Source: an uncultured bacterium (lineage in GTDB: Bacteria > Verrucomicrobiota > Kiritimatiellia > RFP12 > UBA1067). From it: 55,998 nucleotides of DNA. Numbering within the stretch: the stretch's first letter is position 1; every line of letters begins with the position of its first letter. Positions 1 to 55,998 of this stretch are shown piece by piece. A program made the position numbers and the translations under genes. The notes under the pieces were generated by a model that was not told where the DNA came from, did not search any database, and worked only from the letters and a program-made list of their open reading frames with translations. The stretch is from positions 1-55,998 of the forward strand of contig CACYNF010000004.1 in the NCBI GenBank assembly GCA_902775595.1, in the 5' to 3' direction.

Positions 1-357
1 CGCAGTCGAGTAATACTGCATTCCATCGGCAATGGTGGCACCGTTGGACATTACGAGAATCCAGTTGTAGCTCTGGCCACTGGTGGCAGAACTATAGACA
101 TCGTTTCCCTTTCCTTTGCCACTCAGCACTTTTGCGCCACCATCGCTAATGTTGTATCCCGCAATGGTAGTAGCAACATCAGCGCCACCAGCATCCAATG
201 CGGCAATAGCAGCGTCAAAGTTGGAGTTGAGCACCATATAGACCGTTGCATTTGCGTAGGTCTTTGATCCATCATTATCCATACCCCATGCAGCTGTCGC
301 CGCATGAAGCGAACCCGCAAGCGCAATCGCCGCAAGGCCCATAATTAGTTTCTTCAT
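1..357 (-). CDS. PEP-CTERM-type secreted protein, N-terminal part (module 0)
   Basis: The first 119 codons are visible and the gene runs off the left edge. It starts at complement 355-357 with a signal peptide (MKKLIMGLAAIALAGSLHAA) behind the A-rich leader with AAAGGAAAC that precedes all five genes of this family here. The mature part begins with a TAAWGMDNDG stretch and a small-residue-rich, probably beta-stranded region. The PEP-CTERM tail itself lies outside the window, so family membership rests on the leader, the signal peptide, the upstream hairpin and the position after a headless repeat protein, as in the four complete copies. Confidence 0.8.
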   Translation of the reverse strand, partial: MKKLIMGLAAIALAGSLHAATAAWGMDNDGSKTYANATVYMVLNSNFDAAIAALDAGGADVATTIAGYNISDGGAKVLSGKGKGNDVYSSATSGQSYNWILVMSNGATIADGMQYYSTA

Positions 358-422
358 CTTTTTGTTTCCTTTTCTTGGAGGCATGAGGTTCATCCCAATG
401 CCTCCTTGTTATTTGTTTTCCC

Positions 423-441
423 AGGCGACACCATGCCGCCC
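423..441 (-). promoter_or_regulatory. Conserved intergenic hairpin, copy 0
   Basis: In the coding sense the sequence is a 5-bp stem GGGCG/CGCCT around the 9-nt loop GCATGGTGT, starting about 10 nt after the stop codon of the repeat protein (TAACAATTT precedes it) and about 65 nt before the PEP-CTERM start. It is one of five copies with a changing stem and a constant loop. A second hairpin (GGAGGCAT/ATGCCTCC) follows in this copy only. Confidence 0.75.
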
Positions 442-450
442 ATGAAATTG

Positions 451-1212
451 TTACGGATTGAACGTGAACGTCTCCGAGTCGGTCGCAAGGCAGTTGTCAG
501 GGATGACAATCCAAAAAGCCTTTCCAGCAGGAATGTCATCAGCAGCCTGTGCATATTCACCATCGCGCCACCAACCAGCGGCAAGTCCCTCGTCAGTATC
601 CTCGCAGTAGTAGAACTTCTTCTGATATGCTGCTGCAATATCACTCGTCTTAATCCAAATCTGCGGGCAGTCATCGAGGTCGCAGTCGGCGTAGTCAAGG
701 AGCGGCACACCGTCCGAGACCTGAATCTTGGACATATTGAGAGCGTTCGGGAACGGATTGGCTGCGATGATATATCCACCATTGCAAACGGGAACGGTAA
801 TCCCGCTCGTCATGTCGGCGACCTGCCCGTTGAACGAGATGGAGTAGGACGCCTTGTCGTAGATCGATGCATCGTCAGGAATGACAAGCCAGAAGCCGCG
901 GCCAAGGGCAACCATATCTGCGACGGTCGGCGCATATTCGCCATCCCGCCACCAGCCAGCATCAAGGCCCTCATCTGTATCCTCGCAATAATAGAACTTC
1001 TTTTGGTACGCTGCCGCCGTGTCACTGGTCTTAAGCCAGATCTGCGGGCAGTCATCAAGGTCGCAGTCAGCGTAGTCGAGGAGCGGAAGATCGGTGGTGA
1101 TCTGAGTGCCGAGGTTCGCGGCGTCGGCATCAGAACCGCATTCGTTGAACTGAATCGCCAACATGTTGTACGATCCAGGGACAACATCCCTCTGGACATA
1201 TCCGACAGCGTT
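451..1212 (-). CDS. Headless NAVGY two-repeat protein, module 0 (5' truncated)
   Basis: About 253 codons from NAVGY to the stop. The protein has two tandem repeats of roughly 120 residues, each with DCDLDDCPQIW, YQKKFYYCEDTDEG and GWWRDGEY blocks and ending in a G(R/K)(G/A)FW(L/I)VIPD strand. The frame stays open upstream to about 1542, but that part has no signal peptide. The upstream DNA matches the module 4 flank in a different reading frame, so I take it as non-coding. In related bacteria such proteins normally have a signal peptide just before this motif, so the visible gene looks like a silent 3' cassette. The PEP-CTERM gene follows on the same strand. Confidence 0.7.
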   Translation of the reverse strand, partial: NAVGYVQRDVVPGSYNMLAIQFNECGSDADAANLGTQITTDLPLLDYADCDLDDCPQIWLKTSDTAAAYQKKFYYCEDTDEGLDAGWWRDGEYAPTVADMVALGRGFWLVIPDDASIYDKASYSISFNGQVADMTSGITVPVCNGGYIIAANPFPNALNMSKIQVSDGVPLLDYADCDLDDCPQIWIKTSDIAAAYQKKFYYCEDTDEGLAAGWWRDGEYAQAADDIPAGKAFWIVIPDNCLATDSETFTFNP

Positions 1213-1317
1213 CGCAAATGGGCGGGAGACTGAATTATAGGCATCTTGTGATTTGAAGGGGGGCAGAGATGGTGCAGTAAAGTGCAGTGCGAGAAGGGGA
1301 GAATCGGGTAGATTATC
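1198..1317 (-). other. Bipartite recombination-like site S0
   Basis: In the coding sense, ACTTTACTGCACC (complement 1271-1283) is followed 58 nt later by AACGCTGTCGGATAT (complement 1198-1212), which codes for NAVGY. The intervening DNA shares only a TATAATTCA-like patch with the other copies. The flank beyond, including a CCCGATTCTCCCCTTCT stretch, closely matches site S4 next to the recombinase gene. The role as a crossover site is inferred. Confidence 0.6.
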
Positions 1318-1318
1318 G

Positions 1319-1520
1319 GTGATGAGAAGGGGAGTATTTTCGCTTGGCAGTGGTGGCGACCTTAGAGTTCCCGCGTGGCTGAGGGGGCTCGACAAGTAGC
1401 ACGCCCAGGGGCCGATCACGCAAGATGAACACGTCGTCCAGCGGGCGAGGATTCTTGCCGAGCTGTAGGGGCTCATGGACATTTCGCCATTTGGTGCTAT
1501 TATTTGGTTGGCGGCTAAAA
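1319..1520. other. Non-coding spacer between modules 0 and 1
   Basis: No supported gene. A minus-strand frame of 75 codons here contains a DDVFILRDRPLGVLLVEP patch faintly like a Phd/YefM antitoxin strand. It lacks the rest of that fold and a partner toxin, so at most it is a remnant. The spacer runs from site S0 to the 285-bp repeat. Confidence 0.3.
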
Positions 1521-1805
1521 CATACCGCTTTATACTGCACAATCCGCTCGTTATACTGGTTTATACTGGCCTAAAATAGCGGTAAGAGAGTTCCGCGTAG
1601 ACCCATTAGCGGCAAGGTTTTCGGAGCCCCCAAAAACCGCGCAAGCCCCTTAAACCAATCGACAACTTTTCGATACTCCGCGACAATCCGCGCAATCCTC
1701 GCAAAACCCCAGTAAACACTATGCTTTCCTAAGCCTTCGCCGCGCTCCCCGCCCCACCCCGCGCAAGCCCCCGCAACCCGCCGCAAAACTGGTTTATAGA
1801 GATGT
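1521..1805 (+). repeat. 285-bp direct repeat, left copy
   Basis: Collinear without gaps with 20550-20834 and nearly identical over its first two thirds. It opens with ATACCGCTTTATACTGCAC and two further TTATACTGG words, contains an inverted echo (AAAATAGCGGTA) of its start, and ends in GGTTTATAGAGATGT. The left copy ends inside the first codons of the module 1 repeat protein, where the other modules have their NAVGY site. Differences between the copies would mostly alter the encoded residues of the apparent minus-strand frame, so the repeat is probably non-coding. Confidence 0.85.
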
Positions 1806-2142
1806 CGGCTACCAGACCAAGGATGTGAGGCAGTACCTCTCGGTTCAGCTCGCGACATTTGAGGATGTCGCTGCGGAAGGCATGAACATCCAGAGCATCA
1901 AGCCCGTTGCACCAGACGGAGAGGCAATTTCATCTGGCGACTTTGAAATCCAGATTTATGATGCTCTCGGTTCCATTGTAACCTCCTATGCCTATGTTCT
2001 CGGCGAAGATATCGGCGATGAATATGTTGATGGTTGGTACGAGGAAGACTGGGAGACGCTTGTAAATAAAACATTCAATCCCGGCGAGGGCTTCAACGTT
2101 TCTGCTGCTAAGGTAGGATATCTGAAGTTTCCCGCTCTCTAA
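1801..2142 (+). CDS. Headless DVGY one-repeat protein, module 1 (5' truncated)
   Basis: About 113 codons starting at DVGYQTKDVRQYLSVQ directly at the end of the 285-bp repeat. DVGY aligns with NAVGY of the sister genes. Only one beta repeat is present (VLGEDIGDEYVDGWYEEDW, then FNPGEGFNVSAAKVGYL), against two in the other four modules. An internal ATG at 1825 could allow translation but would give no signal peptide. The gene is followed at 6 nt by the conserved hairpin and then the PEP-CTERM gene. Confidence 0.65.
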   Translation, partial: DVGYQTKDVRQYLSVQLATFEDVAAEGMNIQSIKPVAPDGEAISSGDFEIQIYDALGSIVTSYAYVLGEDIGDEYVDGWYEEDWETLVNKTFNPGEGFNVSAAKVGYLKFPAL

Positions 2143-2148
2143 TGATTT

Positions 2149-2171
2149 GTGCGCGGCATAGGGTCGCGCGC
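2149..2171 (+). promoter_or_regulatory. Conserved intergenic hairpin, copy 1
   Basis: A 7-bp stem GTGCGCG/CGCGCGC with one G-U pair encloses the loop GCATAGGGT, six nt after the stop codon. Stem bases differ from the other copies while pairing is kept. A second small hairpin (GCCCTC/GAGGGC, 2183-2202) and the A-rich ribosome-binding leader follow. Confidence 0.75.
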
Positions 2172-2224
2172 GAAAACAACCAATGCCCTCTGTCAAAGGA
2201 GGGCAAACAAAAGGAAAACAAAAA

Positions 2225-2776
2225 ATGAAGAAACTAATGATTGCACTTGCAGCGATCGCAATGGCGATTGGTGTGCAGGCTGCGTCTGTTAAGTGGACAG
2301 CAACAAATGTTTATGCTGGCAATTCAACAGACAAGGTCGGGGGCGTAGCCTACTTCCTGACCACCGACATGGCATCAACCGACTCGTGGGCGAACCTGAA
2401 AACCGCCTCGGAATTTCAGACTGCACTCGCTGGCAAGTATAGTTGGACACCAAGCACAGCAGGCACATACAGCATCACCTCTGCTGGAGCTGTGCCCAAT
2501 GCGACTTTGGGGCTCGAAGATGGTACTGCGTATACAGCGTATCTACTCATCTTTGACACTGCGACAATAACGGATGAGTCGAAGTACTATATTACCAATA
2601 CAAAAGAGTTTTCGACATACAACGGTACTTCAACCGCTTCTATTGCGTTTGGAACTCAGGCAAATGCTTCTCAGGCTGCTGGTGGCTGGGCGACGGTTGC
2701 CGTTCCTGAACCGACGAGCGGCTTGCTGATGCTCCTCGGCATGGCGGGGCTTGCGCTCCGTCGTCGTCGCGCCTAA
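2225..2776 (+). CDS. PEP-CTERM domain protein, module 1
   Basis: 183 residues. The signal peptide MKKLMIALAAIAMAIGVQAA is followed by a small-residue-rich beta-type domain of about 135 residues (start SVKWTATNVYAG). The C-terminal sorting signal has VPEPTSGLLMLLG, a short hydrophobic helix and the arginine cluster RRRR before the final Ala. In this family the tail is recognised by an exosortase and the protein ends at the cell surface. No exosortase gene is in the window. The start is set by AAAGGAAAACAAAAA before ATGAAG, shared by all five copies. A strong intrinsic terminator follows. Confidence 0.92.
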   Translation: MKKLMIALAAIAMAIGVQAASVKWTATNVYAGNSTDKVGGVAYFLTTDMASTDSWANLKTASEFQTALAGKYSWTPSTAGTYSITSAGAVPNATLGLEDGTAYTAYLLIFDTATITDESKYYITNTKEFSTYNGTSTASIAFGTQANASQAAGGWATVAVPEPTSGLLMLLGMAGLALRRRRA

Positions 2777-2798
2777 TTCGTTAGTCGCATAGCAATGG

Positions 2799-2830
2799 AA
2801 AGCCCGTCCGTGATTGCACGGGCGGGCTTT
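2799..2830 (+). terminator. Intrinsic terminator after module 1 PEP-CTERM gene
   Basis: AAAGCCCGTCCG pairs with CGGGCGGGCTTT across the loop TGATTGCA, followed by a short T-rich stretch. The same hairpin, base for base, follows the PEP-CTERM gene of module 3. It lies before the next gene of the same module, so it probably reduces rather than abolishes distal expression. Confidence 0.85.
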
Positions 2831-2865
2831 CTGTTTGACTATGCTAAAGTGGAATGAGATGTTCT

Positions 2866-3702
2866 ATGATCGCGCCTCCGAAAACTGACTCAAATTGCAC
2901 CGACTGCAAGTGCCAGCAGCCCACCATTGGCTTGCTTTGGAAAGGTCTGGCGGTTGTCGTAGTTATTGCGATTGCCAGCGTCGTGTTCTTCTTCTCCCGC
3001 AAAGACAACAACGTTCAACCTGAAATCTCTGACGATGCGCGAACTACCGCCCTCAAGGAAGTGCAGCCAACAAAGTCAAGGGCAAGTTCCCAGGACACTG
3101 CCCTTCCTCGCTCCACTACGAAGGATATTGCTACGGTCGAGAACGAGCAACAGAAAGCCGCGCCGAAGTCAAACTCCCCCTGGGCGAACAAGCCGCCGAG
3201 GGTGATAAAGCATCGAGAATCAGACAAGAAACCTCGCCGATTCGTGTATGATTCGGAAGAGTTGATAGCCAATTTGCTGGAGATTGAACCCGGAACTCTT
3301 ATGTTTGGCGAGTTGCCATACGGCAAGCGGTTCAACGAGGACTTCAAGCAGGCCATAATGCAGAAGGTCAAAATCAACCCCGAAGACGACGAATATACAA
3401 AGGAACTCAAGCGGCAGGTGCAAGCGGTCAAGGATGACTTCAAGCAGATTCTTATAGACGGAGGCGACGTCGGGGAGGAAATGCGCAAGGCCCGCAACGA
3501 GCTGAAGGAACTTGGAATGTTCAAGGAGTCGCTTAGACGCGAGCTGTTTGAGCTCCGCAAGAGCGGAGAGTATTCAAGCGACGACATGAAGGACTTTATA
3601 ACTGCGGCGAACAAGATGCTCGAGGCCAAGGGGCTCCAGCCGCTGAAGGTTCCGCGCGTATTTTTGAGAAATCTCGAACTTAAGGAAGGTAAAACCAAAT
3701 GA
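2866..3702 (+). CDS. Single-pass membrane protein with coiled-coil, module 1
   Basis: 278 residues from ATG 2866, which matches the MIAP start of the module 3 homologue (an ATG at 2854 is also possible). A cysteine-bearing N-terminus (CTDCKC) precedes one membrane helix (about residues 24-44). A long charged and probably disordered linker then leads to a C-terminal region of about 150 residues that is strongly alpha-helical (PEDDEYTKELKRQVQAVKDD, EMRKARNELKELGMFKESL). The closing part ANKMLEAKGLQPLKVP is shared with modules 2-4. Function unknown. The stop overlaps the next start by 4 nt (ATGA), implying translational coupling. Confidence 0.85.
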   Translation: MIAPPKTDSNCTDCKCQQPTIGLLWKGLAVVVVIAIASVVFFFSRKDNNVQPEISDDARTTALKEVQPTKSRASSQDTALPRSTTKDIATVENEQQKAAPKSNSPWANKPPRVIKHRESDKKPRRFVYDSEELIANLLEIEPGTLMFGELPYGKRFNEDFKQAIMQKVKINPEDDEYTKELKRQVQAVKDDFKQILIDGGDVGEEMRKARNELKELGMFKESLRRELFELRKSGEYSSDDMKDFITAANKMLEAKGLQPLKVPRVFLRNLELKEGKTK

Positions 3703-4520
3703 AGAGCATATTTACAGTATTCTGCCTTGCGGCCTGCGCGTCGTATGTCGCAATAGCAGCCCCAGCCAAGCTTACCCCAGAGCAGATAAAGGCAAAGCAG
3801 GAGGCCTTTGCGAAGCTTTCCCCCGAAGAGCGTCAGAAGGCGATAGAGGAAGGCCGGGCGCACTTCCTCGAACGCACGGGCGGCTACGTCAGGAACACGG
3901 CGGGGCAGAAAGGCCGTGTGCTGATCGCTAACGCTCAGAAGTCGGTCCCGCTTGACGGGGTCCGCAAGTCCGTGACGAAGCTTGCCGAGCAGATGAAGAT
4001 TGCCATAGACATCGAGGCCATCGACGGTGCCGACACGGGAAATGCGGCGGCTTTCCTGAAGGACAGGAAGGCAAACGCGGTGGTCTACATTGTCGAAACT
4101 GGAAAGTCGCCACTGCTCGTCTCCCCAGACGAGTGCTGGGCAACCGTAAGCGTGTCAGCCCTTGGCGACGCCAACGCTACGTCCCGCCTCGAAAAGGAGA
4201 CCATGCGGGCGCTGACGTTCCTCTGCGGAGGCACGGCGAGCGGATACCCCAATCCGATGACATATCCCGTCACGGACGTCCGCCAGCTTGACCTGATCGA
4301 CGCACCCGACCTGCCAATCGACGTGATCCAGCGCATGCTTATGTACCTCGAAAAGCTCGGGGTGACGCCGTACAAGCAGGCCACGTACCGCACCGCCTGC
4401 AAGCAGGGCTGGGCACCAGCGCCGACGAACGACGTCCAGAAGGCAATATGGAACAAGGTCCACGAGATGCCCTCCGAGCCGATCAAGATCAAGCCCGAGA
4501 CCAGGAAGGTCAGCGAATAA
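3699..4520 (+). CDS. Secreted protein with GWAPxP/QKAIW C-terminal motif, module 1
   Basis: 273 residues with a signal peptide (MKSIFTVFCLAACASYVAIA, cut near AAPA). A charged stretch rich in Lys, Glu and Ala follows, then a mixed domain with VSPDECWATVSV (residues about 130-145) and EKETMRALTFLCGG. The C-terminal block GWAPAPTNDVQKAIW and KVHEMPSEPIKIKPETRK is the best conserved part among the four copies in the window. I know no family for it. The two Cys near the centre are not matched in all copies. It lies between the coiled-coil protein (4-nt overlap) and the GspF-N-like protein, so a shared envelope complex is plausible. Confidence 0.85.
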   Translation: MKSIFTVFCLAACASYVAIAAPAKLTPEQIKAKQEAFAKLSPEERQKAIEEGRAHFLERTGGYVRNTAGQKGRVLIANAQKSVPLDGVRKSVTKLAEQMKIAIDIEAIDGADTGNAAAFLKDRKANAVVYIVETGKSPLLVSPDECWATVSVSALGDANATSRLEKETMRALTFLCGGTASGYPNPMTYPVTDVRQLDLIDAPDLPIDVIQRMLMYLEKLGVTPYKQATYRTACKQGWAPAPTNDVQKAIWNKVHEMPSEPIKIKPETRKVSE

Positions 4521-4547
4521 CGGCTGTCGATCCGTCTTTGCCGAGCT

Positions 4548-5324
4548 GTGAAATACACATACGCATACAAGACGAGCGACGGTGTCCGGCACGAGGATTC
4601 GCTCGATGCCAACAGCCGTGACGAGGTCTTTGAGGTTCTTCGCGGGCACGGCATTAGGCCCATCAAAGTTGTCGCGGCGGACGGCTCTAAGGCGAACGGA
4701 GAGGTTCGCGGTCTCCGCAAACGCGCCGTGTTCGCCCTTGTTGCCCTCGCTGCAGCAGTCGCTGGTGTCGTCGCCTACTTCGGCGGGGAGCGCTCAGGCG
4801 CGGCCACAGCCGCCAATTACGCGATGTCCGCGCCTCGGCACCAGATTTACGGCGATCCGGCAACCGTCGAGGGGTTGGAGCGAGGCGACTTCGCGGCTCA
4901 TTTGCCGCGAGTCGGCGATCAGATGCTTGCGGTTTTTGCGCAACCTGGCAAGTTGATGTGCGCCAAGGGTGCGAATCCGAGGCGCATTGACGAAAAGAGC
5001 TACGGGGCTTTCGAAGCATACGCTAAGAACGACCTTGCCGTGGAGAATGACATAGCCATCAATTCAGCAGACTCACGTGAAATCACGGAACTGAAGCAGA
5101 TCGTGAACGGGATGCGCGAGGAAATGCGCGAGTACCTCGCCAATGGCAATGGAACGCCGCGTTCCTTCTGGCGACGGCTCAACGAGCGAACCGAGCAGGA
5201 GATTCAGATCTACGAGCGCACCCGCCGCGAACTGGAGAAAGAGACTTCCGAAGAGGTCTGGGAGCAGAAGAACGATGCCTTGCGGCGGTTGGGTCTGCGC
5301 ACAATTCCCAACCCCGGCGAGTAG
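4548..5324 (+). CDS. GspF N-domain-like single-pass membrane protein, type A, module 1
   Basis: 258 residues from GTG 4548. Residues 1-50 (KYTYAYKTSDGVRHEDSLDA, then RDEVFEVLRGHGIRPIKVV) follow the pattern of the first cytoplasmic domain of GspF/PilC, the inner-membrane platform of type II secretion and type IV pili. One membrane helix follows (about 62-80), then a region of about 180 residues ending in a long helix (RTRRELEKETSEEVWEQKND). A true GspF has two such domains and three helices, so this is a separate small protein with only the first domain. It is nearly identical to 12496-13272. Its stop lies 3 nt from the stop of the convergent module 2. Confidence 0.85.
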   Translation: MKYTYAYKTSDGVRHEDSLDANSRDEVFEVLRGHGIRPIKVVAADGSKANGEVRGLRKRAVFALVALAAAVAGVVAYFGGERSGAATAANYAMSAPRHQIYGDPATVEGLERGDFAAHLPRVGDQMLAVFAQPGKLMCAKGANPRRIDEKSYGAFEAYAKNDLAVENDIAINSADSREITELKQIVNGMREEMREYLANGNGTPRSFWRRLNERTEQEIQIYERTRRELEKETSEEVWEQKNDALRRLGLRTIPNPGE

Positions 5325-5333
5325 TCGCTACTC
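5319..5333. repeat. Palindrome at the module 1/2 tail-to-tail junction
   Basis: GAGTAG-TCG-CTACTC. The two TAG stop codons of the convergent genes sit in its arms with only 3 nt between them. The same arrangement, with TAG as spacer, occurs at 13267-13281. Confidence 0.8.
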
Positions 5334-6086
5334 CAGCGATTCAAGGGTTAGCGGGCGGATGCCGAGGTTGCGAAGTTTGTCGTTCTGCGACTCCCAGTAG
5401 TTGATGAGAGCATTTCCGCTCATTGTCTCTTTGGCTCGCTCCAGATTTGCCTTTGTGCGCTCGTATGCGGCGATCTCGGCGTCTTGCCGCTCTGTCAGCC
5501 GCCTGCCATAACTAACGACACTACCACCAGCGGCGACGTAGGCACGCGCCTCATTCTTCATGCCCTCGACCATCGCCTTGATCTGCCGCGCCTCAAGTCC
5601 ATCTTCGGTTGCGACGGGAACACTGCGGCCAAGCGAGGACTCGATCTCCTCGACGGTCGTGTTTCTCTGCGCCGCCTTAACACCCGGCACTGCGAAGGAG
5701 GCGAGGAAGCGGTCTCCTTCGTGTTCAAACACATCGCTCCAGCCGGTCAGAATGCCTTTCTCGATAATGGCCGCGTCGCCTATTGGATAGCGGCGCGTCT
5801 GGTCTGACTGAAATGCATCCACCACCAGCGTCGGGCGGACAATGCGCAGAAAGGCCGCTGTCGCGCCCACTGCGGCAACGAACGCCACGAGGATGGACAC
5901 AGCTACAACTCGCCGACGGACACCCACGGGCGCGCCGTTGGCCTTGCTGCCGTCTGCGGCGACTACCTTGATTGGGCGGATGCCCCGCTCGCGCAACACT
6001 GCAAATGCGGCGTCGCGGCTCGCGGCTTCTATCGACGCCTCGTGCCGTGTTCCGTCCGACGTCTTGTAGGCGTAGGTGTATTTCAT
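5328..6086 (-). CDS. GspF N-domain-like single-pass membrane protein, type B, module 2
   Basis: 252 residues. The N-terminus (MKYTYAYKTSDGTRHEASIE, then AVLRERGIRPIKVVAADGSK) is the same GspF-like domain as in type A. A membrane helix follows (about 58-80, VVAVSILVAFVAAVGATAAF) and then a different C-terminal region ending AKETMSGNALINYWESQND. It is nearly identical to the module 4 copy (13276-14034). The start overlaps the preceding gene's stop by 4 nt (ATGA). The partner of the N-terminal domain is unknown. Confidence 0.85.
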   Translation of the reverse strand: MKYTYAYKTSDGTRHEASIEAASRDAAFAVLRERGIRPIKVVAADGSKANGAPVGVRRRVVAVSILVAFVAAVGATAAFLRIVRPTLVVDAFQSDQTRRYPIGDAAIIEKGILTGWSDVFEHEGDRFLASFAVPGVKAAQRNTTVEEIESSLGRSVPVATEDGLEARQIKAMVEGMKNEARAYVAAGGSVVSYGRRLTERQDAEIAAYERTKANLERAKETMSGNALINYWESQNDKLRNLGIRPLTLESLE

Positions 6087-6853
6087 CGACCCTTCTTCGG
6101 ATCGAATTCAATCTTCATGGGTGTAGCGGGCACGGCGTGAACCTTGTCCCAGATCGCCTTCTGCACATCGTTCGTCGGCGCGGGTGCCCAGCCCTCCTGG
6201 CAGGCCTTCTTGTAGGTGGTCATTATGGCGGGACGCACATCTAGAGTTTCCATATACCCCTTGAACCTCTGTATCACGTCCACTGGCAAGCTCAAATCAG
6301 GATTCTTATCAAGGTCTGCGTGGTTGACGATGCCGCGAGTTAAGGCGCGTGGATACTGCGAGTTCGCCGCTCCGCAGAGATATGCAAACCCCCGAGACAA
6401 CTCCTTCTTGACGCGCGCCTCAAAGAATGCCGGACGCTCTTCCTTGGCTATTGGCGCAACGTTCACGAACGCCCAGCGGTTCTCGGGAGCCACAAGTATT
6501 GCAGGTAATGAGGCATCGTCAATGATGAAGAGCGTTGCATTGCCCTCAATCTTGGGATTCTTAAGGTCAAACGATGTTCCGCTCTTAAGCGAAATCTTGA
6601 ACCGTGTCTCTTTCGCGAAGTACGCGACAGATTCCTCGATCCATGCCTTTGGAATGCGGGTCTGGCAATCTGCGTACACAATTTCACCCTGTTGTGTGCC
6701 GGGCTTTACAATGCGCCCGCCTGTACGCTTGTCAACCTCTGCCTGATGCTCCGCTCTGCGAATAGCGAGTTCTTCAGGAGTGACGACTTCTTTAGCGTAT
6801 GACGTCGCTGCAAATACCACGACAGCGGACGCAAGAATTAGCATGTTCTTCAT
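6083..6853 (-). CDS. Secreted protein with GWAPAP/QKAIW motif, module 2
   Basis: 256 residues with a signal peptide (MKNMLILASAVVVFAATSYA). The mid-section has ATLFIIDDASLPAILVAPE and RWAFVNVAP, which recur in the module 3 protein (ATLFVVNDESLPTILHAPE). The end GWAPAPTNDVQKAIWDKVHA, then KIEFDPKKGR, is identical in module 4 from QKAIW on. No catalytic pattern is recognised. Start and stop both overlap neighbours by 4 nt, so modules 2 and 4 are tightly coupled in their last three genes. Confidence 0.85.
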   Translation of the reverse strand: MKNMLILASAVVVFAATSYAKEVVTPEELAIRRAEHQAEVDKRTGGRIVKPGTQQGEIVYADCQTRIPKAWIEESVAYFAKETRFKISLKSGTSFDLKNPKIEGNATLFIIDDASLPAILVAPENRWAFVNVAPIAKEERPAFFEARVKKELSRGFAYLCGAANSQYPRALTRGIVNHADLDKNPDLSLPVDVIQRFKGYMETLDVRPAIMTTYKKACQEGWAPAPTNDVQKAIWDKVHAVPATPMKIEFDPKKGR

Positions 6854-7818
6854 TGTTTGTTCTCCAGTTCTGTCATTAGTTTTCTACGGGTTATCGGGCC
6901 AAACTTCATTGGCGCTATTCCTTTGGATTCAAGCATCTTGTTGCAGGCTTCAAGCAGGGTTTCTACATCCTTTTCGGTAGTGCCTTCTGCACGGCGGAGT
7001 TCATTGAACTGCTTTCGCAGTTCCATTTTGTATCGCGCCAGGTCTTGAAGTTCCTGCCGTGTGTCGAGCATAATCTGCTCAATGTCCTCGCCCCTGTCGA
7101 GAGCGTCCTTTAGTTGTAGCTTCGCGGCAATGACGTCGCGCTTGAGCTGCGCCTGTTCAGGTGTGTCGTCCTCGGTCACGATTATTGGCGTTTTCAGAGA
7201 TTCGAGAAACTTCTCCTTGAACCGCCCAGTATAGCGTGCCGGTCCGACAAGAGCATCGCCAGGCTTTATAGAGAGATAGCAAGCTATCTCGTTGTCGCAG
7301 GCATGGTCAAAGATGTGGTAAGCACCTTTAGCTCGCGAGGCGACCGAGTTGGTAATCACGCCTTGACGTCTGTGCAGACGCCCTGAAGGTAGAAGGACAT
7401 ATCCATTGACAACCTCGCCGACCTTTGTAGGCCGGGCATTTGGATCGGGTTTCGGCGGCTCAACTTTTTCTTCGACAGGCTTGGGCCGTGAAATCGCAGG
7501 TCTAACCTCAACGATTTTTGAAGGCTTTTTAGGAGCGCTAACTGTTTTAGGATTCGGACTCTCCGTTCTTGTGGCGAGCAAGTACCACGCAGTAAAAGCA
7601 AGGCCGACAACAGCCGCCCCAGCCACAATGCCTCTAACAATCTTGGGTGACTGGCAATGTGCTCTTGCTCGAGGACGCTCGCGTGCACCTTCTTCAATTT
7701 TGATGGCTGATATGCCTTTGTCCGCAAGAACCTTGAATAGTGCTCCGCGGCTTTCGGCCTCGAACACATCGACTGTCGGACTGCCGTTCTTGGCTCTGTA
7801 TGTTATGCTCCAGTTCAT
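6850..7818 (-). CDS. Membrane coiled-coil protein fused to a GspF N-like domain, module 2
   Basis: 322 residues. Unlike its counterparts in modules 1, 3 and 4 it carries its own N-terminal GspF-like domain (MNWSITYRAKNGSPTVDVFE, then ALFKVLADKGISAIKI). A membrane helix follows (about 62-82), then a Pro/Lys-rich linker (KPVEEKVEPPKPDPNARP). The C-terminal half resembles the module 3 protein closely (NEIACYLSIKPGD, PIIVTEDDTPEQAQLKRD, CNKMLESKGIAPMKFGPITR). The fusion shows that the GspF-like domain and the coiled-coil protein belong to one system. A terminator lies just upstream. Confidence 0.85.
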   Translation of the reverse strand: MNWSITYRAKNGSPTVDVFEAESRGALFKVLADKGISAIKIEEGARERPRARAHCQSPKIVRGIVAGAAVVGLAFTAWYLLATRTESPNPKTVSAPKKPSKIVEVRPAISRPKPVEEKVEPPKPDPNARPTKVGEVVNGYVLLPSGRLHRRQGVITNSVASRAKGAYHIFDHACDNEIACYLSIKPGDALVGPARYTGRFKEKFLESLKTPIIVTEDDTPEQAQLKRDVIAAKLQLKDALDRGEDIEQIMLDTRQELQDLARYKMELRKQFNELRRAEGTTEKDVETLLEACNKMLESKGIAPMKFGPITRRKLMTELENKQ

Positions 7819-7834
7819 CGTGCCTCTAAAGATT

Positions 7835-7866
7835 GAAAGCCCGCCCGCGCATCGCGGACGGGCTCT
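7835..7866 (-). terminator. Intrinsic terminator after module 2 PEP-CTERM gene
   Basis: In the coding sense GAGCCCGTCCGCG and CGCGGGCGGGCTTTC form a stem of about 13 bp around a short loop, 17 nt before the next start codon. Confidence 0.75.
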
Positions 7867-7888
7867 CGCTTGTTATGCGTCTAATGAA

Positions 7889-8443
7889 TTAGGCGCGACG
7901 GCGACGGAGCGCGAGACCCGCCATGCCGAGAAGCATGAGCAGACCCGACGTCGGCTCCGGAACGGCCGACCACTTACCAGCGCCCTGGAAGCCAGTGCCT
8001 GCGGGAAGAGCAGACGATCCAGACTGCGCTCCGAATCCGACGTTCTTAGCGGTTGCTGTAGCGTTTGCCGTTACAGACTTTTCGTTCGAGAAGTACGCCT
8101 TGTCGCCATCAACAACGACGAAGTAGTACTTATAAGAACCACCTCCCTGCTCACCATTTTCAAAAGAGAGCCCAGAGAAGACACCCTCATTGAACGACGC
8201 GGTAGCAACATAGCCAGCGGTTGATGTTCCAATGGTCGTGTTGGCCTCTATGAGTGCGAAAAGCGCCGCCTGAGAGGTAACACCAGCATCAAACAGATAT
8301 CCCGTTCCCGTAAACAGAGCGGAATCGGCTGTTGAGCCGGAACCATTATACATGGAGTTCGCACTCGCTTTCCAGTTAGCCGCAGCCGCGTGAGCAAATA
8401 CAGCCGCACAAACGACCGCTGCAGCAATTATCAGTTTCTTCAT
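7889..8443 (-). CDS. PEP-CTERM domain protein, module 2
   Basis: 184 residues. The signal peptide is MKKLIIAAAVVCAAVFAHAA, the mature start ANWKASANSMYNG, and a Gly/Ala/Ser-rich body follows with YYFVVVDGDKAYFSNEKS near residue 110. The C-terminal VPEPTSGLLMLLG, hydrophobic helix and RRRR match the exosortase sorting signal. The body is only distantly like the other copies, while the last 25 residues are almost identical, so the variable part is surface-exposed by inference. The leader is AAAGGAAAACAAAAATG. Confidence 0.92.
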   Translation of the reverse strand: MKKLIIAAAVVCAAVFAHAAAANWKASANSMYNGSGSTADSALFTGTGYLFDAGVTSQAALFALIEANTTIGTSTAGYVATASFNEGVFSGLSFENGEQGGGSYKYYFVVVDGDKAYFSNEKSVTANATATAKNVGFGAQSGSSALPAGTGFQGAGKWSAVPEPTSGLLMLLGMAGLALRRRRA

Positions 8444-8468
8444 TTTTGTTTTCCTTTTGTTTTACATA

Positions 8469-8491
8469 CCGCCAAACACCATGCTTGGCAG
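8469..8491 (-). promoter_or_regulatory. Conserved intergenic hairpin, copy 2
   Basis: In the coding sense the 7-bp stem CTGCCAA/TTGGCGG encloses the loop GCATGGTGT. It lies 10 nt after the stop, again preceded by TAACAATTT. Confidence 0.75.
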
Positions 8492-8501
8492 TTGCAAATT
8501 G

Positions 8502-9158
8502 TTAGTCGTTCAACTCAACGCCCGGAAATGTAATGGTGTTTCCAGCCTCGTCACTCTGGACCCAGAACGCCTGACCAGGAGCAAAGGTAACGTTTTCAGC
8601 GGGTTTTCCAGTGCTCTCATCAAGCCAGCACATCTTGCCCTTGACCATCGTCCAGTCATAGGTGTCAACCGTGTATCCTAGTTCATCAAGCGTGTTAAGA
8701 AAGACAAGGTCAACGGCTTCCTCGTTGCAAACTATGTCTTGAATATCAACGGCCACAGGGAAGCAGTTTCCGCACATCACAGAACCGCCTTCATCATCAA
8801 GATCAACTGTGACATCCTCGGTTCCAACTTGGCCAGAAGATTGGAACACGTTATTGGGCTCGTCGCTCTGCACCCAAAAAGCGGTACCCGGCTTAAACGT
8901 AATGTTCTCGGCGGGTTTGCCAGTGCTTTCGTCGAGCCAGCACATCTTGCCCTTGACAACGGTCCAGTCATATGTATCAACAGTATAGCCAAGGTTGTCC
9001 AGTGTGTTCAAGAACACAAGGTCAACCGCGTCCTCATTGCACTGGATGGTCTGAAGGTCAACAGCGCCGCCCTCAGTGCCGATTCCAAGGAACTGCGGCG
9101 TAACAATCACCGAGCCTCCATTGTTGTCGAGCTCGCTCTGCGCATACCCGACAGCGTT
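8502..9158 (-). CDS. Headless NAVGY two-repeat protein, module 2 (5' truncated)
   Basis: About 218 codons from NAVGYAQSELDNNGGSVIV. Two tandem repeats share LVFLNTLD(N/E)LGYTVD, YDWT, GKMCWLDESTGKPAEN and a PG(T/Q)AFWVQSDE closing strand. In frame, a TAG stop lies seven codons before the NAVGY asparagine with no ATG or GTG between. The first usable start would be within GGSVIV, which removes the conserved first strand and gives no export signal. The gene therefore cannot make a normal secreted product as arranged. The PEP-CTERM gene follows after the hairpin. Confidence 0.7.
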   Translation of the reverse strand, partial: NAVGYAQSELDNNGGSVIVTPQFLGIGTEGGAVDLQTIQCNEDAVDLVFLNTLDNLGYTVDTYDWTVVKGKMCWLDESTGKPAENITFKPGTAFWVQSDEPNNVFQSSGQVGTEDVTVDLDDEGGSVMCGNCFPVAVDIQDIVCNEEAVDLVFLNTLDELGYTVDTYDWTMVKGKMCWLDESTGKPAENVTFAPGQAFWVQSDEAGNTITFPGVELND

Positions 9159-9230
9159 CGTTAGCGTTGATATCTATGAAATACAAGCAGGTGGCAATTT
9201 AACGGTACAGTATCGGTGCAGAAAAGTGCA
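9144..9230 (-). other. Bipartite recombination-like site S2
   Basis: In the coding sense, ACTTTTCTGCACC (complement 9215-9227), 56 nt, then AACGCTGTCGGGTAT (complement 9144-9158). A TGCTTGTATTTCA patch lies between them as in S4. It faces away from S3, from which it is separated by a 147-bp spacer (9231-9377) in which I see no gene. Confidence 0.6.
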
Positions 9231-9377
9231 TCGTTTTCGAGCAGAAAACGACTCCATACAATCCCTTGGACTCGGTATGATTCAACGCCCGAGTGTGCCA
9301 TTAAAGCAGTGTATCTTCACTTGGGTAAATGACCTTCAAAACTGCCTGGAACGGGCTCAGCAAGGGGCGTTTTTCCC

Positions 9378-9466
9378 TTCACTTTTCTGCACCTTAACTG
9401 CACTGTTCCATTAGGCTGGCACTTGCATTTAAAGGCTCACGCCATCTGCGAACGCTGTCGGGTATG
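9378..9466 (+). other. Bipartite recombination-like site S3
   Basis: ACTTTTCTGCACC at 9381-9393, 57 nt, then AACGCTGTCGGGTAT at 9451-9465. Inverted with respect to S2, so the two head-to-head modules have matching sites in opposite orientation. Confidence 0.6.
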
Positions 9467-10152
9467 ATACGCTCGCTCTGCGCGGCGGAAATCAGGCAAA
9501 GGGTGTTGGAGCGTCGTTCATTCCAGTCAGCGAGGGCGGCCTCAAACTCGGCGACATCAAGATTATTGGCTATGACACAACCGAGGGCTACGGAGACTTC
9601 GAGGTTCAGGCAAAGCAGCTTGATGGTTATGGACGTGGTGGTACAACTTACTTCTGGTGCGACTTTGAAGAAGAAGGCGATGTGTACTACGGCTGGTACG
9701 ACGAGGACATGAACGAGTACAACGATCTTGCCCTTGTTCCCGGTGAGGGCCTTTGGGTTTACTCCCCCAGCACAGATTTCCAGATTCAGAGCGCAGGAGC
9801 TGTTCCCAGCACGAGCATTGCCGTGGCGCTGCGCGGTGGCAATCAAGCCAAACTGGTTGTCAATCCCATGCCGACAACCATAACTTTGGGTGACGTCAAG
9901 GTTGATGGCTATGCCAAAGCCGACGGGTACGCCGACTTTGAGATTCAGGCGAAGCAGCTTGATGGTTATGGCCGTGGTGGTACAACATACTTCTGGAGTG
10001 ACTTCGAGGAGGAGGGTGATGTGTATTATGGCTGGTACGATGAGGACATGAATGATTATAATGATGTAGAGGTTGCCGCTGGCGATAGCCTGTGGATATA
10101 TTCTCCGAGCACTGACTACTCGGTTGTATTCCCAACGCCTCTCGCTGACTAA
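9451..10152 (+). CDS. Headless NAVGY two-repeat protein, module 3 (5' truncated)
   Basis: About 233 codons from NAVGYDTLALRGGNQAKG. Two repeats share FE(V/I)QAKQLDGYGRGGTTYFW, DVYYGWYDEDMN and a LW(V/I)YSPSTD closing strand. The second repeat restarts with IAVALRGGNQAKLVVNP. An in-frame TAA lies seven codons before the NAVGY asparagine and no start codon lies between, so the gene has no head. The repeats share only the general plan with those of modules 0, 2 and 4. The hairpin and PEP-CTERM gene follow. Confidence 0.7.
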   Translation, partial: NAVGYDTLALRGGNQAKGVGASFIPVSEGGLKLGDIKIIGYDTTEGYGDFEVQAKQLDGYGRGGTTYFWCDFEEEGDVYYGWYDEDMNEYNDLALVPGEGLWVYSPSTDFQIQSAGAVPSTSIAVALRGGNQAKLVVNPMPTTITLGDVKVDGYAKADGYADFEIQAKQLDGYGRGGTTYFWSDFEEEGDVYYGWYDEDMNDYNDVEVAAGDSLWIYSPSTDYSVVFPTPLAD

Positions 10153-10157
10153 CTAAA

Positions 10158-10192
10158 TTTGCTTCGTACACGGCATAGGGTCGTGTTGCAAA
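10158..10192 (+). promoter_or_regulatory. Conserved intergenic hairpin, copy 3
   Basis: The inner stem ACACG/CGTGT (10168-10186) encloses the loop GCATAGGGT. An outer stem TTTGC/GCAAA extends it after a small internal loop. It lies between the stop of the repeat protein and the A-rich leader. Confidence 0.75.
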
Positions 10193-10217
10193 GTAAAACA
10201 AAAAAAAGGAAACAAAA

Positions 10218-10778
10218 ATGAAGAAAATAATGGTTGCAGCTGTTGCCGTCGCTTTTGCAGCGGTTGCTCATGCTGCTGCGTTCAACTGGTCGTCTTCCGG
10301 CACAAACGCCGCAAAGACATTCTACGGTCCTGATGGTGCGACTGCGCTCGCATCCGGCACGGTCGTGTACCTTCTTGACTCTGGCGTTTCCGGTAACAGC
10401 CAGGCCGACCTCGTGGCAGGTATCCGTGGCGGAAAGTCGATTACTGACTTCACGACGATCACATCCACAACGCTCGACTCCAACAGTCGTCTGACGGCCA
10501 AGGGGTTTGAGTATGGCACAGCAGGCAATGACTATAATTTCTATATGGCCATTGTCTCGGGTGATAATGTGTTCGTCTCGGCAGACAAGGGCGCGAGTGC
10601 GCAGGCCTCTGATACGGTTACGGTTGCATTCTCCGGCATAAAGACCGCCACTCAGACGCTTAAGGCTGATGGTGCGTATGCTGGTGGTGGTTGGTATGCT
10701 GCCGTTCCGGAGCCGACCTCTGGTCTTCTGATGCTTCTCGGCATCGCTGGACTTGCGCTCCGCCGCCGTCGCGCCTAA
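10218..10778 (+). CDS. PEP-CTERM domain protein, module 3
   Basis: 186 residues. The signal peptide MKKIMVAAVAVAFAAVAHAA is followed by FNWSSSGTNAAKTFYGPDG and a Gly/Ser/Thr-rich beta-type body (YNFYMAIVSGDNVFVSADKG near residue 110). The tail VPEPTSGLLMLLG, helix and RRRR is the exosortase sorting signal. The leader AAAAGGAAACAAAAATG fixes the start. The next gene lies beyond a terminator identical to that of module 1. Confidence 0.92.
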   Translation: MKKIMVAAVAVAFAAVAHAAAFNWSSSGTNAAKTFYGPDGATALASGTVVYLLDSGVSGNSQADLVAGIRGGKSITDFTTITSTTLDSNSRLTAKGFEYGTAGNDYNFYMAIVSGDNVFVSADKGASAQASDTVTVAFSGIKTATQTLKADGAYAGGGWYAAVPEPTSGLLMLLGIAGLALRRRRA

Positions 10779-10800
10779 TTCCGCAAGGGATCAACGCAGT

Positions 10801-10832
10801 AAAGCCCGTCCGTGATTGCACGGGCGGGCTTT
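10801..10832 (+). terminator. Intrinsic terminator after module 3 PEP-CTERM gene
   Basis: Same 32-nt hairpin as 2799-2830, followed by a short T-poor tail (ATCTCATG), which suggests incomplete termination before the downstream gene at 10854. Confidence 0.8.
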
Positions 10833-10853
10833 ATCTCATGAGAGGAAGTCTGA

Positions 10854-11696
10854 ATGATTGCACCAAGAGCAACCGCAAAAACGCCACAGCGCAAACGGCC
10901 TTCAGTCATTGTCAAGGTAGCTATATGCTTGGGCGTTGTTGTTATTATCGGCATTGCGTTTCTTGTTTTCTCCAAAAACAATACTACTGAGCCTGCCAAA
11001 CTGTCGAGCAAGAAGCAGGCTCCCATTCAAAAAACGGCTCCGGATCGTTCTCTAAAGCCCTCTCACCCTGCATCAAATCCCACGCAACTCGTCAAGGATG
11101 CGGAGCTGCCTTATTGGAAGCGCGACGCGACAAACGGTCTTTCTGCGGCACAGATTCGGAAGTGGAAAGCTGAACGCCGCCCGCCACCAGGCATCACAAA
11201 CGATACCACGCGCACCGAGGCACCGCCTCAATACGCCATCTTCAACCATGTTTCCGAGAATGAAATCGCCTGTCTCCTCACCATCGAACCGGGGATGACC
11301 CTCGTGGGTGAGCCTTCTTACGGAAAGCATTTTGTCGATGACTTCATGAAGTCCTGTCAAACCCCAATTGTAGTTACGGAGGATGACACGCCTGAGCAGG
11401 CAGAACTTAAGCGATTGATGAACGAGACAAAGATCGACCTCCGCCAACGCATGGCGGATGGCGAAGACCTGGGGCAGATTCTACGTGACACCCGCCAGGA
11501 ATATGTCCGCCTCGCCGAATACAAACAGACACTGGAACACGAACTGAACGAATTGAAAAAGGACAACAGCCTCTCGATGGATGACATCGATGATTTTGTC
11601 AAAGCCGCAAACAAGCTCTTGGACGCAAAGGGAATCGCGCCCATAAAAATGACCCCAATCACACGTCGCATGCTTTTGCGCCGTCGAGGTCTTTGA
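10854..11696 (+). CDS. Single-pass membrane protein with coiled-coil, module 3
   Basis: 280 residues from MIAPRATAKTPQRKR, with ribosome-binding AGAGGAAG 9 nt upstream. One membrane helix (about 20-41) is followed by a Lys/Pro-rich linker. The C-terminal part resembles module 2 (NEIACLLTIEPGM, PIVVTEDDTPEQAELKR, ANKLLDAKGIAPIKMTPITR) with a predicted coiled-coil (RQEYVRLAEYKQTLEHELNE). It lacks the GspF-like N-terminus found in the module 2 version. Role unknown; probably a periplasm-spanning partner of the next two products. Confidence 0.85.
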   Translation: MIAPRATAKTPQRKRPSVIVKVAICLGVVVIIGIAFLVFSKNNTTEPAKLSSKKQAPIQKTAPDRSLKPSHPASNPTQLVKDAELPYWKRDATNGLSAAQIRKWKAERRPPPGITNDTTRTEAPPQYAIFNHVSENEIACLLTIEPGMTLVGEPSYGKHFVDDFMKSCQTPIVVTEDDTPEQAELKRLMNETKIDLRQRMADGEDLGQILRDTRQEYVRLAEYKQTLEHELNELKKDNSLSMDDIDDFVKAANKLLDAKGIAPIKMTPITRRMLLRRRGL

Positions 11697-11716
11697 TTTC
11701 AGAAAGGATGGAACAC

Positions 11717-12499
11717 ATGAAAACAATTATTTATGTACTTTCTCTTGTTGCCTTAATCCCAATGTCGGTCGTTGCGGCCGATATTTCAACTTCACCGGCA
11801 GATGCCGAAAAGCAAGGCGTCAAAAAGCGTGACCTGATACTTTACAAGCACAATGGAGGCGTACTGAAACGCCCAGACACGCAGAAAGGTGTCGTGTATT
11901 ACGTCAATGCGCAGAAACTGGCTCCTGTCGAGTGGCTCAAGCAGAATGCCGCCATTTTTGCGGAGAACATTAAGATAGCCATCGAGGTAAAGGATGGGGC
12001 GTTTGATTTCCCCAATCCAAAGATCCAAGGCAACGCAACTCTCTTTGTCGTCAACGACGAGTCGTTGCCCACCATCCTCCACGCTCCCGAATCTCGCTGG
12101 TGCTTGGTAAATGTGGCTCCGCTGGCAAAGGGCGCTGGAGAGAAGCCCCAGTTCTTTTCCGCCCGCGTCCAGAAGGAGCTGACACGCGCCTTTTCGCTTC
12201 TTGCGGGAACGCAGACATCAAACTACCCGAATTCACTTCTCGGCTGCGTCACAAAGCCTGAAGACCTCGACTTGTTTGCCGATTGCGTCTTGCCCGTAGA
12301 CATCATTGGACGCTTTGCGCCCTATCTCGCTGGCTACGGCGTAAAACCGTATGAGCAGTCCACATATCGCAAGGCTGTTCAGGAAGGTTGGGCACCCGCG
12401 CCTACGAACGATGTTCAGAAGGCGATCTGGGAAAAGGTTCACGCCATGCCTACGGAGCCGCTGAAGATCAAGCCCGAGACGAAAAAGCAGGAGAAGTGA
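11717..12499 (+). CDS. Secreted protein with GWAPAP/QKAIW motif, module 3
   Basis: 260 residues from ATG 11717 with the signal peptide MKTIIYVLSLVALIPMSVVA. Shared blocks are ATLFVVNDESLPTILHAPES, RWCLVNVAPLAKGAG and the end GWAPAPTNDVQKAIWEKVHA, then LKIKPETKK. The last stretch matches module 1 (KIKPETRK) rather than module 2 (KIEFDPKK), so the 3' end co-varies with the type A GspF-like gene that follows with a 4-nt overlap (GTGA). Confidence 0.85.
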   Translation: MKTIIYVLSLVALIPMSVVAADISTSPADAEKQGVKKRDLILYKHNGGVLKRPDTQKGVVYYVNAQKLAPVEWLKQNAAIFAENIKIAIEVKDGAFDFPNPKIQGNATLFVVNDESLPTILHAPESRWCLVNVAPLAKGAGEKPQFFSARVQKELTRAFSLLAGTQTSNYPNSLLGCVTKPEDLDLFADCVLPVDIIGRFAPYLAGYGVKPYEQSTYRKAVQEGWAPAPTNDVQKAIWEKVHAMPTEPLKIKPETKKQEK

Positions 12500-13272
12500 A
12501 ATATACCTTCGCATACAAGACCTCGGACGGCGTCAGGCATGAGGATTCACTTGATGCCGAGAGCCGCGACGAGGTCTTTGAGGTTCTTCGCGGGCGCGGC
12601 ATTAGGCCCATCAAAGTCGTAGCGGCGGACGGGTCGAAGGCGAATGGAGAGGTTCACGGCCTTCGCAAACGCGCCGTGTTCGCCCTTGTAGCCTTCGCTG
12701 CGGTTGTTGCGGGCGTTGTTGCCTACCTCGGCGGGGAGCGCACAGGGGCCGCCACAGCCGCCAATTCTGCGGCAAGTGCGCCGCGCCACCAGATATACGG
12801 TGACCCGGCGACGATGGAGGGGCTGGAACGCGGCGACTTCGCGGCGCATCTGCCGCGCACAGGCGACCAGATGCTCGCCGTCTTTGCACAGCCGGGCAAG
12901 CTTATGTGCGCCAAGGGTGCGAATCCGAGGCGCATCGACGAAAAGAGCTACGCGGCTTTCGAGGCATACACCAAGAATGAACTTGCTGCGGAGAACGACA
13001 TTGCCATCGAGCAATCCGATCTACGCGAAATCACGGAGCTGAAGCAGATCGTAAACGGGATGCGCGAGGAGATGCGAGAATACCTTGCAAATGGCAACGG
13101 CACGCCTCGCTCCTTCTGGCGGCGGCTCAACGAGCGCACCGCGCAGGAGATGCAGATATACGAGCGCACCCGACGCGAACTGGAGAAAGAGACATCTGAA
13201 GAAGTCTGGGAGCAGAAGAACGATGCCTTGCGGCGGTTGGGGCTGCGAACGATTCCCAATCCTGGAGAGTAG
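12496..13272 (+). CDS. GspF N-domain-like single-pass membrane protein, type A, module 3
   Basis: 258 residues starting at GTG 12496 (VKYTFAYKTSDGVRHEDSLD). It is nearly identical to the module 1 protein at 4548-5324, with a GspF-like domain (1-50), membrane helix (about 62-80), the segment HQIYGDPATMEGLERGDFAA and a C-terminal helix. The high similarity to module 1, against the divergent upstream genes, points to recent duplication or gene conversion of the module centre. Confidence 0.85.
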   Translation: MKYTFAYKTSDGVRHEDSLDAESRDEVFEVLRGRGIRPIKVVAADGSKANGEVHGLRKRAVFALVAFAAVVAGVVAYLGGERTGAATAANSAASAPRHQIYGDPATMEGLERGDFAAHLPRTGDQMLAVFAQPGKLMCAKGANPRRIDEKSYAAFEAYTKNELAAENDIAIEQSDLREITELKQIVNGMREEMREYLANGNGTPRSFWRRLNERTAQEMQIYERTRRELEKETSEEVWEQKNDALRRLGLRTIPNPGE

Positions 13273-13281
13273 TAGCTACTC
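13267..13281. repeat. Palindrome at the module 3/4 tail-to-tail junction
   Basis: GAGTAG-TAG-CTACTC, holding both stop codons of the convergent genes with 3 nt between them, as at 5319-5333. Confidence 0.8.
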
Positions 13282-14034
13282 AAGGGATTCGAGGGTGAGC
13301 GGGCGGATGCCGAGGTTGCGGAGCTTATCGTTCTGCGACTCCCAGTAGTTGATGAGGGCGTTGCCGCTCATGGTCTCCTTTGCCCGTTCCAAATCTGCCT
13401 TTGTGCGCTCGTATGCGGCGATCTCGGCGTCTTGGCGTTCCGTCAGCCTCCTGCCATATTCGACGATGGTTCCCCCTGCTGCAATGTAGGCTCGCGCCTC
13501 GGACTTCATGCCATCGACCATCGCCTTAATCTGCCGCGCCTCAAGTCCATCGTCGGATGTGGGATTAATCTTTCGCGCAAGTGCGGACTCGATCTCCTCG
13601 ACCGTCGTGTTGCGTTGCCCTGCCTTTACACCAGGCACGGCGAAGGAGGCGAGGAAGCGCTCTCCTTCATGTTCAAACACATCGCTCCAGCCGGTAAGGA
13701 TGCCTTTCTCGACGATTGCAGCATCGCCTATTGGATAGCGGCGCGTCTGGTCTGACTGAAATGCATCCACCACCGGCGTCGGGCGGACAACGCGCAGAAA
13801 GGCCGCTGTCGCGCCCACAGCGGCGACGACCGCGACGAGGATGAACACAGCCACCACTCGCCGACGGACACCCACAGGCGCGCCGTTAGCTTTGCTGCCG
13901 TCTGCGGCGACTACCTTTATCGGGCGGATGCCCCGCTCGCGCAACACTGCAAATGCGGTATCGCGGCTCGCGGCTTCTATCGACGCCTCGTGCCGTGTTC
14001 CGTCCGACGTCTTGTAGGCGTAGGTGTATTTCAT
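13276..14034 (-). CDS. GspF N-domain-like single-pass membrane protein, type B, module 4
   Basis: 252 residues from ATG at complement 14032-14034, overlapping the preceding stop by 4 nt. It is nearly identical to the module 2 protein (5328-6086), with the main differences near residues 160-200 (ALARKINPTSDDGLEARQIK). It has a GspF-like N-terminal domain, one membrane helix and a helical C-terminus ending LRNLGIRPLTLESLE. Confidence 0.85.
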   Translation of the reverse strand: MKYTYAYKTSDGTRHEASIEAASRDTAFAVLRERGIRPIKVVAADGSKANGAPVGVRRRVVAVFILVAVVAAVGATAAFLRVVRPTPVVDAFQSDQTRRYPIGDAAIVEKGILTGWSDVFEHEGERFLASFAVPGVKAGQRNTTVEEIESALARKINPTSDDGLEARQIKAMVDGMKSEARAYIAAGGTIVEYGRRLTERQDAEIAAYERTKADLERAKETMSGNALINYWESQNDKLRNLGIRPLTLESLE

Positions 14035-14798
14035 CGACCCTTCTTCGGATCGAACTCGATTTTCATGGGGGTAGCGGGCACGGCGTGAACCTTGTCCCAG
14101 ATCGCCTTTTGGTATTCGTTTGCAGGAGGCGGTGCCCATCCCTCGGCGCAGGCTCTCCTGTATGATGTGAGCTTCGCTTGTGCGATGCCCAGCTTCGCGG
14201 CGCTCTGCGACATCTCCCTGAATGGTTCAGGGCAGGGCTGCTCCATTTTGAGATTGTCGATGTCCTTTATTCCTGCGCAGGGTTTCATTACACAGGCTGG
14301 CATCTGGTTGTTTCCCCCACCCAGCATGTAGACGAGCGCCCTCCACACCTCCTTCGTTACCCGCTTGGCGAACTTCTCGGCATCAGGCGCATCCGCCTTT
14401 AGCGGGGCGACGTTCACGCTTGCCCACCCCTGCTCCGGCGCAGCGAGGATCGTCATCTTCGATGTTGCGTCGTCTTTTACCACAATGTACGCGCCAGTAT
14501 TGGCATCGGGGAGGTATTCCCGCGTCGGCTCTCCCTTGATGACCGTGGCTGAGAACCTCGGTCCTGTCGAGACGGCCTTCGCCAATGCATTGAAAATTTC
14601 GTCTGGCACTCCGCTCCGGGCATCGACAATCTTGATGCCCCTCCCCGTGGCGGGGGCTACGACGAAGCCGCCTGTCTTGCGCATGACCTCCTCGCGCATC
14701 TCGGCGGGGGTCTTTCCGTGTTTCCCGTCCGTTTTGCCTTCAGCGGCAATTGCGGCAATGCACAGTGTGGCCGCGATGCAAGCTATTATGTTCTTCAT
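14031..14798 (-). CDS. Secreted protein with GWAPPP/QKAIW motif, module 4
   Basis: 255 residues with a signal peptide (MKNIIACIAATLCIAAIAAE). The body (GGFVVAPATGRGIKIVDARS, LAAPEQGWASVNVAPLKADA) is the most divergent of the four copies, but it keeps the order of blocks and the end GWAPPPANEYQKAIWDKVHA, then KIEFDPKKGR, shared with module 2. The switch from strong divergence to near identity occurs around QKAIW, about 14100. Confidence 0.85.
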   Translation of the reverse strand: MKNIIACIAATLCIAAIAAEGKTDGKHGKTPAEMREEVMRKTGGFVVAPATGRGIKIVDARSGVPDEIFNALAKAVSTGPRFSATVIKGEPTREYLPDANTGAYIVVKDDATSKMTILAAPEQGWASVNVAPLKADAPDAEKFAKRVTKEVWRALVYMLGGGNNQMPACVMKPCAGIKDIDNLKMEQPCPEPFREMSQSAAKLGIAQAKLTSYRRACAEGWAPPPANEYQKAIWDKVHAVPATPMKIEFDPKKGR

Positions 14799-14799
14799 G

Positions 14800-15705
14800 T
14801 CATTGTCTCCCTTGTTGGTTCCTTTTGCTCTTTATCGTTTGGAGCTTCTCCCTGATGTGCTGGCGAAGCTCGCGGTTCTCCGTTCCGGGCATCCTGATTG
14901 GCTCCGAGCCAAGTTCAATAAGTTTTTCGTTCGCCTTGTCGACGTATTCGCGGGCAAGCTCGACGTCGCCGCTTTTGTAGATGTCCAGCGCCTCATTCTG
15001 TGCCTCTATGCGGAGCGCGGCGTTCTCCCTGAGGAGCGACTGGTGCTGTGTCAGTATCTCGTAGACGGACAGCCCCTCGCTCTCCTTGATGGCCAGCACC
15101 TCCGCCCGCAGTTTAATCACGGCTTCCTTGGCGGCCCGCACTTCGGCGCTGTCGCCGTCCAGTATCTCGATCGGAGTCTCCAGGCTCTTCATGAAGTCGT
15201 GGTCGACGCTCTTCGTTATGGGCAGAGGCGGCATGTCGCGACCGGGTGGAGTTGAGGCGATCATGCCGAGAATCTGGTCGGAGCCGTTCGTGAAGATCGA
15301 CCTCCGCCTTGCGAACTTCTCCTTCCACTTGTTCAACCGGGCCTCCTCCGCAGCGGCTTCGGCATTGGCCACCTCATTGGAACTTGCGTCGGCGGCGTGA
15401 ATCAAGCGCCGAGCGGCACCGCCGGAAGATGCAGCAGCAGACTTGGGGGCTATGTCCTTCACTCGTCGCGTCTTTGGAGTGCCGAGCCTCCTGGCCTCCG
15501 CCTCATCCTGTTGCGCATGGTTGCATGAAAACAGCCACCATGCGCCACATGCCACTGCGACAACGGCAAGCGCGGCGAATGTGCCGCGCAGCCAGCCGCA
15601 CCTGGCGGACGGGGCGGGGCGACTCGTCGCGCGGCTGTCCGCCGTGCGATTCCCGTAGCCTTTGCGCGGCACATTCGCCGCGCCGCCGCTGCCGTTCCAT
15701 GCCAT
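14800..15705 (-). CDS. Single-pass membrane protein with coiled-coil, module 4
   Basis: 301 residues. A Gly/Arg-rich N-terminus (NGSGGAANVPRKGYG) without a GspF-like domain precedes one membrane helix (about 42-60), an Ala-rich linker and a long helical part (AEEARLNKWKEKFARRR, RENAALRIEAQNEALDIY). The pattern DHDFMKSLETPIEILDGDSA and the closing ANEKLIELGSEPIRMPG align with the other copies. Function unknown. It begins 19 nt after the terminator. Confidence 0.8.
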   Translation of the reverse strand: MAWNGSGGAANVPRKGYGNRTADSRATSRPAPSARCGWLRGTFAALAVVAVACGAWWLFSCNHAQQDEAEARRLGTPKTRRVKDIAPKSAAASSGGAARRLIHAADASSNEVANAEAAAEEARLNKWKEKFARRRSIFTNGSDQILGMIASTPPGRDMPPLPITKSVDHDFMKSLETPIEILDGDSAEVRAAKEAVIKLRAEVLAIKESEGLSVYEILTQHQSLLRENAALRIEAQNEALDIYKSGDVELAREYVDKANEKLIELGSEPIRMPGTENRELRQHIREKLQTIKSKRNQQGRQ

Positions 15706-15723
15706 TTGTCGCTCCTCTGCATT

Positions 15724-15757
15724 GAAAAGCCCGCCCGATTTCTCGGACGGGCTTCTC
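15724..15757 (-). terminator. Intrinsic terminator after module 4 PEP-CTERM gene
   Basis: In the coding sense AGAAGCCCGTCCG and CGGGCGGGCTTTTC pair around AGAAAT. It lies between the PEP-CTERM gene and the membrane protein gene, as in modules 1-3. Confidence 0.75.
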
Positions 15758-15791
15758 TGAATGCCGCGTTCGTCGCGGCCTTATTCCAGGA

Positions 15792-16307
15792 TTACGCCCT
15801 CTTGCGCTTCAGCGCGAGACCCGCGATGCCGAGAAGCATCAGGAGCCCGCTCGTCGGCTCAGGAACGGCAGCAAGCGTGTGCCAGTTCCCAGCTGTCGCC
15901 ATCTCACTTTTCGAGGCGAAGGTCTTTGCTGCGGGAGTAGCAGTATCTCCTACAGCAGTAGAAACTGTAGCCGCGGAGGAGACGTAATACTTGTCATCAC
16001 TGACAACTACAGCATACCACGAATAGTCTGTGCCTTCCGTTACCCACGAATCTTTTACCGTGATGTTTCCTGTCGAAGCCGTCATTGATCCGACTGATAG
16101 CGTACCTTTGGACTTGGACGCACTCTGAATGTCAGCCAAGGACATCTGCTTCGAGCTGTCATAGTCGGCAGCAAGAATCATATACACGTCAGCTCCATCG
16201 TAGGGCGAACCTGCGGCTTTAGTCGCCGTAAACGCCCAGCGGAATTGAGCAGCTTGAGAAGCGATGGCCGCCAATGCGACACACGCGACAATTACTAGTT
16301 TCTTCAT
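15792..16307 (-). CDS. PEP-CTERM domain protein, module 4
   Basis: 171 residues. The start ATGAAGAAACTAG lies 8 nt after AAAGGAAAA. The signal peptide is MKKLVIVACVALAAIASQAA, the mature start QFRWAFTATKAAG. The mid-region YSWYAVVVSDDKYYVSSA parallels the other copies. The tail has VPEPTSGLLMLLG followed by a helix and KRKR instead of RRRR, still a basic end typical of this sorting signal. Confidence 0.92.
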   Translation of the reverse strand: MKKLVIVACVALAAIASQAAQFRWAFTATKAAGSPYDGADVYMILAADYDSSKQMSLADIQSASKSKGTLSVGSMTASTGNITVKDSWVTEGTDYSWYAVVVSDDKYYVSSAATVSTAVGDTATPAAKTFASKSEMATAGNWHTLAAVPEPTSGLLMLLGIAGLALKRKRA

Positions 16308-16328
16308 TTTCATTTTCCTTTGTTTTTC

Positions 16329-16351
16329 GCGCACGACCCTGTGCCGTACAC
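16329..16351 (-). promoter_or_regulatory. Conserved intergenic hairpin, copy 4
   Basis: In the coding sense the 7-bp stem GTGTACG/CGTGCGC (two G-U pairs) encloses the loop GCACAGGGT, 7 nt after the stop with TAACAATTT upstream. Confidence 0.75.
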
Positions 16352-16358
16352 AAAATTG

Positions 16359-17042
16359 TTACTTCGTGAATGTGATTGTCACATCCGTTCCAGCCTTGAA
16401 CCAGAAACCTGTCCCAACGGGAATTGTCGCTCCCTCGTCAGGACCACCCGCATCAAAATCAAACCAGAAGGAATCACCTTCAAAGTTGATGTAAAAGAAG
16501 TCAGAGTAGCCATCTGCCTTTGGAACGAGAATATGCGGAGCAGTTTCAACGAACGCAAAATCTTCATCAAAATCGACGCCGACTATACCCGAATATGTCA
16601 CACCAGAGACAGCGCAAGCGATGGGATATGGATTTGCAATCATGCTCCACTCGTCAGCTGTTGTTGAAACTGGTACCGAAGAATCGCTGACAACCTGGCC
16701 AGCGAAAGTAACGCTGCAATCTTCGCCTGACTGCTTGAACCAGATGCCCGTACCCGCAACAATGGGGGTTCCCTCGTCAGGGCCACCAGCATCAAAATCA
16801 AACCAGAATGTCTCTCCTTCAAAATTGATGTAAAAGTAGTCGGAGTATCCAGTCGGACTCGGAACCATGATGTGCGGAGCTGTGTCGATGAAGAGGAAGT
16901 CCTCGTCAAAGTCGACAGCACTATACTCTCCTTTGACCAGATTCGACAGAAGCGCATCGTTCCCATCGACTCCCTCGAACTGCACAGCCGTCAAGAGCCA
17001 TGCATCCTTCTTCGCCGTCACTGACGTATACCCGACAGCGTT
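16359..17042 (-). CDS. Headless NAVGY two-repeat protein, module 4 (5' truncated)
   Basis: About 227 codons from NAVGYTSVTAKKDAWLLTAV. Two repeats share VDFDEDF, ETAPHI/DTAPHI, GYSDFFYINFEG and FWFDFDAGGPDEG, then G(T/I)(G)FWFK. The second restarts with EWSMIANPYPIACAVSGV. The frame is open upstream, but the DNA there is homologous to the module 0 flank in a different frame, so it is not coding. A GTG within TSVTA could start translation without a signal peptide. It adjoins site S4 and the recombinase gene. Confidence 0.7.
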   Translation of the reverse strand, partial: NAVGYTSVTAKKDAWLLTAVQFEGVDGNDALLSNLVKGEYSAVDFDEDFLFIDTAPHIMVPSPTGYSDYFYINFEGETFWFDFDAGGPDEGTPIVAGTGIWFKQSGEDCSVTFAGQVVSDSSVPVSTTADEWSMIANPYPIACAVSGVTYSGIVGVDFDEDFAFVETAPHILVPKADGYSDFFYINFEGDSFWFDFDAGGPDEGATIPVGTGFWFKAGTDVTITFTK

Positions 17043-17146
17043 CGTAAATGGGTAGGAGGCTGAAATACAAGCACTTTGCGTTTGCGGGATGGCAGAGATG
17101 GTGCAGTAAAGTACAGTGCAGGAAGGGGAGAATAGGGTAGAATATC
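17028..17146 (-). other. Bipartite recombination-like site S4
   Basis: In the coding sense, ACTTTACTGCACC (complement 17100-17112), 57 nt, then AACGCTGTCGGGTAT (complement 17028-17042). The flank CCCTATTCTCCCCTTC matches site S0. It lies 30 nt before the recombinase gene, so the promoter of that gene is probably within or beside the site. Confidence 0.6.
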
Positions 17147-17176
17147 AGAACGAAAATTATCAGAAAGGACAATAAG

Positions 17177-18439
17177 ATGGCACGCGAAAAAGGGATGGGT
17201 AGTCTTCAGCTCGAAAAGAGCGGGCGGTGGACGATGAGGGTCGGGATCAAGGGCAAGCGGTACAGCCGCTCGACAAGGACGACTGACCGCGAAAAGGCCG
17301 AGAAGTTCTTAGAGCGGTTCTTGAGTCCGCTGGGGCTCGGCTCGCGGCGTTTGCCGCTGGCGGACGTCTGGCTTGAGTACGTGAAGTCTCCCGATAGACG
17401 CGACCTCGCGCCGTCTACGCTCAATGCGAAGCGGCTCATCTGGATGGAGTTCGCCCGCTGGATGGAGCATCACCATCTCGAAATCGGTAATCTCGCCGAA
17501 GTGACTCATGAGGCGATTGCCGAATACCTCGCCTGCATTCGGGCAGAGGTGTGTGCATCGACCTATAACGCCCGCATCTGCGTGTTGCGGGAGATATTCC
17601 ATGTTCTTGCTGCAAAGGCCGGGCTTGTTGACGACCCTTGGGAAGGGGTGCGGCTCCACGCGGACGACTGCCACAGCCGCCGCGAGCTGACCCTCGACGA
17701 AATCGAGCGCCTCATGAAGGCGGCGGCAAAGGCGGGAGTCGAGTGGAAGCGGCTATTCACAATCGGAATCTACACCGGCCTCCGCCTCGGAGACTGCTGT
17801 TGTCTCGCTTGGAACTCGGTCAACCTCGAACGCGGGGTGATACAGCTCATTCCGACGAAGACGCGCAAGCACGCTCACGGCCAGCCGGTCACGATTCCCA
17901 TTCATCCGCAACTACTGGCGGAGTTGAGGGGGAATGGCGAACATGAAAAGGGGATGTTTGTGAATCCTACTTTGGCCGAGTATTACAAGAAAAACAAGTG
18001 GAGAATAAGTCACGGGCTGGAGCTGATCTTCAAGGCGGCGCATATCGAGACAAGCGTGAAGATAGAAGGGCGGCGAACCCGCACCCCGGAGGCTACGTTT
18101 CATTCTCTCCGACACACGTTCGTTTCGAGTGCCGCGAACGCTGGTGTTCCGCTTCCAGTCGTTGCGTCAATTGTCGGGCACTCTTCAACTGCGATGACGA
18201 GACACTACTACCACGAGAATGAAGAAATGCTCCGTCAGGCCGTCGCCGCAATCCCGAGCCTTGATGACTTGAAGGGTAGTAAATCTGGTAGTAAGCCGTC
18301 GAACAGTATTTTGCAGCCTCCAAGAAGCGCTCAAACCGTCGAGCAACGACTAAGGCAGTTAGAAAAGCTAAAGCGCAAGTCACTCATTTCAGAGGAGGAA
18401 TACGCTTCAACCCGCAGCCGAATTTTGGCAGAAATATAG
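17177..18439 (+). CDS. Tyrosine recombinase/integrase beside the module array
   Basis: 420 residues, with ribosome-binding AGAAAGGA upstream of ATG. An N-terminal arm-binding-like region (GRWTMRVGIKGKRYSRS) is followed by a SAM-like core-binding domain (about 60-165, LAPSTLNAKRLIWMEFARWM) and the catalytic domain. The catalytic set is visible: Arg in TGLRLGD (about 203), Lys in PTKTRKHAHG (about 230), HSLRH (about 308-312), His in VGHSS (about 334) and Tyr in TRHYYH (about 344-345). The C-terminus adds about 60 residues. The enzyme class cuts and rejoins DNA at paired sites. Its position at the end of an array of inverted cassettes mirrors rci in shufflons. An alternative is the integrase of a degenerate mobile element bounded by the 285-bp repeats. 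Confidence 0.92.
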   Translation: MAREKGMGSLQLEKSGRWTMRVGIKGKRYSRSTRTTDREKAEKFLERFLSPLGLGSRRLPLADVWLEYVKSPDRRDLAPSTLNAKRLIWMEFARWMEHHHLEIGNLAEVTHEAIAEYLACIRAEVCASTYNARICVLREIFHVLAAKAGLVDDPWEGVRLHADDCHSRRELTLDEIERLMKAAAKAGVEWKRLFTIGIYTGLRLGDCCCLAWNSVNLERGVIQLIPTKTRKHAHGQPVTIPIHPQLLAELRGNGEHEKGMFVNPTLAEYYKKNKWRISHGLELIFKAAHIETSVKIEGRRTRTPEATFHSLRHTFVSSAANAGVPLPVVASIVGHSSTAMTRHYYHENEEMLRQAVAAIPSLDDLKGSKSGSKPSNSILQPPRSAQTVEQRLRQLEKLKRKSLISEEEYASTRSRILAEI

Positions 18440-18453
18440 CCGCCGAACTTGAT

Positions 18454-19887
18454 TCAGCCCCGCCTGCTGCGGCGGAAGCTTGCTATCCGGCGCTCTTCGC
18501 GGGCGCGGCGCTTTGCCATCTTCTCGTCGCGGGCTTTCTCTTCGTCAGTGCGGGAGTCGGCCGCAAATTCTGCAGCGACGGCAAGCGCCGCCTTTCGCGC
18601 CTCTCCGCGAAGGCCGCTGCGAGGGAAGAGATAGCGGAACGCAGGCAGCGCATAGCCGATTGTCGGGATAAGCATGAGGCATTGCCACCATGCGAGACCG
18701 GCGATGCGTAGGGCGCACGTGGACGCGAACGCGGCGATGTAGGCGACAAGGAGTAGTGGGTCGGCAATTGTCTGGCCCTCGAAAGCCACGTAGTTGAAGG
18801 CGGAGCACGCACCGAGCGCAAGAAGCGAAAGCGGGACAAGCAACGAGGCGTCCCGACCTCCGAACCACATTATCGTAGACGATGCGATTGCGAGCCCGAC
18901 TGAAAGCATCAGGGTGCGTAGTTCTACTGAACCGCGAGCGAGGTCTTTGTCGACGCCGCGCCTTGCGAGTTCTTCGGGTTCCGATGATATGGGGCAGTCC
19001 AACGACAGCATCAGCAGATAGCCGGGAACTATAGCCAGCACCGCGACAAGCAGCGGCCACGGTTTCTTAAGGGCGATCATCCACACGATTCCCGTGAGGA
19101 AGGAGAGGAAAGACACCGAGAACGGAAACCACGCTATGCGGACATCGGACAGGATCGCCTTCAATGCCTCCACGCCGAACGGCTGTGTGGGATTGGGAAG
19201 CGGGGCTGTGTGCGTGGCACGCGCGACTTTGGCGTTGCGGTAGTATATCTGCACCTTCTCGAGTATGTCGGCCTTCTTGAAGCGGCATCCAAGCGGGACT
19301 GAGGTAAAAGCTATCGCAGCCTGCGCCGCAACGCCCCATCCAACGCCAAAGGGGATGAACGCGGAGGCGACGATTGTCGCAATTAGCGTCCATTGCTCCC
19401 AGAAGAGATAGTTCCCGTAGTTGTATCCCGGCTTTTCGCGCCTAAAGGTGAAGGGCAGTGTGTACATCCCGCCGACGCATACCCAGAGCAACGGCCGGGG
19501 GACGGTGTATCCGCTTGCCGCGCCGAAGACGGTAAAGGCGACAGCCGCGAATCCTGCGAAGGAAATCGTCCAGTCGATAAGGAGGCATAGGTAGTCCCAG
19601 CGGACGGCTCTTTCTATGTGACCCGCCTCCGCGTCTTTCTGAAGCCTGTCTTCAGTCCACTTCCAGAAGAAGGTTCGTGCGGTCGATATGACAATGACAC
19701 CGAGGAAGGCGAGGAGTCCCCATAAGATTCTCCAAGCGCCATTTGCCACGATTGTGACTGCAGCACCAGCGAGGAACATCAGCTGGATGTAGAACCCGAG
19801 CGTGTTCTTGCCGCCCGCCGCCCTCTGTCGTAGGTCGCGGACTGTCGCCTTGTACTCGGCGTCCGTCATCTTTGCAACGCTTTTCAC
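18454..19887 (-). CDS. Polytopic membrane protein of unknown function
   Basis: 477 residues from GTG at complement 19885-19887, overlapping the upstream stop by 4 nt. After a soluble start (MTDAEYKATVRDLRQRAAGG) about ten hydrophobic helices are spread over residues 30-420 (for example IQLMFLAGAAVTIVANGAW and WMIALKKPWPLLVAVLAIVP). The C-terminus is highly charged and probably cytoplasmic (DEEKARDEKMAKRRAREER). I do not recognise the family. It converges on the recombinase gene with a 14-nt gap and forms a pair with 19884-20414. Confidence 0.8.
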   Translation of the reverse strand: MKSVAKMTDAEYKATVRDLRQRAAGGKNTLGFYIQLMFLAGAAVTIVANGAWRILWGLLAFLGVIVISTARTFFWKWTEDRLQKDAEAGHIERAVRWDYLCLLIDWTISFAGFAAVAFTVFGAASGYTVPRPLLWVCVGGMYTLPFTFRREKPGYNYGNYLFWEQWTLIATIVASAFIPFGVGWGVAAQAAIAFTSVPLGCRFKKADILEKVQIYYRNAKVARATHTAPLPNPTQPFGVEALKAILSDVRIAWFPFSVSFLSFLTGIVWMIALKKPWPLLVAVLAIVPGYLLMLSLDCPISSEPEELARRGVDKDLARGSVELRTLMLSVGLAIASSTIMWFGGRDASLLVPLSLLALGACSAFNYVAFEGQTIADPLLLVAYIAAFASTCALRIAGLAWWQCLMLIPTIGYALPAFRYLFPRSGLRGEARKAALAVAAEFAADSRTDEEKARDEKMAKRRAREERRIASFRRSRRG

Positions 19888-20414
19888 TTGTGCGCCTCCT
19901 TTCTCCAGTCGCGGAAGGCAAGGGCAACTCTGGCTACGGCGAAGAAGGGGAGTGCGAATGCCGCGCCGTAGCTCGTCATGTCGTAGTTTCCGGAAGTCGC
20001 TATGGCGACGGCGACATAGAATGCGGATGCGCCGAGCATGGAAAAGACTCGGAGCGGCCTGTATTTGCCGGTGCACGCGAACGGCAAAGTCGCCGAGGCA
20101 GCGGCGATGGCGGCGGCCATCGCGCCTGCCGCCCAGGGGCAGGAGCCGTTGGATAGCTTCGTCGAAACGGCGAGCGCATATCCAGTCGCAAGCATCGCGA
20201 TCACGGCTTCGATCAACGCCGACGTGATGGGCGTCGACAGGAAGCCCGGCAACTTGAGCCCTTGGCTCGATTCCATGCTGATTATCTTCAGCACGGGAAG
20301 CATCGTGAAGGGGACCAGCGCAATCTTCCAGTCGTGCCCTACGGCGATGCCGACAACGGCAATGGCCGCAAACACAGCCATAAAGACGCAGGCGGTTATC
20401 TCGATCTTTTTCAT
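19884..20414 (-). CDS. Small polytopic membrane protein of unknown function
   Basis: 176 residues, about five hydrophobic helices (CVFMAVFAAIAVVGIAV at the start), with a charged end RDWRKEAHK. No recognisable motif. Translationally coupled to the next gene, so the two products may form one membrane unit. Confidence 0.75.
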   Translation of the reverse strand: MKKIEITACVFMAVFAAIAVVGIAVGHDWKIALVPFTMLPVLKIISMESSQGLKLPGFLSTPITSALIEAVIAMLATGYALAVSTKLSNGSCPWAAGAMAAAIAAASATLPFACTGKYRPLRVFSMLGASAFYVAVAIATSGNYDMTSYGAAFALPFFAVARVALAFRDWRKEAHK

Positions 20415-20549
20415 GAAGAGGTATTATAGCATTTTTAGGTCTGAAGATGCCCTTGCCAATGTAAGTGAGACTTGTTGATGCTGCTCCCTGACTCGTAACT
20501 CCAACTCAACTTCTCTTCTGTCCCAATGTTTCCCTCGTCTCGCGATTTT

Positions 20550-20834
20550 CATACCGCTTTATACTGCACAATCCGTCCGTTATACTGGTTTATACTGGCC
20601 TAAAATAGCGGCAAGGGAGTTCCGCATAGACCCATTAGCGGCAAGGTTTTCGGAGCCCCCAAAAACCGCGCAAGCCCCTCAAACACATCGACAACTTTTC
20701 GATACTCCGCGACAATCCGCGCAATCCTCGCAAAACCCCAGCAAACACTATGTTTTCTGATGCCATCCCCACTCTCCCCGCCCCACCCCGCGCAAGCCCC
20801 CGCAACCCGCCGCAAAACTGGTTTATAGAGATGT
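20550..20834 (+). repeat. 285-bp direct repeat, right copy
   Basis: Gap-free match to 1521-1805, same orientation. It ends at GGTTTATAGAGATGT, after which the Fic promoter region begins (ACATCTTTTT). The two copies bracket modules 1-4, the recombinase and the two membrane genes (about 18.7 kb). The rest of the stretch 20415-20549 shows nothing I can name. Confidence 0.85.
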
Positions 20835-20845
20835 ACATCTTTTTT

Positions 20846-20912
20846 TGCCTATCAATAACTTTTCTGCCTAGTCGCATTGCTATATTAGGCAGAATATGGT
20901 AAACTATAGGCA
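20846..20912. promoter_or_regulatory. Operator array upstream of fic
   Basis: Two TGCCTA words (20846, 20865) and two inverted TAGGCA words (20886, 20907) surround an AT-rich core with TATATT and TATGGTAAACTATAG. The symmetric set of four half-sites suggests binding of a dimeric repressor, possibly the Fic protein itself through its C-terminal winged helix. Confidence 0.6.
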
Positions 20913-20929
20913 GATAAACAAAGAAGAAA

Positions 20930-21982
20930 ATGCACATATTCGACTACGAGAATGCACCTAGCACCCTGCTGACGCCTGAAATCACGGCGCTTGTTGGTGC
21001 TATACGCGAATACAAGGGCAAGCAGGAACTCTATTTGAATGCCCGCGCCGACGTGCTTGACGCTCTGAAGGAGGTTGCAAAGATTCAGTCCACAACCTCG
21101 TCAAACCGCATTGAGGGGATTGCGACCACTGATGCAAGGATGCGAGAGTTGATGTCGCAAAAGACCATCCCCAGGAACCGAAACGAAAGGGAGATCGCGG
21201 GGTACAGGGATGTCCTTGCGACCATACACGAAAGCTACGACTTCATACCAATAAATCCCAATGTGCTTCTACAACTGCACAGAGACCTGTACTCGAAGCT
21301 CCCGCAAGGCATCGGCGGGCATTGGAAGCTCAACGACAATGTCATAGAGGAGACCGGCGCCGACGGAAAGACCTTCGTGCGCTTTCGCCCCGCAAGCGCG
21401 GTGGAAACGCCAATGGCAATCGAAACGCTTTGCGCAAACTACCGCAGGGCTGTAGACGAAGGCAGATTCGATCGACTTCTGCTGATTCCGATGTTCATCT
21501 TCGATTTCCTATGCGTTCATCCGTTCCATGACGGCAACGGACGGATGAGTCGACTTTTGACATTGCTGCTGCTTTACCGCTCCGGCTTTTTCGTCGGCAA
21601 GTACATCAGCCTTGAGATGCTCATCGAGAGTTCCAAGACGGAATATTACGAAGCATTGCAGACAAGTTCTTCCGGATGGTATGACAACGTCCACGACTTG
21701 AAGCCCTATGTGAAATATACACTCGGCATAATTCTGAAAGCATACCGCGAACTCGAGTCGCGGGTGGAGGGAATCATCAATTCTCGAATGAGCAAGTCGG
21801 ACAGGATTCGCGAAGTGTTCAAGACGACACTCGGGAAGGTCTCCAAGCGAGACATCCTCGCCAAGTGCCCCGATATCAGCACGGCGATGGTCGAAATGAC
21901 ATTAAAGGCAATGCTTGACGAGGGATCGATCAGGAAAATTGGTGGAGGCCGATCCACCGCCTATGTCCTCGCTGAGGGATGA
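20930..21982 (+). CDS. Fic family AMPylase-type protein with inhibitory helix and winged helix
   Basis: 350 residues. The Fic motif HPFHDGNGRMSR (about 195-206) is complete, with the catalytic His and the phosphate-binding DGNGR. Upstream at about 55-62, TSSNRIEG fits the (S/T)xxxE(G/N) inhibitory motif, making it a class II Fic protein whose activity is held back in cis. The C-terminus (about 285-350, SDRIREVFKTTLGKVSKRDI, LDEGSIRKIGGGRSTAY) looks like a winged helix-turn-helix. Proteins of this type transfer AMP or another nucleotide to target proteins. The target here is unknown. No Doc/Phd-type partner gene is adjacent. Confidence 0.92.
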   Translation: MHIFDYENAPSTLLTPEITALVGAIREYKGKQELYLNARADVLDALKEVAKIQSTTSSNRIEGIATTDARMRELMSQKTIPRNRNEREIAGYRDVLATIHESYDFIPINPNVLLQLHRDLYSKLPQGIGGHWKLNDNVIEETGADGKTFVRFRPASAVETPMAIETLCANYRRAVDEGRFDRLLLIPMFIFDFLCVHPFHDGNGRMSRLLTLLLLYRSGFFVGKYISLEMLIESSKTEYYEALQTSSSGWYDNVHDLKPYVKYTLGIILKAYRELESRVEGIINSRMSKSDRIREVFKTTLGKVSKRDILAKCPDISTAMVEMTLKAMLDEGSIRKIGGGRSTAYVLAEG

Positions 21983-22045
21983 AGCAAAAAGGAGGCTTTG
22001 CAGCCGATAGGTCTCCCCTATGCTCAACTGAGACAACAACGAAAT

Positions 22046-22064
22046 CGTGGGGACAGACTCCACG
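22046..22064. repeat. REP-like palindrome
   Basis: CGTGG-GGACAGACT-CCACG, followed by GAAACGCCTG and a second short hairpin (CGCCTG/CAGGCG). It belongs to the GGGGACAG type of palindrome that in many genomes accompanies REP-associated Y1 transposases. No such gene is in the window. Confidence 0.55.
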
Positions 22065-22190
22065 AAACGCCTGTTTTTCAGGCGGTTGGCGGTTGAGGCG
22101 GGGAAGTAACATCGCGACCGCTTGACGTTGCTGTGTGCAGAATGATAGAATCTGACTCAACAGCAAGCAATCCAAAGAGCAGACTGCTAC

Positions 22191-24956
22191 ATGCCGCAGA
22201 ACAAGCTGAAAGAAAAAACCGACAGGTTCCTGGAAATAAGAAACCCTGAAAAGGCCGTGGGGCTGTGGTCGTGCCATGCCGACTTCTCCACGACGCTCAG
22301 GCCAGTGGAGCCGACGAGGACGACGCTTGGAAAGTTCTTCAACTACGACCTTGAGCGATTTGAAACTCATGCCGAGGCGCTGGAGATGATGAGGGCGAAG
22401 GGGTGGAAGAAGACACCCTCGCGCAAGCTTAAGGAATTTGCCGCGCAATATCTTGGCGAGAAGTTCGACGAAAACGGCAAGGGCGAGTGGGCGGCTGTTC
22501 CGAGGTGGTTCAGGGCATGGCGTAATTTCGCAACATGGCTGGCAGACTCCAAGACGGCAAAGCCATACACCGATGTCCGGCTGTCGTTTGGCAGCCCAAT
22601 GACGGGCTTTGACTGTTCGGCGAAAAGACACAGAACTTCTCGCGTAATCTTTCTCAGGAAGAATGGCCGCAAGTTTGTCGCGGTGATGTTGAAGGAAGGA
22701 TGGCGTGGCTGGCAGATCATCGAGAAACCGGCGTATGGCCCCGACCCATACGAGCGGCTGATTCTTTCGGGGGCGAAGGGCGCCGTCTGGCGGACTACAG
22801 ACGCGGACATGATCACGGAACTGGTGCGTGACAAGATGATGTGTCTCTTCGAGATGGAAGACGACGCGATGTTCGATGCGCTTACCGACGAGAGAAACCG
22901 CGAAGAAAATCTGGGGGCGATTTCGCGCGATTTCGAGTTTTATGTCCACGACCCCAATGGCGCGGGAGAACGGTTCTACATGACTTGGAGTGCGACATTC
23001 AATCCGCGCAAGCGCAGATATGAGGCGGGCGACAGACAAAAGCCGCGTCTTGTCGAAACGAGAGCTGAGGTTGGCAAGGGATGGATCGGTCGAAGGATAG
23101 AGGTGGCTGATCCGGCAAAGGCGGCTGAGGCGGCGAGGTGGGTAGTCGAGAATAACGGTTGCGTAGTCCTTCCGGAAAATTCAAAAGACGAGCTTCGCGT
23201 CGCGGTGATGCGAGCCCTCTTCTACATCACTTTCCCAGAGCGGGAGATTGACGCGCCTGGCGGTCTTTTGCGCGGCTATCAGCTTCCTGGACGAATGGTT
23301 CAGTTCGCCACGAAGAAGATACGGTACGATGGCAGCAAGGCCATTGTCGAGGATGTTCGCCAGAAATCGAAGTCTGCGATTGAGCGGAAGCGGCGGCTTG
23401 TGGTAGACACGCTTCTTGGCCGTGCCGCAAACGCCGTCGCGGTACGCAATGGTCTTGACAGGGAAGAGGCGCTGAAGCGCATTGAGAGGGTCGGCGGACG
23501 TGCGGTAATCGAGACTGCGGCATGGCGGTGGGGCTTTATGGACGGCAACGCGATCACGCTTTTTACGGTGACGCCGCAAGCTGGGTCGTTGAAGCTGCCA
23601 GACTTGTCTCTTGCTCTCGGTTTCGAGCATCGGCTTGGACTCGACGGCGGCAAGGCAACGGCGGGAAAGCTCGTCCAGACCGCGCAGATAACGCCGCTAC
23701 GCGATTCGGTGGACACGATGCGCTTCTGCAGGGAAGTGAAGATCAAGGCAAAGAGAGTTTCCGCGCCGCGTCGCGGAACCGAGGGAGATCGCGTTGCATA
23801 CTCGGCGGACACGGTGCGAATAATGCGCGACGAGGGGAACTACTATCTTCTTGCGATTCCGAAATACGCGCGATACAAGTATGGGCGAGACTTGCTTTTT
23901 GCGCCTGGGTCTGAATCGGTCGCCGTCCACACCTATCGCTGCGTTGCCGAGGGGGGGACGCGAGCGAGAGACCGCAGCCGCATGGAAGAGGAACAGCTGG
24001 ACTTCAACAAGATAACCGGCCTTGCGCGTGACGGACGCGTGTATCTTTATTCCCTTGATGTCGGGGGCGATAGATGGCTTTTCGATGCGGTTTACTCGAC
24101 TGAAAACAAGAGCCCATGCCGCATTGTCCCGACGATCCCGCAGTTGTTCCAGCTGGGGTCTGCCGCGAAGACGTGCCCATCAAGGAAGCAGAACGGCATG
24201 AACATCATTACCGATGTTCCGGTTGATGACGAAGTTGCCGTGGCGAAGATAATGTTTGTGTTCAATCCGACGGTGCCGCGAGACGGACGAAAGCGCGGAG
24301 GGCGTTCGTGGAAAGCATACTGTGACGCGCACCCTGACGATGCGGGGCGAGAGGCGGTAGTTTGGCCGACTGGCGAGGCGACGGAGAAGACGCTAAGGGA
24401 GTCGACTCTGCGCGTCGTCGAGGCAGACGGCGTTCTTCTGACGGACGAGAGTCATCTTGACGCGGCGCTTGATGGTATGGGATATGTAGTCACGCAGACG
24501 GACGACCCGCATGGAATAGGCGGGGTCTATCGCGGCTATATTATTTCAGATCGCGTTTTCAAGTTGTCTGATGGCCGCGACGAGTGGCGGGCTGCGGTAA
24601 AGGGCGACACGAAGCCCGATGGCAAGGCACAGGAAAAAGAGAAGCGTCTCCAAATGTCTGGGAAGCCACTTTGCGGAGTGCTGTCGTCAAAGGTCGCGGC
24701 AGAGGCCGAGAAGGAGTTTTCAAAGCTGATCGAGGCAGAAGTCCTTTCAGACAAGAAGACGGCAAGATTTTTTACCCTTGAAGCCCCCATCGTCATTGGT
24801 AAAGAGTTCAAGGACATGGTGTCGAGGGAGTTCAGGCGCGTTGTCTACACCGGCACGATGGGCTGGCGGAAGCAACTTGTCAGGCCGTCTCATGAGGTCG
24901 CCCTTGGCATCTGGCTTGCACGGCTAAGTGTGTCAACAGGAGCTGGTAAATCATGA
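22191..24956 (+). CDS. Large orphan protein of unknown function (921 aa)
   Basis: I do not recognise it. It has no signal peptide or membrane helix and is rich in Lys and Arg, with many Trp (RWFRAWRNFATWLADSK, EGWRGWQI), which suggests a cytoplasmic, perhaps nucleic-acid-binding protein. Features include a basic region near 400 (DVRQKSKSAIERKRRLVVDT), an AIPKYARYKYGRDLLF block near 560, RVYLYSLDVGGDRWLFDAVY near 625 and a basic C-terminal part (VVYTGTMGWRKQLVRP). It stands alone between REP-like palindromes with no operon partner. The size and basic charge recall CRISPR effectors, but I see no convincing RuvC or HEPN set and no array. Confidence 0.8.
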   Translation: MPQNKLKEKTDRFLEIRNPEKAVGLWSCHADFSTTLRPVEPTRTTLGKFFNYDLERFETHAEALEMMRAKGWKKTPSRKLKEFAAQYLGEKFDENGKGEWAAVPRWFRAWRNFATWLADSKTAKPYTDVRLSFGSPMTGFDCSAKRHRTSRVIFLRKNGRKFVAVMLKEGWRGWQIIEKPAYGPDPYERLILSGAKGAVWRTTDADMITELVRDKMMCLFEMEDDAMFDALTDERNREENLGAISRDFEFYVHDPNGAGERFYMTWSATFNPRKRRYEAGDRQKPRLVETRAEVGKGWIGRRIEVADPAKAAEAARWVVENNGCVVLPENSKDELRVAVMRALFYITFPEREIDAPGGLLRGYQLPGRMVQFATKKIRYDGSKAIVEDVRQKSKSAIERKRRLVVDTLLGRAANAVAVRNGLDREEALKRIERVGGRAVIETAAWRWGFMDGNAITLFTVTPQAGSLKLPDLSLALGFEHRLGLDGGKATAGKLVQTAQITPLRDSVDTMRFCREVKIKAKRVSAPRRGTEGDRVAYSADTVRIMRDEGNYYLLAIPKYARYKYGRDLLFAPGSESVAVHTYRCVAEGGTRARDRSRMEEEQLDFNKITGLARDGRVYLYSLDVGGDRWLFDAVYSTENKSPCRIVPTIPQLFQLGSAAKTCPSRKQNGMNIITDVPVDDEVAVAKIMFVFNPTVPRDGRKRGGRSWKAYCDAHPDDAGREAVVWPTGEATEKTLRESTLRVVEADGVLLTDESHLDAALDGMGYVVTQTDDPHGIGGVYRGYIISDRVFKLSDGRDEWRAAVKGDTKPDGKAQEKEKRLQMSGKPLCGVLSSKVAAEAEKEFSKLIEAEVLSDKKTARFFTLEAPIVIGKEFKDMVSREFRRVVYTGTMGWRKQLVRPSHEVALGIWLARLSVSTGAGKS

Positions 24957-25000
24957 GTTTCTGCTTATGTTCGCCGCATCAATTTCTGGGGACAAATTTC

Positions 25001-25057
25001 TGGGGACAGGCCCCGCGAAAGGACTGAAGAATAAGGGTTTCTTGGGGTCTGTCCCCC
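25001..25057. repeat. Inverted pair of REP-like elements
   Basis: GGGGACAGGCCCCGCGAAA (25002-25020) faces TTTCTTGGGGTCTGTCCCCC (25038-25057), with a half copy (GGGGACAAATTTC) just upstream. The 19-nt first element recurs exactly at 31275-31293. Confidence 0.7.
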
Positions 25058-25104
25058 ACCGGATCCGACATGTCAGATTTTCCCTTTGGCGGCGAGTATA
25101 GGGC

Positions 25105-27240
25105 GTGAAGAGGAAAATAGCTTTTCTTGCCTGCATCGTCGCCGCGCTCGCGGCGGTGTTTCTCGTCTGCTCGTGGATGTTTATCGACTGGGGCGACGAG
25201 GGGTCTGACGAATATCCCGGCGGCACGATACTTCGCGATTCGTCGGGGAGGATCCTGCGCGTTACGCTTGGGCCCGGCGATGTCGACTGCAGGCCGTTCT
25301 ACGCCGCCTCTCGCGACGACTGGATCGTAAAGGCGCTCGTCGCGGCCGAGGACAGCTCCTTCTGGTCGCATCGCGGCGTGAGGCCGATGAGCGTCCTCCG
25401 CGCGGCGTGGCAGAACATCAGTTGCAGGCGGCGCATCTCCGGCGCATCGACAATCACGATGCAGGCGGTCCGTCTCTTGAGGCCGCACCCGAAGAATCTC
25501 TGGTGGAAGTGGAAGGAGGCGGTCAAGGCCGCCAAGATGGAACGCGCGAAGCCGAAGCAGTGGATCATCTCCCAGTACCTGAACCGTGCTCCCTTCGGCT
25601 CCAACTTCGTCGGCATCGAGGCGGCTTCGCAGGGATGGTTCGGAAAGGGCGCGAAGGATCTTGGACTCGGCGAGGCCGCGATGCTCGCTGGGATGGTGCA
25701 GGCGCCGACGCGCTTCCGCCCCGACAGGTGGGGCAGCCCCGAGCGGCGCGCACAGGCGTTCAGGCGCCGCGACTATGTTCTCGAGAGGATGCGGGCGCTT
25801 GGATACATCACCGACGAGCAGCTCGAAGGCGCTCGCTCCGTCGAACCCGAGGTCCGCCGTGCGCCGCGTCCTTTCCTCGCGCCGCATTTCTGCGACTGGT
25901 ACATTTCCGAGCACGGCCTTCGCGGTGGGCGCGGAGGTGTCGACGTGACGACGGCGCTTGACGCCGACATCCAGCTTCTGTGCGAGCACGCCGTTTCGGA
26001 GGCGGCGGAGAAGGGCGGCTTTTCGTCTGCCGTCGTCGTGATGAAGCCCGCGACAGGCGAGATAGTCGCGATGGCCGTGAGCGGCGATTATTTCGACGGC
26101 AAGGACGGGCAGGTAAACACCGCCGTCTCGCCCCGCCCCGCCGGCTCGACATTGAAGCCGTTCCTCGTCGCGCTTGCGATGGAGCGGGGTCTTGCGACCC
26201 CAGACCGCCGCCTCGTCGACTCGCCCATCTCGTTCAAGGGCTACCGTCCAGCGAACTTCGATGGCAGGTATCGCGGCCTCGTCACTGTGCGCGACGCCCT
26301 TGTCCTCTCGCTCAATGTTCCGTTCGTCCGCCTTCTCGACGAAGTGGGGGTCGAGTCCTTTGCAGAGGAGCTTCGCGCCCTCGGCTTCGGCCGCGTTCCG
26401 GAGGATCCCGCGTCCTGCGGCCTTGGAATGGCTATCGGCAATGTCGAAGTCTCGCTTCTTGAGCTCGTCCGCGCATACGGCGTCCTTGCGCGCGGCGGCG
26501 ACGGAAGGTTCGCGCCTGCATGCGCCTACCTCGTTTCCGACATGCTTTCGGGCAACGAGCGCTCGCACGCGGCGTTCGGGCATATCGCGGATGTCGCGGT
26601 TCCGCGCTTCGCGTGGAAGACTGGCACGTCGAGCGCCTACCGCGACGCATGGACGGTCGCGTGGAATCCTGAGTTCGTCGTTGGTGTCTGGTGCGGGCAC
26701 AAGACGGGCGGCTTTGGCGACAAGAGCGTCGTAGGGGCGAAGGCCGCCGCGCCTGTCGCGTGGAGCATCGTGCGACAGCTCTATCCTGGCGGCACGGGTC
26801 CCTGGTTCGACGAGCCGGATGGCGTGGCGAAGTGCGTCGTCTGCAGGAAGACGGGGCTTCGCGCCTCGCCCGACTGCCCCGAGACGGAGGAGGGGAGGGC
26901 GGTCAGGGGCCGTAGTTCGCCGCAGCTTTGCAACGTCCATCGGCGGGGGCCCGACGGGAAGATGATCGAAGAGGGCCGTCCCCCGCTCTCGCTCGTGAAG
27001 CCCGAGGACGGCGCGCAGTTCCATCTCGTCGCAGGTTCCCTTGAGCAGCGAATCGTCTGCCAGGTCGGGGAAGTCCCGCCCGACACCCGGCTCTGGTGGT
27101 TTGTCGACGGTGCGCCAGTTGGCGAGACTGTCGGGCGCGGCGCATTTGCCGCGGAGATGGCGCAGGGCGAGCATGTCATCACGTGCGCCGCCGAATCCGG
27201 CGACGCCGTTTCGGTCACCGTGACCGTCCTTGTCGATTAG
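25105..27240 (+). CDS. pbpC: Penicillin-binding protein 1C-type peptidoglycan synthase
   Basis: 711 residues from GTG 25105. An N-terminal membrane anchor (about 4-28) is followed by a glycosyltransferase 51 domain (EDSSFWSHRGV at 82-92, ASTITMQAVRLL near 120, the family's lipid II polymerising part). The transpeptidase domain has the SxxK serine in AGSTLKPF (about 347), SLN (about 400) and KTGT (about 505). A C-terminal domain (about 620-711) is typical of PBP1C. Class A PBPs act on the periplasmic face of the inner membrane. The alpha-2-macroglobulin gene often beside pbpC in other bacteria is not here. Four Cys in CVVCRKTGLRASPDC precede the C-terminal domain. Confidence 0.93.
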   Translation: MKRKIAFLACIVAALAAVFLVCSWMFIDWGDEGSDEYPGGTILRDSSGRILRVTLGPGDVDCRPFYAASRDDWIVKALVAAEDSSFWSHRGVRPMSVLRAAWQNISCRRRISGASTITMQAVRLLRPHPKNLWWKWKEAVKAAKMERAKPKQWIISQYLNRAPFGSNFVGIEAASQGWFGKGAKDLGLGEAAMLAGMVQAPTRFRPDRWGSPERRAQAFRRRDYVLERMRALGYITDEQLEGARSVEPEVRRAPRPFLAPHFCDWYISEHGLRGGRGGVDVTTALDADIQLLCEHAVSEAAEKGGFSSAVVVMKPATGEIVAMAVSGDYFDGKDGQVNTAVSPRPAGSTLKPFLVALAMERGLATPDRRLVDSPISFKGYRPANFDGRYRGLVTVRDALVLSLNVPFVRLLDEVGVESFAEELRALGFGRVPEDPASCGLGMAIGNVEVSLLELVRAYGVLARGGDGRFAPACAYLVSDMLSGNERSHAAFGHIADVAVPRFAWKTGTSSAYRDAWTVAWNPEFVVGVWCGHKTGGFGDKSVVGAKAAAPVAWSIVRQLYPGGTGPWFDEPDGVAKCVVCRKTGLRASPDCPETEEGRAVRGRSSPQLCNVHRRGPDGKMIEEGRPPLSLVKPEDGAQFHLVAGSLEQRIVCQVGEVPPDTRLWWFVDGAPVGETVGRGAFAAEMAQGEHVITCAAESGDAVSVTVTVLVD

Positions 27241-27262
27241 CCGCGGCGGACCGAAGGGAATT

Positions 27263-27271
27263 TGGTATAAT
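27263..27271 (+). promoter_or_regulatory. Leaderless promoter of proB
   Basis: TGGTATAAT with 9 nt to the ATG. Transcription should start within about 3 nt of the start codon and no ribosome-binding site is present. Confidence 0.65.
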
Positions 27272-27280
27272 ATCCGCCAC

Positions 27281-28039
27281 ATGAGAATCGTAGTGAAAGT
27301 TGGAACGCATGCGATCGCGAACAAGGCCGGGAAGCCCGACCATGCGGCGCTTAAGCGTCTTGTCGCGCAGTTGAGCTCGCTGAGGAAGTCCGGGCACGAG
27401 GTGTTCTTCGTCTCGTCTGGCGCTGTCGCCGCAGGCGTCGAGGCGCTTGGGCTCAAGTCGAGGCCATCGGACGTGAACGACGTCCAGATGTGCGCAGCCG
27501 TCGGGCAGGCGCGGTTCATCTACGAGTACGAGCGGCTTTTCGGCGGCCACGGCGTGAAGATCGGCCAGGTGCTTCTCACCCATTTCGATTTCGAGGACCA
27601 CCACCGGGCGCAGAACGTCAGGAAGTCGCTCGACCACCTCGTGCGGTCTGGGATCGTGCCAATCATAAACGAGAACGACGTCGTCGCGGATGAGGAGCTG
27701 AAGGGAAAGACGTTCGGCGACAACGACTGGCTGTCGTTCCTCATCGCGCGGCTCGTTAAGGCCGATGTGCTTGTCCTTCTCACGACCGTCGACGGACTTC
27801 TTGACGCGCATGGCAAGAAGATTGCACGCGTCGAGAGCTTCCGCAACATCGCGCGGCTTGTTCGCGCCGGCGAGAAGGGCTCGCTCTCGAAGGGTGGCAT
27901 GGACTCGAAGCTCAGGGCGGTCAAGGCCGCGGTCGCATCGGGCATAGACACCTACATCGCGAACGGGCGCAAGAGCGTACTCGCGCCTCTCCTTGCGGGG
28001 AAGCCCGTTGGGACTTTCTTCCCCGGCTCGGCGCTGTAA
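27281..28039 (+). CDS. proB: Glutamate 5-kinase without PUA domain
   Basis: 252 residues. It phosphorylates glutamate with ATP in the first step of proline synthesis. MRIVVKVGTHAI and VFFVSSGAVAAG are the nucleotide and substrate loops of the amino-acid-kinase fold. PIINENDVV and FGDND follow the ProB pattern, and KGGMDSKLRAVKAAVASG is the phosphate-binding block. It ends after the kinase domain, so the C-terminal PUA domain of many ProB proteins is missing. The start is fixed by the leaderless promoter. proA is not adjacent. folB follows after 19 nt. Confidence 0.9.
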   Translation: MRIVVKVGTHAIANKAGKPDHAALKRLVAQLSSLRKSGHEVFFVSSGAVAAGVEALGLKSRPSDVNDVQMCAAVGQARFIYEYERLFGGHGVKIGQVLLTHFDFEDHHRAQNVRKSLDHLVRSGIVPIINENDVVADEELKGKTFGDNDWLSFLIARLVKADVLVLLTTVDGLLDAHGKKIARVESFRNIARLVRAGEKGSLSKGGMDSKLRAVKAAVASGIDTYIANGRKSVLAPLLAGKPVGTFFPGSAL

Positions 28040-28058
28040 TCCGCTTCGAGGTGTCGGC

Positions 28059-28391
28059 ATGACGCTCAAACTCAACGGAATAGACGTCGACTGCGTGATC
28101 GGGGAGCGCCCCGACGAGCGCACTCGGCTTCAGACGCTGCGCGTCGACGTAGAGCTCGAGATTTCGGACGTTGCAGCCGATTCCGATTCGCTCTCCGACA
28201 CCGTGGACTACGCGGCGCTGACGGAGAGGATCCGCGCTGCGCTTGCATCTGCGAAGTGTCGCATGATCGAGCGCGCGGCGAAGATTGTGAAGGACGTCTG
28301 CCTTTCCGACGCGAAGGTGCGCGCGGCGAAGGTCTCCGTCACGAAGTCCGGCGCGGTTCCGCATCTCGAGTCGGCACAGGCGGTCTTGTGA
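28059..28391 (+). CDS. folB: Dihydroneopterin aldolase-like protein
   Basis: 110 residues starting MTLKLNGIDVDCVIGERPDE. The pattern (LNGI..DCVIGERP.ER...Q.L.VDVEL and SLSDTVDYAALTERIRA) is that of FolB, which cleaves dihydroneopterin in folate synthesis. A further ATG-independent start upstream is unlikely. The end overlaps a possible GTG of the next gene. It lies in an operon-like run with proB and a HAD hydrolase. Confidence 0.88.
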   Translation: MTLKLNGIDVDCVIGERPDERTRLQTLRVDVELEISDVAADSDSLSDTVDYAALTERIRAALASAKCRMIERAAKIVKDVCLSDAKVRAAKVSVTKSGAVPHLESAQAVL

Positions 28392-28411
28392 ACGCATGCG
28401 GGAGGAAGACG

Positions 28412-29035
28412 ATGAAGATAAGTGCAGTGATTTTTGACTTTGGCGGCGTGATGACGACTTCGACGATGCCTCAGCGCGTGATTGCGCTGGCGAAGGAGAA
28501 GTGCATCGACTGGAACGTGTTTGTCGACGGGTTCAACGCGCACCGCCTCGACTACGACGCCGGGCACATCACGCTTGGCGAGATGTACGCGCTTATATGG
28601 AGCGATGCGGGGCTTTCCGTCTCGGACGAGACGACTGCCGCGTTCATGAAGGCGGACGACGAAAGCTGGTGCTACCGCAACGAGAGGACGCTTGAGTGGA
28701 TGAAGGCGCTTAAGGGCCGCGGCTTCAGGATCGGCATTCTCACGAACATGGCGCCAAAGTTCGCTCGCGAGCATTTCAGGTCGCGCTTCGCCGACTTCAT
28801 CGCGCTTGCCGACGCGATGGTGATTTCGGGAGACGAGGGGATGGTGAAGCCGCAGAGGGAGATATACGACCTACTTCGTTCGCGCATCGGCCTTCCCGCC
28901 GAGGAGCTTTGCTTCATAGACGACGTCGAGAAGAACGTCAACGGATCTCGTGCGGCCGGCTGGAACGCCATCCGCTTCGTCTCGAATGACCAGGTCGAAG
29001 CAGACTTCGAGAAGTTCATCCTCGAATCCAATTGA
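28412..29035 (+). CDS. HAD-superfamily hydrolase
   Basis: 207 residues from ATG 28412, with GGGAGGAAG upstream. Motif I is VIFDFGGVM (here DFGG rather than DxD, as in epoxide-hydrolase-like and YihX-type HADs), motif II ILTNM, motif III the Lys in MVKPQREIY and motif IV CFIDDVEKNVNGSRAAGW. The DFGG form lacks the second Asp of motif I, which in classical phosphatases acts as general acid. A small cap lies between motifs I and II. Substrate unknown. Confidence 0.88.
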   Translation: MKISAVIFDFGGVMTTSTMPQRVIALAKEKCIDWNVFVDGFNAHRLDYDAGHITLGEMYALIWSDAGLSVSDETTAAFMKADDESWCYRNERTLEWMKALKGRGFRIGILTNMAPKFAREHFRSRFADFIALADAMVISGDEGMVKPQREIYDLLRSRIGLPAEELCFIDDVEKNVNGSRAAGWNAIRFVSNDQVEADFEKFILESN

Positions 29036-29080
29036 TAAGTGCCGATGGCAAGGCAAGTCCAGCCCAGGGAATTTAAAGGC

Positions 29081-30235
29081 ATGGAAAATCGTTTGCTTAA
29101 GATAGCCGGCAACCGACTTGTCTTTGTCGTGATCGCGTGGGTTGTTTCGCTTTTAGTGACGGCATGCGTGTTGCCGCAGGCGTTTGGAAGCTGGAGTGAG
29201 GCTGCGACGATGGCGGCGGCGGCTTTTCTGATGCTTGTGTTTGGCCCATATCTTCTTGTAGTCGGACTTTGCGGCGGAATGGTTGGCGATGTCGGCTGGG
29301 GGCTTGTGGCGATGGTGCCGTTTGTTGTTGCGCAGGTCGCGTTTCTGTGGCTTCTTTCGGGGAAGACATCGCTATGGCGGCGCCTCGGGCGCTTAGGTCG
29401 GCCAGCGCGGTGCATCGCCGTTACCGCTCTCGCGATTCTCTCGATAGTCGGCGTCTGGAGTTCGCTCCCGTGCGTCGATACGTACAAGGTTGCAGTAGGC
29501 GGCGATAAGATAAAGGGAGAGCCGCTTCGCTTTGTCGTCATTTCCGACTTGCACTCGTGCTACTATGGCTACAAGCAGCGCACGCTCGTGGACGCAGTCT
29601 TGCGTGAGCGTCCAGACGCCGTTCTGCTCGTCGGCGATATTGCGGACGACCGGCTTGCAGACAATAACGCAGCGATCCTCATCTGCCAGCTTGCTAAGCA
29701 ATTCCCCTGCATCTATGTCTCCGGCAACCACGAATACTGGAGCGAGCGCGTGGACGAGATAAAGGCCTGGATCCGCGGCTATGGTGCGACGGTGCTGGAG
29801 GGCGATGTACGCACGGTTGAGATAAAGGGAACGATGGTCGATTTCTGCGGCATCGACGACCCGACCTACATCCTTGGTTCGTGGTTCGGGCAGCTTAAGA
29901 CCGTTCACGAGAAGTCGGACCCAAAACACCTGCGAATTCTTCTTTCGCATAGACCCGAGTGCGCCGACATCTATGCGAGGTATGACTTTGATCTTGTCGT
30001 CGCAGGTCATTTACATGGTGGACAGTTGCGCTTGCCTTGGTTAGATGTAGGGCTCTACGGCCCGGCATGGGGCTATCGCCAGTTCTTCCCGCGGTATTCT
30101 GACGGCGTCTATGCGCTCAACGACAATACGCGCCTCGTCGTCTCGCGCGGTCTTGCCCGCGAATCTACGCCCTTGCCGCGTTTCTTCAACCATCCCGAAA
30201 TACTGGTGTTGGAAGTCGCCTCTGCGCCCCAATGA
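29081..30235 (+). CDS. Membrane-anchored metallophosphoesterase
   Basis: 384 residues from ATG 29081 (GTG 29039 and ATG 29045 are alternatives). Four hydrophobic helices lie in the first 130 residues. A calcineurin-like domain follows, with all metal motifs: VVISDLHSCYYGY, LLVGDIADD, SGNHEYW, LLSHRPE and VAGHLHGGQLRLP. The layout matches YaeI/LpxG-type membrane phosphoesterases whose domain faces one side of the inner membrane. The substrate could be a lipid-linked diphosphate; this is not decided by sequence. Confidence 0.9.
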   Translation: MENRLLKIAGNRLVFVVIAWVVSLLVTACVLPQAFGSWSEAATMAAAAFLMLVFGPYLLVVGLCGGMVGDVGWGLVAMVPFVVAQVAFLWLLSGKTSLWRRLGRLGRPARCIAVTALAILSIVGVWSSLPCVDTYKVAVGGDKIKGEPLRFVVISDLHSCYYGYKQRTLVDAVLRERPDAVLLVGDIADDRLADNNAAILICQLAKQFPCIYVSGNHEYWSERVDEIKAWIRGYGATVLEGDVRTVEIKGTMVDFCGIDDPTYILGSWFGQLKTVHEKSDPKHLRILLSHRPECADIYARYDFDLVVAGHLHGGQLRLPWLDVGLYGPAWGYRQFFPRYSDGVYALNDNTRLVVSRGLARESTPLPRFFNHPEILVLEVASAPQ

Positions 30236-30264
30236 TCTTCAATTTTTGATAAACTCTTCTTGAA

Positions 30265-31302
30265 ATGAAAAAGCCGGTGCCAGTCAAAATCGTCGAAGCC
30301 ATCGGGTGGGTATATATAGCGCTCGCGGTTTTACTGTTGTTTCGCGCCGTCATTGAGCTTCCCAGTGTGCCGGCGACAGAAAGCATCTGCATCGGTATAT
30401 GCTTCCTTGTTCCGACTTTGCTGGCCGTCGGGATGCTCGTTTCTCTACGACGTAGGCGACGTGGATGGTTTGTTGTGCCGAACACGATGTTGCTTTCTCT
30501 ATTGGTGGCGGGGTTGGCTTTGGATTCACTTGACCATGCTTCTGATGGATTGGTTATGGCGAGTGTTGTTTCGTCGCTTTTTCTTGTCGTTCCACTTGTG
30601 CTGCTCTATTTGCCGTCGTCTACCCTGTGGTTTAAGGAAAAGACGGCAGTGGCGGCTGAATCTAATGGGTGCCTGTCCTGTTTGGTTGCTTTCGCGACAT
30701 TTCTCATTACGGTTGCTTTGTTTGCGATAGTGTTTTCACCGGCAAGAGGTCGTATGATTCCCGGTATGGCGAATGTAATTTTGACGCAAGGCAAGGATTT
30801 GTCCTTGTGCATGGCGTATAACAATACGGCTCATGAGTCTGGCGAGGAATGGCTCGACATATTCAGTTGCACGAATTCGACGCAGTTTGTGCTGCTGTTG
30901 CGAGAGAAGTACGGTAAGGAACTTCGTAATGGGAACATCTATACGAATATCTGGTGCATAGCCGTCAATCCACCAGCTGATGATTCTTTTCCGCTGCTCT
31001 TCACATGCAACATCGATCCACGCGAACTCCTGTCACAGACGGAAGTGGATCGCAGTTTGACATTGACTTGCCCGAAGACATGGGGTGGAACCTGTTTAAG
31101 AATTTGCAAAAAGATGGCAGTGATTGTCCGTGCCGGCGGTGCTGCCCAGATAGAGAGAAACATATACCTTAGCCCGAATCGGATTTTCCCCGACGGCATC
31201 CCCAAGCCAAACCCCGACACCTACTTCCTGACCCCGACCGGTCGAGTGGATCTTGTTGAAAGGCAAGCGCAGTCGGGGACAGGCCCCGCGAAACCGTTGT
31301 AA
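30265..31302 (+). CDS. Membrane protein with extracytoplasmic domain, unknown function
   Basis: 345 residues. Four hydrophobic helices (about 8-28, 40-60, 70-118, 135-160) precede a soluble domain with LCMAYNNTAHESGEEWLDIF, LLREKYGKEL, IWCIAVNPPADDSFPLLFTC and IERNIYLSPN. The tail (QAQSGTGPAKPL) is encoded by a REP-like palindrome that runs into the gene end. Codon use is less GC-rich than the neighbours, suggesting later acquisition. I do not recognise the family, but the soluble domain looks like a pilin-associated or sensor fold of this bacterial group (inference). Confidence 0.8.
   Translation: MKKPVPVKIVEAIGWVYIALAVLLLFRAVIELPSVPATESICIGICFLVPTLLAVGMLVSLRRRRRGWFVVPNTMLLSLLVAGLALDSLDHASDGLVMASVVSSLFLVVPLVLLYLPSSTLWFKEKTAVAAESNGCLSCLVAFATFLITVALFAIVFSPARGRMIPGMANVILTQGKDLSLCMAYNNTAHESGEEWLDIFSCTNSTQFVLLLREKYGKELRNGNIYTNIWCIAVNPPADDSFPLLFTCNIDPRELLSQTEVDRSLTLTCPKTWGGTCLRICKKMAVIVRAGGAAQIERNIYLSPNRIFPDGIPKPNPDTYFLTPTGRVDLVERQAQSGTGPAKPL
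31274..31290. repeat. REP-like palindrome at a gene end
   Basis: CGGGGACAGGCCCCGCG, part of the same 19-nt element as 25002-25020, encoding the last residues of the upstream gene. Confidence 0.6.
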
Positions 31303-31319
31303 AAGGCCTGTTTTCGCAC

Positions 31320-31795
31320 GAAAAATCGTTTGGAGGTTCCCCAATTTTTCGGGCATGAAAACGGCCACACCCCAGTAAACAAAGGGTGAAGTGGCAATTT
31401 TCATTTTGCGTTAAGTGAAAATCCACTTCCGGTTTGTAATTGAACTCCGAGCGTTTGGGCTCTCGCGCGTGCCCTTGCGGCCGCTTCGCGGCTCGGGCTT
31501 CGCCCTCGGCCAACCCGACGCCTTCGGCGCGGGCGCATTCCCGCTTCGCCGCTTCGCACCATACAACGGCTATACATGTGCCGGTTGAAGTGTTTTTGGA
31601 TGCGGCTGTGCCGCATAAATCGGCCGAAGGCCGCTATAATCACTGCAAAACAGCGTCTCCTGATTATGGTTGAAAAGTGCGAAGCCGTGGAGCGGTAGCG
31701 AGAACATCAACCGTCGGAGTTTTTCCAAAACCGCGCAGAGGGTCGCAAAGGTTCGGCAGCCCAAAGTAAAATTGGGGAACCCCCAAAAAAATCGT
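31320..31795. repeat. Intergenic repeat block with inverted ends and UUCG-type mini-hairpins
   Basis: The stretch 31303-31833 has no gene. AATCGTTTGGAGGTTCCCCA (from about 31324) is the imperfect inverse of the block at about 31769-31794 (TTGGGGAACCCCCAAAAAAA). Between them (about 31475-31640) lie many tiny hairpins with TTCG-type or short loops: CCGCTTCGCGG, GGGCTTCGCCC, GCCTTCGGCGC, GCGGCTGTGCCGC and GGCCGAAGGCC. Such blocks look like a mobile or structured repeat, but only this copy is in the window. Confidence 0.55.
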
Positions 31796-31818
31796 TGAGC
31801 GCAGCCAGTCAATGAGTT

Positions 31819-31827
31819 TGGTATAAT
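31819..31827 (+). promoter_or_regulatory. Leaderless promoter
   Basis: TGGTATAAT with 6 nt to the ATG at 31834. Confidence 0.65.
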
Positions 31828-31833
31828 ATTACC

Positions 31834-32298
31834 ATGAAAATATCATTTTTGCGTGTTGCGGTCTGCGCGGTTGTCGGAACGATTGTGATAGGTGCGCTTA
31901 TTGCGTGCCTTTTTCTGCGCTCGCGGACGACCGGCGTCGACACTTCGACCGTTCGCAAGGAACTTCGCTTCTACCGCTCCGGCACGGAGTGGTTCGCGGA
32001 TGTTCCGCAGCATACCAGGGCCGAGAACCAGATGGTTGCCGGCGCGGACACGCTGCTGGAAGAAGTCTCCGATGGTGCCGACGAAGTGTTTGTAGTGTTG
32101 TCGTCGGACATTCCAGATCCTGGCGAATGGAAACTTCATCTCCACCTGGTAGAGCACGACAAGTTCGGCGCGACCTACAAGGTCAAGGCCGCCGGACAGG
32201 ATGGCGTCCAGATCGCTTGGCTCTGCAATGTCATGCACACCGTCTTCGGCGGCGAGCATCCGACAGACATCTACATCCACTCGATTTCCACTAAATGA
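31834..32298 (+). CDS. Membrane-anchored DUF6717-like protein
   Basis: 154 residues. An N-terminal membrane helix (about 8-30) precedes a compact domain with ELRFYRSGTEWFADVPQHTR and NQMVAGADTLLEEVSDGADE, a pattern I associate with the uncharacterised DUF6717 family, usually cytoplasmic elsewhere. No catalytic residues are evident. It has its own leaderless promoter and may be co-transcribed with 32313-33224 (15-nt gap). Confidence 0.78.
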   Translation: MKISFLRVAVCAVVGTIVIGALIACLFLRSRTTGVDTSTVRKELRFYRSGTEWFADVPQHTRAENQMVAGADTLLEEVSDGADEVFVVLSSDIPDPGEWKLHLHLVEHDKFGATYKVKAAGQDGVQIAWLCNVMHTVFGGEHPTDIYIHSISTK

Positions 32299-32312
32299 CA
32301 TAAAGGAGCGAC

Positions 32313-33224
32313 ATGGCGACAGAAAACGACGACGGAAAAGAGGTGTCCCCCCAGCGGAGCAAAGGCGGCGCGCGGCGCTGGTATGGCGCGGCGCGAGGGA
32401 TGGCGATCGCTTTCCCAATCGTTTTTCTGCTGCCTGGCTTTGCGTTTTCCTATCTCCCGCTTGGTGCTGCGGTTGTCTCTGCGCTGATTGGCTGGATGGT
32501 TCCCGGTCGGCCTCATACCGTAAAAAACGCATGGAGGACGGTTGGCGAGTCGTTTGTATGGCTCGCTGCGGCTCTTCACCTTGCTCTGGTGGCGCTTTGG
32601 TTGTATCTAGCCACGGGACTTTTCGGGTTTCTGATCGACAAGAATTTCAGGTCTGCCGTTAAGGATGCTGACCGTATCGTCATACGCGACGGAGGAGGGC
32701 TCTGCCATTCCAAGCCAGACAAGGAGCCCTCGCTCTTTGAAATCACCAACAAGGCGGAGATCGCAGCGTTTAACGACATGTTCAAGTTCTCTGGTCGAAC
32801 AATGTCTTGCAAGTGCTGTGGTTATCCGGGTATAGACTGGTGGCGCGACGGTCAGTGCGTCGTTGTATCCGCGCTCCATCATGGACATGCGCTGCGCATT
32901 AGCGGCATAGGCGGAGACCTGCGCTTCACCATCGAATCGAGGCGTCGCGTTCAGGAGTGGCTCGAAACGCATTGCGGGCTTACTCCTGGCGACAATTCGC
33001 CGCGGTATCGTCGATGCATAATGGCTCGTGCGAGAATTGAGAGTGAGGTGCTTGATTTGGCGAAGACTAATGATAGCAAGAAGCCGACGATGGACGACCT
33101 TCGCGATGAGTTCAAGAAGAATGGCAAGGAGTTTCCGGCGTGTCCGGCCGGCGGCGAGTATTCGCTCACCTACGGCGAAGACGGAAAGCCAGTGGTTAAA
33201 TGCTCAGCTCCGCGCCACGATTAG
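32313..33224 (+). CDS. Membrane protein with zinc-ribbon-like and pilin-like segments
   Basis: 303 residues, with AAAGGAG upstream of ATG. Basic start, then two or three hydrophobic segments (about 28-65 and 80-110). A soluble domain has a CKCC cluster (TMSCKCCGYPGIDWWRDGQC). The last part contains CPAGGEYSLTYGEDGKPVVK followed by a final Cys, a pattern seen at the C-termini of type II secretion pseudopilins from PVC bacteria. There is no prepilin N-terminus, so it is not a pilin. Function unknown. Confidence 0.8.
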   Translation: MATENDDGKEVSPQRSKGGARRWYGAARGMAIAFPIVFLLPGFAFSYLPLGAAVVSALIGWMVPGRPHTVKNAWRTVGESFVWLAAALHLALVALWLYLATGLFGFLIDKNFRSAVKDADRIVIRDGGGLCHSKPDKEPSLFEITNKAEIAAFNDMFKFSGRTMSCKCCGYPGIDWWRDGQCVVVSALHHGHALRISGIGGDLRFTIESRRRVQEWLETHCGLTPGDNSPRYRRCIMARARIESEVLDLAKTNDSKKPTMDDLRDEFKKNGKEFPACPAGGEYSLTYGEDGKPVVKCSAPRHD

Positions 33225-33237
33225 GCCTGATGTGCTG

Positions 33238-33246
33238 TGATATAAT
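33238..33246 (+). promoter_or_regulatory. Leaderless promoter of queH
   Basis: TGATATAAT with 6 nt to the ATG at 33253. Confidence 0.65.
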
Positions 33247-33252
33247 ATCGGC

Positions 33253-33843
33253 ATGGGGATGTTGCGAGAGGAAAATAAGGCGAGTGGGAAGCAGACGCTG
33301 CTCCATGTCTGCTGCGGGCCGTGCGCGAGCGCGTGCGTGCCGCGGCTAAAGGACGAGGGGCGGGAAGTGACGATGCTTTTCGCCAACTCCAACATCGACA
33401 CCGCCGAGGAGTTCGAGCACAGGCGCGCCGAGGCCGAGCGGCTCGCAGCCCACGACGGCGTTGCGTTTGCCTCGCTCCCCTACGACCACGCCGACTGGCT
33501 CGAGAAGGTCGCAAAGGGCTTCGAGGATGCGCCCGAGAAGGGCGAGAGGTGCGCGAGATGCTTTCGCTACAATCTTGGCAAGGCGGCGGAATGGGCGGCC
33601 GCGCACGGGTTCGACTCGTTCACCACCTCGCTTACCGTCTCGCCGCACAAGCCAAGCGAGGTTGTTTTTTCTGCAGGGCGCGAGGCCGCGGAGAAGGGCG
33701 GCGCCGGCTTTCTTCCCGAGGACTTCAAGAAGCGCGAGGGCTTCAAGCTCTCCGTCGCGCGCGCGAAGGAGCTCGGGCTCTACCGCCAGTCCTATTGCGG
33801 CTGCGAGTTTTCGCGTCGCGGAACTCGGCCGGCTGTGGTATAA
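33253..33843 (+). CDS. queH: Epoxyqueuosine reductase QueH
   Basis: 196 residues. QueH carries out the last step of queuosine synthesis in tRNA, reducing epoxyqueuosine, and is the non-B12 alternative to QueG. The conserved cysteines are present: [11 protein letters not shown] near the start, [17 protein letters not shown] in the middle and SYCGCEFS near the end. They match the Fe-S and metal ligands of the family. [10 protein letters not shown] and YRQSYCGC are family hallmarks. The last codons overlap the promoter of queF. Confidence 0.93.
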
Positions 33844-33844
33844 T
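33836..33844 (+). promoter_or_regulatory. Leaderless promoter of queF
   Basis: TGGTATAAT with 7 nt to the ATG at 33852; it overlaps the end of queH. Confidence 0.65.
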
Positions 33845-33851
33845 ATCGGGC

Positions 33852-34316
33852 ATGAGAAAAGACCTTGAGAAGCTCAACGCCCTCGGCCGCTCCGTCGCCG
33901 CGCCGAAGGACTACGATCCGGCCGTTCTCGACGCGTTCGAAAATCGCCACCCCGGGCGCGACTACTGGGTGACTTTCACCGCGCCCGAGTTCACGACTCT
34001 CTGCCCGAAGACCGGCCAGCCCGACTTCGCGATGCTTACGATCCGCTACATCCCCGCGAAGAAGCTCGTCGAGTCGAAGTCGCTGAAACTCTACCTCTTT
34101 GGCTTCCGCAACCACGGCGACTTCCACGAGGATGTCGTGAATGTCATATACGACGATCTCGTAACGCTCCTTAAGCCGAAGTACATGGAAGTCTACGGCA
34201 AGTTCGCCGCGCGCGGCGGCATCACCATCGATCCGTTCGTGAACGGCGGTGTCGGCGCGAAGTACAAGGCGCTCGCGGCAAAGCGCTTCGAGAGCTGGTC
34301 TGGCGTGCGCGGCTGA
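33852..34316 (+). CDS. queF: NADPH-dependent preQ0 reductase QueF
   Basis: 154 residues, the short (YkvM-type) form. It reduces 7-cyano-7-deazaguanine to preQ1. [15 protein letters not shown] contains the catalytic Cys, and [20 protein letters not shown] is the substrate/NADPH-binding signature. It follows queH, giving two queuosine genes in a row, each with its own promoter. The next gene begins 1 nt after its stop. Confidence 0.95.
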
Positions 34317-34317
34317 T

Positions 34318-35511
34318 ATGCACTTCTGGGGAATAACCGGCACGAACGGCAAGACCACCACCGCGTGGGTCTTCGCCGAGTTCGTAAATGCTTGGGGCGC
34401 CCAGCTTCGAGCCCGGGAGCGAGTGAGCGAGGCGGAAAGAGCAGACGGGCGAGCTCCGCTCTGCGGATACATTACTACCGTCGAGGCGTTTGACGGGGTG
34501 CGGCATTTCTACACCGGCTACACGACGCCGCCGCTCGCGCAGCTTAAGGAGATATACGCCGCGATGGAGGCGAACGGCTGCACCGACTGCGTGATGGAGG
34601 TCTCCTCGCATGCGATCCACCAGAACCGCGTCGGATTTGGCGAGGTCACCTCCTTTTCCGGCGGCGCGTTCACGAACATTTCGGAAGACCACCTTGACTA
34701 CCACAAGACGATGGAGGAGTACTTCCGCGTCAAGCTTTCGTTCGCGGAGCAGATCGCGCGGGGGAATCCATCCGGCAGGAAGGCGCCTTTCGCCGTCTGC
34801 ATCGACGGCGAAGGCGGCGAGAGAATGTACGAGGCATGCCGCGGAATTCCCGGACTGGACGCCTTCCCGGTCACGGCAAAACCCCCTGCATTCGACTTTT
34901 CGGGGCTGCAGCTCGTCGGAGACTACAACAAGTCAAACGTTGCGCTCGCCGCAGCGCTCGCCCTTGTCGCCGGCGTTCCGTACGATGCCATACAGCGCAC
35001 GATTCCGCTGCTGCGTCCGCGCTGGGGTCGGCTTGAGCTTGTCGAGAACCCGAGCGTCAAGGCGAAGGTCTATGTCGATTTTGCCCACACGCCCGACGGT
35101 CTTGAAAAAGTCCTTTCGGCCGCGCGCGGCTTCACGCCTCATGACGGCCGACTCTGGGTCGTCTTCGGCGCAGGCGGCGACCGCGATCCGATGAAGCGCC
35201 CTCTCATGGGCGAGGCCTGCGCCAGACTCGCCGACTCACTCGTCGTCACGAGCGACAACCCCAGGAGCGAAGACCCGGCGACGATCATCGACGCGATCGT
35301 CGCAGGCGTCGACCGCGCTGCGGCGCGTCCCCGGCTCGTCCGCATAGAGCCCGACAGACGCGAGGCGATCTTCTTCGCGCTCGCGAACGCCGCCTCGCGC
35401 GACGTCGTGATTATCGCGGGCAAGGGGCACGAGACGACGCAGGAGATCAAGGGAGTCAAGCATCCGTTCGATGACCGCGAGGTCGTCAGGTCCTTCTCGC
35501 ATATGGTATAA
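34318..35511 (+). CDS. MurE-like Mur ligase lacking the N-terminal domain
   Basis: 397 residues, short against about 480-500 for MurE. It starts directly at the ATP loop (GITGTNGKTTTAW), so the UDP-binding N-terminal domain is absent. SSHAIHQNRV, TNISEDHLDYHKTMEEYF, DFAHTPDGLEKVL and GAGGDRDPMKRPLM are Mur-ligase blocks. DNPRSEDP is the form that selects meso-diaminopimelate in MurE. An extra Arg/Glu-rich segment (about residues 28-50, QLRARERVSEAERADGRAPL) interrupts the ATP domain and looks like an inserted repeat. It may be a degenerate second MurE or a ligase for another substrate. Confidence 0.85.
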   Translation: MHFWGITGTNGKTTTAWVFAEFVNAWGAQLRARERVSEAERADGRAPLCGYITTVEAFDGVRHFYTGYTTPPLAQLKEIYAAMEANGCTDCVMEVSSHAIHQNRVGFGEVTSFSGGAFTNISEDHLDYHKTMEEYFRVKLSFAEQIARGNPSGRKAPFAVCIDGEGGERMYEACRGIPGLDAFPVTAKPPAFDFSGLQLVGDYNKSNVALAAALALVAGVPYDAIQRTIPLLRPRWGRLELVENPSVKAKVYVDFAHTPDGLEKVLSAARGFTPHDGRLWVVFGAGGDRDPMKRPLMGEACARLADSLVVTSDNPRSEDPATIIDAIVAGVDRAAARPRLVRIEPDRREAIFFALANAASRDVVIIAGKGHETTQEIKGVKHPFDDREVVRSFSHMV

Positions 35512-35512
35512 T
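35504..35512 (+). promoter_or_regulatory. Leaderless promoter of fumarase alpha gene
   Basis: TGGTATAAT with 7 nt to the ATG at 35520. The TAA stop of the upstream ligase gene lies inside the hexamer. Confidence 0.65.
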
Positions 35513-35519
35513 CCCAAAT

Positions 35520-36365
35520 ATGAACACCGTCGAAAAACTGGCCGGCCTCATTCGCGAGACAAGCTCGTCTCTCCCCGAGGATGTCGAATCTGCGCTCGCG
35601 AAGGCGAAGCGCCGCGAACAGGGCGGCTCGTCCGCGTCCGTCGTCCTCGGGACGGTTCTCGACAACGTGCGCCTCGCGCGGAAGCTCGGCTCGCCGCTCT
35701 GCCAGGACACCGGGACTCTCGCGTTCTACATCGACGCGTCGCTTCGCCGCAAGGTCTCGCCCGCTGTCGTCAAGAAGGCCGTCGCGCTTGCGACCACGCG
35801 CGGGTATCTGCGAAAGAACTGCATCGACTCCGTCACCGGCAAGTCCTACGACGACAACTGCGCGGACGGGGCTCCCGTGATCCACTATGTCGACTGGGTC
35901 GAAAAAGGGTGCGTCAGACTCGTGCTGAAGGGCGGCGGAAGCGAGAACATGTCTCGCCAGTATTCGCTTCCCGACTCCACGCTCGGCGCGGGACGCGACA
36001 TCGCCGGCGTAAGGAAGTGCATACTCGACGCGGTGGTGAAGGCGCAGGGCTTCGGCTGCGCACCGGGGATTCTCGGCGTCTGCATCGGCGGCGACCGCGC
36101 GACGGCGTATGAAGTCGCGAAGGAGCAGCTTCTCCGTTCGCTCGACGCCTCGGGCGAGTCTTCCGACGCGGTGCTCCGCAGGCTCGAGAAGTCGATCCTC
36201 AGGGAATCTAACTCGCTCGGGATAGGCCCGATGGGGCTTGGCGGAAAGACTACGCTGCTCGGCGTCAGGATTGCGTCGCGCCCGCGCGTCCCGGCGAGCT
36301 TTTTCGTGACTGTCGCCTACATGTGCTGGGCGTGCAGGAGGGGGAGTTTGAAGTTTAAAGTTTGA
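35520..36365 (+). CDS. Class I fumarate hydratase, alpha subunit
   Basis: 281 residues. Two-subunit class I hydratases hold a 4Fe-4S cluster that activates fumarate/malate (or tartrate). The three cluster Cys are visible in PLCQDTG (about 60-66), the CADGAPVIH region and GFGCAPGILGVCIGGD. KGGGSENMS and GIGPMGLGGKTT are substrate-site blocks. The last residues (RRGSLKFKV) are encoded by an AAGTTT-type repeat. The beta subunit gene is not next in line but 4.3 kb away (40656-41222). Tartrate dehydratase (TtdA) is the main alternative. Confidence 0.9.
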   Translation: MNTVEKLAGLIRETSSSLPEDVESALAKAKRREQGGSSASVVLGTVLDNVRLARKLGSPLCQDTGTLAFYIDASLRRKVSPAVVKKAVALATTRGYLRKNCIDSVTGKSYDDNCADGAPVIHYVDWVEKGCVRLVLKGGGSENMSRQYSLPDSTLGAGRDIAGVRKCILDAVVKAQGFGCAPGILGVCIGGDRATAYEVAKEQLLRSLDASGESSDAVLRRLEKSILRESNSLGIGPMGLGGKTTLLGVRIASRPRVPASFFVTVAYMCWACRRGSLKFKV

Positions 36366-36373
36366 AGTTGGAG
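36345..36373. repeat. AAGTTTGAAGTTTAAAG-type repeat at a gene end
   Basis: AGTTTGAAGTTTAAAG followed by TTTGAAGTTGGAG spans the stop codon of the fumarase alpha gene. The inverse motif recurs at 54817-54860, again across a stop codon. Confidence 0.6.
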
Positions 36374-36398
36374 CTGAAAAACGACGGGAGGTCGGCTG

Positions 36399-39300
36399 AT
36401 GAAGAAACTGTCTGCTCGATGGATGTGCGCGCTTGCCGCGGCGCTCGCCGCGGGAGGCCTTTCCGCGGCCTGGGTTGACGCGAACGCCGGAAGCACCGAC
36501 GAAGGCGCTCCGTCCGGCGGGTCGCGCAACGGCGTTGTTGCCGACGCGATTCCGTTCAGCACGCGAGGGAGCTACTACACCGTGGACTACGTCGGCCCGG
36601 ACTCGGCGCGGCCGGAGCGGCTTCCCGGCGTGTGGGTCCAGACGATGGCAACCGAGGCGAGCGAGCGTTTCGTCGCGCGGCTTGTCCCCTATGTCGACGG
36701 ACGCCCCGTCGAGGACGTGAAGTTCGAGTGCCGTCCGTGGTCGGCGCGCATTGTCACTCCTTCGGGCGCGATCGCCATCTGCTTCGCCGATCCGCGCACG
36801 CTGCTGCTCCGCGGCGATTCCGCCGCGCTCTCGCTCAAGATCGACTTCCACCTTCCCGCGCCGTACCAGCCGATCTACGAAGTGCCCGTGCGCGGCGGCG
36901 GCAAGGCGGTGCTGGCCAACGGCTTCAAGAACGCCGCGAAGTTCCTTCTCGACGTAAGGAGCGGGACGGGCGAGGTCGACTGCGAGTGGGGTGGCCGCAA
37001 CGCGAAGACGAGCGCGCTTTTCGTCCGTCCGGAGGGTGGCCTTCCGCTCGAGCTCTCGATCAGGGATGTCGCGCCGGAATGGGACGGTTCGCTGCCGAAG
37101 GCCGCCTTCGACGAGTCCGCGAAGGCGCGACGCGCAGAGTTCGAGGGCTTTCTCGCGCGGTTGCCGTCCGTCGCGCCCAAGTACTCCGCCGCGCGCGAAC
37201 GCGCCGCGCATCTCCTCTGGTCCGCGGCGGTTGCGCCGCGCGGGTACATACGCCGCGAGTCGATTCTCATGTCGAAGCTCTGGATGAACAGCGTCTGGAG
37301 CTGGGACCATGCGTTCAACGCGATATGCCTCGCCGATACTGACTTCGACCTCGCCTGGGACCAGCTCATGTGCGTCTTCGACAACCAGGATGCGAGCGGC
37401 CAGGTTCCCGACGCGACGAGCGACGGAGCTGTCGTGTTCTCGTTCGTGAAGCCGCCGATCCACGGCTGGGCGCTGCGCCGCATGATGCGCGGCCGCGAGA
37501 TACCGCGTCCAAAGCTCGAGGAGGCGTACGCCCGCCTTTCGGCCGTGACGCGCTGGTGGTTCGAGCGGCGAGACCGCGACGGGAACGGCCTTGCGGAATA
37601 CGACCACGGCAACGACTCGGGCTGGGACAACTCGACGGCGTTCCTGATGCTGCCGCCGGTCGAGACGCCGGAGCTCCAGGCCTACCTCGCCGTGCAGATG
37701 GACGTGCTCGCCGATGTCGCCGAAAAACTTGGACGCGCGGACGAGGCGGCCGTCTGGCGCGAACGCGCGAAGGCGCTTGCCGCCAAGACGGAGAAGCTGC
37801 TCTTCGACGACAAGGGCCGCCCGCTCGTCAGGCAGGTCGCGACCGGGAAGACCGCCTCGCCGCCGACGCTTCAGACGCGGCTTGCGATGCTGGCCGGCGA
37901 TCTTTTCTCCGAGAAGGTGCGGCGCGAGCTTTCGCGCGAAGTGCGCGAGGAGGGCTACGGCATGGGGCACTCCCTCGCGTCGGAGCCCAGGAGCGAGTGG
38001 TTCAGGCGCAACGGGTACTGGCGCGGCCCCGTATGGGCACCGGCCGTGCTGCTCGCCGTCGACGGTCTCCGCGCGTGCGGAGACGAGGATTTCGCGAGGG
38101 AGGCCGCGCGCGAGTTCTGCGACACGGCGTCGAAGTCGAAGTTCGCGGAGAACTTCGACCCGATTTCGGGCGAGCCGCTGTGCGACCCGGCCTACACGTG
38201 GACGGCGTCGGTCTTTCTGGTGCTGGCGCACGAGCTTTCCGAGCCGTGCCGCGACAAGGTTCTGCTTCAGGCGCTTCCCGCGCGCGACTGGCGCGAAGCG
38301 ACGCCGCTCGGCAACGGACGCCTCGGGGCGCTTGTCCACGGCCGCGCTTCCGACGAACGCGTTACGCTCAACCACGAAGCGCTCTACAACTGGGCAGGCC
38401 GCGGCGAGATGCCCGACCTCTCCGCGCTCCTCCCGAAGGTGCGCGCGCTTCTCGCCGAAGGACGTTTCGCCGAGGCGAACCGGCTCTACCCCGACGCGCT
38501 GAAGGCGTCGGGCTACAAGGGCGCGACAGGCAAGTTCTTCCCGGCGTTCGACCTGTGCCTCCGCTGCGGGACCGACGGCGTCTTCCGCGATTACGCGCGC
38601 GAACTCGACATGACGCACGGCGTCTGCACGGTGCGCTGGGCCGACGACGGTGGAGATTGGGAGCGCACTTCGTTCGTCAGCTGCGCGAATGGCGCGGGCG
38701 GTCCTTTCGTCATGCGCGTCCGGCGCGACGGCAGGCCGTTCTCCGCCGAAGTGTCCCTGCCTCGCCACGACCTCATCGACTTTCCGGACTACGGCGGATG
38801 GGACGACTTCTCCGCCGAGGCGGGCGCACGGTCGGTCCTTTCCACCGTGAAGACGCCGGACGGTCTCTCCTTCTGCGGCATGGCGCGCATTCTGTCGACT
38901 GACGGCGAAGTCGCGAAAGTCGAGGGGGCGAAGGGGAAGATTCCGTCGCTCCGCGTCGAATCGGCGCACGAGCTCGTGCTTCTTGTCGATGTCAGGGACA
39001 GTGCGATCTCGTTCGCCGACTTAGAGGCATCGCTCGCGCAGCTCTGCGAAGGTCGCTCGTTCGACGCGCTTCTCGCGGGCCACTCCGCGGAGTTCTCGAA
39101 GCGCTTCTGCGCGGCGACGTTCTCCCTCGGCGCGGCGGATGCGCCGCGCGAGTCGAACGAACGTCTCCTGCTCGACGCCTATGCAAATGCGCCTGACGCG
39201 CGGCTCGTCGAGAAGATGGCCGACTTCGGGCGCTATCTTCTCCTCTCGTCCTCGGGCTTCGGCTGTGCGCGCCCCGCAAACCTCCAGGGCGTCTGGAACG

Positions 39301-40586
39301 GCGACTATTCGCCTGCATGGGGCGCGACGTACTTCCTTGACGAAAATGTCGCGATGATGTACTGGCAGGCGCTTCGCGGCGGAATGCCCGAGACGCTGCT
39401 GCCTCTTTTCGACCTGCTCGACCGCTGGAAGGACGACTTCCGGACGAACGCTCGGCGGCTCTGGGGCTGCCGCGGACTCGTTTTGCCCCTCTATATGGGC
39501 GACCGCGGCGGGCTCAAGGGCGACTTTCAGCCGCACTGCGTATACTGGACCGGCGCGGGAGCGTGGATTGCCTCGTTCCACTGGGACTACTGGCTCTGGA
39601 CGGGTGACCGCGCGTTTCTTCGCGACCGTGCGTGGCCGTTTCTGCGCGAAGTCGCGCTCTTCTACGAGGACTTTCTCTACGAGGGTCCCGACGGGCTGCT
39701 TCACGCCGCGCCAGCGGTCTCGCCTGAGAATTCGCCCGTCGTCGAAGGCGGCGCGAAGGTCGACGTATGCGTAGATCCGACGATGGAGATCGCGCTCGTG
39801 CGCGAACTTCTGAACCACGCGCTTGCCGCCGCCGCGGAGCTCGGGATCGACGACGCGCAGACCGCGCGCTGGCGCGCGATGCTCGCGAAGCTCCCGCCCT
39901 ACAGGACGAACGAGCGCGGCGCTCTTCGCGAATGGCTCGACCCGCGTTTCGGCGACAACGACCACCACCGCCATCTCTCGCATCTCTATCCGCTCTTCCC
40001 AGGGCGCGAGATCGCGCCGCACCGCGATGCCGCGCTCTTCGCGGCCGCGAAGAAGGCTACGGAGGCGCGGCTTGCGACTGGGCTGCCCGACCAGACGGGG
40101 TGGAGTCTCGCGCACATGGCCTGCGTGTGGGCTCGGCTTGGGGAAGGGGATCGGGCGCTCGGGTGCCTTGAGCAGCTTCTGCGCTGCTGCACTGGCCCCA
40201 ACCTCTTCACCCGCCACAACGACTGGCGTGGCATGGGCGTCACGCTGGAGATGCTGCACGGCACGACTCCGCCCATCCAGCTCGACGCCGCGTACGGTTT
40301 TTCCGCCGCCGTGCAGGAGATGCTGCTCGGCGTGGACGAGTCGTCGCTGCGCATCCTCCCTGCGCTGCCCGCGGCGTGGGAGCGCGGGTCGATGAAGGGC
40401 CTTCGCGCACCAGGCGGAGTCAAAGTCGACGCCTCGTGGGGAAACGGGGAGTGGCAGGCGGCGATTTCGCTTGGCCGAGACTTTCCCGCGCGGGGAATCG
40501 ACGTCTACACGCCGGGCTCCCCCGAACCGCGGCGCGTAGACCTGAAGCCAGGCGACGTTGTCAGGCTGTTCGGTCTTCTGAAGTGA
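36399..40586 (+). CDS. Secreted GH63-like/GH95 fusion glycosidase
   Basis: 1395 residues with a signal peptide (ARWMCALAAALAAGGLSAAW). Residues about 40-615 form an (alpha/alpha)6 domain like GH63/MGH-type glucosidases (LWMNSVWSWDHAFNAICLAD, NDSGWDNSTAFLML, YWRGPVWAPAVLLAVDGLRA). Residues about 620-1395 are a GH95 alpha-L-fucosidase/galactosidase (ATPLGNGRLGALVHG, NLQGVWNGDYSPAWGATY, AVSPENSPVV carrying the probable acid Glu, HHRHLSHLYPLFPG, DQTGWSLAHMACVWARLG, RHNDWRGMG). Each part is near full length, so two enzyme activities on one host or plant glycan are likely. It sits between the fumarase alpha and beta genes. Confidence 0.92.
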   Translation: MKKLSARWMCALAAALAAGGLSAAWVDANAGSTDEGAPSGGSRNGVVADAIPFSTRGSYYTVDYVGPDSARPERLPGVWVQTMATEASERFVARLVPYVDGRPVEDVKFECRPWSARIVTPSGAIAICFADPRTLLLRGDSAALSLKIDFHLPAPYQPIYEVPVRGGGKAVLANGFKNAAKFLLDVRSGTGEVDCEWGGRNAKTSALFVRPEGGLPLELSIRDVAPEWDGSLPKAAFDESAKARRAEFEGFLARLPSVAPKYSAARERAAHLLWSAAVAPRGYIRRESILMSKLWMNSVWSWDHAFNAICLADTDFDLAWDQLMCVFDNQDASGQVPDATSDGAVVFSFVKPPIHGWALRRMMRGREIPRPKLEEAYARLSAVTRWWFERRDRDGNGLAEYDHGNDSGWDNSTAFLMLPPVETPELQAYLAVQMDVLADVAEKLGRADEAAVWRERAKALAAKTEKLLFDDKGRPLVRQVATGKTASPPTLQTRLAMLAGDLFSEKVRRELSREVREEGYGMGHSLASEPRSEWFRRNGYWRGPVWAPAVLLAVDGLRACGDEDFAREAAREFCDTASKSKFAENFDPISGEPLCDPAYTWTASVFLVLAHELSEPCRDKVLLQALPARDWREATPLGNGRLGALVHGRASDERVTLNHEALYNWAGRGEMPDLSALLPKVRALLAEGRFAEANRLYPDALKASGYKGATGKFFPAFDLCLRCGTDGVFRDYARELDMTHGVCTVRWADDGGDWERTSFVSCANGAGGPFVMRVRRDGRPFSAEVSLPRHDLIDFPDYGGWDDFSAEAGARSVLSTVKTPDGLSFCGMARILSTDGEVAKVEGAKGKIPSLRVESAHELVLLVDVRDSAISFADLEASLAQLCEGRSFDALLAGHSAEFSKRFCAATFSLGAADAPRESNERLLLDAYANAPDARLVEKMADFGRYLLLSSSGFGCARPANLQGVWNGDYSPAWGATYFLDENVAMMYWQALRGGMPETLLPLFDLLDRWKDDFRTNARRLWGCRGLVLPLYMGDRGGLKGDFQPHCVYWTGAGAWIASFHWDYWLWTGDRAFLRDRAWPFLREVALFYEDFLYEGPDGLLHAAPAVSPENSPVVEGGAKVDVCVDPTMEIALVRELLNHALAAAAELGIDDAQTARWRAMLAKLPPYRTNERGALREWLDPRFGDNDHHRHLSHLYPLFPGREIAPHRDAALFAAAKKATEARLATGLPDQTGWSLAHMACVWARLGEGDRALGCLEQLLRCCTGPNLFTRHNDWRGMGVTLEMLHGTTPPIQLDAAYGFSAAVQEMLLGVDESSLRILPALPAAWERGSMKGLRAPGGVKVDASWGNGEWQAAISLGRDFPARGIDVYTPGSPEPRRVDLKPGDVVRLFGLLK

Positions 40587-40624
40587 AACGTCGATTCCGG
40601 CCGAGGGGTATGCGAACGAAAATA

Positions 40625-40633
40625 TGGTATAAT
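40625..40633 (+). promoter_or_regulatory. Promoter of fumarase beta gene
   Basis: TGGTATAAT with 22 nt to the ATG at 40656, giving a short leader with AGGCAGGGCAG. It lets the beta subunit be expressed independently of the large upstream gene. Confidence 0.6.
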
Positions 40634-40655
40634 CACAGGCAGGGCAGATTCGCAG

Positions 40656-41222
40656 ATGAAAGAGCTTACATATCCGTTTGACGAGAGGCAGATCCGCGCG
40701 CTGAAGGCAGGCGACGCGGTCGAGATTTCGGGGCTTGTCCACACCGGTCGCGACAAGTTCCACAAGTTCTTCGCCGACGGCGGGAAGATAGCCGTCGATT
40801 TCCGCGACGGTGCACTCTACCACTGCGGACCGGTGTGCGTTAAGGCGGGTGACGGCTGGAGGGTCGTCTCGGCAGGACCGACGACGAGCGTGAGGGAGAA
40901 TCCCTACGAACCGAAGTTCATCGCCTCGTCCGGCGTTCGCATCATCATCGGGAAGGGCGGTATGGACGCGGCGACTCTCGCCGCGATGAAGAAGCACGGC
41001 TGCGTCTATGTCCAGGCCGTCGGCGGAGCGGGTGCGCTCTATGCGGCGTCTGTGAAGCGTGTCGCGGGCGTTGACCTCTTTGAGGAATTCGGCGCGGCCG
41101 AGGCGTGCTGGCATTTCGAGGTCGAGGGCTTCCGCGGCGTAGTCGCGATGGACGCGCACGGGAATTCGCTATTCGACAAGGTAGCGTCGGCCTCGGACGC
41201 GCTGCTTAGGGAAATTCTCTGA
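40656..41222 (+). CDS. Class I fumarate hydratase, beta subunit
   Basis: 188 residues. It completes the alpha subunit at 35520. ISGLVHTGRDKFHKFF, YHCGPVC, SAGPTTSVRENPYEP, IIIGKGGMDAATLAAMKKHG and VGGAGALYAASVKRVAGVDL are the beta-subunit blocks. The C-terminal part (FGAAEACWHFEVEGFRGVVA) closes the active site in the family. It is read from its own promoter after the glycosidase gene. Confidence 0.9.
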   Translation: MKELTYPFDERQIRALKAGDAVEISGLVHTGRDKFHKFFADGGKIAVDFRDGALYHCGPVCVKAGDGWRVVSAGPTTSVRENPYEPKFIASSGVRIIIGKGGMDAATLAAMKKHGCVYVQAVGGAGALYAASVKRVAGVDLFEEFGAAEACWHFEVEGFRGVVAMDAHGNSLFDKVASASDALLREIL

Positions 41223-41330
41223 CTCGGCGTTCTACGTCCTGGACGTGTCCCGCGAGGGTGCCCTGTGTCCCCGACTCAAGCATCAGCTTCGTTCGGCTGA
41301 ATATGGCCGGAGGGTTCGTCTGCGATTTAG

Positions 41331-41354
41331 CGGGGCCGGCATTCGCCGGCCCCG
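41331..41354. terminator. Strong stem-loop between convergent genes
   Basis: CGGGGCCGGC-ATTC-GCCGGCCCCG, a perfect 10-bp stem with a 4-nt loop between the fumarase beta gene and the convergent lipoprotein gene. There is no T tract, so its action as a bidirectional terminator is inferred. Confidence 0.55.
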
Positions 41355-41401
41355 CCGTATTCGGGACGGCAACAATAGCGCGTCCCGTCTTGGATTCGTC
41401 C

Positions 41402-41617
41402 TTACTTCGCGAGCGAATCGACGGCCTTGCCGGCTTCGTCTGCGGCCTTGTCGGCAGCTTTGTCCGCGTCCTTTGCGGCCTTGTCGGCGGCCTTCGAGAG
41501 GTCCTTGCCGGCCTGCTCCATCTTTTCGGAGAGCGTGGGCTCCTTCTTCTCGCATCCGGTGAAGAGGACGGAGGAAGCGAGAGCGGCCGCGACTGCGGCG
41601 ACATACATGCACTTCAT
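41402..41617 (-). CDS. Small helical lipoprotein
   Basis: 71 residues. Signal peptide with lipobox LFTGC (Cys 21). The mature part EKKEPTLSEKMEQAGKDL is followed by repeats of KAADKAAKDADKAADKAADE, an amphipathic helix with regular Ala and Lys/Asp, like Lpp or LEA-type envelope proteins. The leader AAAGGAAAACAAAAATGAAG is the same as that of the PEP-CTERM genes. A TATAAT promoter lies 64 nt upstream. Confidence 0.85.
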   Translation of the reverse strand: MKCMYVAAVAAALASSVLFTGCEKKEPTLSEKMEQAGKDLSKAADKAAKDADKAADKAADEAGKAVDSLAK

Positions 41618-41680
41618 TTTTGTTTTCCTTTCGATTGCGAGCCGTGGCGGACACTGTGTCCGTTCCGTGCAGGCGCGAGT

Positions 41681-41689
41681 ATTATACCA
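41681..41689 (-). promoter_or_regulatory. Promoter of the small lipoprotein gene
   Basis: TGGTATAAT on the minus strand with a leader of about 55 nt that carries a clear ribosome-binding site, in contrast to the leaderless genes with the same hexamer. Confidence 0.6.
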
Positions 41690-41745
41690 TATTCCGGCCC
41701 CGGCTTTCCCGCCGCAAGGCAGTCATGCAGCATAGCGGCAGGATT

Positions 41746-41754
41746 TGGTATAAT
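41746..41754 (+). promoter_or_regulatory. Leaderless promoter of proS
   Basis: TGGTATAAT with 9 nt to the ATG at 41764. Confidence 0.65.
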
Positions 41755-41763
41755 ATCCCAATC

Positions 41764-43497
41764 ATGAAATGGACCAAGTCTCTCATCCAGACGCTCCGGG
41801 AAAATCCCGGTGACGCAGAAATCGACTCTCACAAGCTCCTTATCCGCGCGGGGCTCGCGCGCAAGGTCGCAGGCGGGCTCTATGCCTACCTGCCGCTCGG
41901 GATGCGCTCGCTGAGGAAAATCCAGCAGATAGTCCGAGAGGAGATGGACCGTGCCGGCGCGCTCGAGATCGTCTCGCCTATCCTCCAGCCGGCGGAGCTC
42001 TGGCGCACCACGGGACGCTGGGACACGATGGGTCCGAACATGTTCAAGCTCCGCGACCGCGGCGAGCACGAGTTCGCGCTCGGTCCGACGGCCGAGGAGG
42101 TCTTCACCGACCTCGCGAAGTCGCTCATCAGCTCCTACCGCCAGCTGCCCGTCACGATCTACCAGATCCAGTGGAAGTTCCGCGATGAGACGCGCCCGAG
42201 GTTCGGGCTCATGCGCTCCAAGGAATTTCTGATGAAGGACGCGTACTCCTTCGACGTCGACGCGGATGGCGCCGACAAGAGCTACTGGAACATGTACCAC
42301 GCCTACGAGCGCATCTACGAGCGCTGCGGGCTCAAGGCCGTCCCCGTGCAGGCCGACGGCGGCGACATGGGCGACTCCATGACGCACGAGTTCCACGTAC
42401 TCGCCGACGCGGGAGAGGACGGCATTGCCTTCTGCGAGGGCTGCGGCTACGCGGCGAACCTCGAGAAGGCGGAGCGCAGGGTCGCGCCGCGCGCAGACGC
42501 CGACTGCCCCGCGTACGAAGAGGTCCACACTCCCGGCGCGAAGACGATCGACCAGGTCGCCGCGTTCATGGGCCTTCCGGGGTCCGCGTTCGTCAAGTCG
42601 CTTATATACTCCGCCGACGGAAAGCCAGTCATGGTGTGCGTAGAGGGTGATCGCGACGTCAACGACGTGAAGCTCAAGCGCTTCCTCGGCGCCAAGAAGG
42701 TCGAGCTCGCGGACTTCGAGACGGTGCTCAGGGCCTCCGGCGCGAACGCGGGGTCCGTCGGCCCCGTAAAGCCGGCGGACGCCTCCCTCCGCATCGTCTG
42801 CGACATCGCGCTCAAGGGCGCGAAGGGACGCATCGTCGGCGCGAACAAGGACGACTACCACCTCAAGAACGTCGACCTTGCGCGCGACTGCAATATCGCG
42901 GACGCGGACTTTGCGGACCTCGTCATCGCGAAGGAAGGCGACATCTGCGCGAAGTGCGGCAAGCCGATGGCGATCAAGCGCGGCATCGAGGTCGGGCAGG
43001 TCTTCAAGCTTGGCACGAAGTACTCCGCCGCGTTCAACGCCGTCTACAAGAACGACAAGCTCGAGGACCACGTCATGATCATGGGCTGCTACGGCGTCGG
43101 CGTTTCCCGCACCCTGCAGGCCGTCATCGAGCAGAGCCATGACAAGGACGGGATCGTCTGGCCCGCGTCCGTCGCGCCGTACCAGGTCGTCGTCGAAAAC
43201 CTCGATCCCGACAAGGAGGAGGTCACGAAGATCGCCGACGACCTCGAGTCTGCGCTCGAGGCGGCTGGAATCGACGTAATCGTCGACGACCGCGCGGAGC
43301 GTCCCGGCGTCAAATTCAAGGACGCCGACCTGATCGGCTTCCCCGTCCGCGTCGTAGTCGGCGCCAAGGGGCTTGCCAACGGCGGCGTAGAGATCAAGCG
43401 CCGCTGCGACGACAAGTCGAAGATGCAGATCGTCGCGCCAGACGCGGCCCTCGAGGCGATCAAGGCGCTGCTTGGAGATCCCGCCGTCAGGACTTGA
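41764..43497 (+). CDS. proS: Prolyl-tRNA synthetase, bacterial type
   Basis: 577 residues, the usual bacterial length. Class II motif 1 is LPLGMRSLRKIQQIVREEMD, motif 2 KFRDETRPRFGLMRSKEFLM with the ATP-binding Arg, and motif 3 GCYGVGVSRTLQA. A YbaK-like editing insertion lies at about 235-390 (KTIDQVAAFMGLPGSAFVKS and GDRDVNDVKLKRFLG). A C-terminal anticodon-binding domain follows. The start fits the leaderless promoter. The 3' end overlaps the convergent regulator gene by 11 nt. Confidence 0.96.
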   Translation: MKWTKSLIQTLRENPGDAEIDSHKLLIRAGLARKVAGGLYAYLPLGMRSLRKIQQIVREEMDRAGALEIVSPILQPAELWRTTGRWDTMGPNMFKLRDRGEHEFALGPTAEEVFTDLAKSLISSYRQLPVTIYQIQWKFRDETRPRFGLMRSKEFLMKDAYSFDVDADGADKSYWNMYHAYERIYERCGLKAVPVQADGGDMGDSMTHEFHVLADAGEDGIAFCEGCGYAANLEKAERRVAPRADADCPAYEEVHTPGAKTIDQVAAFMGLPGSAFVKSLIYSADGKPVMVCVEGDRDVNDVKLKRFLGAKKVELADFETVLRASGANAGSVGPVKPADASLRIVCDIALKGAKGRIVGANKDDYHLKNVDLARDCNIADADFADLVIAKEGDICAKCGKPMAIKRGIEVGQVFKLGTKYSAAFNAVYKNDKLEDHVMIMGCYGVGVSRTLQAVIEQSHDKDGIVWPASVAPYQVVVENLDPDKEEVTKIADDLESALEAAGIDVIVDDRAERPGVKFKDADLIGFPVRVVVGAKGLANGGVEIKRRCDDKSKMQIVAPDAALEAIKALLGDPAVRT

Positions 43498-44113
43498 GGA
43501 TCTGCTTGCGGAGCGCAAGGGCGACGGCTTCGGAGCGGTTCGACACTCCGAGGCGCGCGAAGATCGTCGACAGCTGCTTCTTGATCGTGATCTCCGACAG
43601 TCCGTATTGCTTGGCGATGTCGGAGTTTGACTGGCCTTGTGCGACTGAGGACAGTATCTCGAGATGACGGTCGGAGAGCTTCGGGGTTATGTTGTCCTCC
43701 GCCGCCTGCCTCATCAGCCGCTCGGGGATCAGGCGCTTGCCTGCGACGATGTTGCGGATTGCGCCGATAAGTTCGTCTGCGGCCGTGTCCTTCATCAACG
43801 CGCCGTCTGCGCCGTTCATGATGGCGTCGGACATTTCCTTTGAAGTGGCGAAGGATGTAAGGACCATTATCTTGATCTCGGGATAGGCGTCGTGGATGAG
43901 CTTGGTCGCCTCGGCGCCGCTCAGCTCCGGCATCATCAGGTCCATGATGACGATGTCGGGTTTAAGCGCATGTGCGAGCTCCACTGCCTGGCGTCCGTTT
44001 TTGGCCTCTCCCACGATCTTCATGTCCTCTTCGCAGTCGATCAGTGTCGAGAGGCCCATGCGCATGAGCATGTGGTCGTCGGCAAGCATGATTCTGATTT
44101 GCGCTTTTTTCAT
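43487..44113 (-). CDS. LuxR/NarL-type response regulator
   Basis: 208 residues. The receiver domain has acidic residues LADDH near the start, the phospho-accepting Asp in PDIVIMDLMMPELSG (about 54), a Thr/Ser (LTSFA) and a Lys (LMKDTA). The C-terminal helix-turn-helix is LSDRHLEILSSVAQGQSNSD, then SEITIKKQLSTIFARLGVSN. It pairs with the sensor kinase by a 4-nt overlap. By position, the GTATAC arrays before 46400 and 47623 are its probable sites. Confidence 0.94.
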   Translation of the reverse strand: MKKAQIRIMLADDHMLMRMGLSTLIDCEEDMKIVGEAKNGRQAVELAHALKPDIVIMDLMMPELSGAEATKLIHDAYPEIKIMVLTSFATSKEMSDAIMNGADGALMKDTAADELIGAIRNIVAGKRLIPERLMRQAAEDNITPKLSDRHLEILSSVAQGQSNSDIAKQYGLSEITIKKQLSTIFARLGVSNRSEAVALALRKQILKS

Positions 44114-46227
44114 GGCGTTTTCACTTCCTTGGTCTTTGTTGCGGGCAGAGGTATGGCGACTACGGCCTTTGTTCCGTTGCCGGGCCTTGAGTCGATGGAA
44201 AGGGTGCCGTTGAGCTTTTCGAGCCGGTTTCGTATCCCCTCTATGCCGAAGTGCCCCTGGATGGGGCCTACGCAGTTCTCGGGGTCGAAGCCGCTCCCGT
44301 TGTCGCGGACGGAGAAGAGGATGCGCCCAGGTTCGATGCTTCCAGCGACCTGGACTTCCGTTGCGGCGCCGTGGCGTACGGCGTTGCCCGTAAGTTCCCG
44401 GACGATGGCGAGAATGGCGTGTGCCGTCGTGTCCTTGAGGCGGCTGCGAGGAACGTTGAAGCGCACTTTTATTGCGGCGTTGCCGTCGATCTGGTCGAGC
44501 GTCCTGCGGATGGCCGTGGAGAAGTCGGCTTCGTCCAGCGTGTCGCTTCTAAGGTCGAAGAGGCACTGCCTGAGCTCCGTGCGGCAGGAGTTGAGCATCT
44601 TGTCGGCCGTTTCGATGCAGCGTCGCGCGACTGCGGGGTTGCTGTTCAGCGTTTTGGCGCTCGCGGCCACCTGGCAGGCGACGCCGGCGAGCTCCTGGGA
44701 GAGCGAGTCGTGGAGTTCGACGGCGAGCCTTGTGCGCTCGTCTGTCTTGAATTCCGCGATTGCATGGGCGACCTGCTCGCGGTAGAGTTCGCGGCCGCGC
44801 TGGCTTACGAGCTTCTGCAGTATCCGGTTCCAGATGTATACGCCGATCAGCGCGGCGACAAGGATGGAAATCACGACAAGCAGCCTGAGCGGGGTCCACC
44901 ACGGAGGGCGGGCGATTATCCTAAGGTCTTCGGGCGAGCGGATTACGACGACCAGATTCCTTATCCGCGGGAAGATGTCGTCAGGGGTCCACTTGTCGAT
45001 TTCAAGGAGGCAGCGCCCCGTGACCTCGAGTTTTGTGCCAAGCGCTATGTCTGCGGCGGCGGCGCTGTGCTGGCCAAGGTCGACTTGAAGCTTGAACGGG
45101 CCGCAGGCGAGCAGCAGCCGTCCGGCGCCGTTTGGCGAGGGTGCGCTTTGTACGATGCCCTGGATCCGCATCAAACGCCCGTGGCTTGCCGGGTCGATCG
45201 CGTTTGGCCCGCCATTGCCGCCGAAGACGGACTTGATGTCCGTGATTGCCGATTCCCGCTGCGGCACCGTGGTGCGAGGTTCTGCGCGTACTATCGCGCG
45301 GGAAAGATTGACTCGGAAGAGGTCGGTCTCCGGATATCCGGCGGCAGTCACCGTGTCTCCCGGCTGCGGGGTGGACTGACCATGGGCGAGAGTTGCGTTG
45401 ACGATGCGGCCGTCCGATGTCCGCACCATGAGATGGTTCCCGCCCCAGACGGCGAGGACTTCGCCGGAGACTGTCCGCTTGCCGCGCTTTGCGATTTCCC
45501 GCGGAGTCCTGTAGAGGGCCTTTTCGAGCGGTGGAGCGGCGAAGGGGTCATCAAGGGCGGGAACGACGACAGTGACATGCGAACGGTCGTCGACGTAGAT
45601 GAAGGGGCCTGAGAACTTTCGGCTGCCGCTGACGGTGCGCAGGAAGCGCCCGGCGATCCGTACTCTTGCATCGCGCAGTGACTCGAGGCCTGGATCGGTG
45701 CCGGGATCCACATGCAGCGCCACCGGCAGGACGTCTTCCTCGTCCTTTAGGATGAGAAACTGGTTATGGGAGTCTATTTCGTCGGGGAAGGTGTCAATCA
45801 CAGTGCCTTCGGTAATGACTGTGTGCAGATGGTGCTTCTCGTCGCTGATGTCCCGAAGTGGTATTTCCACGCTCGGCGACACGGATTCCATTCCGACATG
45901 CGATATGTCCTGCGCGGCGATGTATATCTCCTGGTGTGCGGACATATGGGCCCGGCCGGTCACGGCGATTTTCTCGCCGGGAACGGGGCGGTATGAAGAG
46001 GCGTTGGAAATCTCAATCCAGCCGTTCGTGTCGCTTAGGATGATATAGTTGTCGAGAGATGCGTTGAGCGCCTGAACGGTGCCTGTGATGCAGAACGGCG
46101 CATAGCGGTGGCTCGGATCGTCGGCGAAGTCGTTTAGCTCGGCGATGCTGTGCAACATCGAGCAGTCCGGAGTCGCCGTGGCGGCGATTCCAAGCAGGAA
46201 TGCACAGGAAATGGAGGAGGCGAGCAT
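44110..46227 (-). CDS. Sensor histidine kinase (HisKA_3) with repeated OB-like periplasmic domains
   Basis: 705 residues from ATG at complement 46225-46227, chosen because a signal peptide (MLASSISCAFLLGIAATA) begins there behind a leaderless promoter. The periplasmic part (about 25-440) holds four OB-like strands sets: ITGTVQALNASLDNYIILSD, ITEGTVIDTFPDE, VSGEVLAVWGGNHLMVRTSD and IQGIVQSAPSPNGAGRLLLA. One membrane helix follows (about 440-465), then HisKA_3 with the phospho-His in LAVELHDSLSQELAGV (about 505) and an ATPase domain (RELTGNAVRHG, VRDNGSGFDP, GIEGIRNRLEKLNG). OB-like sensors of this kind may bind a sugar or oligomer, but the ligand is unknown. Confidence 0.92.
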   Translation of the reverse strand: MLASSISCAFLLGIAATATPDCSMLHSIAELNDFADDPSHRYAPFCITGTVQALNASLDNYIILSDTNGWIEISNASSYRPVPGEKIAVTGRAHMSAHQEIYIAAQDISHVGMESVSPSVEIPLRDISDEKHHLHTVITEGTVIDTFPDEIDSHNQFLILKDEEDVLPVALHVDPGTDPGLESLRDARVRIAGRFLRTVSGSRKFSGPFIYVDDRSHVTVVVPALDDPFAAPPLEKALYRTPREIAKRGKRTVSGEVLAVWGGNHLMVRTSDGRIVNATLAHGQSTPQPGDTVTAAGYPETDLFRVNLSRAIVRAEPRTTVPQRESAITDIKSVFGGNGGPNAIDPASHGRLMRIQGIVQSAPSPNGAGRLLLACGPFKLQVDLGQHSAAAADIALGTKLEVTGRCLLEIDKWTPDDIFPRIRNLVVVIRSPEDLRIIARPPWWTPLRLLVVISILVAALIGVYIWNRILQKLVSQRGRELYREQVAHAIAEFKTDERTRLAVELHDSLSQELAGVACQVAASAKTLNSNPAVARRCIETADKMLNSCRTELRQCLFDLRSDTLDEADFSTAIRRTLDQIDGNAAIKVRFNVPRSRLKDTTAHAILAIVRELTGNAVRHGAATEVQVAGSIEPGRILFSVRDNGSGFDPENCVGPIQGHFGIEGIRNRLEKLNGTLSIDSRPGNGTKAVVAIPLPATKTKEVKTP

Positions 46228-46235
46228 TTGGCGAA

Positions 46236-46244
46236 AGTATACCA
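46236..46244 (-). promoter_or_regulatory. Leaderless promoter of the sensor kinase operon
   Basis: TGGTATACT on the minus strand with 8 nt to the ATG. It contains a single GTATAC word (46237-46242), so the same regulator could bind here and repress its own operon. Confidence 0.6.
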
Positions 46245-46286
46245 CAGTTAACGCATCTTTCGCAATGCGATATTTGCGTTTCTTCT

Positions 46287-46353
46287 GTATACATTCGTAT
46301 ACATGGCAGTATACCGCTGTATAATTGCTTGGCGAGACGTCATTTCCTATAAT
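46287..46353 (+). promoter_or_regulatory. Triple GTATAC operator and promoter of 46400
   Basis: GTATAC at 46287, 46297 and 46309 (steps of 10 and 12), then 10 nt to a -35-like TTGCTT (46325) and 17 nt to TATAAT (46348-46353). The operator ends just upstream of the -35 box, as expected for an activator. Confidence 0.75.
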
Positions 46354-46399
46354 AATACTGCTATATTGCACAAGCAATACGCTGAAAGGGAGAACATCA

Positions 46400-47524
46400 A
46401 TGACAAAGTTCTTTTTATCCTCGTTGCTGTCTGCAGCCGCGGTCGTGTCCGCATTTGGCGGTTTCACGAAGTCGATCACTTTCACGACTTCGGGCTATCA
46501 AGGTTCTGGGCCGTTGGTCAGCTTTCCTGTTCTTGTGAAGCTCCCCGGGTCTATTCATGGTTTCGACTACGCGGATTTCGGCGGCACGACGAATCTTGTC
46601 TTCAGGGATTCCGCGGGCAATGCGATTCCGTACGAAGTCGACACCTGGAACACCACGGGGACCTCGCTCGTATGGGTCCGAGTTCCCTCGGTCACGAAAA
46701 CGACGGTGTTCCATATGCACTACTGCGGATCGGGTGATACGGTCAACAACCCTACCGCAACCTGGACGGGTGCGAACTACGTCGGCGTCTGGCATATGGA
46801 CGAAACCAGTGGCACGGTTGCCGACGCGACGGGCCATGGGCTTACAGCAACGCCGATGGGTGATGCGAGCGTGAGCGCCCGCTACTCGGGAACGGACGCG
46901 CCTATTGGCCATGCCCGGCAGACCGGAACAGCTTCTGCCAAGGGATATCTCACGATTGCAGACAATAACCTACTCGATGTAGGTGATACGTTCACAATGT
47001 CCGGCTGGGTGTATTTCACCGACATTCAGAGCGGCAAGGCAGAGAGAATCTTTTCACGCAAGGGCGCGTACGGCGATCAAAATGGCTGGGAAATCGAGAT
47101 GAATGCCGGCAGCGACAATGCTTTCTCGGCGCGCGGCTCTCACAAGGACAACGGAAAATCGGGAGGTGGCGCTGCCGGGTGCACGGGTAATTTCAGTCCG
47201 TCGCTGAAGAACAAGTGGACGCATGTGGCGCTTGTCTACAACGGGACGCAGCTTACGGTGTGCAGCAATGGTTATGAAATTGCTACGGGAACAATTTCTG
47301 CGGTCCAAGACAACGACAATAATCTCTCAATAGGATGCAATGCGACAGGAACTGAAGCTGGATACTTTCATGGTTATTTTGACGAATGCCGGCTTCTGGA
47401 CGCGGTTGCGTCGGAGGACTGGATTGCCGCGGAGTACGCGACTGTCGCGAGCGCTACGTTTGTGACGGCGGGCGACGTTGAGGAAATCGGCGGCAAGTCC
47501 GGTGCTGTGATTTTCGTGCGGTGA
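46400..47524 (+). CDS. Secreted DUF2341/LamG-like lectin-type protein
   Basis: 374 residues from ATG 46400, with CTGAAAGGGAG upstream. Signal peptide MTKFFLSSLLSAAAVVSAFG. Residues about 22-115 are DUF2341-like (FPVLVKLPGSIHGFDYADFG, LVFRDSAGNAIPYEVDTWN, VWVRVP). The following LamG/concanavalin-like domain (about 125-350) has VGVWHMDETSGTVADATGHG, FTMSGWVYFTD and KWTHVALVYNGTQL. Such proteins bind glycans at the cell surface. No sorting signal is seen at the end (GKSGAVIFVR). It shares its operator type with 47623. Confidence 0.9.
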   Translation: MTKFFLSSLLSAAAVVSAFGGFTKSITFTTSGYQGSGPLVSFPVLVKLPGSIHGFDYADFGGTTNLVFRDSAGNAIPYEVDTWNTTGTSLVWVRVPSVTKTTVFHMHYCGSGDTVNNPTATWTGANYVGVWHMDETSGTVADATGHGLTATPMGDASVSARYSGTDAPIGHARQTGTASAKGYLTIADNNLLDVGDTFTMSGWVYFTDIQSGKAERIFSRKGAYGDQNGWEIEMNAGSDNAFSARGSHKDNGKSGGGAAGCTGNFSPSLKNKWTHVALVYNGTQLTVCSNGYEIATGTISAVQDNDNNLSIGCNATGTEAGYFHGYFDECRLLDAVASEDWIAAEYATVASATFVTAGDVEEIGGKSGAVIFVR

Positions 47525-47591
47525 GTATACCTTCGTATACGTGGGAGTATACCTCGGAATAATTGTTCGACATCTGCGCATCTGCTATACT
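47525..47591 (+). promoter_or_regulatory. Triple GTATAC operator and promoter of 47623
   Basis: GTATAC at 47525, 47535 and 47547, then 10 nt to TTGTTC (47563) and 17 nt to TATACT (47586-47591). Every spacing equals that at 46287-46353, although the bases between differ. Confidence 0.75.
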
Positions 47592-47622
47592 TTCGGCGTC
47601 ACCACAAAAAAGGGAGATGCAA

Positions 47623-50600
47623 ATGAAAAAACTCGTTTCTGCCGTACTGCTGACTTCGGGGTTTCTGGCCTTCGGAGACGATGTCGCGACGCTTGAGGCC
47701 GGGCTCAAGTCGGACATCATGACGATAGTCAACCAGGTGAACCCGATCGATTCTGCGACCGGCAAGCGCAAGTACATCTCGTTTGCATTCATCACTGACT
47801 TCCACAAGTGCAGGCGCGTGGAAGGGGATGATGCCGCGGCGAATCCGGTAAAGACGTATTGGTATGGGTCGGCCGGCGTGCTTACCGAGTCGGAGCAGTC
47901 GATTCGCCTGCTGGGTTCGCTCGCAACGGACGCCGGGCTTGACGCCGTCATTGCCGGCGGAGACTTCGCGACCGCGCCGATCATCGGCGACGGAACAAAG
48001 GTGGGACTGACGGAAGAAGAATATACAAACGAAATCTGGAACGTGAAGGCGATGTTCAACCAGCATGTTCCCTCGACGATCCCGCTCTTTGCGATAGACG
48101 GCAACCACGAGCGCAGCTATTCGCTCAACGGCGCCGACATGCACATGTCGGACGATGCGTGGGCGTACGTGCTCACCAACTTCAATACGTCCGCGTCCGT
48201 CGCGCAGGCGCACAACGTCGACGTAACCTACCATCGCGATCTCGCCGCCGCGAAGCTCGGCGACAACGCGACCGGCGCCTACACGGGCAACTCCTACCAC
48301 ATCGACCTTCGCCGCCTTGTCGCATCGGGCGGAAACAACGTGCGCATCGCGTGCGTGAGCATGTACGACGGCGCCGCCGGAGCGAATCCCGCGTACCGCG
48401 CCTACGACGCCGCGCAGTTCTACGACGCGTCCGGAAACCTGTACGACGCGGCGCTCACCCCGGAAAACACGGTCATCGGCATGGTCGCGCACGGGACGGA
48501 AGAGAAGCTCGGCGGGACGATGGCCCGCGCCGCCGCGGGAACGCTCATGAACGGCTTTATGAACGGCTACACGAACCCGAAGGCTCACGCCGGCCCCTGG
48601 AATCTCGGCGTGCAGGGCAGGGCGTTCTTCGGACTCGTCGCCGGACATCTTCACTTCACGAACACGAAGGAGATCACGGATCCGTACGACAACCTCGTGA
48701 ACGGGGACAACACGACCTACGCCTCCGCAGTCTCCGTCGCGAGCGCCTATGGCGTCAATTACCCGGCCAAGCCGAACCAGCACGAGCTCGGGACGGAGGC
48801 CGCCTATCACTTCAGCATCTTTGTCGTCGACACGGACAGCAACAAGCTCCGTGAAATCCGCCTCGGTGGATGGTCGACGAATCCGGTGACAAAGGAGGCT
48901 CCCGTCGTGCAGCTCCACGACTTCAACCTCCGCACGCATCTCGCCCCGTCGGTCCAGACGCCGCCTGTCCTCGGCACGGTCAATGTTACGCCGGCGGTAA
49001 CTAACGCGACGATCTCCGGCGCGATCTCTTCGCTTGGCTCCGGCGCGACCGCGTGCGACGTCTATCTCGCGCTCGGTGCGAGCGCGAACACGCTCGGCGC
49101 GGCGACGAAGATCGCCGAGGGCGCGACGGCGTCGTTCAGCTATGTTGTCTCCAATTTGACCGCAGCGACGACATACTACTACTCGCTTTCGATCTCCAAC
49201 AACGCCGAGACCGTGATGGGGGCGGTGAAAAGCGGAAATTTTACGACCGGGGCCGAGCCTGTTGACCCGGGTCCCGGTCCCGGCCCTGGACCTACTCCCG
49301 AACCTGGCGAGGCGATTCAGCCTGGCGAGACGGCTGCCGAGACGCGCCAGACGATACAGGACGCGATCGACGCCGCAGTTCCGACGCAGGGAACCGTCAC
49401 GCTTGGCAATGGCCTTTTCGACATCGACGCGCAGCTGATGGTCACTGGCGGCGTCACGCTCGTCGGCCAGGGATGGGAGAGCACGACGATTCGTTTTGCG
49501 GGCACGAAGGCGGGATCCGAGAATCGCGTCGCGAACATTGACGGTGGCAGTATTCTTGCTCACGTCACCCTGACCGGCGGCAAGGTCGACAACAATGAAA
49601 AGTCCGGCGGCGGTGCGTATCTTACCGACGGCACGATCTCCTGGTGCTGCATCACGAACAACTACGCGAAGCGCAGTTATGGCGGCGGCGGCGTCTTCAT
49701 CAGCGGTACGGGCACAGCGAAGATCGACCACACAATCATTGCGGATAACTCGGCGGCCACGGCCTTTCTCAACGGCATTGGTGGCGGCATCGGCATCCGC
49801 GGAAGGTCGGGTCTCCGCGTCGAAATCGATGCCTGCCTCGTCTACGGAAACACGGCAGGCGCGTCTGATCGCACGAGCCACGGCGGCGGCATCGCCGTCA
49901 CGGGCGTGGCGGCGCAGGACAGCTTCACGACGGTCATACGCAACACGACGATTGCAAACAACAGCGTTGTCGGCGCGGGGCTTGGCGGAGGGCTCTATAT
50001 CGACCAGGCCGACACGACGCTGATCAACTGCATCGTCTCCGGCAACACGGCGGAAGCTGCCGCGACGGCCGGCGATGCGGATGTCGCGTACAAGGACGCA
50101 ACAGTCGCCTCCGCGGTCGGGACCAAGACTGTGACTTGCCTCTTCGGCGGAACGCTGCTCTTCGTGGACACCGCGAACAGCGACTACCATCTCGCCGCGA
50201 CTTCGCCTGCGATCGAGGCGGGCACGGACTACGCCGGTCTTGAAAAAGACCTCGACGGCAAGTACTTCTCCTACCTGAAGCCGGCGATTGGATGCTACGA
50301 GTACGGCGAATACGGTCCGCGTCCCGAAGACGAGTGGGACATTCCGGGCACTGACGGCGGCATTAAGGGTCTCGACGATGGTCATGGCGGGAAGATCATA
50401 ACGTTCACGGCGATTGCGCGTGACGGCGAGACGGTTGCGGTCGGGTTCCAGGCTGCGGAAATCGGCGCGAACGTCGGCGCGTCCTTCGGTCTCGTCTGCA
50501 AGGACAATCTCGAAGACACGGAGACGTTCACGCTCAACGCGACCCTCACGGACATCGAGGGTGTGCTCGGTGAGCTCCAAGCCACCACATCTAAGTCGCA

Positions 50601-50634
50601 GCTCTTCATCGTCGGCATCGGTGCGGCGGAATGA
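47623..50634 (+). CDS. Secreted metallophosphoesterase/fibronectin-like/beta-helix protein
   Basis: 1003 residues with a signal peptide (MKKLVSAVLLTSGFLAFG). Residues about 25-440 form a calcineurin-like phosphoesterase (FAFITDFHKCRR, VIAGGDFATAP, AIDGNHERSY, GLVAGHLHFTNTKE). FITDFH replaces the usual DxH, keeping Asp and His. A fibronectin III-like domain (about 450-540) is followed by a Pro/Gly hinge (VDPGPGPGPGPTPEPG, about 546) and a right-handed beta-helix (about 575-870) with many GGG(I/V/L) turns (SYGGGGVFISGTG, GGGIGIRGRSG). This joins an enzyme to a surface-adhesin-like part. The stop overlaps the phosphatase start (ATGA). Confidence 0.9.
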   Translation: MKKLVSAVLLTSGFLAFGDDVATLEAGLKSDIMTIVNQVNPIDSATGKRKYISFAFITDFHKCRRVEGDDAAANPVKTYWYGSAGVLTESEQSIRLLGSLATDAGLDAVIAGGDFATAPIIGDGTKVGLTEEEYTNEIWNVKAMFNQHVPSTIPLFAIDGNHERSYSLNGADMHMSDDAWAYVLTNFNTSASVAQAHNVDVTYHRDLAAAKLGDNATGAYTGNSYHIDLRRLVASGGNNVRIACVSMYDGAAGANPAYRAYDAAQFYDASGNLYDAALTPENTVIGMVAHGTEEKLGGTMARAAAGTLMNGFMNGYTNPKAHAGPWNLGVQGRAFFGLVAGHLHFTNTKEITDPYDNLVNGDNTTYASAVSVASAYGVNYPAKPNQHELGTEAAYHFSIFVVDTDSNKLREIRLGGWSTNPVTKEAPVVQLHDFNLRTHLAPSVQTPPVLGTVNVTPAVTNATISGAISSLGSGATACDVYLALGASANTLGAATKIAEGATASFSYVVSNLTAATTYYYSLSISNNAETVMGAVKSGNFTTGAEPVDPGPGPGPGPTPEPGEAIQPGETAAETRQTIQDAIDAAVPTQGTVTLGNGLFDIDAQLMVTGGVTLVGQGWESTTIRFAGTKAGSENRVANIDGGSILAHVTLTGGKVDNNEKSGGGAYLTDGTISWCCITNNYAKRSYGGGGVFISGTGTAKIDHTIIADNSAATAFLNGIGGGIGIRGRSGLRVEIDACLVYGNTAGASDRTSHGGGIAVTGVAAQDSFTTVIRNTTIANNSVVGAGLGGGLYIDQADTTLINCIVSGNTAEAAATAGDADVAYKDATVASAVGTKTVTCLFGGTLLFVDTANSDYHLAATSPAIEAGTDYAGLEKDLDGKYFSYLKPAIGCYEYGEYGPRPEDEWDIPGTDGGIKGLDDGHGGKIITFTAIARDGETVAVGFQAAEIGANVGASFGLVCKDNLEDTETFTLNATLTDIEGVLGELQATTSKSQLFIVGIGAAE

Positions 50635-51746
50635 CATCAGTGAAGACGCTTCTTGTCATCGTCCTGGCTGCGGCCTGCAGCGCTGTGTCTGCCGTGGAGC
50701 TGATGCTCCCGGCGGAAGGCGCTACGGTGCCGCTTCTTAGCGACGGGCAGAAGGCGTTCTTCGACTCGTCCGACGAGGAACGTCTTGCGAAGGCGGGTGA
50801 TGCCGCGTACAGGGCGGATCTACTGGCGCTCGGGTGGTATCCGCAGCCGGTCGTGTTCGTCTGGTCTGGTATAAATTCCCGCAAGGAGCGTCTTCGTTTC
50901 CGCATTTGGCGCGAGGATGATGACGTGTGCGTTTGCGACACGAACTTTGTCTATCTCACGACCGGGCGGTTTGAGTGGGACAACTTTAGGGTTGGTTGCC
51001 GCTATCGTTGGTCTGTCGATGTTGCTGGGAAGGGCTCGGCTACAGGTTCGTTTTTCACCGAGGACCGACCGCCGCGCCTTATACGCATCCCTGGCGTTCC
51101 GAACGTGCGCGACCTTGGCGGCTGGCGTACTGCCGACGGACGGCGTGTGAAGCAGGGACTCCTCTACCGCTCGGCGAACCTTTGCGAGAACGCATCGGAG
51201 TGCCCCGGCGAACTGCCCCGCATGCGTCTTGACGATTCGGGCGTCAACTTCATGACAAATGCGCTCGGCATCTGCACGGAGCTTGATTTGCGTGGGCCAA
51301 AGGAATGCGAAGGGCTCGCGGGCTCGCCGCTTGGGCAGTCTGTGCACCGCATGGAAATCTCGTCAGGCTGCTATTCCCAGATGGACGAACCATGGGCGAA
51401 GGAGGCGTGCCGGAAGGCGCTTGAGCTTGTGAGCGACGAGAAGAATCTGCCGCTTCTCTGCCACTGTTCGAGCGGACAGGACAGGACGGGGACGCTTGCG
51501 TTCTTGATAAACGGACTTATCGGCGTATCTCCCGAGGACCTTGTGCGCGACTGGGAGGCGTCTGCCCTGTGGAAGGACGAGCACGACTGGTTCAACCGCA
51601 ACAACACATACGCCGCGCTCCTCTCCGTTATTGGCAAGTATCCGGGTGAGACGTTGAACGAGCGAATCGAATCCTATGTGAAGTCCACGGGTTTTTCCGA
51701 GAAAGATATTGCGCGTCTCCGCCAGCTGATGCTCGAGAGCGACTGA
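50631..51746 (+). CDS. Secreted tyrosine/dual-specificity-type phosphatase
   Basis: 371 residues with a signal peptide (MTSVKTLLVIVLAAACSAVS, then AVEL). An N-terminal beta-type domain (about 20-145) is followed by the phosphatase fold. PNVRDLGGWRTADGRRVKQG and LLYRSANL are typical of the Y_phosphatase3 group, and the P-loop HCSSGQDRTGTLAFLI (about 278) has the catalytic Cys and Arg. The general acid Asp probably lies in the LDLRGPKEC region. Overlap with the metallophosphoesterase gene implies both act on one secreted-phase substrate, possibly a phosphorylated polyol or glycan. Confidence 0.92.
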   Translation: MTSVKTLLVIVLAAACSAVSAVELMLPAEGATVPLLSDGQKAFFDSSDEERLAKAGDAAYRADLLALGWYPQPVVFVWSGINSRKERLRFRIWREDDDVCVCDTNFVYLTTGRFEWDNFRVGCRYRWSVDVAGKGSATGSFFTEDRPPRLIRIPGVPNVRDLGGWRTADGRRVKQGLLYRSANLCENASECPGELPRMRLDDSGVNFMTNALGICTELDLRGPKECEGLAGSPLGQSVHRMEISSGCYSQMDEPWAKEACRKALELVSDEKNLPLLCHCSSGQDRTGTLAFLINGLIGVSPEDLVRDWEASALWKDEHDWFNRNNTYAALLSVIGKYPGETLNERIESYVKSTGFSEKDIARLRQLMLESD

Positions 51747-51797
51747 CCGGGAATGTTGCTGGCTATGTGCGGAGATATCATGCGGAGCCTGCGTGGC

Positions 51798-52961
51798 TCA
51801 CGGGGGCGCACGGAAAACGGACGGACTATATCCGAACGCGGCCTTGAAACGGGTGTTCATGTGGCTCGCGCAGCAGAAGCCGCATTTTTCGGCGACTTCG
51901 GACAGCGGCAGGGACGTGTTCGAGACAAGCCGCACAGCCTCGTTTAGCCGTATGCGGATTATCTCGTTCTTCAGCGTGTTGCCAAGCACAAGGTTCGCCT
52001 TCATTTCGAGGGAACGCTTCGATATGCGCAGTTCCTTCGCAATGTCGTCGATGGTGCGGGCCACCGAGAGGTCTTTTCGCACTATGTCGAGCGCCTTGGC
52101 TAAATATGCGTCTGGCACCACGGTCTTGTCGGTAGATTGCCTTGTAACGATTCGCGGGAACGCAAGGTCGACAAGCGGTTCGGCCTTGCGTCCGTTCATG
52201 TGCGCGTCAAGCAACTTTGCGCAGAGGATTCCGGCGTTACGTCCGTCCAGCGCAATTGATGAAAGCGATGGAGTCGACGATTCGCAAAGCACTTCGTCGT
52301 TGTCTGTGCCGAGGACGGACAGCGATTCCGGAACTGCGATGTCAAGTTCGGAGCAGAGGCTCAGAATCTGGAGTGCGCGTCTGTCCCACGCGGCGTAAAG
52401 GGCTGTCTGCGGTTTCAGCGAGCGCAGCCATTCGGCCAGATGGGCGGACTCCCTGTCAAAGTCTTCGCGCTCGCCCTTTGGAGCCCCGGGGAACGCGTTG
52501 CACTCAAGGCCCGCTGCGGCGAGTCGATTCCTCATTCCCTTTAGGCGACGCTCGCACCAGGCCGACGGCTCGGGTGTCCCGACAAAAGCAAAGCTGCGGA
52601 AGCCCCTGTCTAGAAAATATTCCGCAGCGGATTTTCCGACATCCTCCTGTACGCGAGCTATGAAAGTCGTGCGTTTCGGAGGTTTTGACGCCGCGCCGCA
52701 GGGTGGCGTCGGCGGATTGATCAGGACGGCAGGCGTTTTCGTCGCCAGGATGCGGTTCATCTGCCGGCGCTCGCGAACAAGCGCTATGACGCCGCTGCAA
52801 CCCCAGCGGCGAAGTTTGGCAAGGCCTTGCTCATAGCGGCTCCCGGTCTCGAAGTGGAACTGCCACGGTCCGTGCGCGTGCCCATATGCGAGCACGCCTT
52901 CAAGTATCTGCCGGTGCAGGAACTTGTCGGACGGCAATATGATCAGGACCTTCGCCTTCAT
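51798..52961 (-). CDS. AraC-family regulator with LacI-like sensor domain (XylR type)
   Basis: 387 residues from MKAKVLIILPSDKFLHRQIL, fixed by its leaderless promoter. A periplasmic-binding-protein-like domain (about 1-275) has SLSVLGTDNDEVLCESSTPS and GRNAGILCAKLLD as in LacI and XylR, so it should sense a sugar or similar ligand. Two AraC helix-turn-helix motifs follow (TIDDIAKELRISKRSLEMKA, LSEVAEKCGFCCASHMNTRF). It is transcribed away from the symporter gene 116 nt off, so control of that transporter is likely. Confidence 0.92.
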   Translation of the reverse strand: MKAKVLIILPSDKFLHRQILEGVLAYGHAHGPWQFHFETGSRYEQGLAKLRRWGCSGVIALVRERRQMNRILATKTPAVLINPPTPPCGAASKPPKRTTFIARVQEDVGKSAAEYFLDRGFRSFAFVGTPEPSAWCERRLKGMRNRLAAAGLECNAFPGAPKGEREDFDRESAHLAEWLRSLKPQTALYAAWDRRALQILSLCSELDIAVPESLSVLGTDNDEVLCESSTPSLSSIALDGRNAGILCAKLLDAHMNGRKAEPLVDLAFPRIVTRQSTDKTVVPDAYLAKALDIVRKDLSVARTIDDIAKELRISKRSLEMKANLVLGNTLKNEIIRIRLNEAVRLVSNTSLPLSEVAEKCGFCCASHMNTRFKAAFGYSPSVFRAPP

Positions 52962-52967
52962 GCGGGG

Positions 52968-52976
52968 ATTATACCA
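52968..52976 (-). promoter_or_regulatory. Leaderless promoter of the AraC-type regulator
   Basis: TGGTATAAT on the minus strand with 6 nt to the ATG. Confidence 0.65.
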
Positions 52977-53076
52977 TAAATATATCCGCGGCGCATGAGG
53001 CGCGTTTCGCATTTGTTTATATTCTTTTTCGCGTTTATTTGTTGCCGCGGCCGAGTGCGTTTTGTAAAATGTCCGC

Positions 53077-54825
53077 GTGAAGGTGAACATGGACAGTCTG
53101 GACTTCCTTGCCATAGGGCTATTCTTCGCGGCCCTTTTCGGCATTGCGGCGGCGTGCTCGCGCCATGCGAGCAAGGACGCCAAGGACTTCTTCCTCTCTG
53201 GGCGTTCGATGCCATGGTGGCTCATCGGCGTCTCCATGTGCGCGGCATCGACTTCGACGAATTCCGCGAACATGTTCACCGAATTCATTCGCAACTCCTC
53301 CCTTGGCGAGAACTGGAAGTGGTGGGCGTTTCTCCTCACGGGCATGCTCACGGTGTTCGTCTATTCCAAGCTGTGGGTGCGCTCCGGCGCCAAGAGCGAC
53401 ATCGAGTTCTACGAGCTTCGCTACTCGGGCAGGGCCGCGGCGTTCCTGCGCGGCTTCCGCGCCATATATCTCGGGCTGGTGTTCAACGTGATAACGACCG
53501 GCCTCGTGATGCTGGCGGCGATAAAGATAGGCCAGACGCTGTTCGGCGTCGGGCAGTGGACGGTTGTCGCGGTCACGGCCATCGCCTCGATAGTGTATTC
53601 CGCCGTGGGCGGATTCCGCGGTGCGATATACACGGACTTCTTCCTCTTTGTCGTCATAATGGTAGGCGCGGTCGCGGGCATGTACTACGCCGTGAACCAT
53701 CCGGCCGTCGGCGGCTTCTCTGCGATGATGTCGAACCCTGCCGTGCAGAGCCATCTGGCGTTTTTCCCCGATCCATCCAACACCGATCTTTTCGTCGCCG
53801 TGTTCGTGATTCCGGTCGCGATCCAGTGGTGGAACGTGTGGTATCCAGGTTCCGAGCCGGGTGGCGGCGGCTATATCGTCCAGCGCATGCTTTCCGCGAA
53901 GAGCGAAGGGCATTGCGTCGGCGGCTCGATACTGTACCAGGTCATCAACTACGCGATCCGCCCTTGGCCGTGGTACCTCACCGCGTTCGCCTCGCTCATT
54001 GTGTTCCCCGACCTCGCATCGCTGCAGAAGGCGTTCCCGAACGTCAATCCCGCGCTCGTCAAGGGAGACCTCGCATATCCAGCGATGCTTACGTTCGTGC
54101 CGAACGGCTGGCTTGGAGTCGTTGCGGCTTCCATGATGGGCGCACTCTTCTCCACGGTGGCGGCGCACCTCTCCATGGGGTCGAACTACATCGCCAACGA
54201 CTTCTGGAAGCGCTTCGTCCGCCCGGAGGCCGACGAGCGCGAGCTTATCGTCGTCGGGCGCGTCACGGTCGTAGTCCTCATGGCTCTCACCGCCGTGATC
54301 TCCCCGCTCCTCATTTCGGCCGGCGCGGTCTTCAACCTGATTCTGCAGATCGGCGCGGGCACTGGACTCATCTATCTCCTGAGGTGGTTCTGGATGCGCA
54401 TCAACGCGTGGAGCGAGATCACGGCAATGGCCGTCTCGTTCGCGGTGGCCGTATTCCTTCAGCTTGTCTACCCGCATTTCGGCTGGCCTGAGCTGGCGGC
54501 CTGGCACCGGCTCCTTATCGTGATGTCCGTCACGACGGCTGCGTGGGTAGGCGTGACTCTCCTCACGCCGCCGACAGAAGCGGCGAAGCGCGCGGCGTTC
54601 CAGAACAAGATCCATGCCAGCGGGCACGACATCGCATGGGGAATGCTGGCCATGACGGTTTCATGCGCCGCCATCTACTCGCTCATGTTCGCGGTAGGCG
54701 GCTGGATCTATGGCCGCATCGCGTTTGCCGCAGCGCTGACGAGCGTGTCCGTTGCCGCGGGCCTCCTGCTGATTCCCGTCTTGCGCCGTCTCAACCCCAA
54801 GTCCACATGCGATTGTCAACTTTAA
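53077..54825 (+). CDS. Sodium/solute symporter (SSS family)
   Basis: 582 residues from GTG 53077, which lies 6 nt after TAAAAT and fits the leaderless pattern (ATG 53089 is the alternative). About 14 membrane helices. KDFFLSGRSMPWWLIGVSMC with the SxxTN-like ASTSTNSANM, AIASIVYSAVGGFRGAIYTD, WWNVWYPGSEPGGGGYIVQR and AASMMGALFSTVAAHLSMGS are SSS blocks that bind sodium. The Gly-rich WYPGSEPGGGG segment is usual in sugar-type members of PVC and Bacteroidetes. The substrate is probably a sugar or uronate, in line with the divergent XylR-type regulator. Confidence 0.92.
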   Translation: MKVNMDSLDFLAIGLFFAALFGIAAACSRHASKDAKDFFLSGRSMPWWLIGVSMCAASTSTNSANMFTEFIRNSSLGENWKWWAFLLTGMLTVFVYSKLWVRSGAKSDIEFYELRYSGRAAAFLRGFRAIYLGLVFNVITTGLVMLAAIKIGQTLFGVGQWTVVAVTAIASIVYSAVGGFRGAIYTDFFLFVVIMVGAVAGMYYAVNHPAVGGFSAMMSNPAVQSHLAFFPDPSNTDLFVAVFVIPVAIQWWNVWYPGSEPGGGGYIVQRMLSAKSEGHCVGGSILYQVINYAIRPWPWYLTAFASLIVFPDLASLQKAFPNVNPALVKGDLAYPAMLTFVPNGWLGVVAASMMGALFSTVAAHLSMGSNYIANDFWKRFVRPEADERELIVVGRVTVVVLMALTAVISPLLISAGAVFNLILQIGAGTGLIYLLRWFWMRINAWSEITAMAVSFAVAVFLQLVYPHFGWPELAAWHRLLIVMSVTTAAWVGVTLLTPPTEAAKRAAFQNKIHASGHDIAWGMLAMTVSCAAIYSLMFAVGGWIYGRIAFAAALTSVSVAAGLLLIPVLRRLNPKSTCDCQL

Positions 54826-54860
54826 ACTTTTAACTTCAAACTTCAAACTTTAAACTTTTT
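54817..54860. repeat. AACTTTAAAC-type repeat at a gene end
   Basis: A run of AACTTTAAACTTTTAACTTC, then AAACTTCAAACTTTAAAC and T5, spans the stop codon of the symporter gene and reaches the next start. It can fold on itself and could end transcription. The inverse motif is at 36345-36373. Confidence 0.6.
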
Positions 54861-54863
54861 ATT

Positions 54864-55940
54864 ATGTCCTACGAAAAAGAACTGACAGCGGCAGAGGTCA
54901 AGGCCAAGGCGCTCGAATGCGGCGCCGACATCGTCGGCATTGCGCCAATGAGCCGATGGGAGGGCGTAGCCGACAAGCAGCATGACCCGCGCTACATCTT
55001 CCCGGACGCAAAGTCGATGATCGTCTTCGGCTTCCGCATCCCGCGCGGCTCGCTGCGCGGCGTAGAGGAAGGCACGCACTATCTCAACTACGCGACGATG
55101 GGCTACGCCGCGCTCAACTCCATCTACGGGCCGATGGTCCTGTGGGAGATGAACCGCTTCATGGAGGACCACGGCTACGAGGCCGTGCCCATGGCGAACG
55201 TCGGCGGCGGCGAGGCCGTGAACCCGCTTACCGGCAACTTCCGCAAGGGCTGGAGCCGTCCCGTCAGGCCGGGGCTCCCCGCGCCCGACGTCTCCGTCGA
55301 TTTCCGCATGGCGGCGTTTCTCGCCGGGCTTGGCGAGTTCGGCTACTCCCGCGCCTTCCTCACGCCGGAATTCGGCCCCCGCCAGCGATTCGCAATAATG
55401 CTTACGGACGCGGAGCTGGACGCAGACCCGATATACGCCGGCAAGATCTGCGACCACTGCATGGAGTGCGTCAAGAACTGCCACGGCAAGTGCATTTCGC
55501 CTACGGAGACCGTGAAGAAGACGATATGCGGGGTGGAGGTCGAATGGGCGAAGCGCGACGAAATGGCCTGCTCCAAGGCCTTCCGCGAGGGCGGGCTCAA
55601 CCGCGAGCTTTCGCCTTTCGACGGCAACTATCCGCGCAAGTACGGCTACGGCCTCGCGCACGAGGGTAGCTGCGGATGCATCCGCGCCTGCATGGTCCAC
55701 CTGGAGCGTCGCGCCAAGATGACTCACGGATTTCGCAATCCCTTCCGCAAGGAGGGCTGGCAGCAGTGGGAGATCGACCACTCCAAGCCATACGAGATTC
55801 CGGCGGACACGCTCAGGGAATACGAGGGCAACATCGAGTCGCACGATGCCTACACGAACTACAACATCAAGTCCAACTACGGCACGAAGGCCGCGGCGGG
55901 GCTTGTTCAGGACAACTCGTCCAGCGGAGGCGTGGCGTGA
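54864..55940 (+). CDS. QueG-like 4Fe-4S protein
   Basis: 358 residues. KALECGADIVGIAPMSRWEG and KSMIVFGFRIPRG resemble the N-terminal part of epoxyqueuosine reductase QueG and reductive-dehalogenase-like proteins, and AAFLAGLGEFGYSRAFLTPE their active-site block. One ferredoxin-type cluster CDHCMECVKNCHGKC (about 198-212) is seen, and a later cysteine group (SCGCIRAC, about 270) may hold the second. In this bacterium queH serves tRNA queuosine, so this family member may have another redox role. Its stop overlaps the next start (GTGA). Confidence 0.85.
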   Translation: MSYEKELTAAEVKAKALECGADIVGIAPMSRWEGVADKQHDPRYIFPDAKSMIVFGFRIPRGSLRGVEEGTHYLNYATMGYAALNSIYGPMVLWEMNRFMEDHGYEAVPMANVGGGEAVNPLTGNFRKGWSRPVRPGLPAPDVSVDFRMAAFLAGLGEFGYSRAFLTPEFGPRQRFAIMLTDAELDADPIYAGKICDHCMECVKNCHGKCISPTETVKKTICGVEVEWAKRDEMACSKAFREGGLNRELSPFDGNYPRKYGYGLAHEGSCGCIRACMVHLERRAKMTHGFRNPFRKEGWQQWEIDHSKPYEIPADTLREYEGNIESHDAYTNYNIKSNYGTKAAAGLVQDNSSSGGVA

Positions 55941-55998
55941 CCGAGAATTTCCCAGATGTCACGAGCGCCGAGATAAAAGCGCTGGCGAAGAGGGTCGG
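55937..55998 (+). CDS. Start of a second QueG-like protein (partial)
   Basis: Twenty codons from GTG 55937: VTENFPDVTSAEIKALAKRV. SAEIKALAKRVG aligns with TAAEVKAKALECG at the start of the preceding protein, so this is probably a tandem paralogue, cut by the right edge of the window. Confidence 0.6.
   Translation, partial: MTENFPDVTSAEIKALAKRV

What the first reader, a model, noticed from the sequence alone, without database searches (positions are those of the whole stretch)
1..18439. Shufflon-like array in which whole five-gene operons are the invertible cassettes
Seen: modules 1(+)/2(-) and 3(+)/4(-) form tail-to-tail pairs. Each pair is bounded on both sides by 5'-headless genes that break at the same codons. 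Module 0(-) looks like the right half of a further pair, and a tyrosine recombinase gene follows the last site. Known: in the R64-type shufflon, segments with two convergent partial ORFs are bounded by inverted repeats, a constant 5' exon lies at one end and the recombinase gene rci at the other. Inferred: inverting a segment here would join a different operon (surface repeat protein, PEP-CTERM protein, membrane and secreted partners) to one promoter and signal-peptide exon outside the window. That would be phase or antigenic variation on an operon scale, which I do not know to be described.
Basis: partly seen in the sequence, partly recalled or inferred. Interest (0 to 1): 0.93.

Follow-up and report, generated by a model that had tools for sequence, protein, structure and literature searches.

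The report
Switchable surface-operon cassettes in gut bacteria
A bacterium related to gut Kiritimatiellae carries a row of gene sets whose first gene lacks its secretion-signal beginning, beside a recombinase that likely swaps them, one at a time, onto a single promoter and secretion signal, which would let the cell change its predicted surface proteins.

Summary
Five modules (four complete, five genes each) start with a repeat gene cut at the same Val-Gly-Tyr codons, and a tyrosine recombinase gene follows the last break. Four of the five breaks are recombination-type sites: three CTGC-type repeats 10-11 bp apart, 79-82 bp before a GTCGGNTAY core. A site model matches 22 of 61 genomes of the genus and 4 of 19 genera of the family, and the matches co-occur with this recombinase.

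Relatives hold what the window lacks. In ten genomes I found one intact head with a signal peptide, the same core codons and no arm repeats. On nine contigs it faces opposite to 21 of 22 arm-bearing silent heads. Homologues of window gene bodies (69-91% identical) occur in metagenomes joined to signal peptides, switching at the same codons. Synteny with a close relative stops at the core, where different modules follow.

Best reading: a lambda-Int-like recombinase inverts DNA between one expression site and several silent sites. No switch was observed; the expression exon is missing from this assembly; co-expression of genes 3-5 is unproven. It works like the vsa locus and the shufflons, at operon scale and with asymmetric sites: a new variant of a known kind.

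The parts
1..357 (-). module 0 gene B (MKK start; cut by the contig start)
   Evidence: ORF list; the window is the whole contig C4
451..1215 (-). module 0 gene A from VGY on, no signal peptide (frame open into the leader up to 1542)
1197..1289 (-). silent recombination-type site S0 (arms 1271-1287, core GTCGGATAT)
1218..1317 (+). copy of the recombinase upstream leader
   Evidence: 81% to 17048-17146
1367..1468 (+). remnant of a recombinase C-terminus (deleted copy)
   Evidence: 80% to recombinase ends in L073/L056; 1367-1807 aligned with L055 4087-4531
1521..1805 (+). end element, copy 1, abutting the head of module 1
   Evidence: 94% to 20550-20834; only two copies in the assembly
1804..2142 (+). 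module 1 gene A, headless, short
2225..2776 (+). module 1 gene B, PEP-CTERM protein
2799..2830 (+). hairpin between B and C, terminator-like
   Evidence: identical 32 nt at 10801-10832
2854..3702 (+). module 1 gene C, membrane protein by eye (no predictor run)
3699..4520 (+). module 1 gene D, weakly archaemetzincin-like family
   Evidence: NCBIfam hit below cut-off on the module 4 homologue
4548..5324 (+). module 1 gene E, start weakly like GspF
   Evidence: NCBIfam hit below cut-off on the module 4 homologue
5328..6086 (-). module 2 gene E
6083..6853 (-). module 2 gene D
6850..7818 (-). module 2 gene C
7836..7866 (-). hairpin between B and C of module 2
7889..8443 (-). module 2 gene B, PEP-CTERM-type protein
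8502..9161 (-). module 2 gene A, headless
9143..9231 (-). silent site S2 (arms 9215-9231)
9376..9466 (+). silent site S3 (arms 9377-9393)
9448..10152 (+). module 3 gene A, headless
   Evidence: signal-peptide-bearing homologue P0030
10218..10778 (+). module 3 gene B, PEP-CTERM-type protein
10801..10832 (+). hairpin between B and C of module 3
10854..11696 (+). module 3 gene C
11717..12499 (+). module 3 gene D
12496..13272 (+). module 3 gene E
13276..14034 (-). module 4 gene E
14031..14798 (-). module 4 gene D, weakly archaemetzincin-like
14800..15705 (-). module 4 gene C
15725..15753 (-). hairpin between B and C of module 4
15792..16334 (-). module 4 gene B, PEP-CTERM protein
16359..17045 (-). 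module 4 gene A, headless
   Evidence: signal-peptide-bearing homologue P0018
17027..17118 (-). silent site S4 (arms 17100-17116); synteny with the close relative G016 starts here
17177..18439 (+). tyrosine recombinase with predicted N-terminal arm-binding-like domain
20550..20834 (+). end element, copy 2

Best explanation
This is an array of gene modules, each headed by a repeat gene that lacks a signal-peptide start and is cut at the same Val-Gly-Tyr codons, next to a tyrosine recombinase that likely inverts DNA between these break points and one promoter-plus-signal-peptide exon predicted to lie left of the window, so that one module at a time would be expressed. Silent sites consist of three arm repeats (CTGC-type) about 80 bp from a GTCGGNTAY core. 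The presumed expression site has the core alone. The recombinase, predicted to be lambda-Int-like, would bind arms and core and exchange strands at the core. An inversion would place a new A-B-(C-D-E) module behind the promoter and signal peptide and park the old one behind the arm leader, keeping the array intact and reversible. Shown: headless genes, sites, arm spacing, signal-peptide heads in relatives, and homologous gene bodies found with either flank. Inferred: catalysis, inversion, silence of headless modules, surface location, co-expression of C-E, and antigenic or phase variation as the role.
For: Search not based on arms: a protein profile of gene A gave 102 matches in 41 of 61 genomes. 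I took up 75 of them and could classify 73: 58 headless, 39 of them with an arm at 76-86 bp, and 15 with a signal peptide, 0 of them with an arm (Fisher 1.3e-6). Arm repeats lie 79-82 bp from the core in 33 of 33 sites tabulated (most were found with a model that contains the arms). Orientation: the signal-peptide head is opposite to 19 of 19 arm-bearing heads on eight contigs; a ninth contig, G096:C1, gives 2 of 3. The synonymous core codons match in 27 of 27 heads of nine genomes (permutation 8e-4); G096 adds 3 of 3. Promoter scores are higher for 7 signal-peptide heads than for 29 silent ones as groups (p 4e-4). A recombinase of at least 55% identity is present in 19 of 22 genomes with site matches and in 4 of 39 without. 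Homologous gene bodies occur with signal peptides: P0030, 91% to module 3 A; P0018, 72% to module 4 A; P0127 and P0130, 75% and 69% to module 2 A. Leader-joined relatives are P0009, P0121 and P0126. Close relative G016: 91% identity over 17028-20472, beginning at the core, with different modules beyond. Two assemblies continue one leader into two modules, with exact identity up to the core: 141 nt in G021 and 99 nt in G099.
Against: No inversion was observed. The expression exon was not found in this assembly. In the window one silent site (9450, +) points opposite to the other three, and in G096:C1 one silent head has the same orientation as the signal-peptide head; recombination there would delete, not invert. 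In G021 the two alternative modules face near-identical partner genes (4 of 149 residues differ), so two strains or a duplication fit as well; in G099 one of the two heads is out of frame. A terminator-like hairpin follows gene B in all four complete modules, so C-E may not follow the switch. Module 0 gene A has in-frame start codons in its leader. 19 of 58 headless A genes have no arm, some with a different break point inside the signal peptide. G030 shares only one of the two core codons between its signal-peptide head and its arm site. Four genomes hold a recombinase of at least 55% identity without site matches; one genome with a match, G013, shows no core there. No signal-peptide head was found for about half of the genomes with sites, G000 included. 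The promoter-like score of G047 is no better than shuffles. The 15 sites used to define the arm consensus recur in the later counts.
Confidence: 0.8

Rival explanations
1. Integron-like or excision/integration cassettes: the recombinase excises modules as circles between direct-repeat sites and reinserts them at an expression site.
For: Many silent sites are direct repeats of each other (G049: seven in one direction), L069 has tandem two-gene cassettes, and one silent head in G096:C1 is in the orientation of the signal-peptide head.
Against: The signal-peptide head is opposite to 21 of 22 arm sites. The recombinase scores 21 bits against a 265 cut-off for integron integrase. The sites do not fold into attC-like hairpins (z +0.14 to +0.95 on five sites).
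Confidence: 0.12
2. A dead archive: the headless modules are pseudogene remains of past recombination or duplication, and no switching occurs now.
For: Module 1 A is short, the recombinase copy between modules 0 and 1 is deleted, some relatives have broken heads (G047 1739, G099:C111), and no switch was seen.
Against: Downstream frames stay open for 211-297 codons in 22 of 27 silent heads, and two of the other five run into contig ends. Catalytic positions of the recombinase are invariant in 12 sequences, arms and core recur in four genera, and homologous bodies are found with signal peptides elsewhere.
Confidence: 0.1
3. RecA-type homologous recombination or gene conversion at short shared codons, as in Neisseria pilin; the recombinase belongs to something else.
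For: The shared core is short and coding (VGY), and modules also differ between species away from the core.
Against: The arm repeats lie at a fixed distance in the noncoding leader of silent sites and not at signal-peptide heads, recombinase and sites co-occur in 19 of 22 against 4 of 39 genomes, and flanks switch at one position.
Confidence: 0.05
4. Assembly or binning artefact: chimeric metagenome contigs created the headless genes.
For: The relatives read are metagenome assemblies as far as their titles say, and several contig tips lie at or near cores.
Against: Site matches recur in 22 of 61 genomes and in named public MAGs of different record series (RGIG, RUG, SIG, metaWRAP), with conserved noncoding leaders.
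Confidence: 0.03

Closest known systems
Mycoplasma pulmonis vsa locus (HvsR recombinase)
   Same: Inversion places promoter, ribosome site and the 5' part of the coding region in front of a previously silent gene that lacks its 5' end; a tyrosine-recombinase-like gene lies nearby (PMC2268961 and PMC4534519, passages).
   Different: Single lipoprotein genes, not operon-sized modules. The Vsa constant part is long (first 714 nt). I saw no mention in those passages of arm repeats limited to silent sites. Different phylum and proteins.
Bacteroides fragilis SusC/SusD intergenic shufflon (Tsr0667)
   Same: Inversion of large segments brings alternative outer-membrane gene pairs downstream of one promoter; inverted repeats overlap the start codon (PMC5729914, passages; PMC11852207, passages).
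   Different: Two-gene units and other proteins. Here the break lies after the signal peptide and the silent genes lack that start. The sites were not compared.
R64 shufflon (Rci, sfx)
   Same: Several sites and a recombinase gene beside the array (PMC11852207, passages); convergent partial ORFs (recalled).
   Different: sfx sites are given as 12 + 7 + 12 bp in that paper; no match to the recalled consensus here. R64 swaps C-terminal segments of PilV; here nearly whole proteins plus downstream genes.
Heterobivalent tyrosine integrases (lambda Int, Tn916 Int; recalled)
   Same: Arm-type direct repeats at one partner site only, a core at both, and an N-terminal three-strand-plus-helix domain in the model.
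   Different: Used here, on our reading, for a repeated switch inside a chromosome, not for entry or exit of a mobile element.

Membership tests
R64-type shufflon | multiple inverted sites bounding convergent partial ORFs | tested here: met
R64-type shufflon | 19-bp sfx-type site | tested here: not met
   0 matches with up to 3 mismatches in the window (consensus recalled)
R64-type shufflon | constant 5' exon at one end of the array | tested here: inconclusive
   not in this assembly; present in relatives
R64-type shufflon | Rci-family recombinase | tested here: inconclusive
   NCBIfam best hits are Xer subfamilies below their cut-offs; no Rci model was consulted
vsa-type expression-site switching | one head with promoter and 5' coding part, silent copies without it | tested here: met
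   in ten relatives, one signal-peptide head each among the matches read; not found for G000 itself
vsa-type expression-site switching | site-specific inversion observed between states | not testable with these tools
   no reads or clones; contig-tip overlaps only suggest alternative joints
SusC/SusD intergenic shufflon | SusC/SusD proteins | tested here: not met
   no such domain in nine proteins scanned, recombinase included
Integron | integron integrase (TIGR02249) | tested here: not met
   21 bits against a cut-off of 265
Integron | attC-like foldable sites | tested here: not met
   z-scores +0.14 to +0.95 for five sites
Heterobivalent tyrosine integrase | catalytic Arg, Lys, His-x-x-Arg, His, Tyr | tested here: met
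   R203, K228, H309, R312, H335, Y344/Y345 invariant in 12 sequences (role of the residues recalled)
Heterobivalent tyrosine integrase | N-terminal arm-binding domain | tested here: inconclusive
   model has E9-12 E18-24 E27-32 H38-52 and best Foldseek matches are full-length lambda Int, but mean pLDDT is 68
Heterobivalent tyrosine integrase | arm-type repeats at one site of the recombining pair | tested here: met
   39 of 58 headless heads, 0 of 15 signal-peptide heads; binding itself not tested

The most novel reading that the evidence does not exclude
A directional operon-exchange switch: a lambda-Int-type recombinase uses attP-like silent sites (core plus three arms) and one attB-like expression site (core only, inside the reading frame just after the signal peptide). 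Productive recombination would then be limited to expression x silent pairs, mostly inversions. Whole secreted-protein operons would be switched in frame from archives of up to seven silent modules, and this antigenic-variation system would be widespread in uncultured gut Kiritimatiellae.
Probability: 0.55. Interest if true: 0.88.

Novelty: new variant of a known kind. Interest (0 to 1): 0.78.

Why it matters
It gives a predicted antigenic or phase variation system for a class of uncultured gut bacteria for which I found none in print: no held paper pairs Kiritimatiell* with 'phase variation' or 'invertible', and the seven listed with 'recombinase' hold either word one to three times (listing only). 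It works, on our reading, on operon-sized units and in frame at a signal-peptide border. The arm/no-arm asymmetry is a testable idea of how an array can switch again and again without deleting itself. The site model finds the system in other genomes.

Tried and rejected
Rejected: membership of the R64/sfx type; integron; the other GspF-N-like copies in G000 at C85 and C60 as further modules (other gene contexts, no A or B gene beside them); the three-mismatch site hit C47:22376, with no module gene near it (the other 2- and 3-mismatch hits were not read); the expression-exon pattern hit C153:2919 with 2 mismatches, taken as chance and not read further.

Weak points of my counts: the arm consensus was learned from 15 sites that recur later (at least 13 of the 47 matches are such sites); 27 of the 102 gene A matches were not taken up; one match lay outside the fetched stretch, one lacked VGY, and one (G049:8097) was labelled signal peptide by the script and moved by hand to headless, because its 'signal' is translated leader. 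Signal peptides and membrane segments were judged by regular expression or eye, with no predictor. The core codons and orientations tested were typed in. The 55% identity line was chosen after seeing the data; at E <= 1e-80 the split is 20 of 22 against 10 of 39. In one search the rows named L055 are void (a record name clashed with an alignment row).


Full report
What was checked. The window is the whole contig C4 (55,998 bp) of an unnamed assembly G000 (3.15 Mb, 203 contigs, 86% complete). Of 17 named relatives of its recombinase, seven are labelled Kiritimatiellae, from goat or yak gut; the others are labelled uncultured bacterium (5), Verrucomicrobia (3), Lentisphaerae (1) and Spirochaetaceae (1). 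Four complete modules of five co-oriented genes form two tail-to-tail pairs. Part of a fifth lies at the left end. A tyrosine recombinase follows the last break.

The genes. A is a two-repeat protein with a confident, mostly beta model and no convincing PDB match. B ends in a PEP-CTERM sorting motif (modules 1 and 4 scanned; the motif is seen in modules 2 and 3 too); an exosortase is encoded elsewhere in the assembly (G000:C9:37014). C and E look like membrane proteins by eye; E of module 4 has a weak, below-cut-off match to GspF at its start, and D of module 4 one to archaemetzincins. A hairpin with a short T run separates B from C in all four complete modules, so A and B are the safest transcription unit.

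The fifth break (1801) is different. It abuts a 285-bp element that recurs at 20550-20834 and nowhere else in the assembly. Before it lie a copy of the recombinase leader and the remnant of a recombinase end. So the window seems to hold the end of one array unit (module 0, deleted recombinase, end element) and then a second unit (modules 1-4, intact recombinase, end element). In another genome, G010, a headless gene is preceded by what reads as the same end element.

Relatives supply the missing exon. In G016 (its contig is the goat duodenum MAG record JAFQYM010000026.1 by length, recombinase 95% identical) the array is one tail-to-tail pair. Its outer A gene is intact: MKKLMIAAVASIAAVGAFAVESANIVGYQ, while the inner one beside the recombinase is headless with arms. 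Single intact heads also lie in arrays of G007, G043, G047, G049 and G051, in G027 and G002 (in G002 on another contig than its silent heads) and, in two other genera, in G105 (L065) and G096. Best promoter-like scores upstream are higher for seven of these than for 29 silent heads (p 4e-4); two are perfect TTGACA-18-TATAAT, six of seven beat at least 97 of 100 shuffles, and one, G047, is no better than shuffles.

Tests. (1) Arms: a protein search gave 102 matches in 41 of 61 genomes. Of 75 taken up, 73 could be classified: 39 of 58 headless and 0 of 15 signal-peptide heads have an arm. (2) Orientation: 19 of 19 arm-bearing heads on eight contigs oppose the signal-peptide head. G096:C1 gives 2 of 3, so 21 of 22 overall. 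(3) Core codons: the two codons for Val-Gly could be any of 16 pairs, yet 27 of 27 silent heads share them with the signal-peptide head of their own genome (permutation over nine genomes 8e-4). G096 adds 3 of 3. G030, not in that test, shares the V codon (GTT) but not the G codon (GGG against GGA). (4) Distribution: the site model hits 22 of 61 genomes of the genus with 47 matches. Of 30 matches read, 27 have a core followed by a VGY frame, 22 of these open for 211-297 codons; 3 have no core (two in G016, the only one in G013). In the family it hits 26 of 114 genomes and 4 of 19 genera. (5) Recombinase: present at 55% identity or more in 19 of 22 genomes with site matches against 4 of 39 without.

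Evidence for exchange. The window and G016 are 91% identical from 17028, in the core, to 20472, and left of the core carry different modules, alike only in pieces at 66-89%. In a 5.8-billion protein set the body of module 3 A recurs at 91% identity with a signal peptide (P0030), that of module 4 A at 72% (P0018), and that of module 2 A at 75% and 69% (P0127, P0130). Other homologues carry what reads as translated arm leader before the same VGY (P0009, P0121, P0126). In two assemblies one leader runs into two different modules, with exact identity of 141 nt (G021) and 99 nt (G099) that ends in the core. These lengths look like assembler k-mers (recalled), so they would mark branch points in the read graph. 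In G021 both modules face near-identical partner genes (4 of 149 residues differ), so mixed strains or duplication remain possible, and in G099 one of the two heads is out of frame.

Mechanism. The simplest account is inversion between one arm-less expression core and several arm-bearing silent cores, by a lambda-Int-like enzyme. Inversion leaves the arm leader in place with the module just displaced, so the array can switch again. The asymmetry would discourage silent x silent events, most of which would delete modules. That last step is inference. In the window, sites at 1197, 9143 and 17027 point left and 9450 points right; an exon to the left pointing right could invert with the first three directly and with the fourth after one further inversion.

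What is known. The logic is that of the M. pulmonis vsa locus (PMC2268961, PMC4534519; passages) and of shufflons (PMC11852207; passages). Multi-gene inversion units are known from the B. fragilis susC/susD shufflon (PMC5729914; passages). I found no held paper joining Kiritimatiell* with phase variation or invertible DNA, nor PEP-CTERM with shufflon. The library holds only open-licence papers. Hence a new variant of a known kind, not a new kind.

Noticed in passing
window 1218-1805 and 20550-20834: A deleted recombinase copy (leader 1218-1317 plus C-terminal remnant 1367-1468) is followed by a 285-bp end element that recurs only after the intact recombinase region. The joint GTTTATAGAGAT|GTCGGCTA recurs at window ~1790 and L055 ~5540.
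   Followed up: partly
G025:C52 (L153), G036:C53 (L145), G037:C54 (L155), G015:C16 (L156), G003:C110 (L146), G016:C60/C34 (L135, L151): A second class of headless A genes breaks inside the signal peptide codons (for example ..ATVFAIESENIVGY after unrelated sequence) and has no arm at the usual place. This suggests a sister system with another break point and perhaps another recombinase.
   Followed up: no
window 2799-2830, 7836-7866, 10801-10832, 15725-15753: Hairpin GCCCGTCC...GGGCGGGC between genes B and C in all four complete modules, identical over 32 nt in modules 1 and 3.
   Followed up: partly
G043:C20 and G043:C43 contig starts; G021, G027 and G099 contig tips: Exact contig-tip overlaps of 85, 141, 139 and 99 nt link array contigs of one bin, so whole arrays could be walked in the assembly graphs.
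   Followed up: partly
L064 (contig length as G083:C241) and L069 (contig length as G027:C42): Other layouts: the recombinase sits between an E gene and the silent site of the next module (L064), or in front of two tandem A-B two-gene cassettes (L069).
   Followed up: partly
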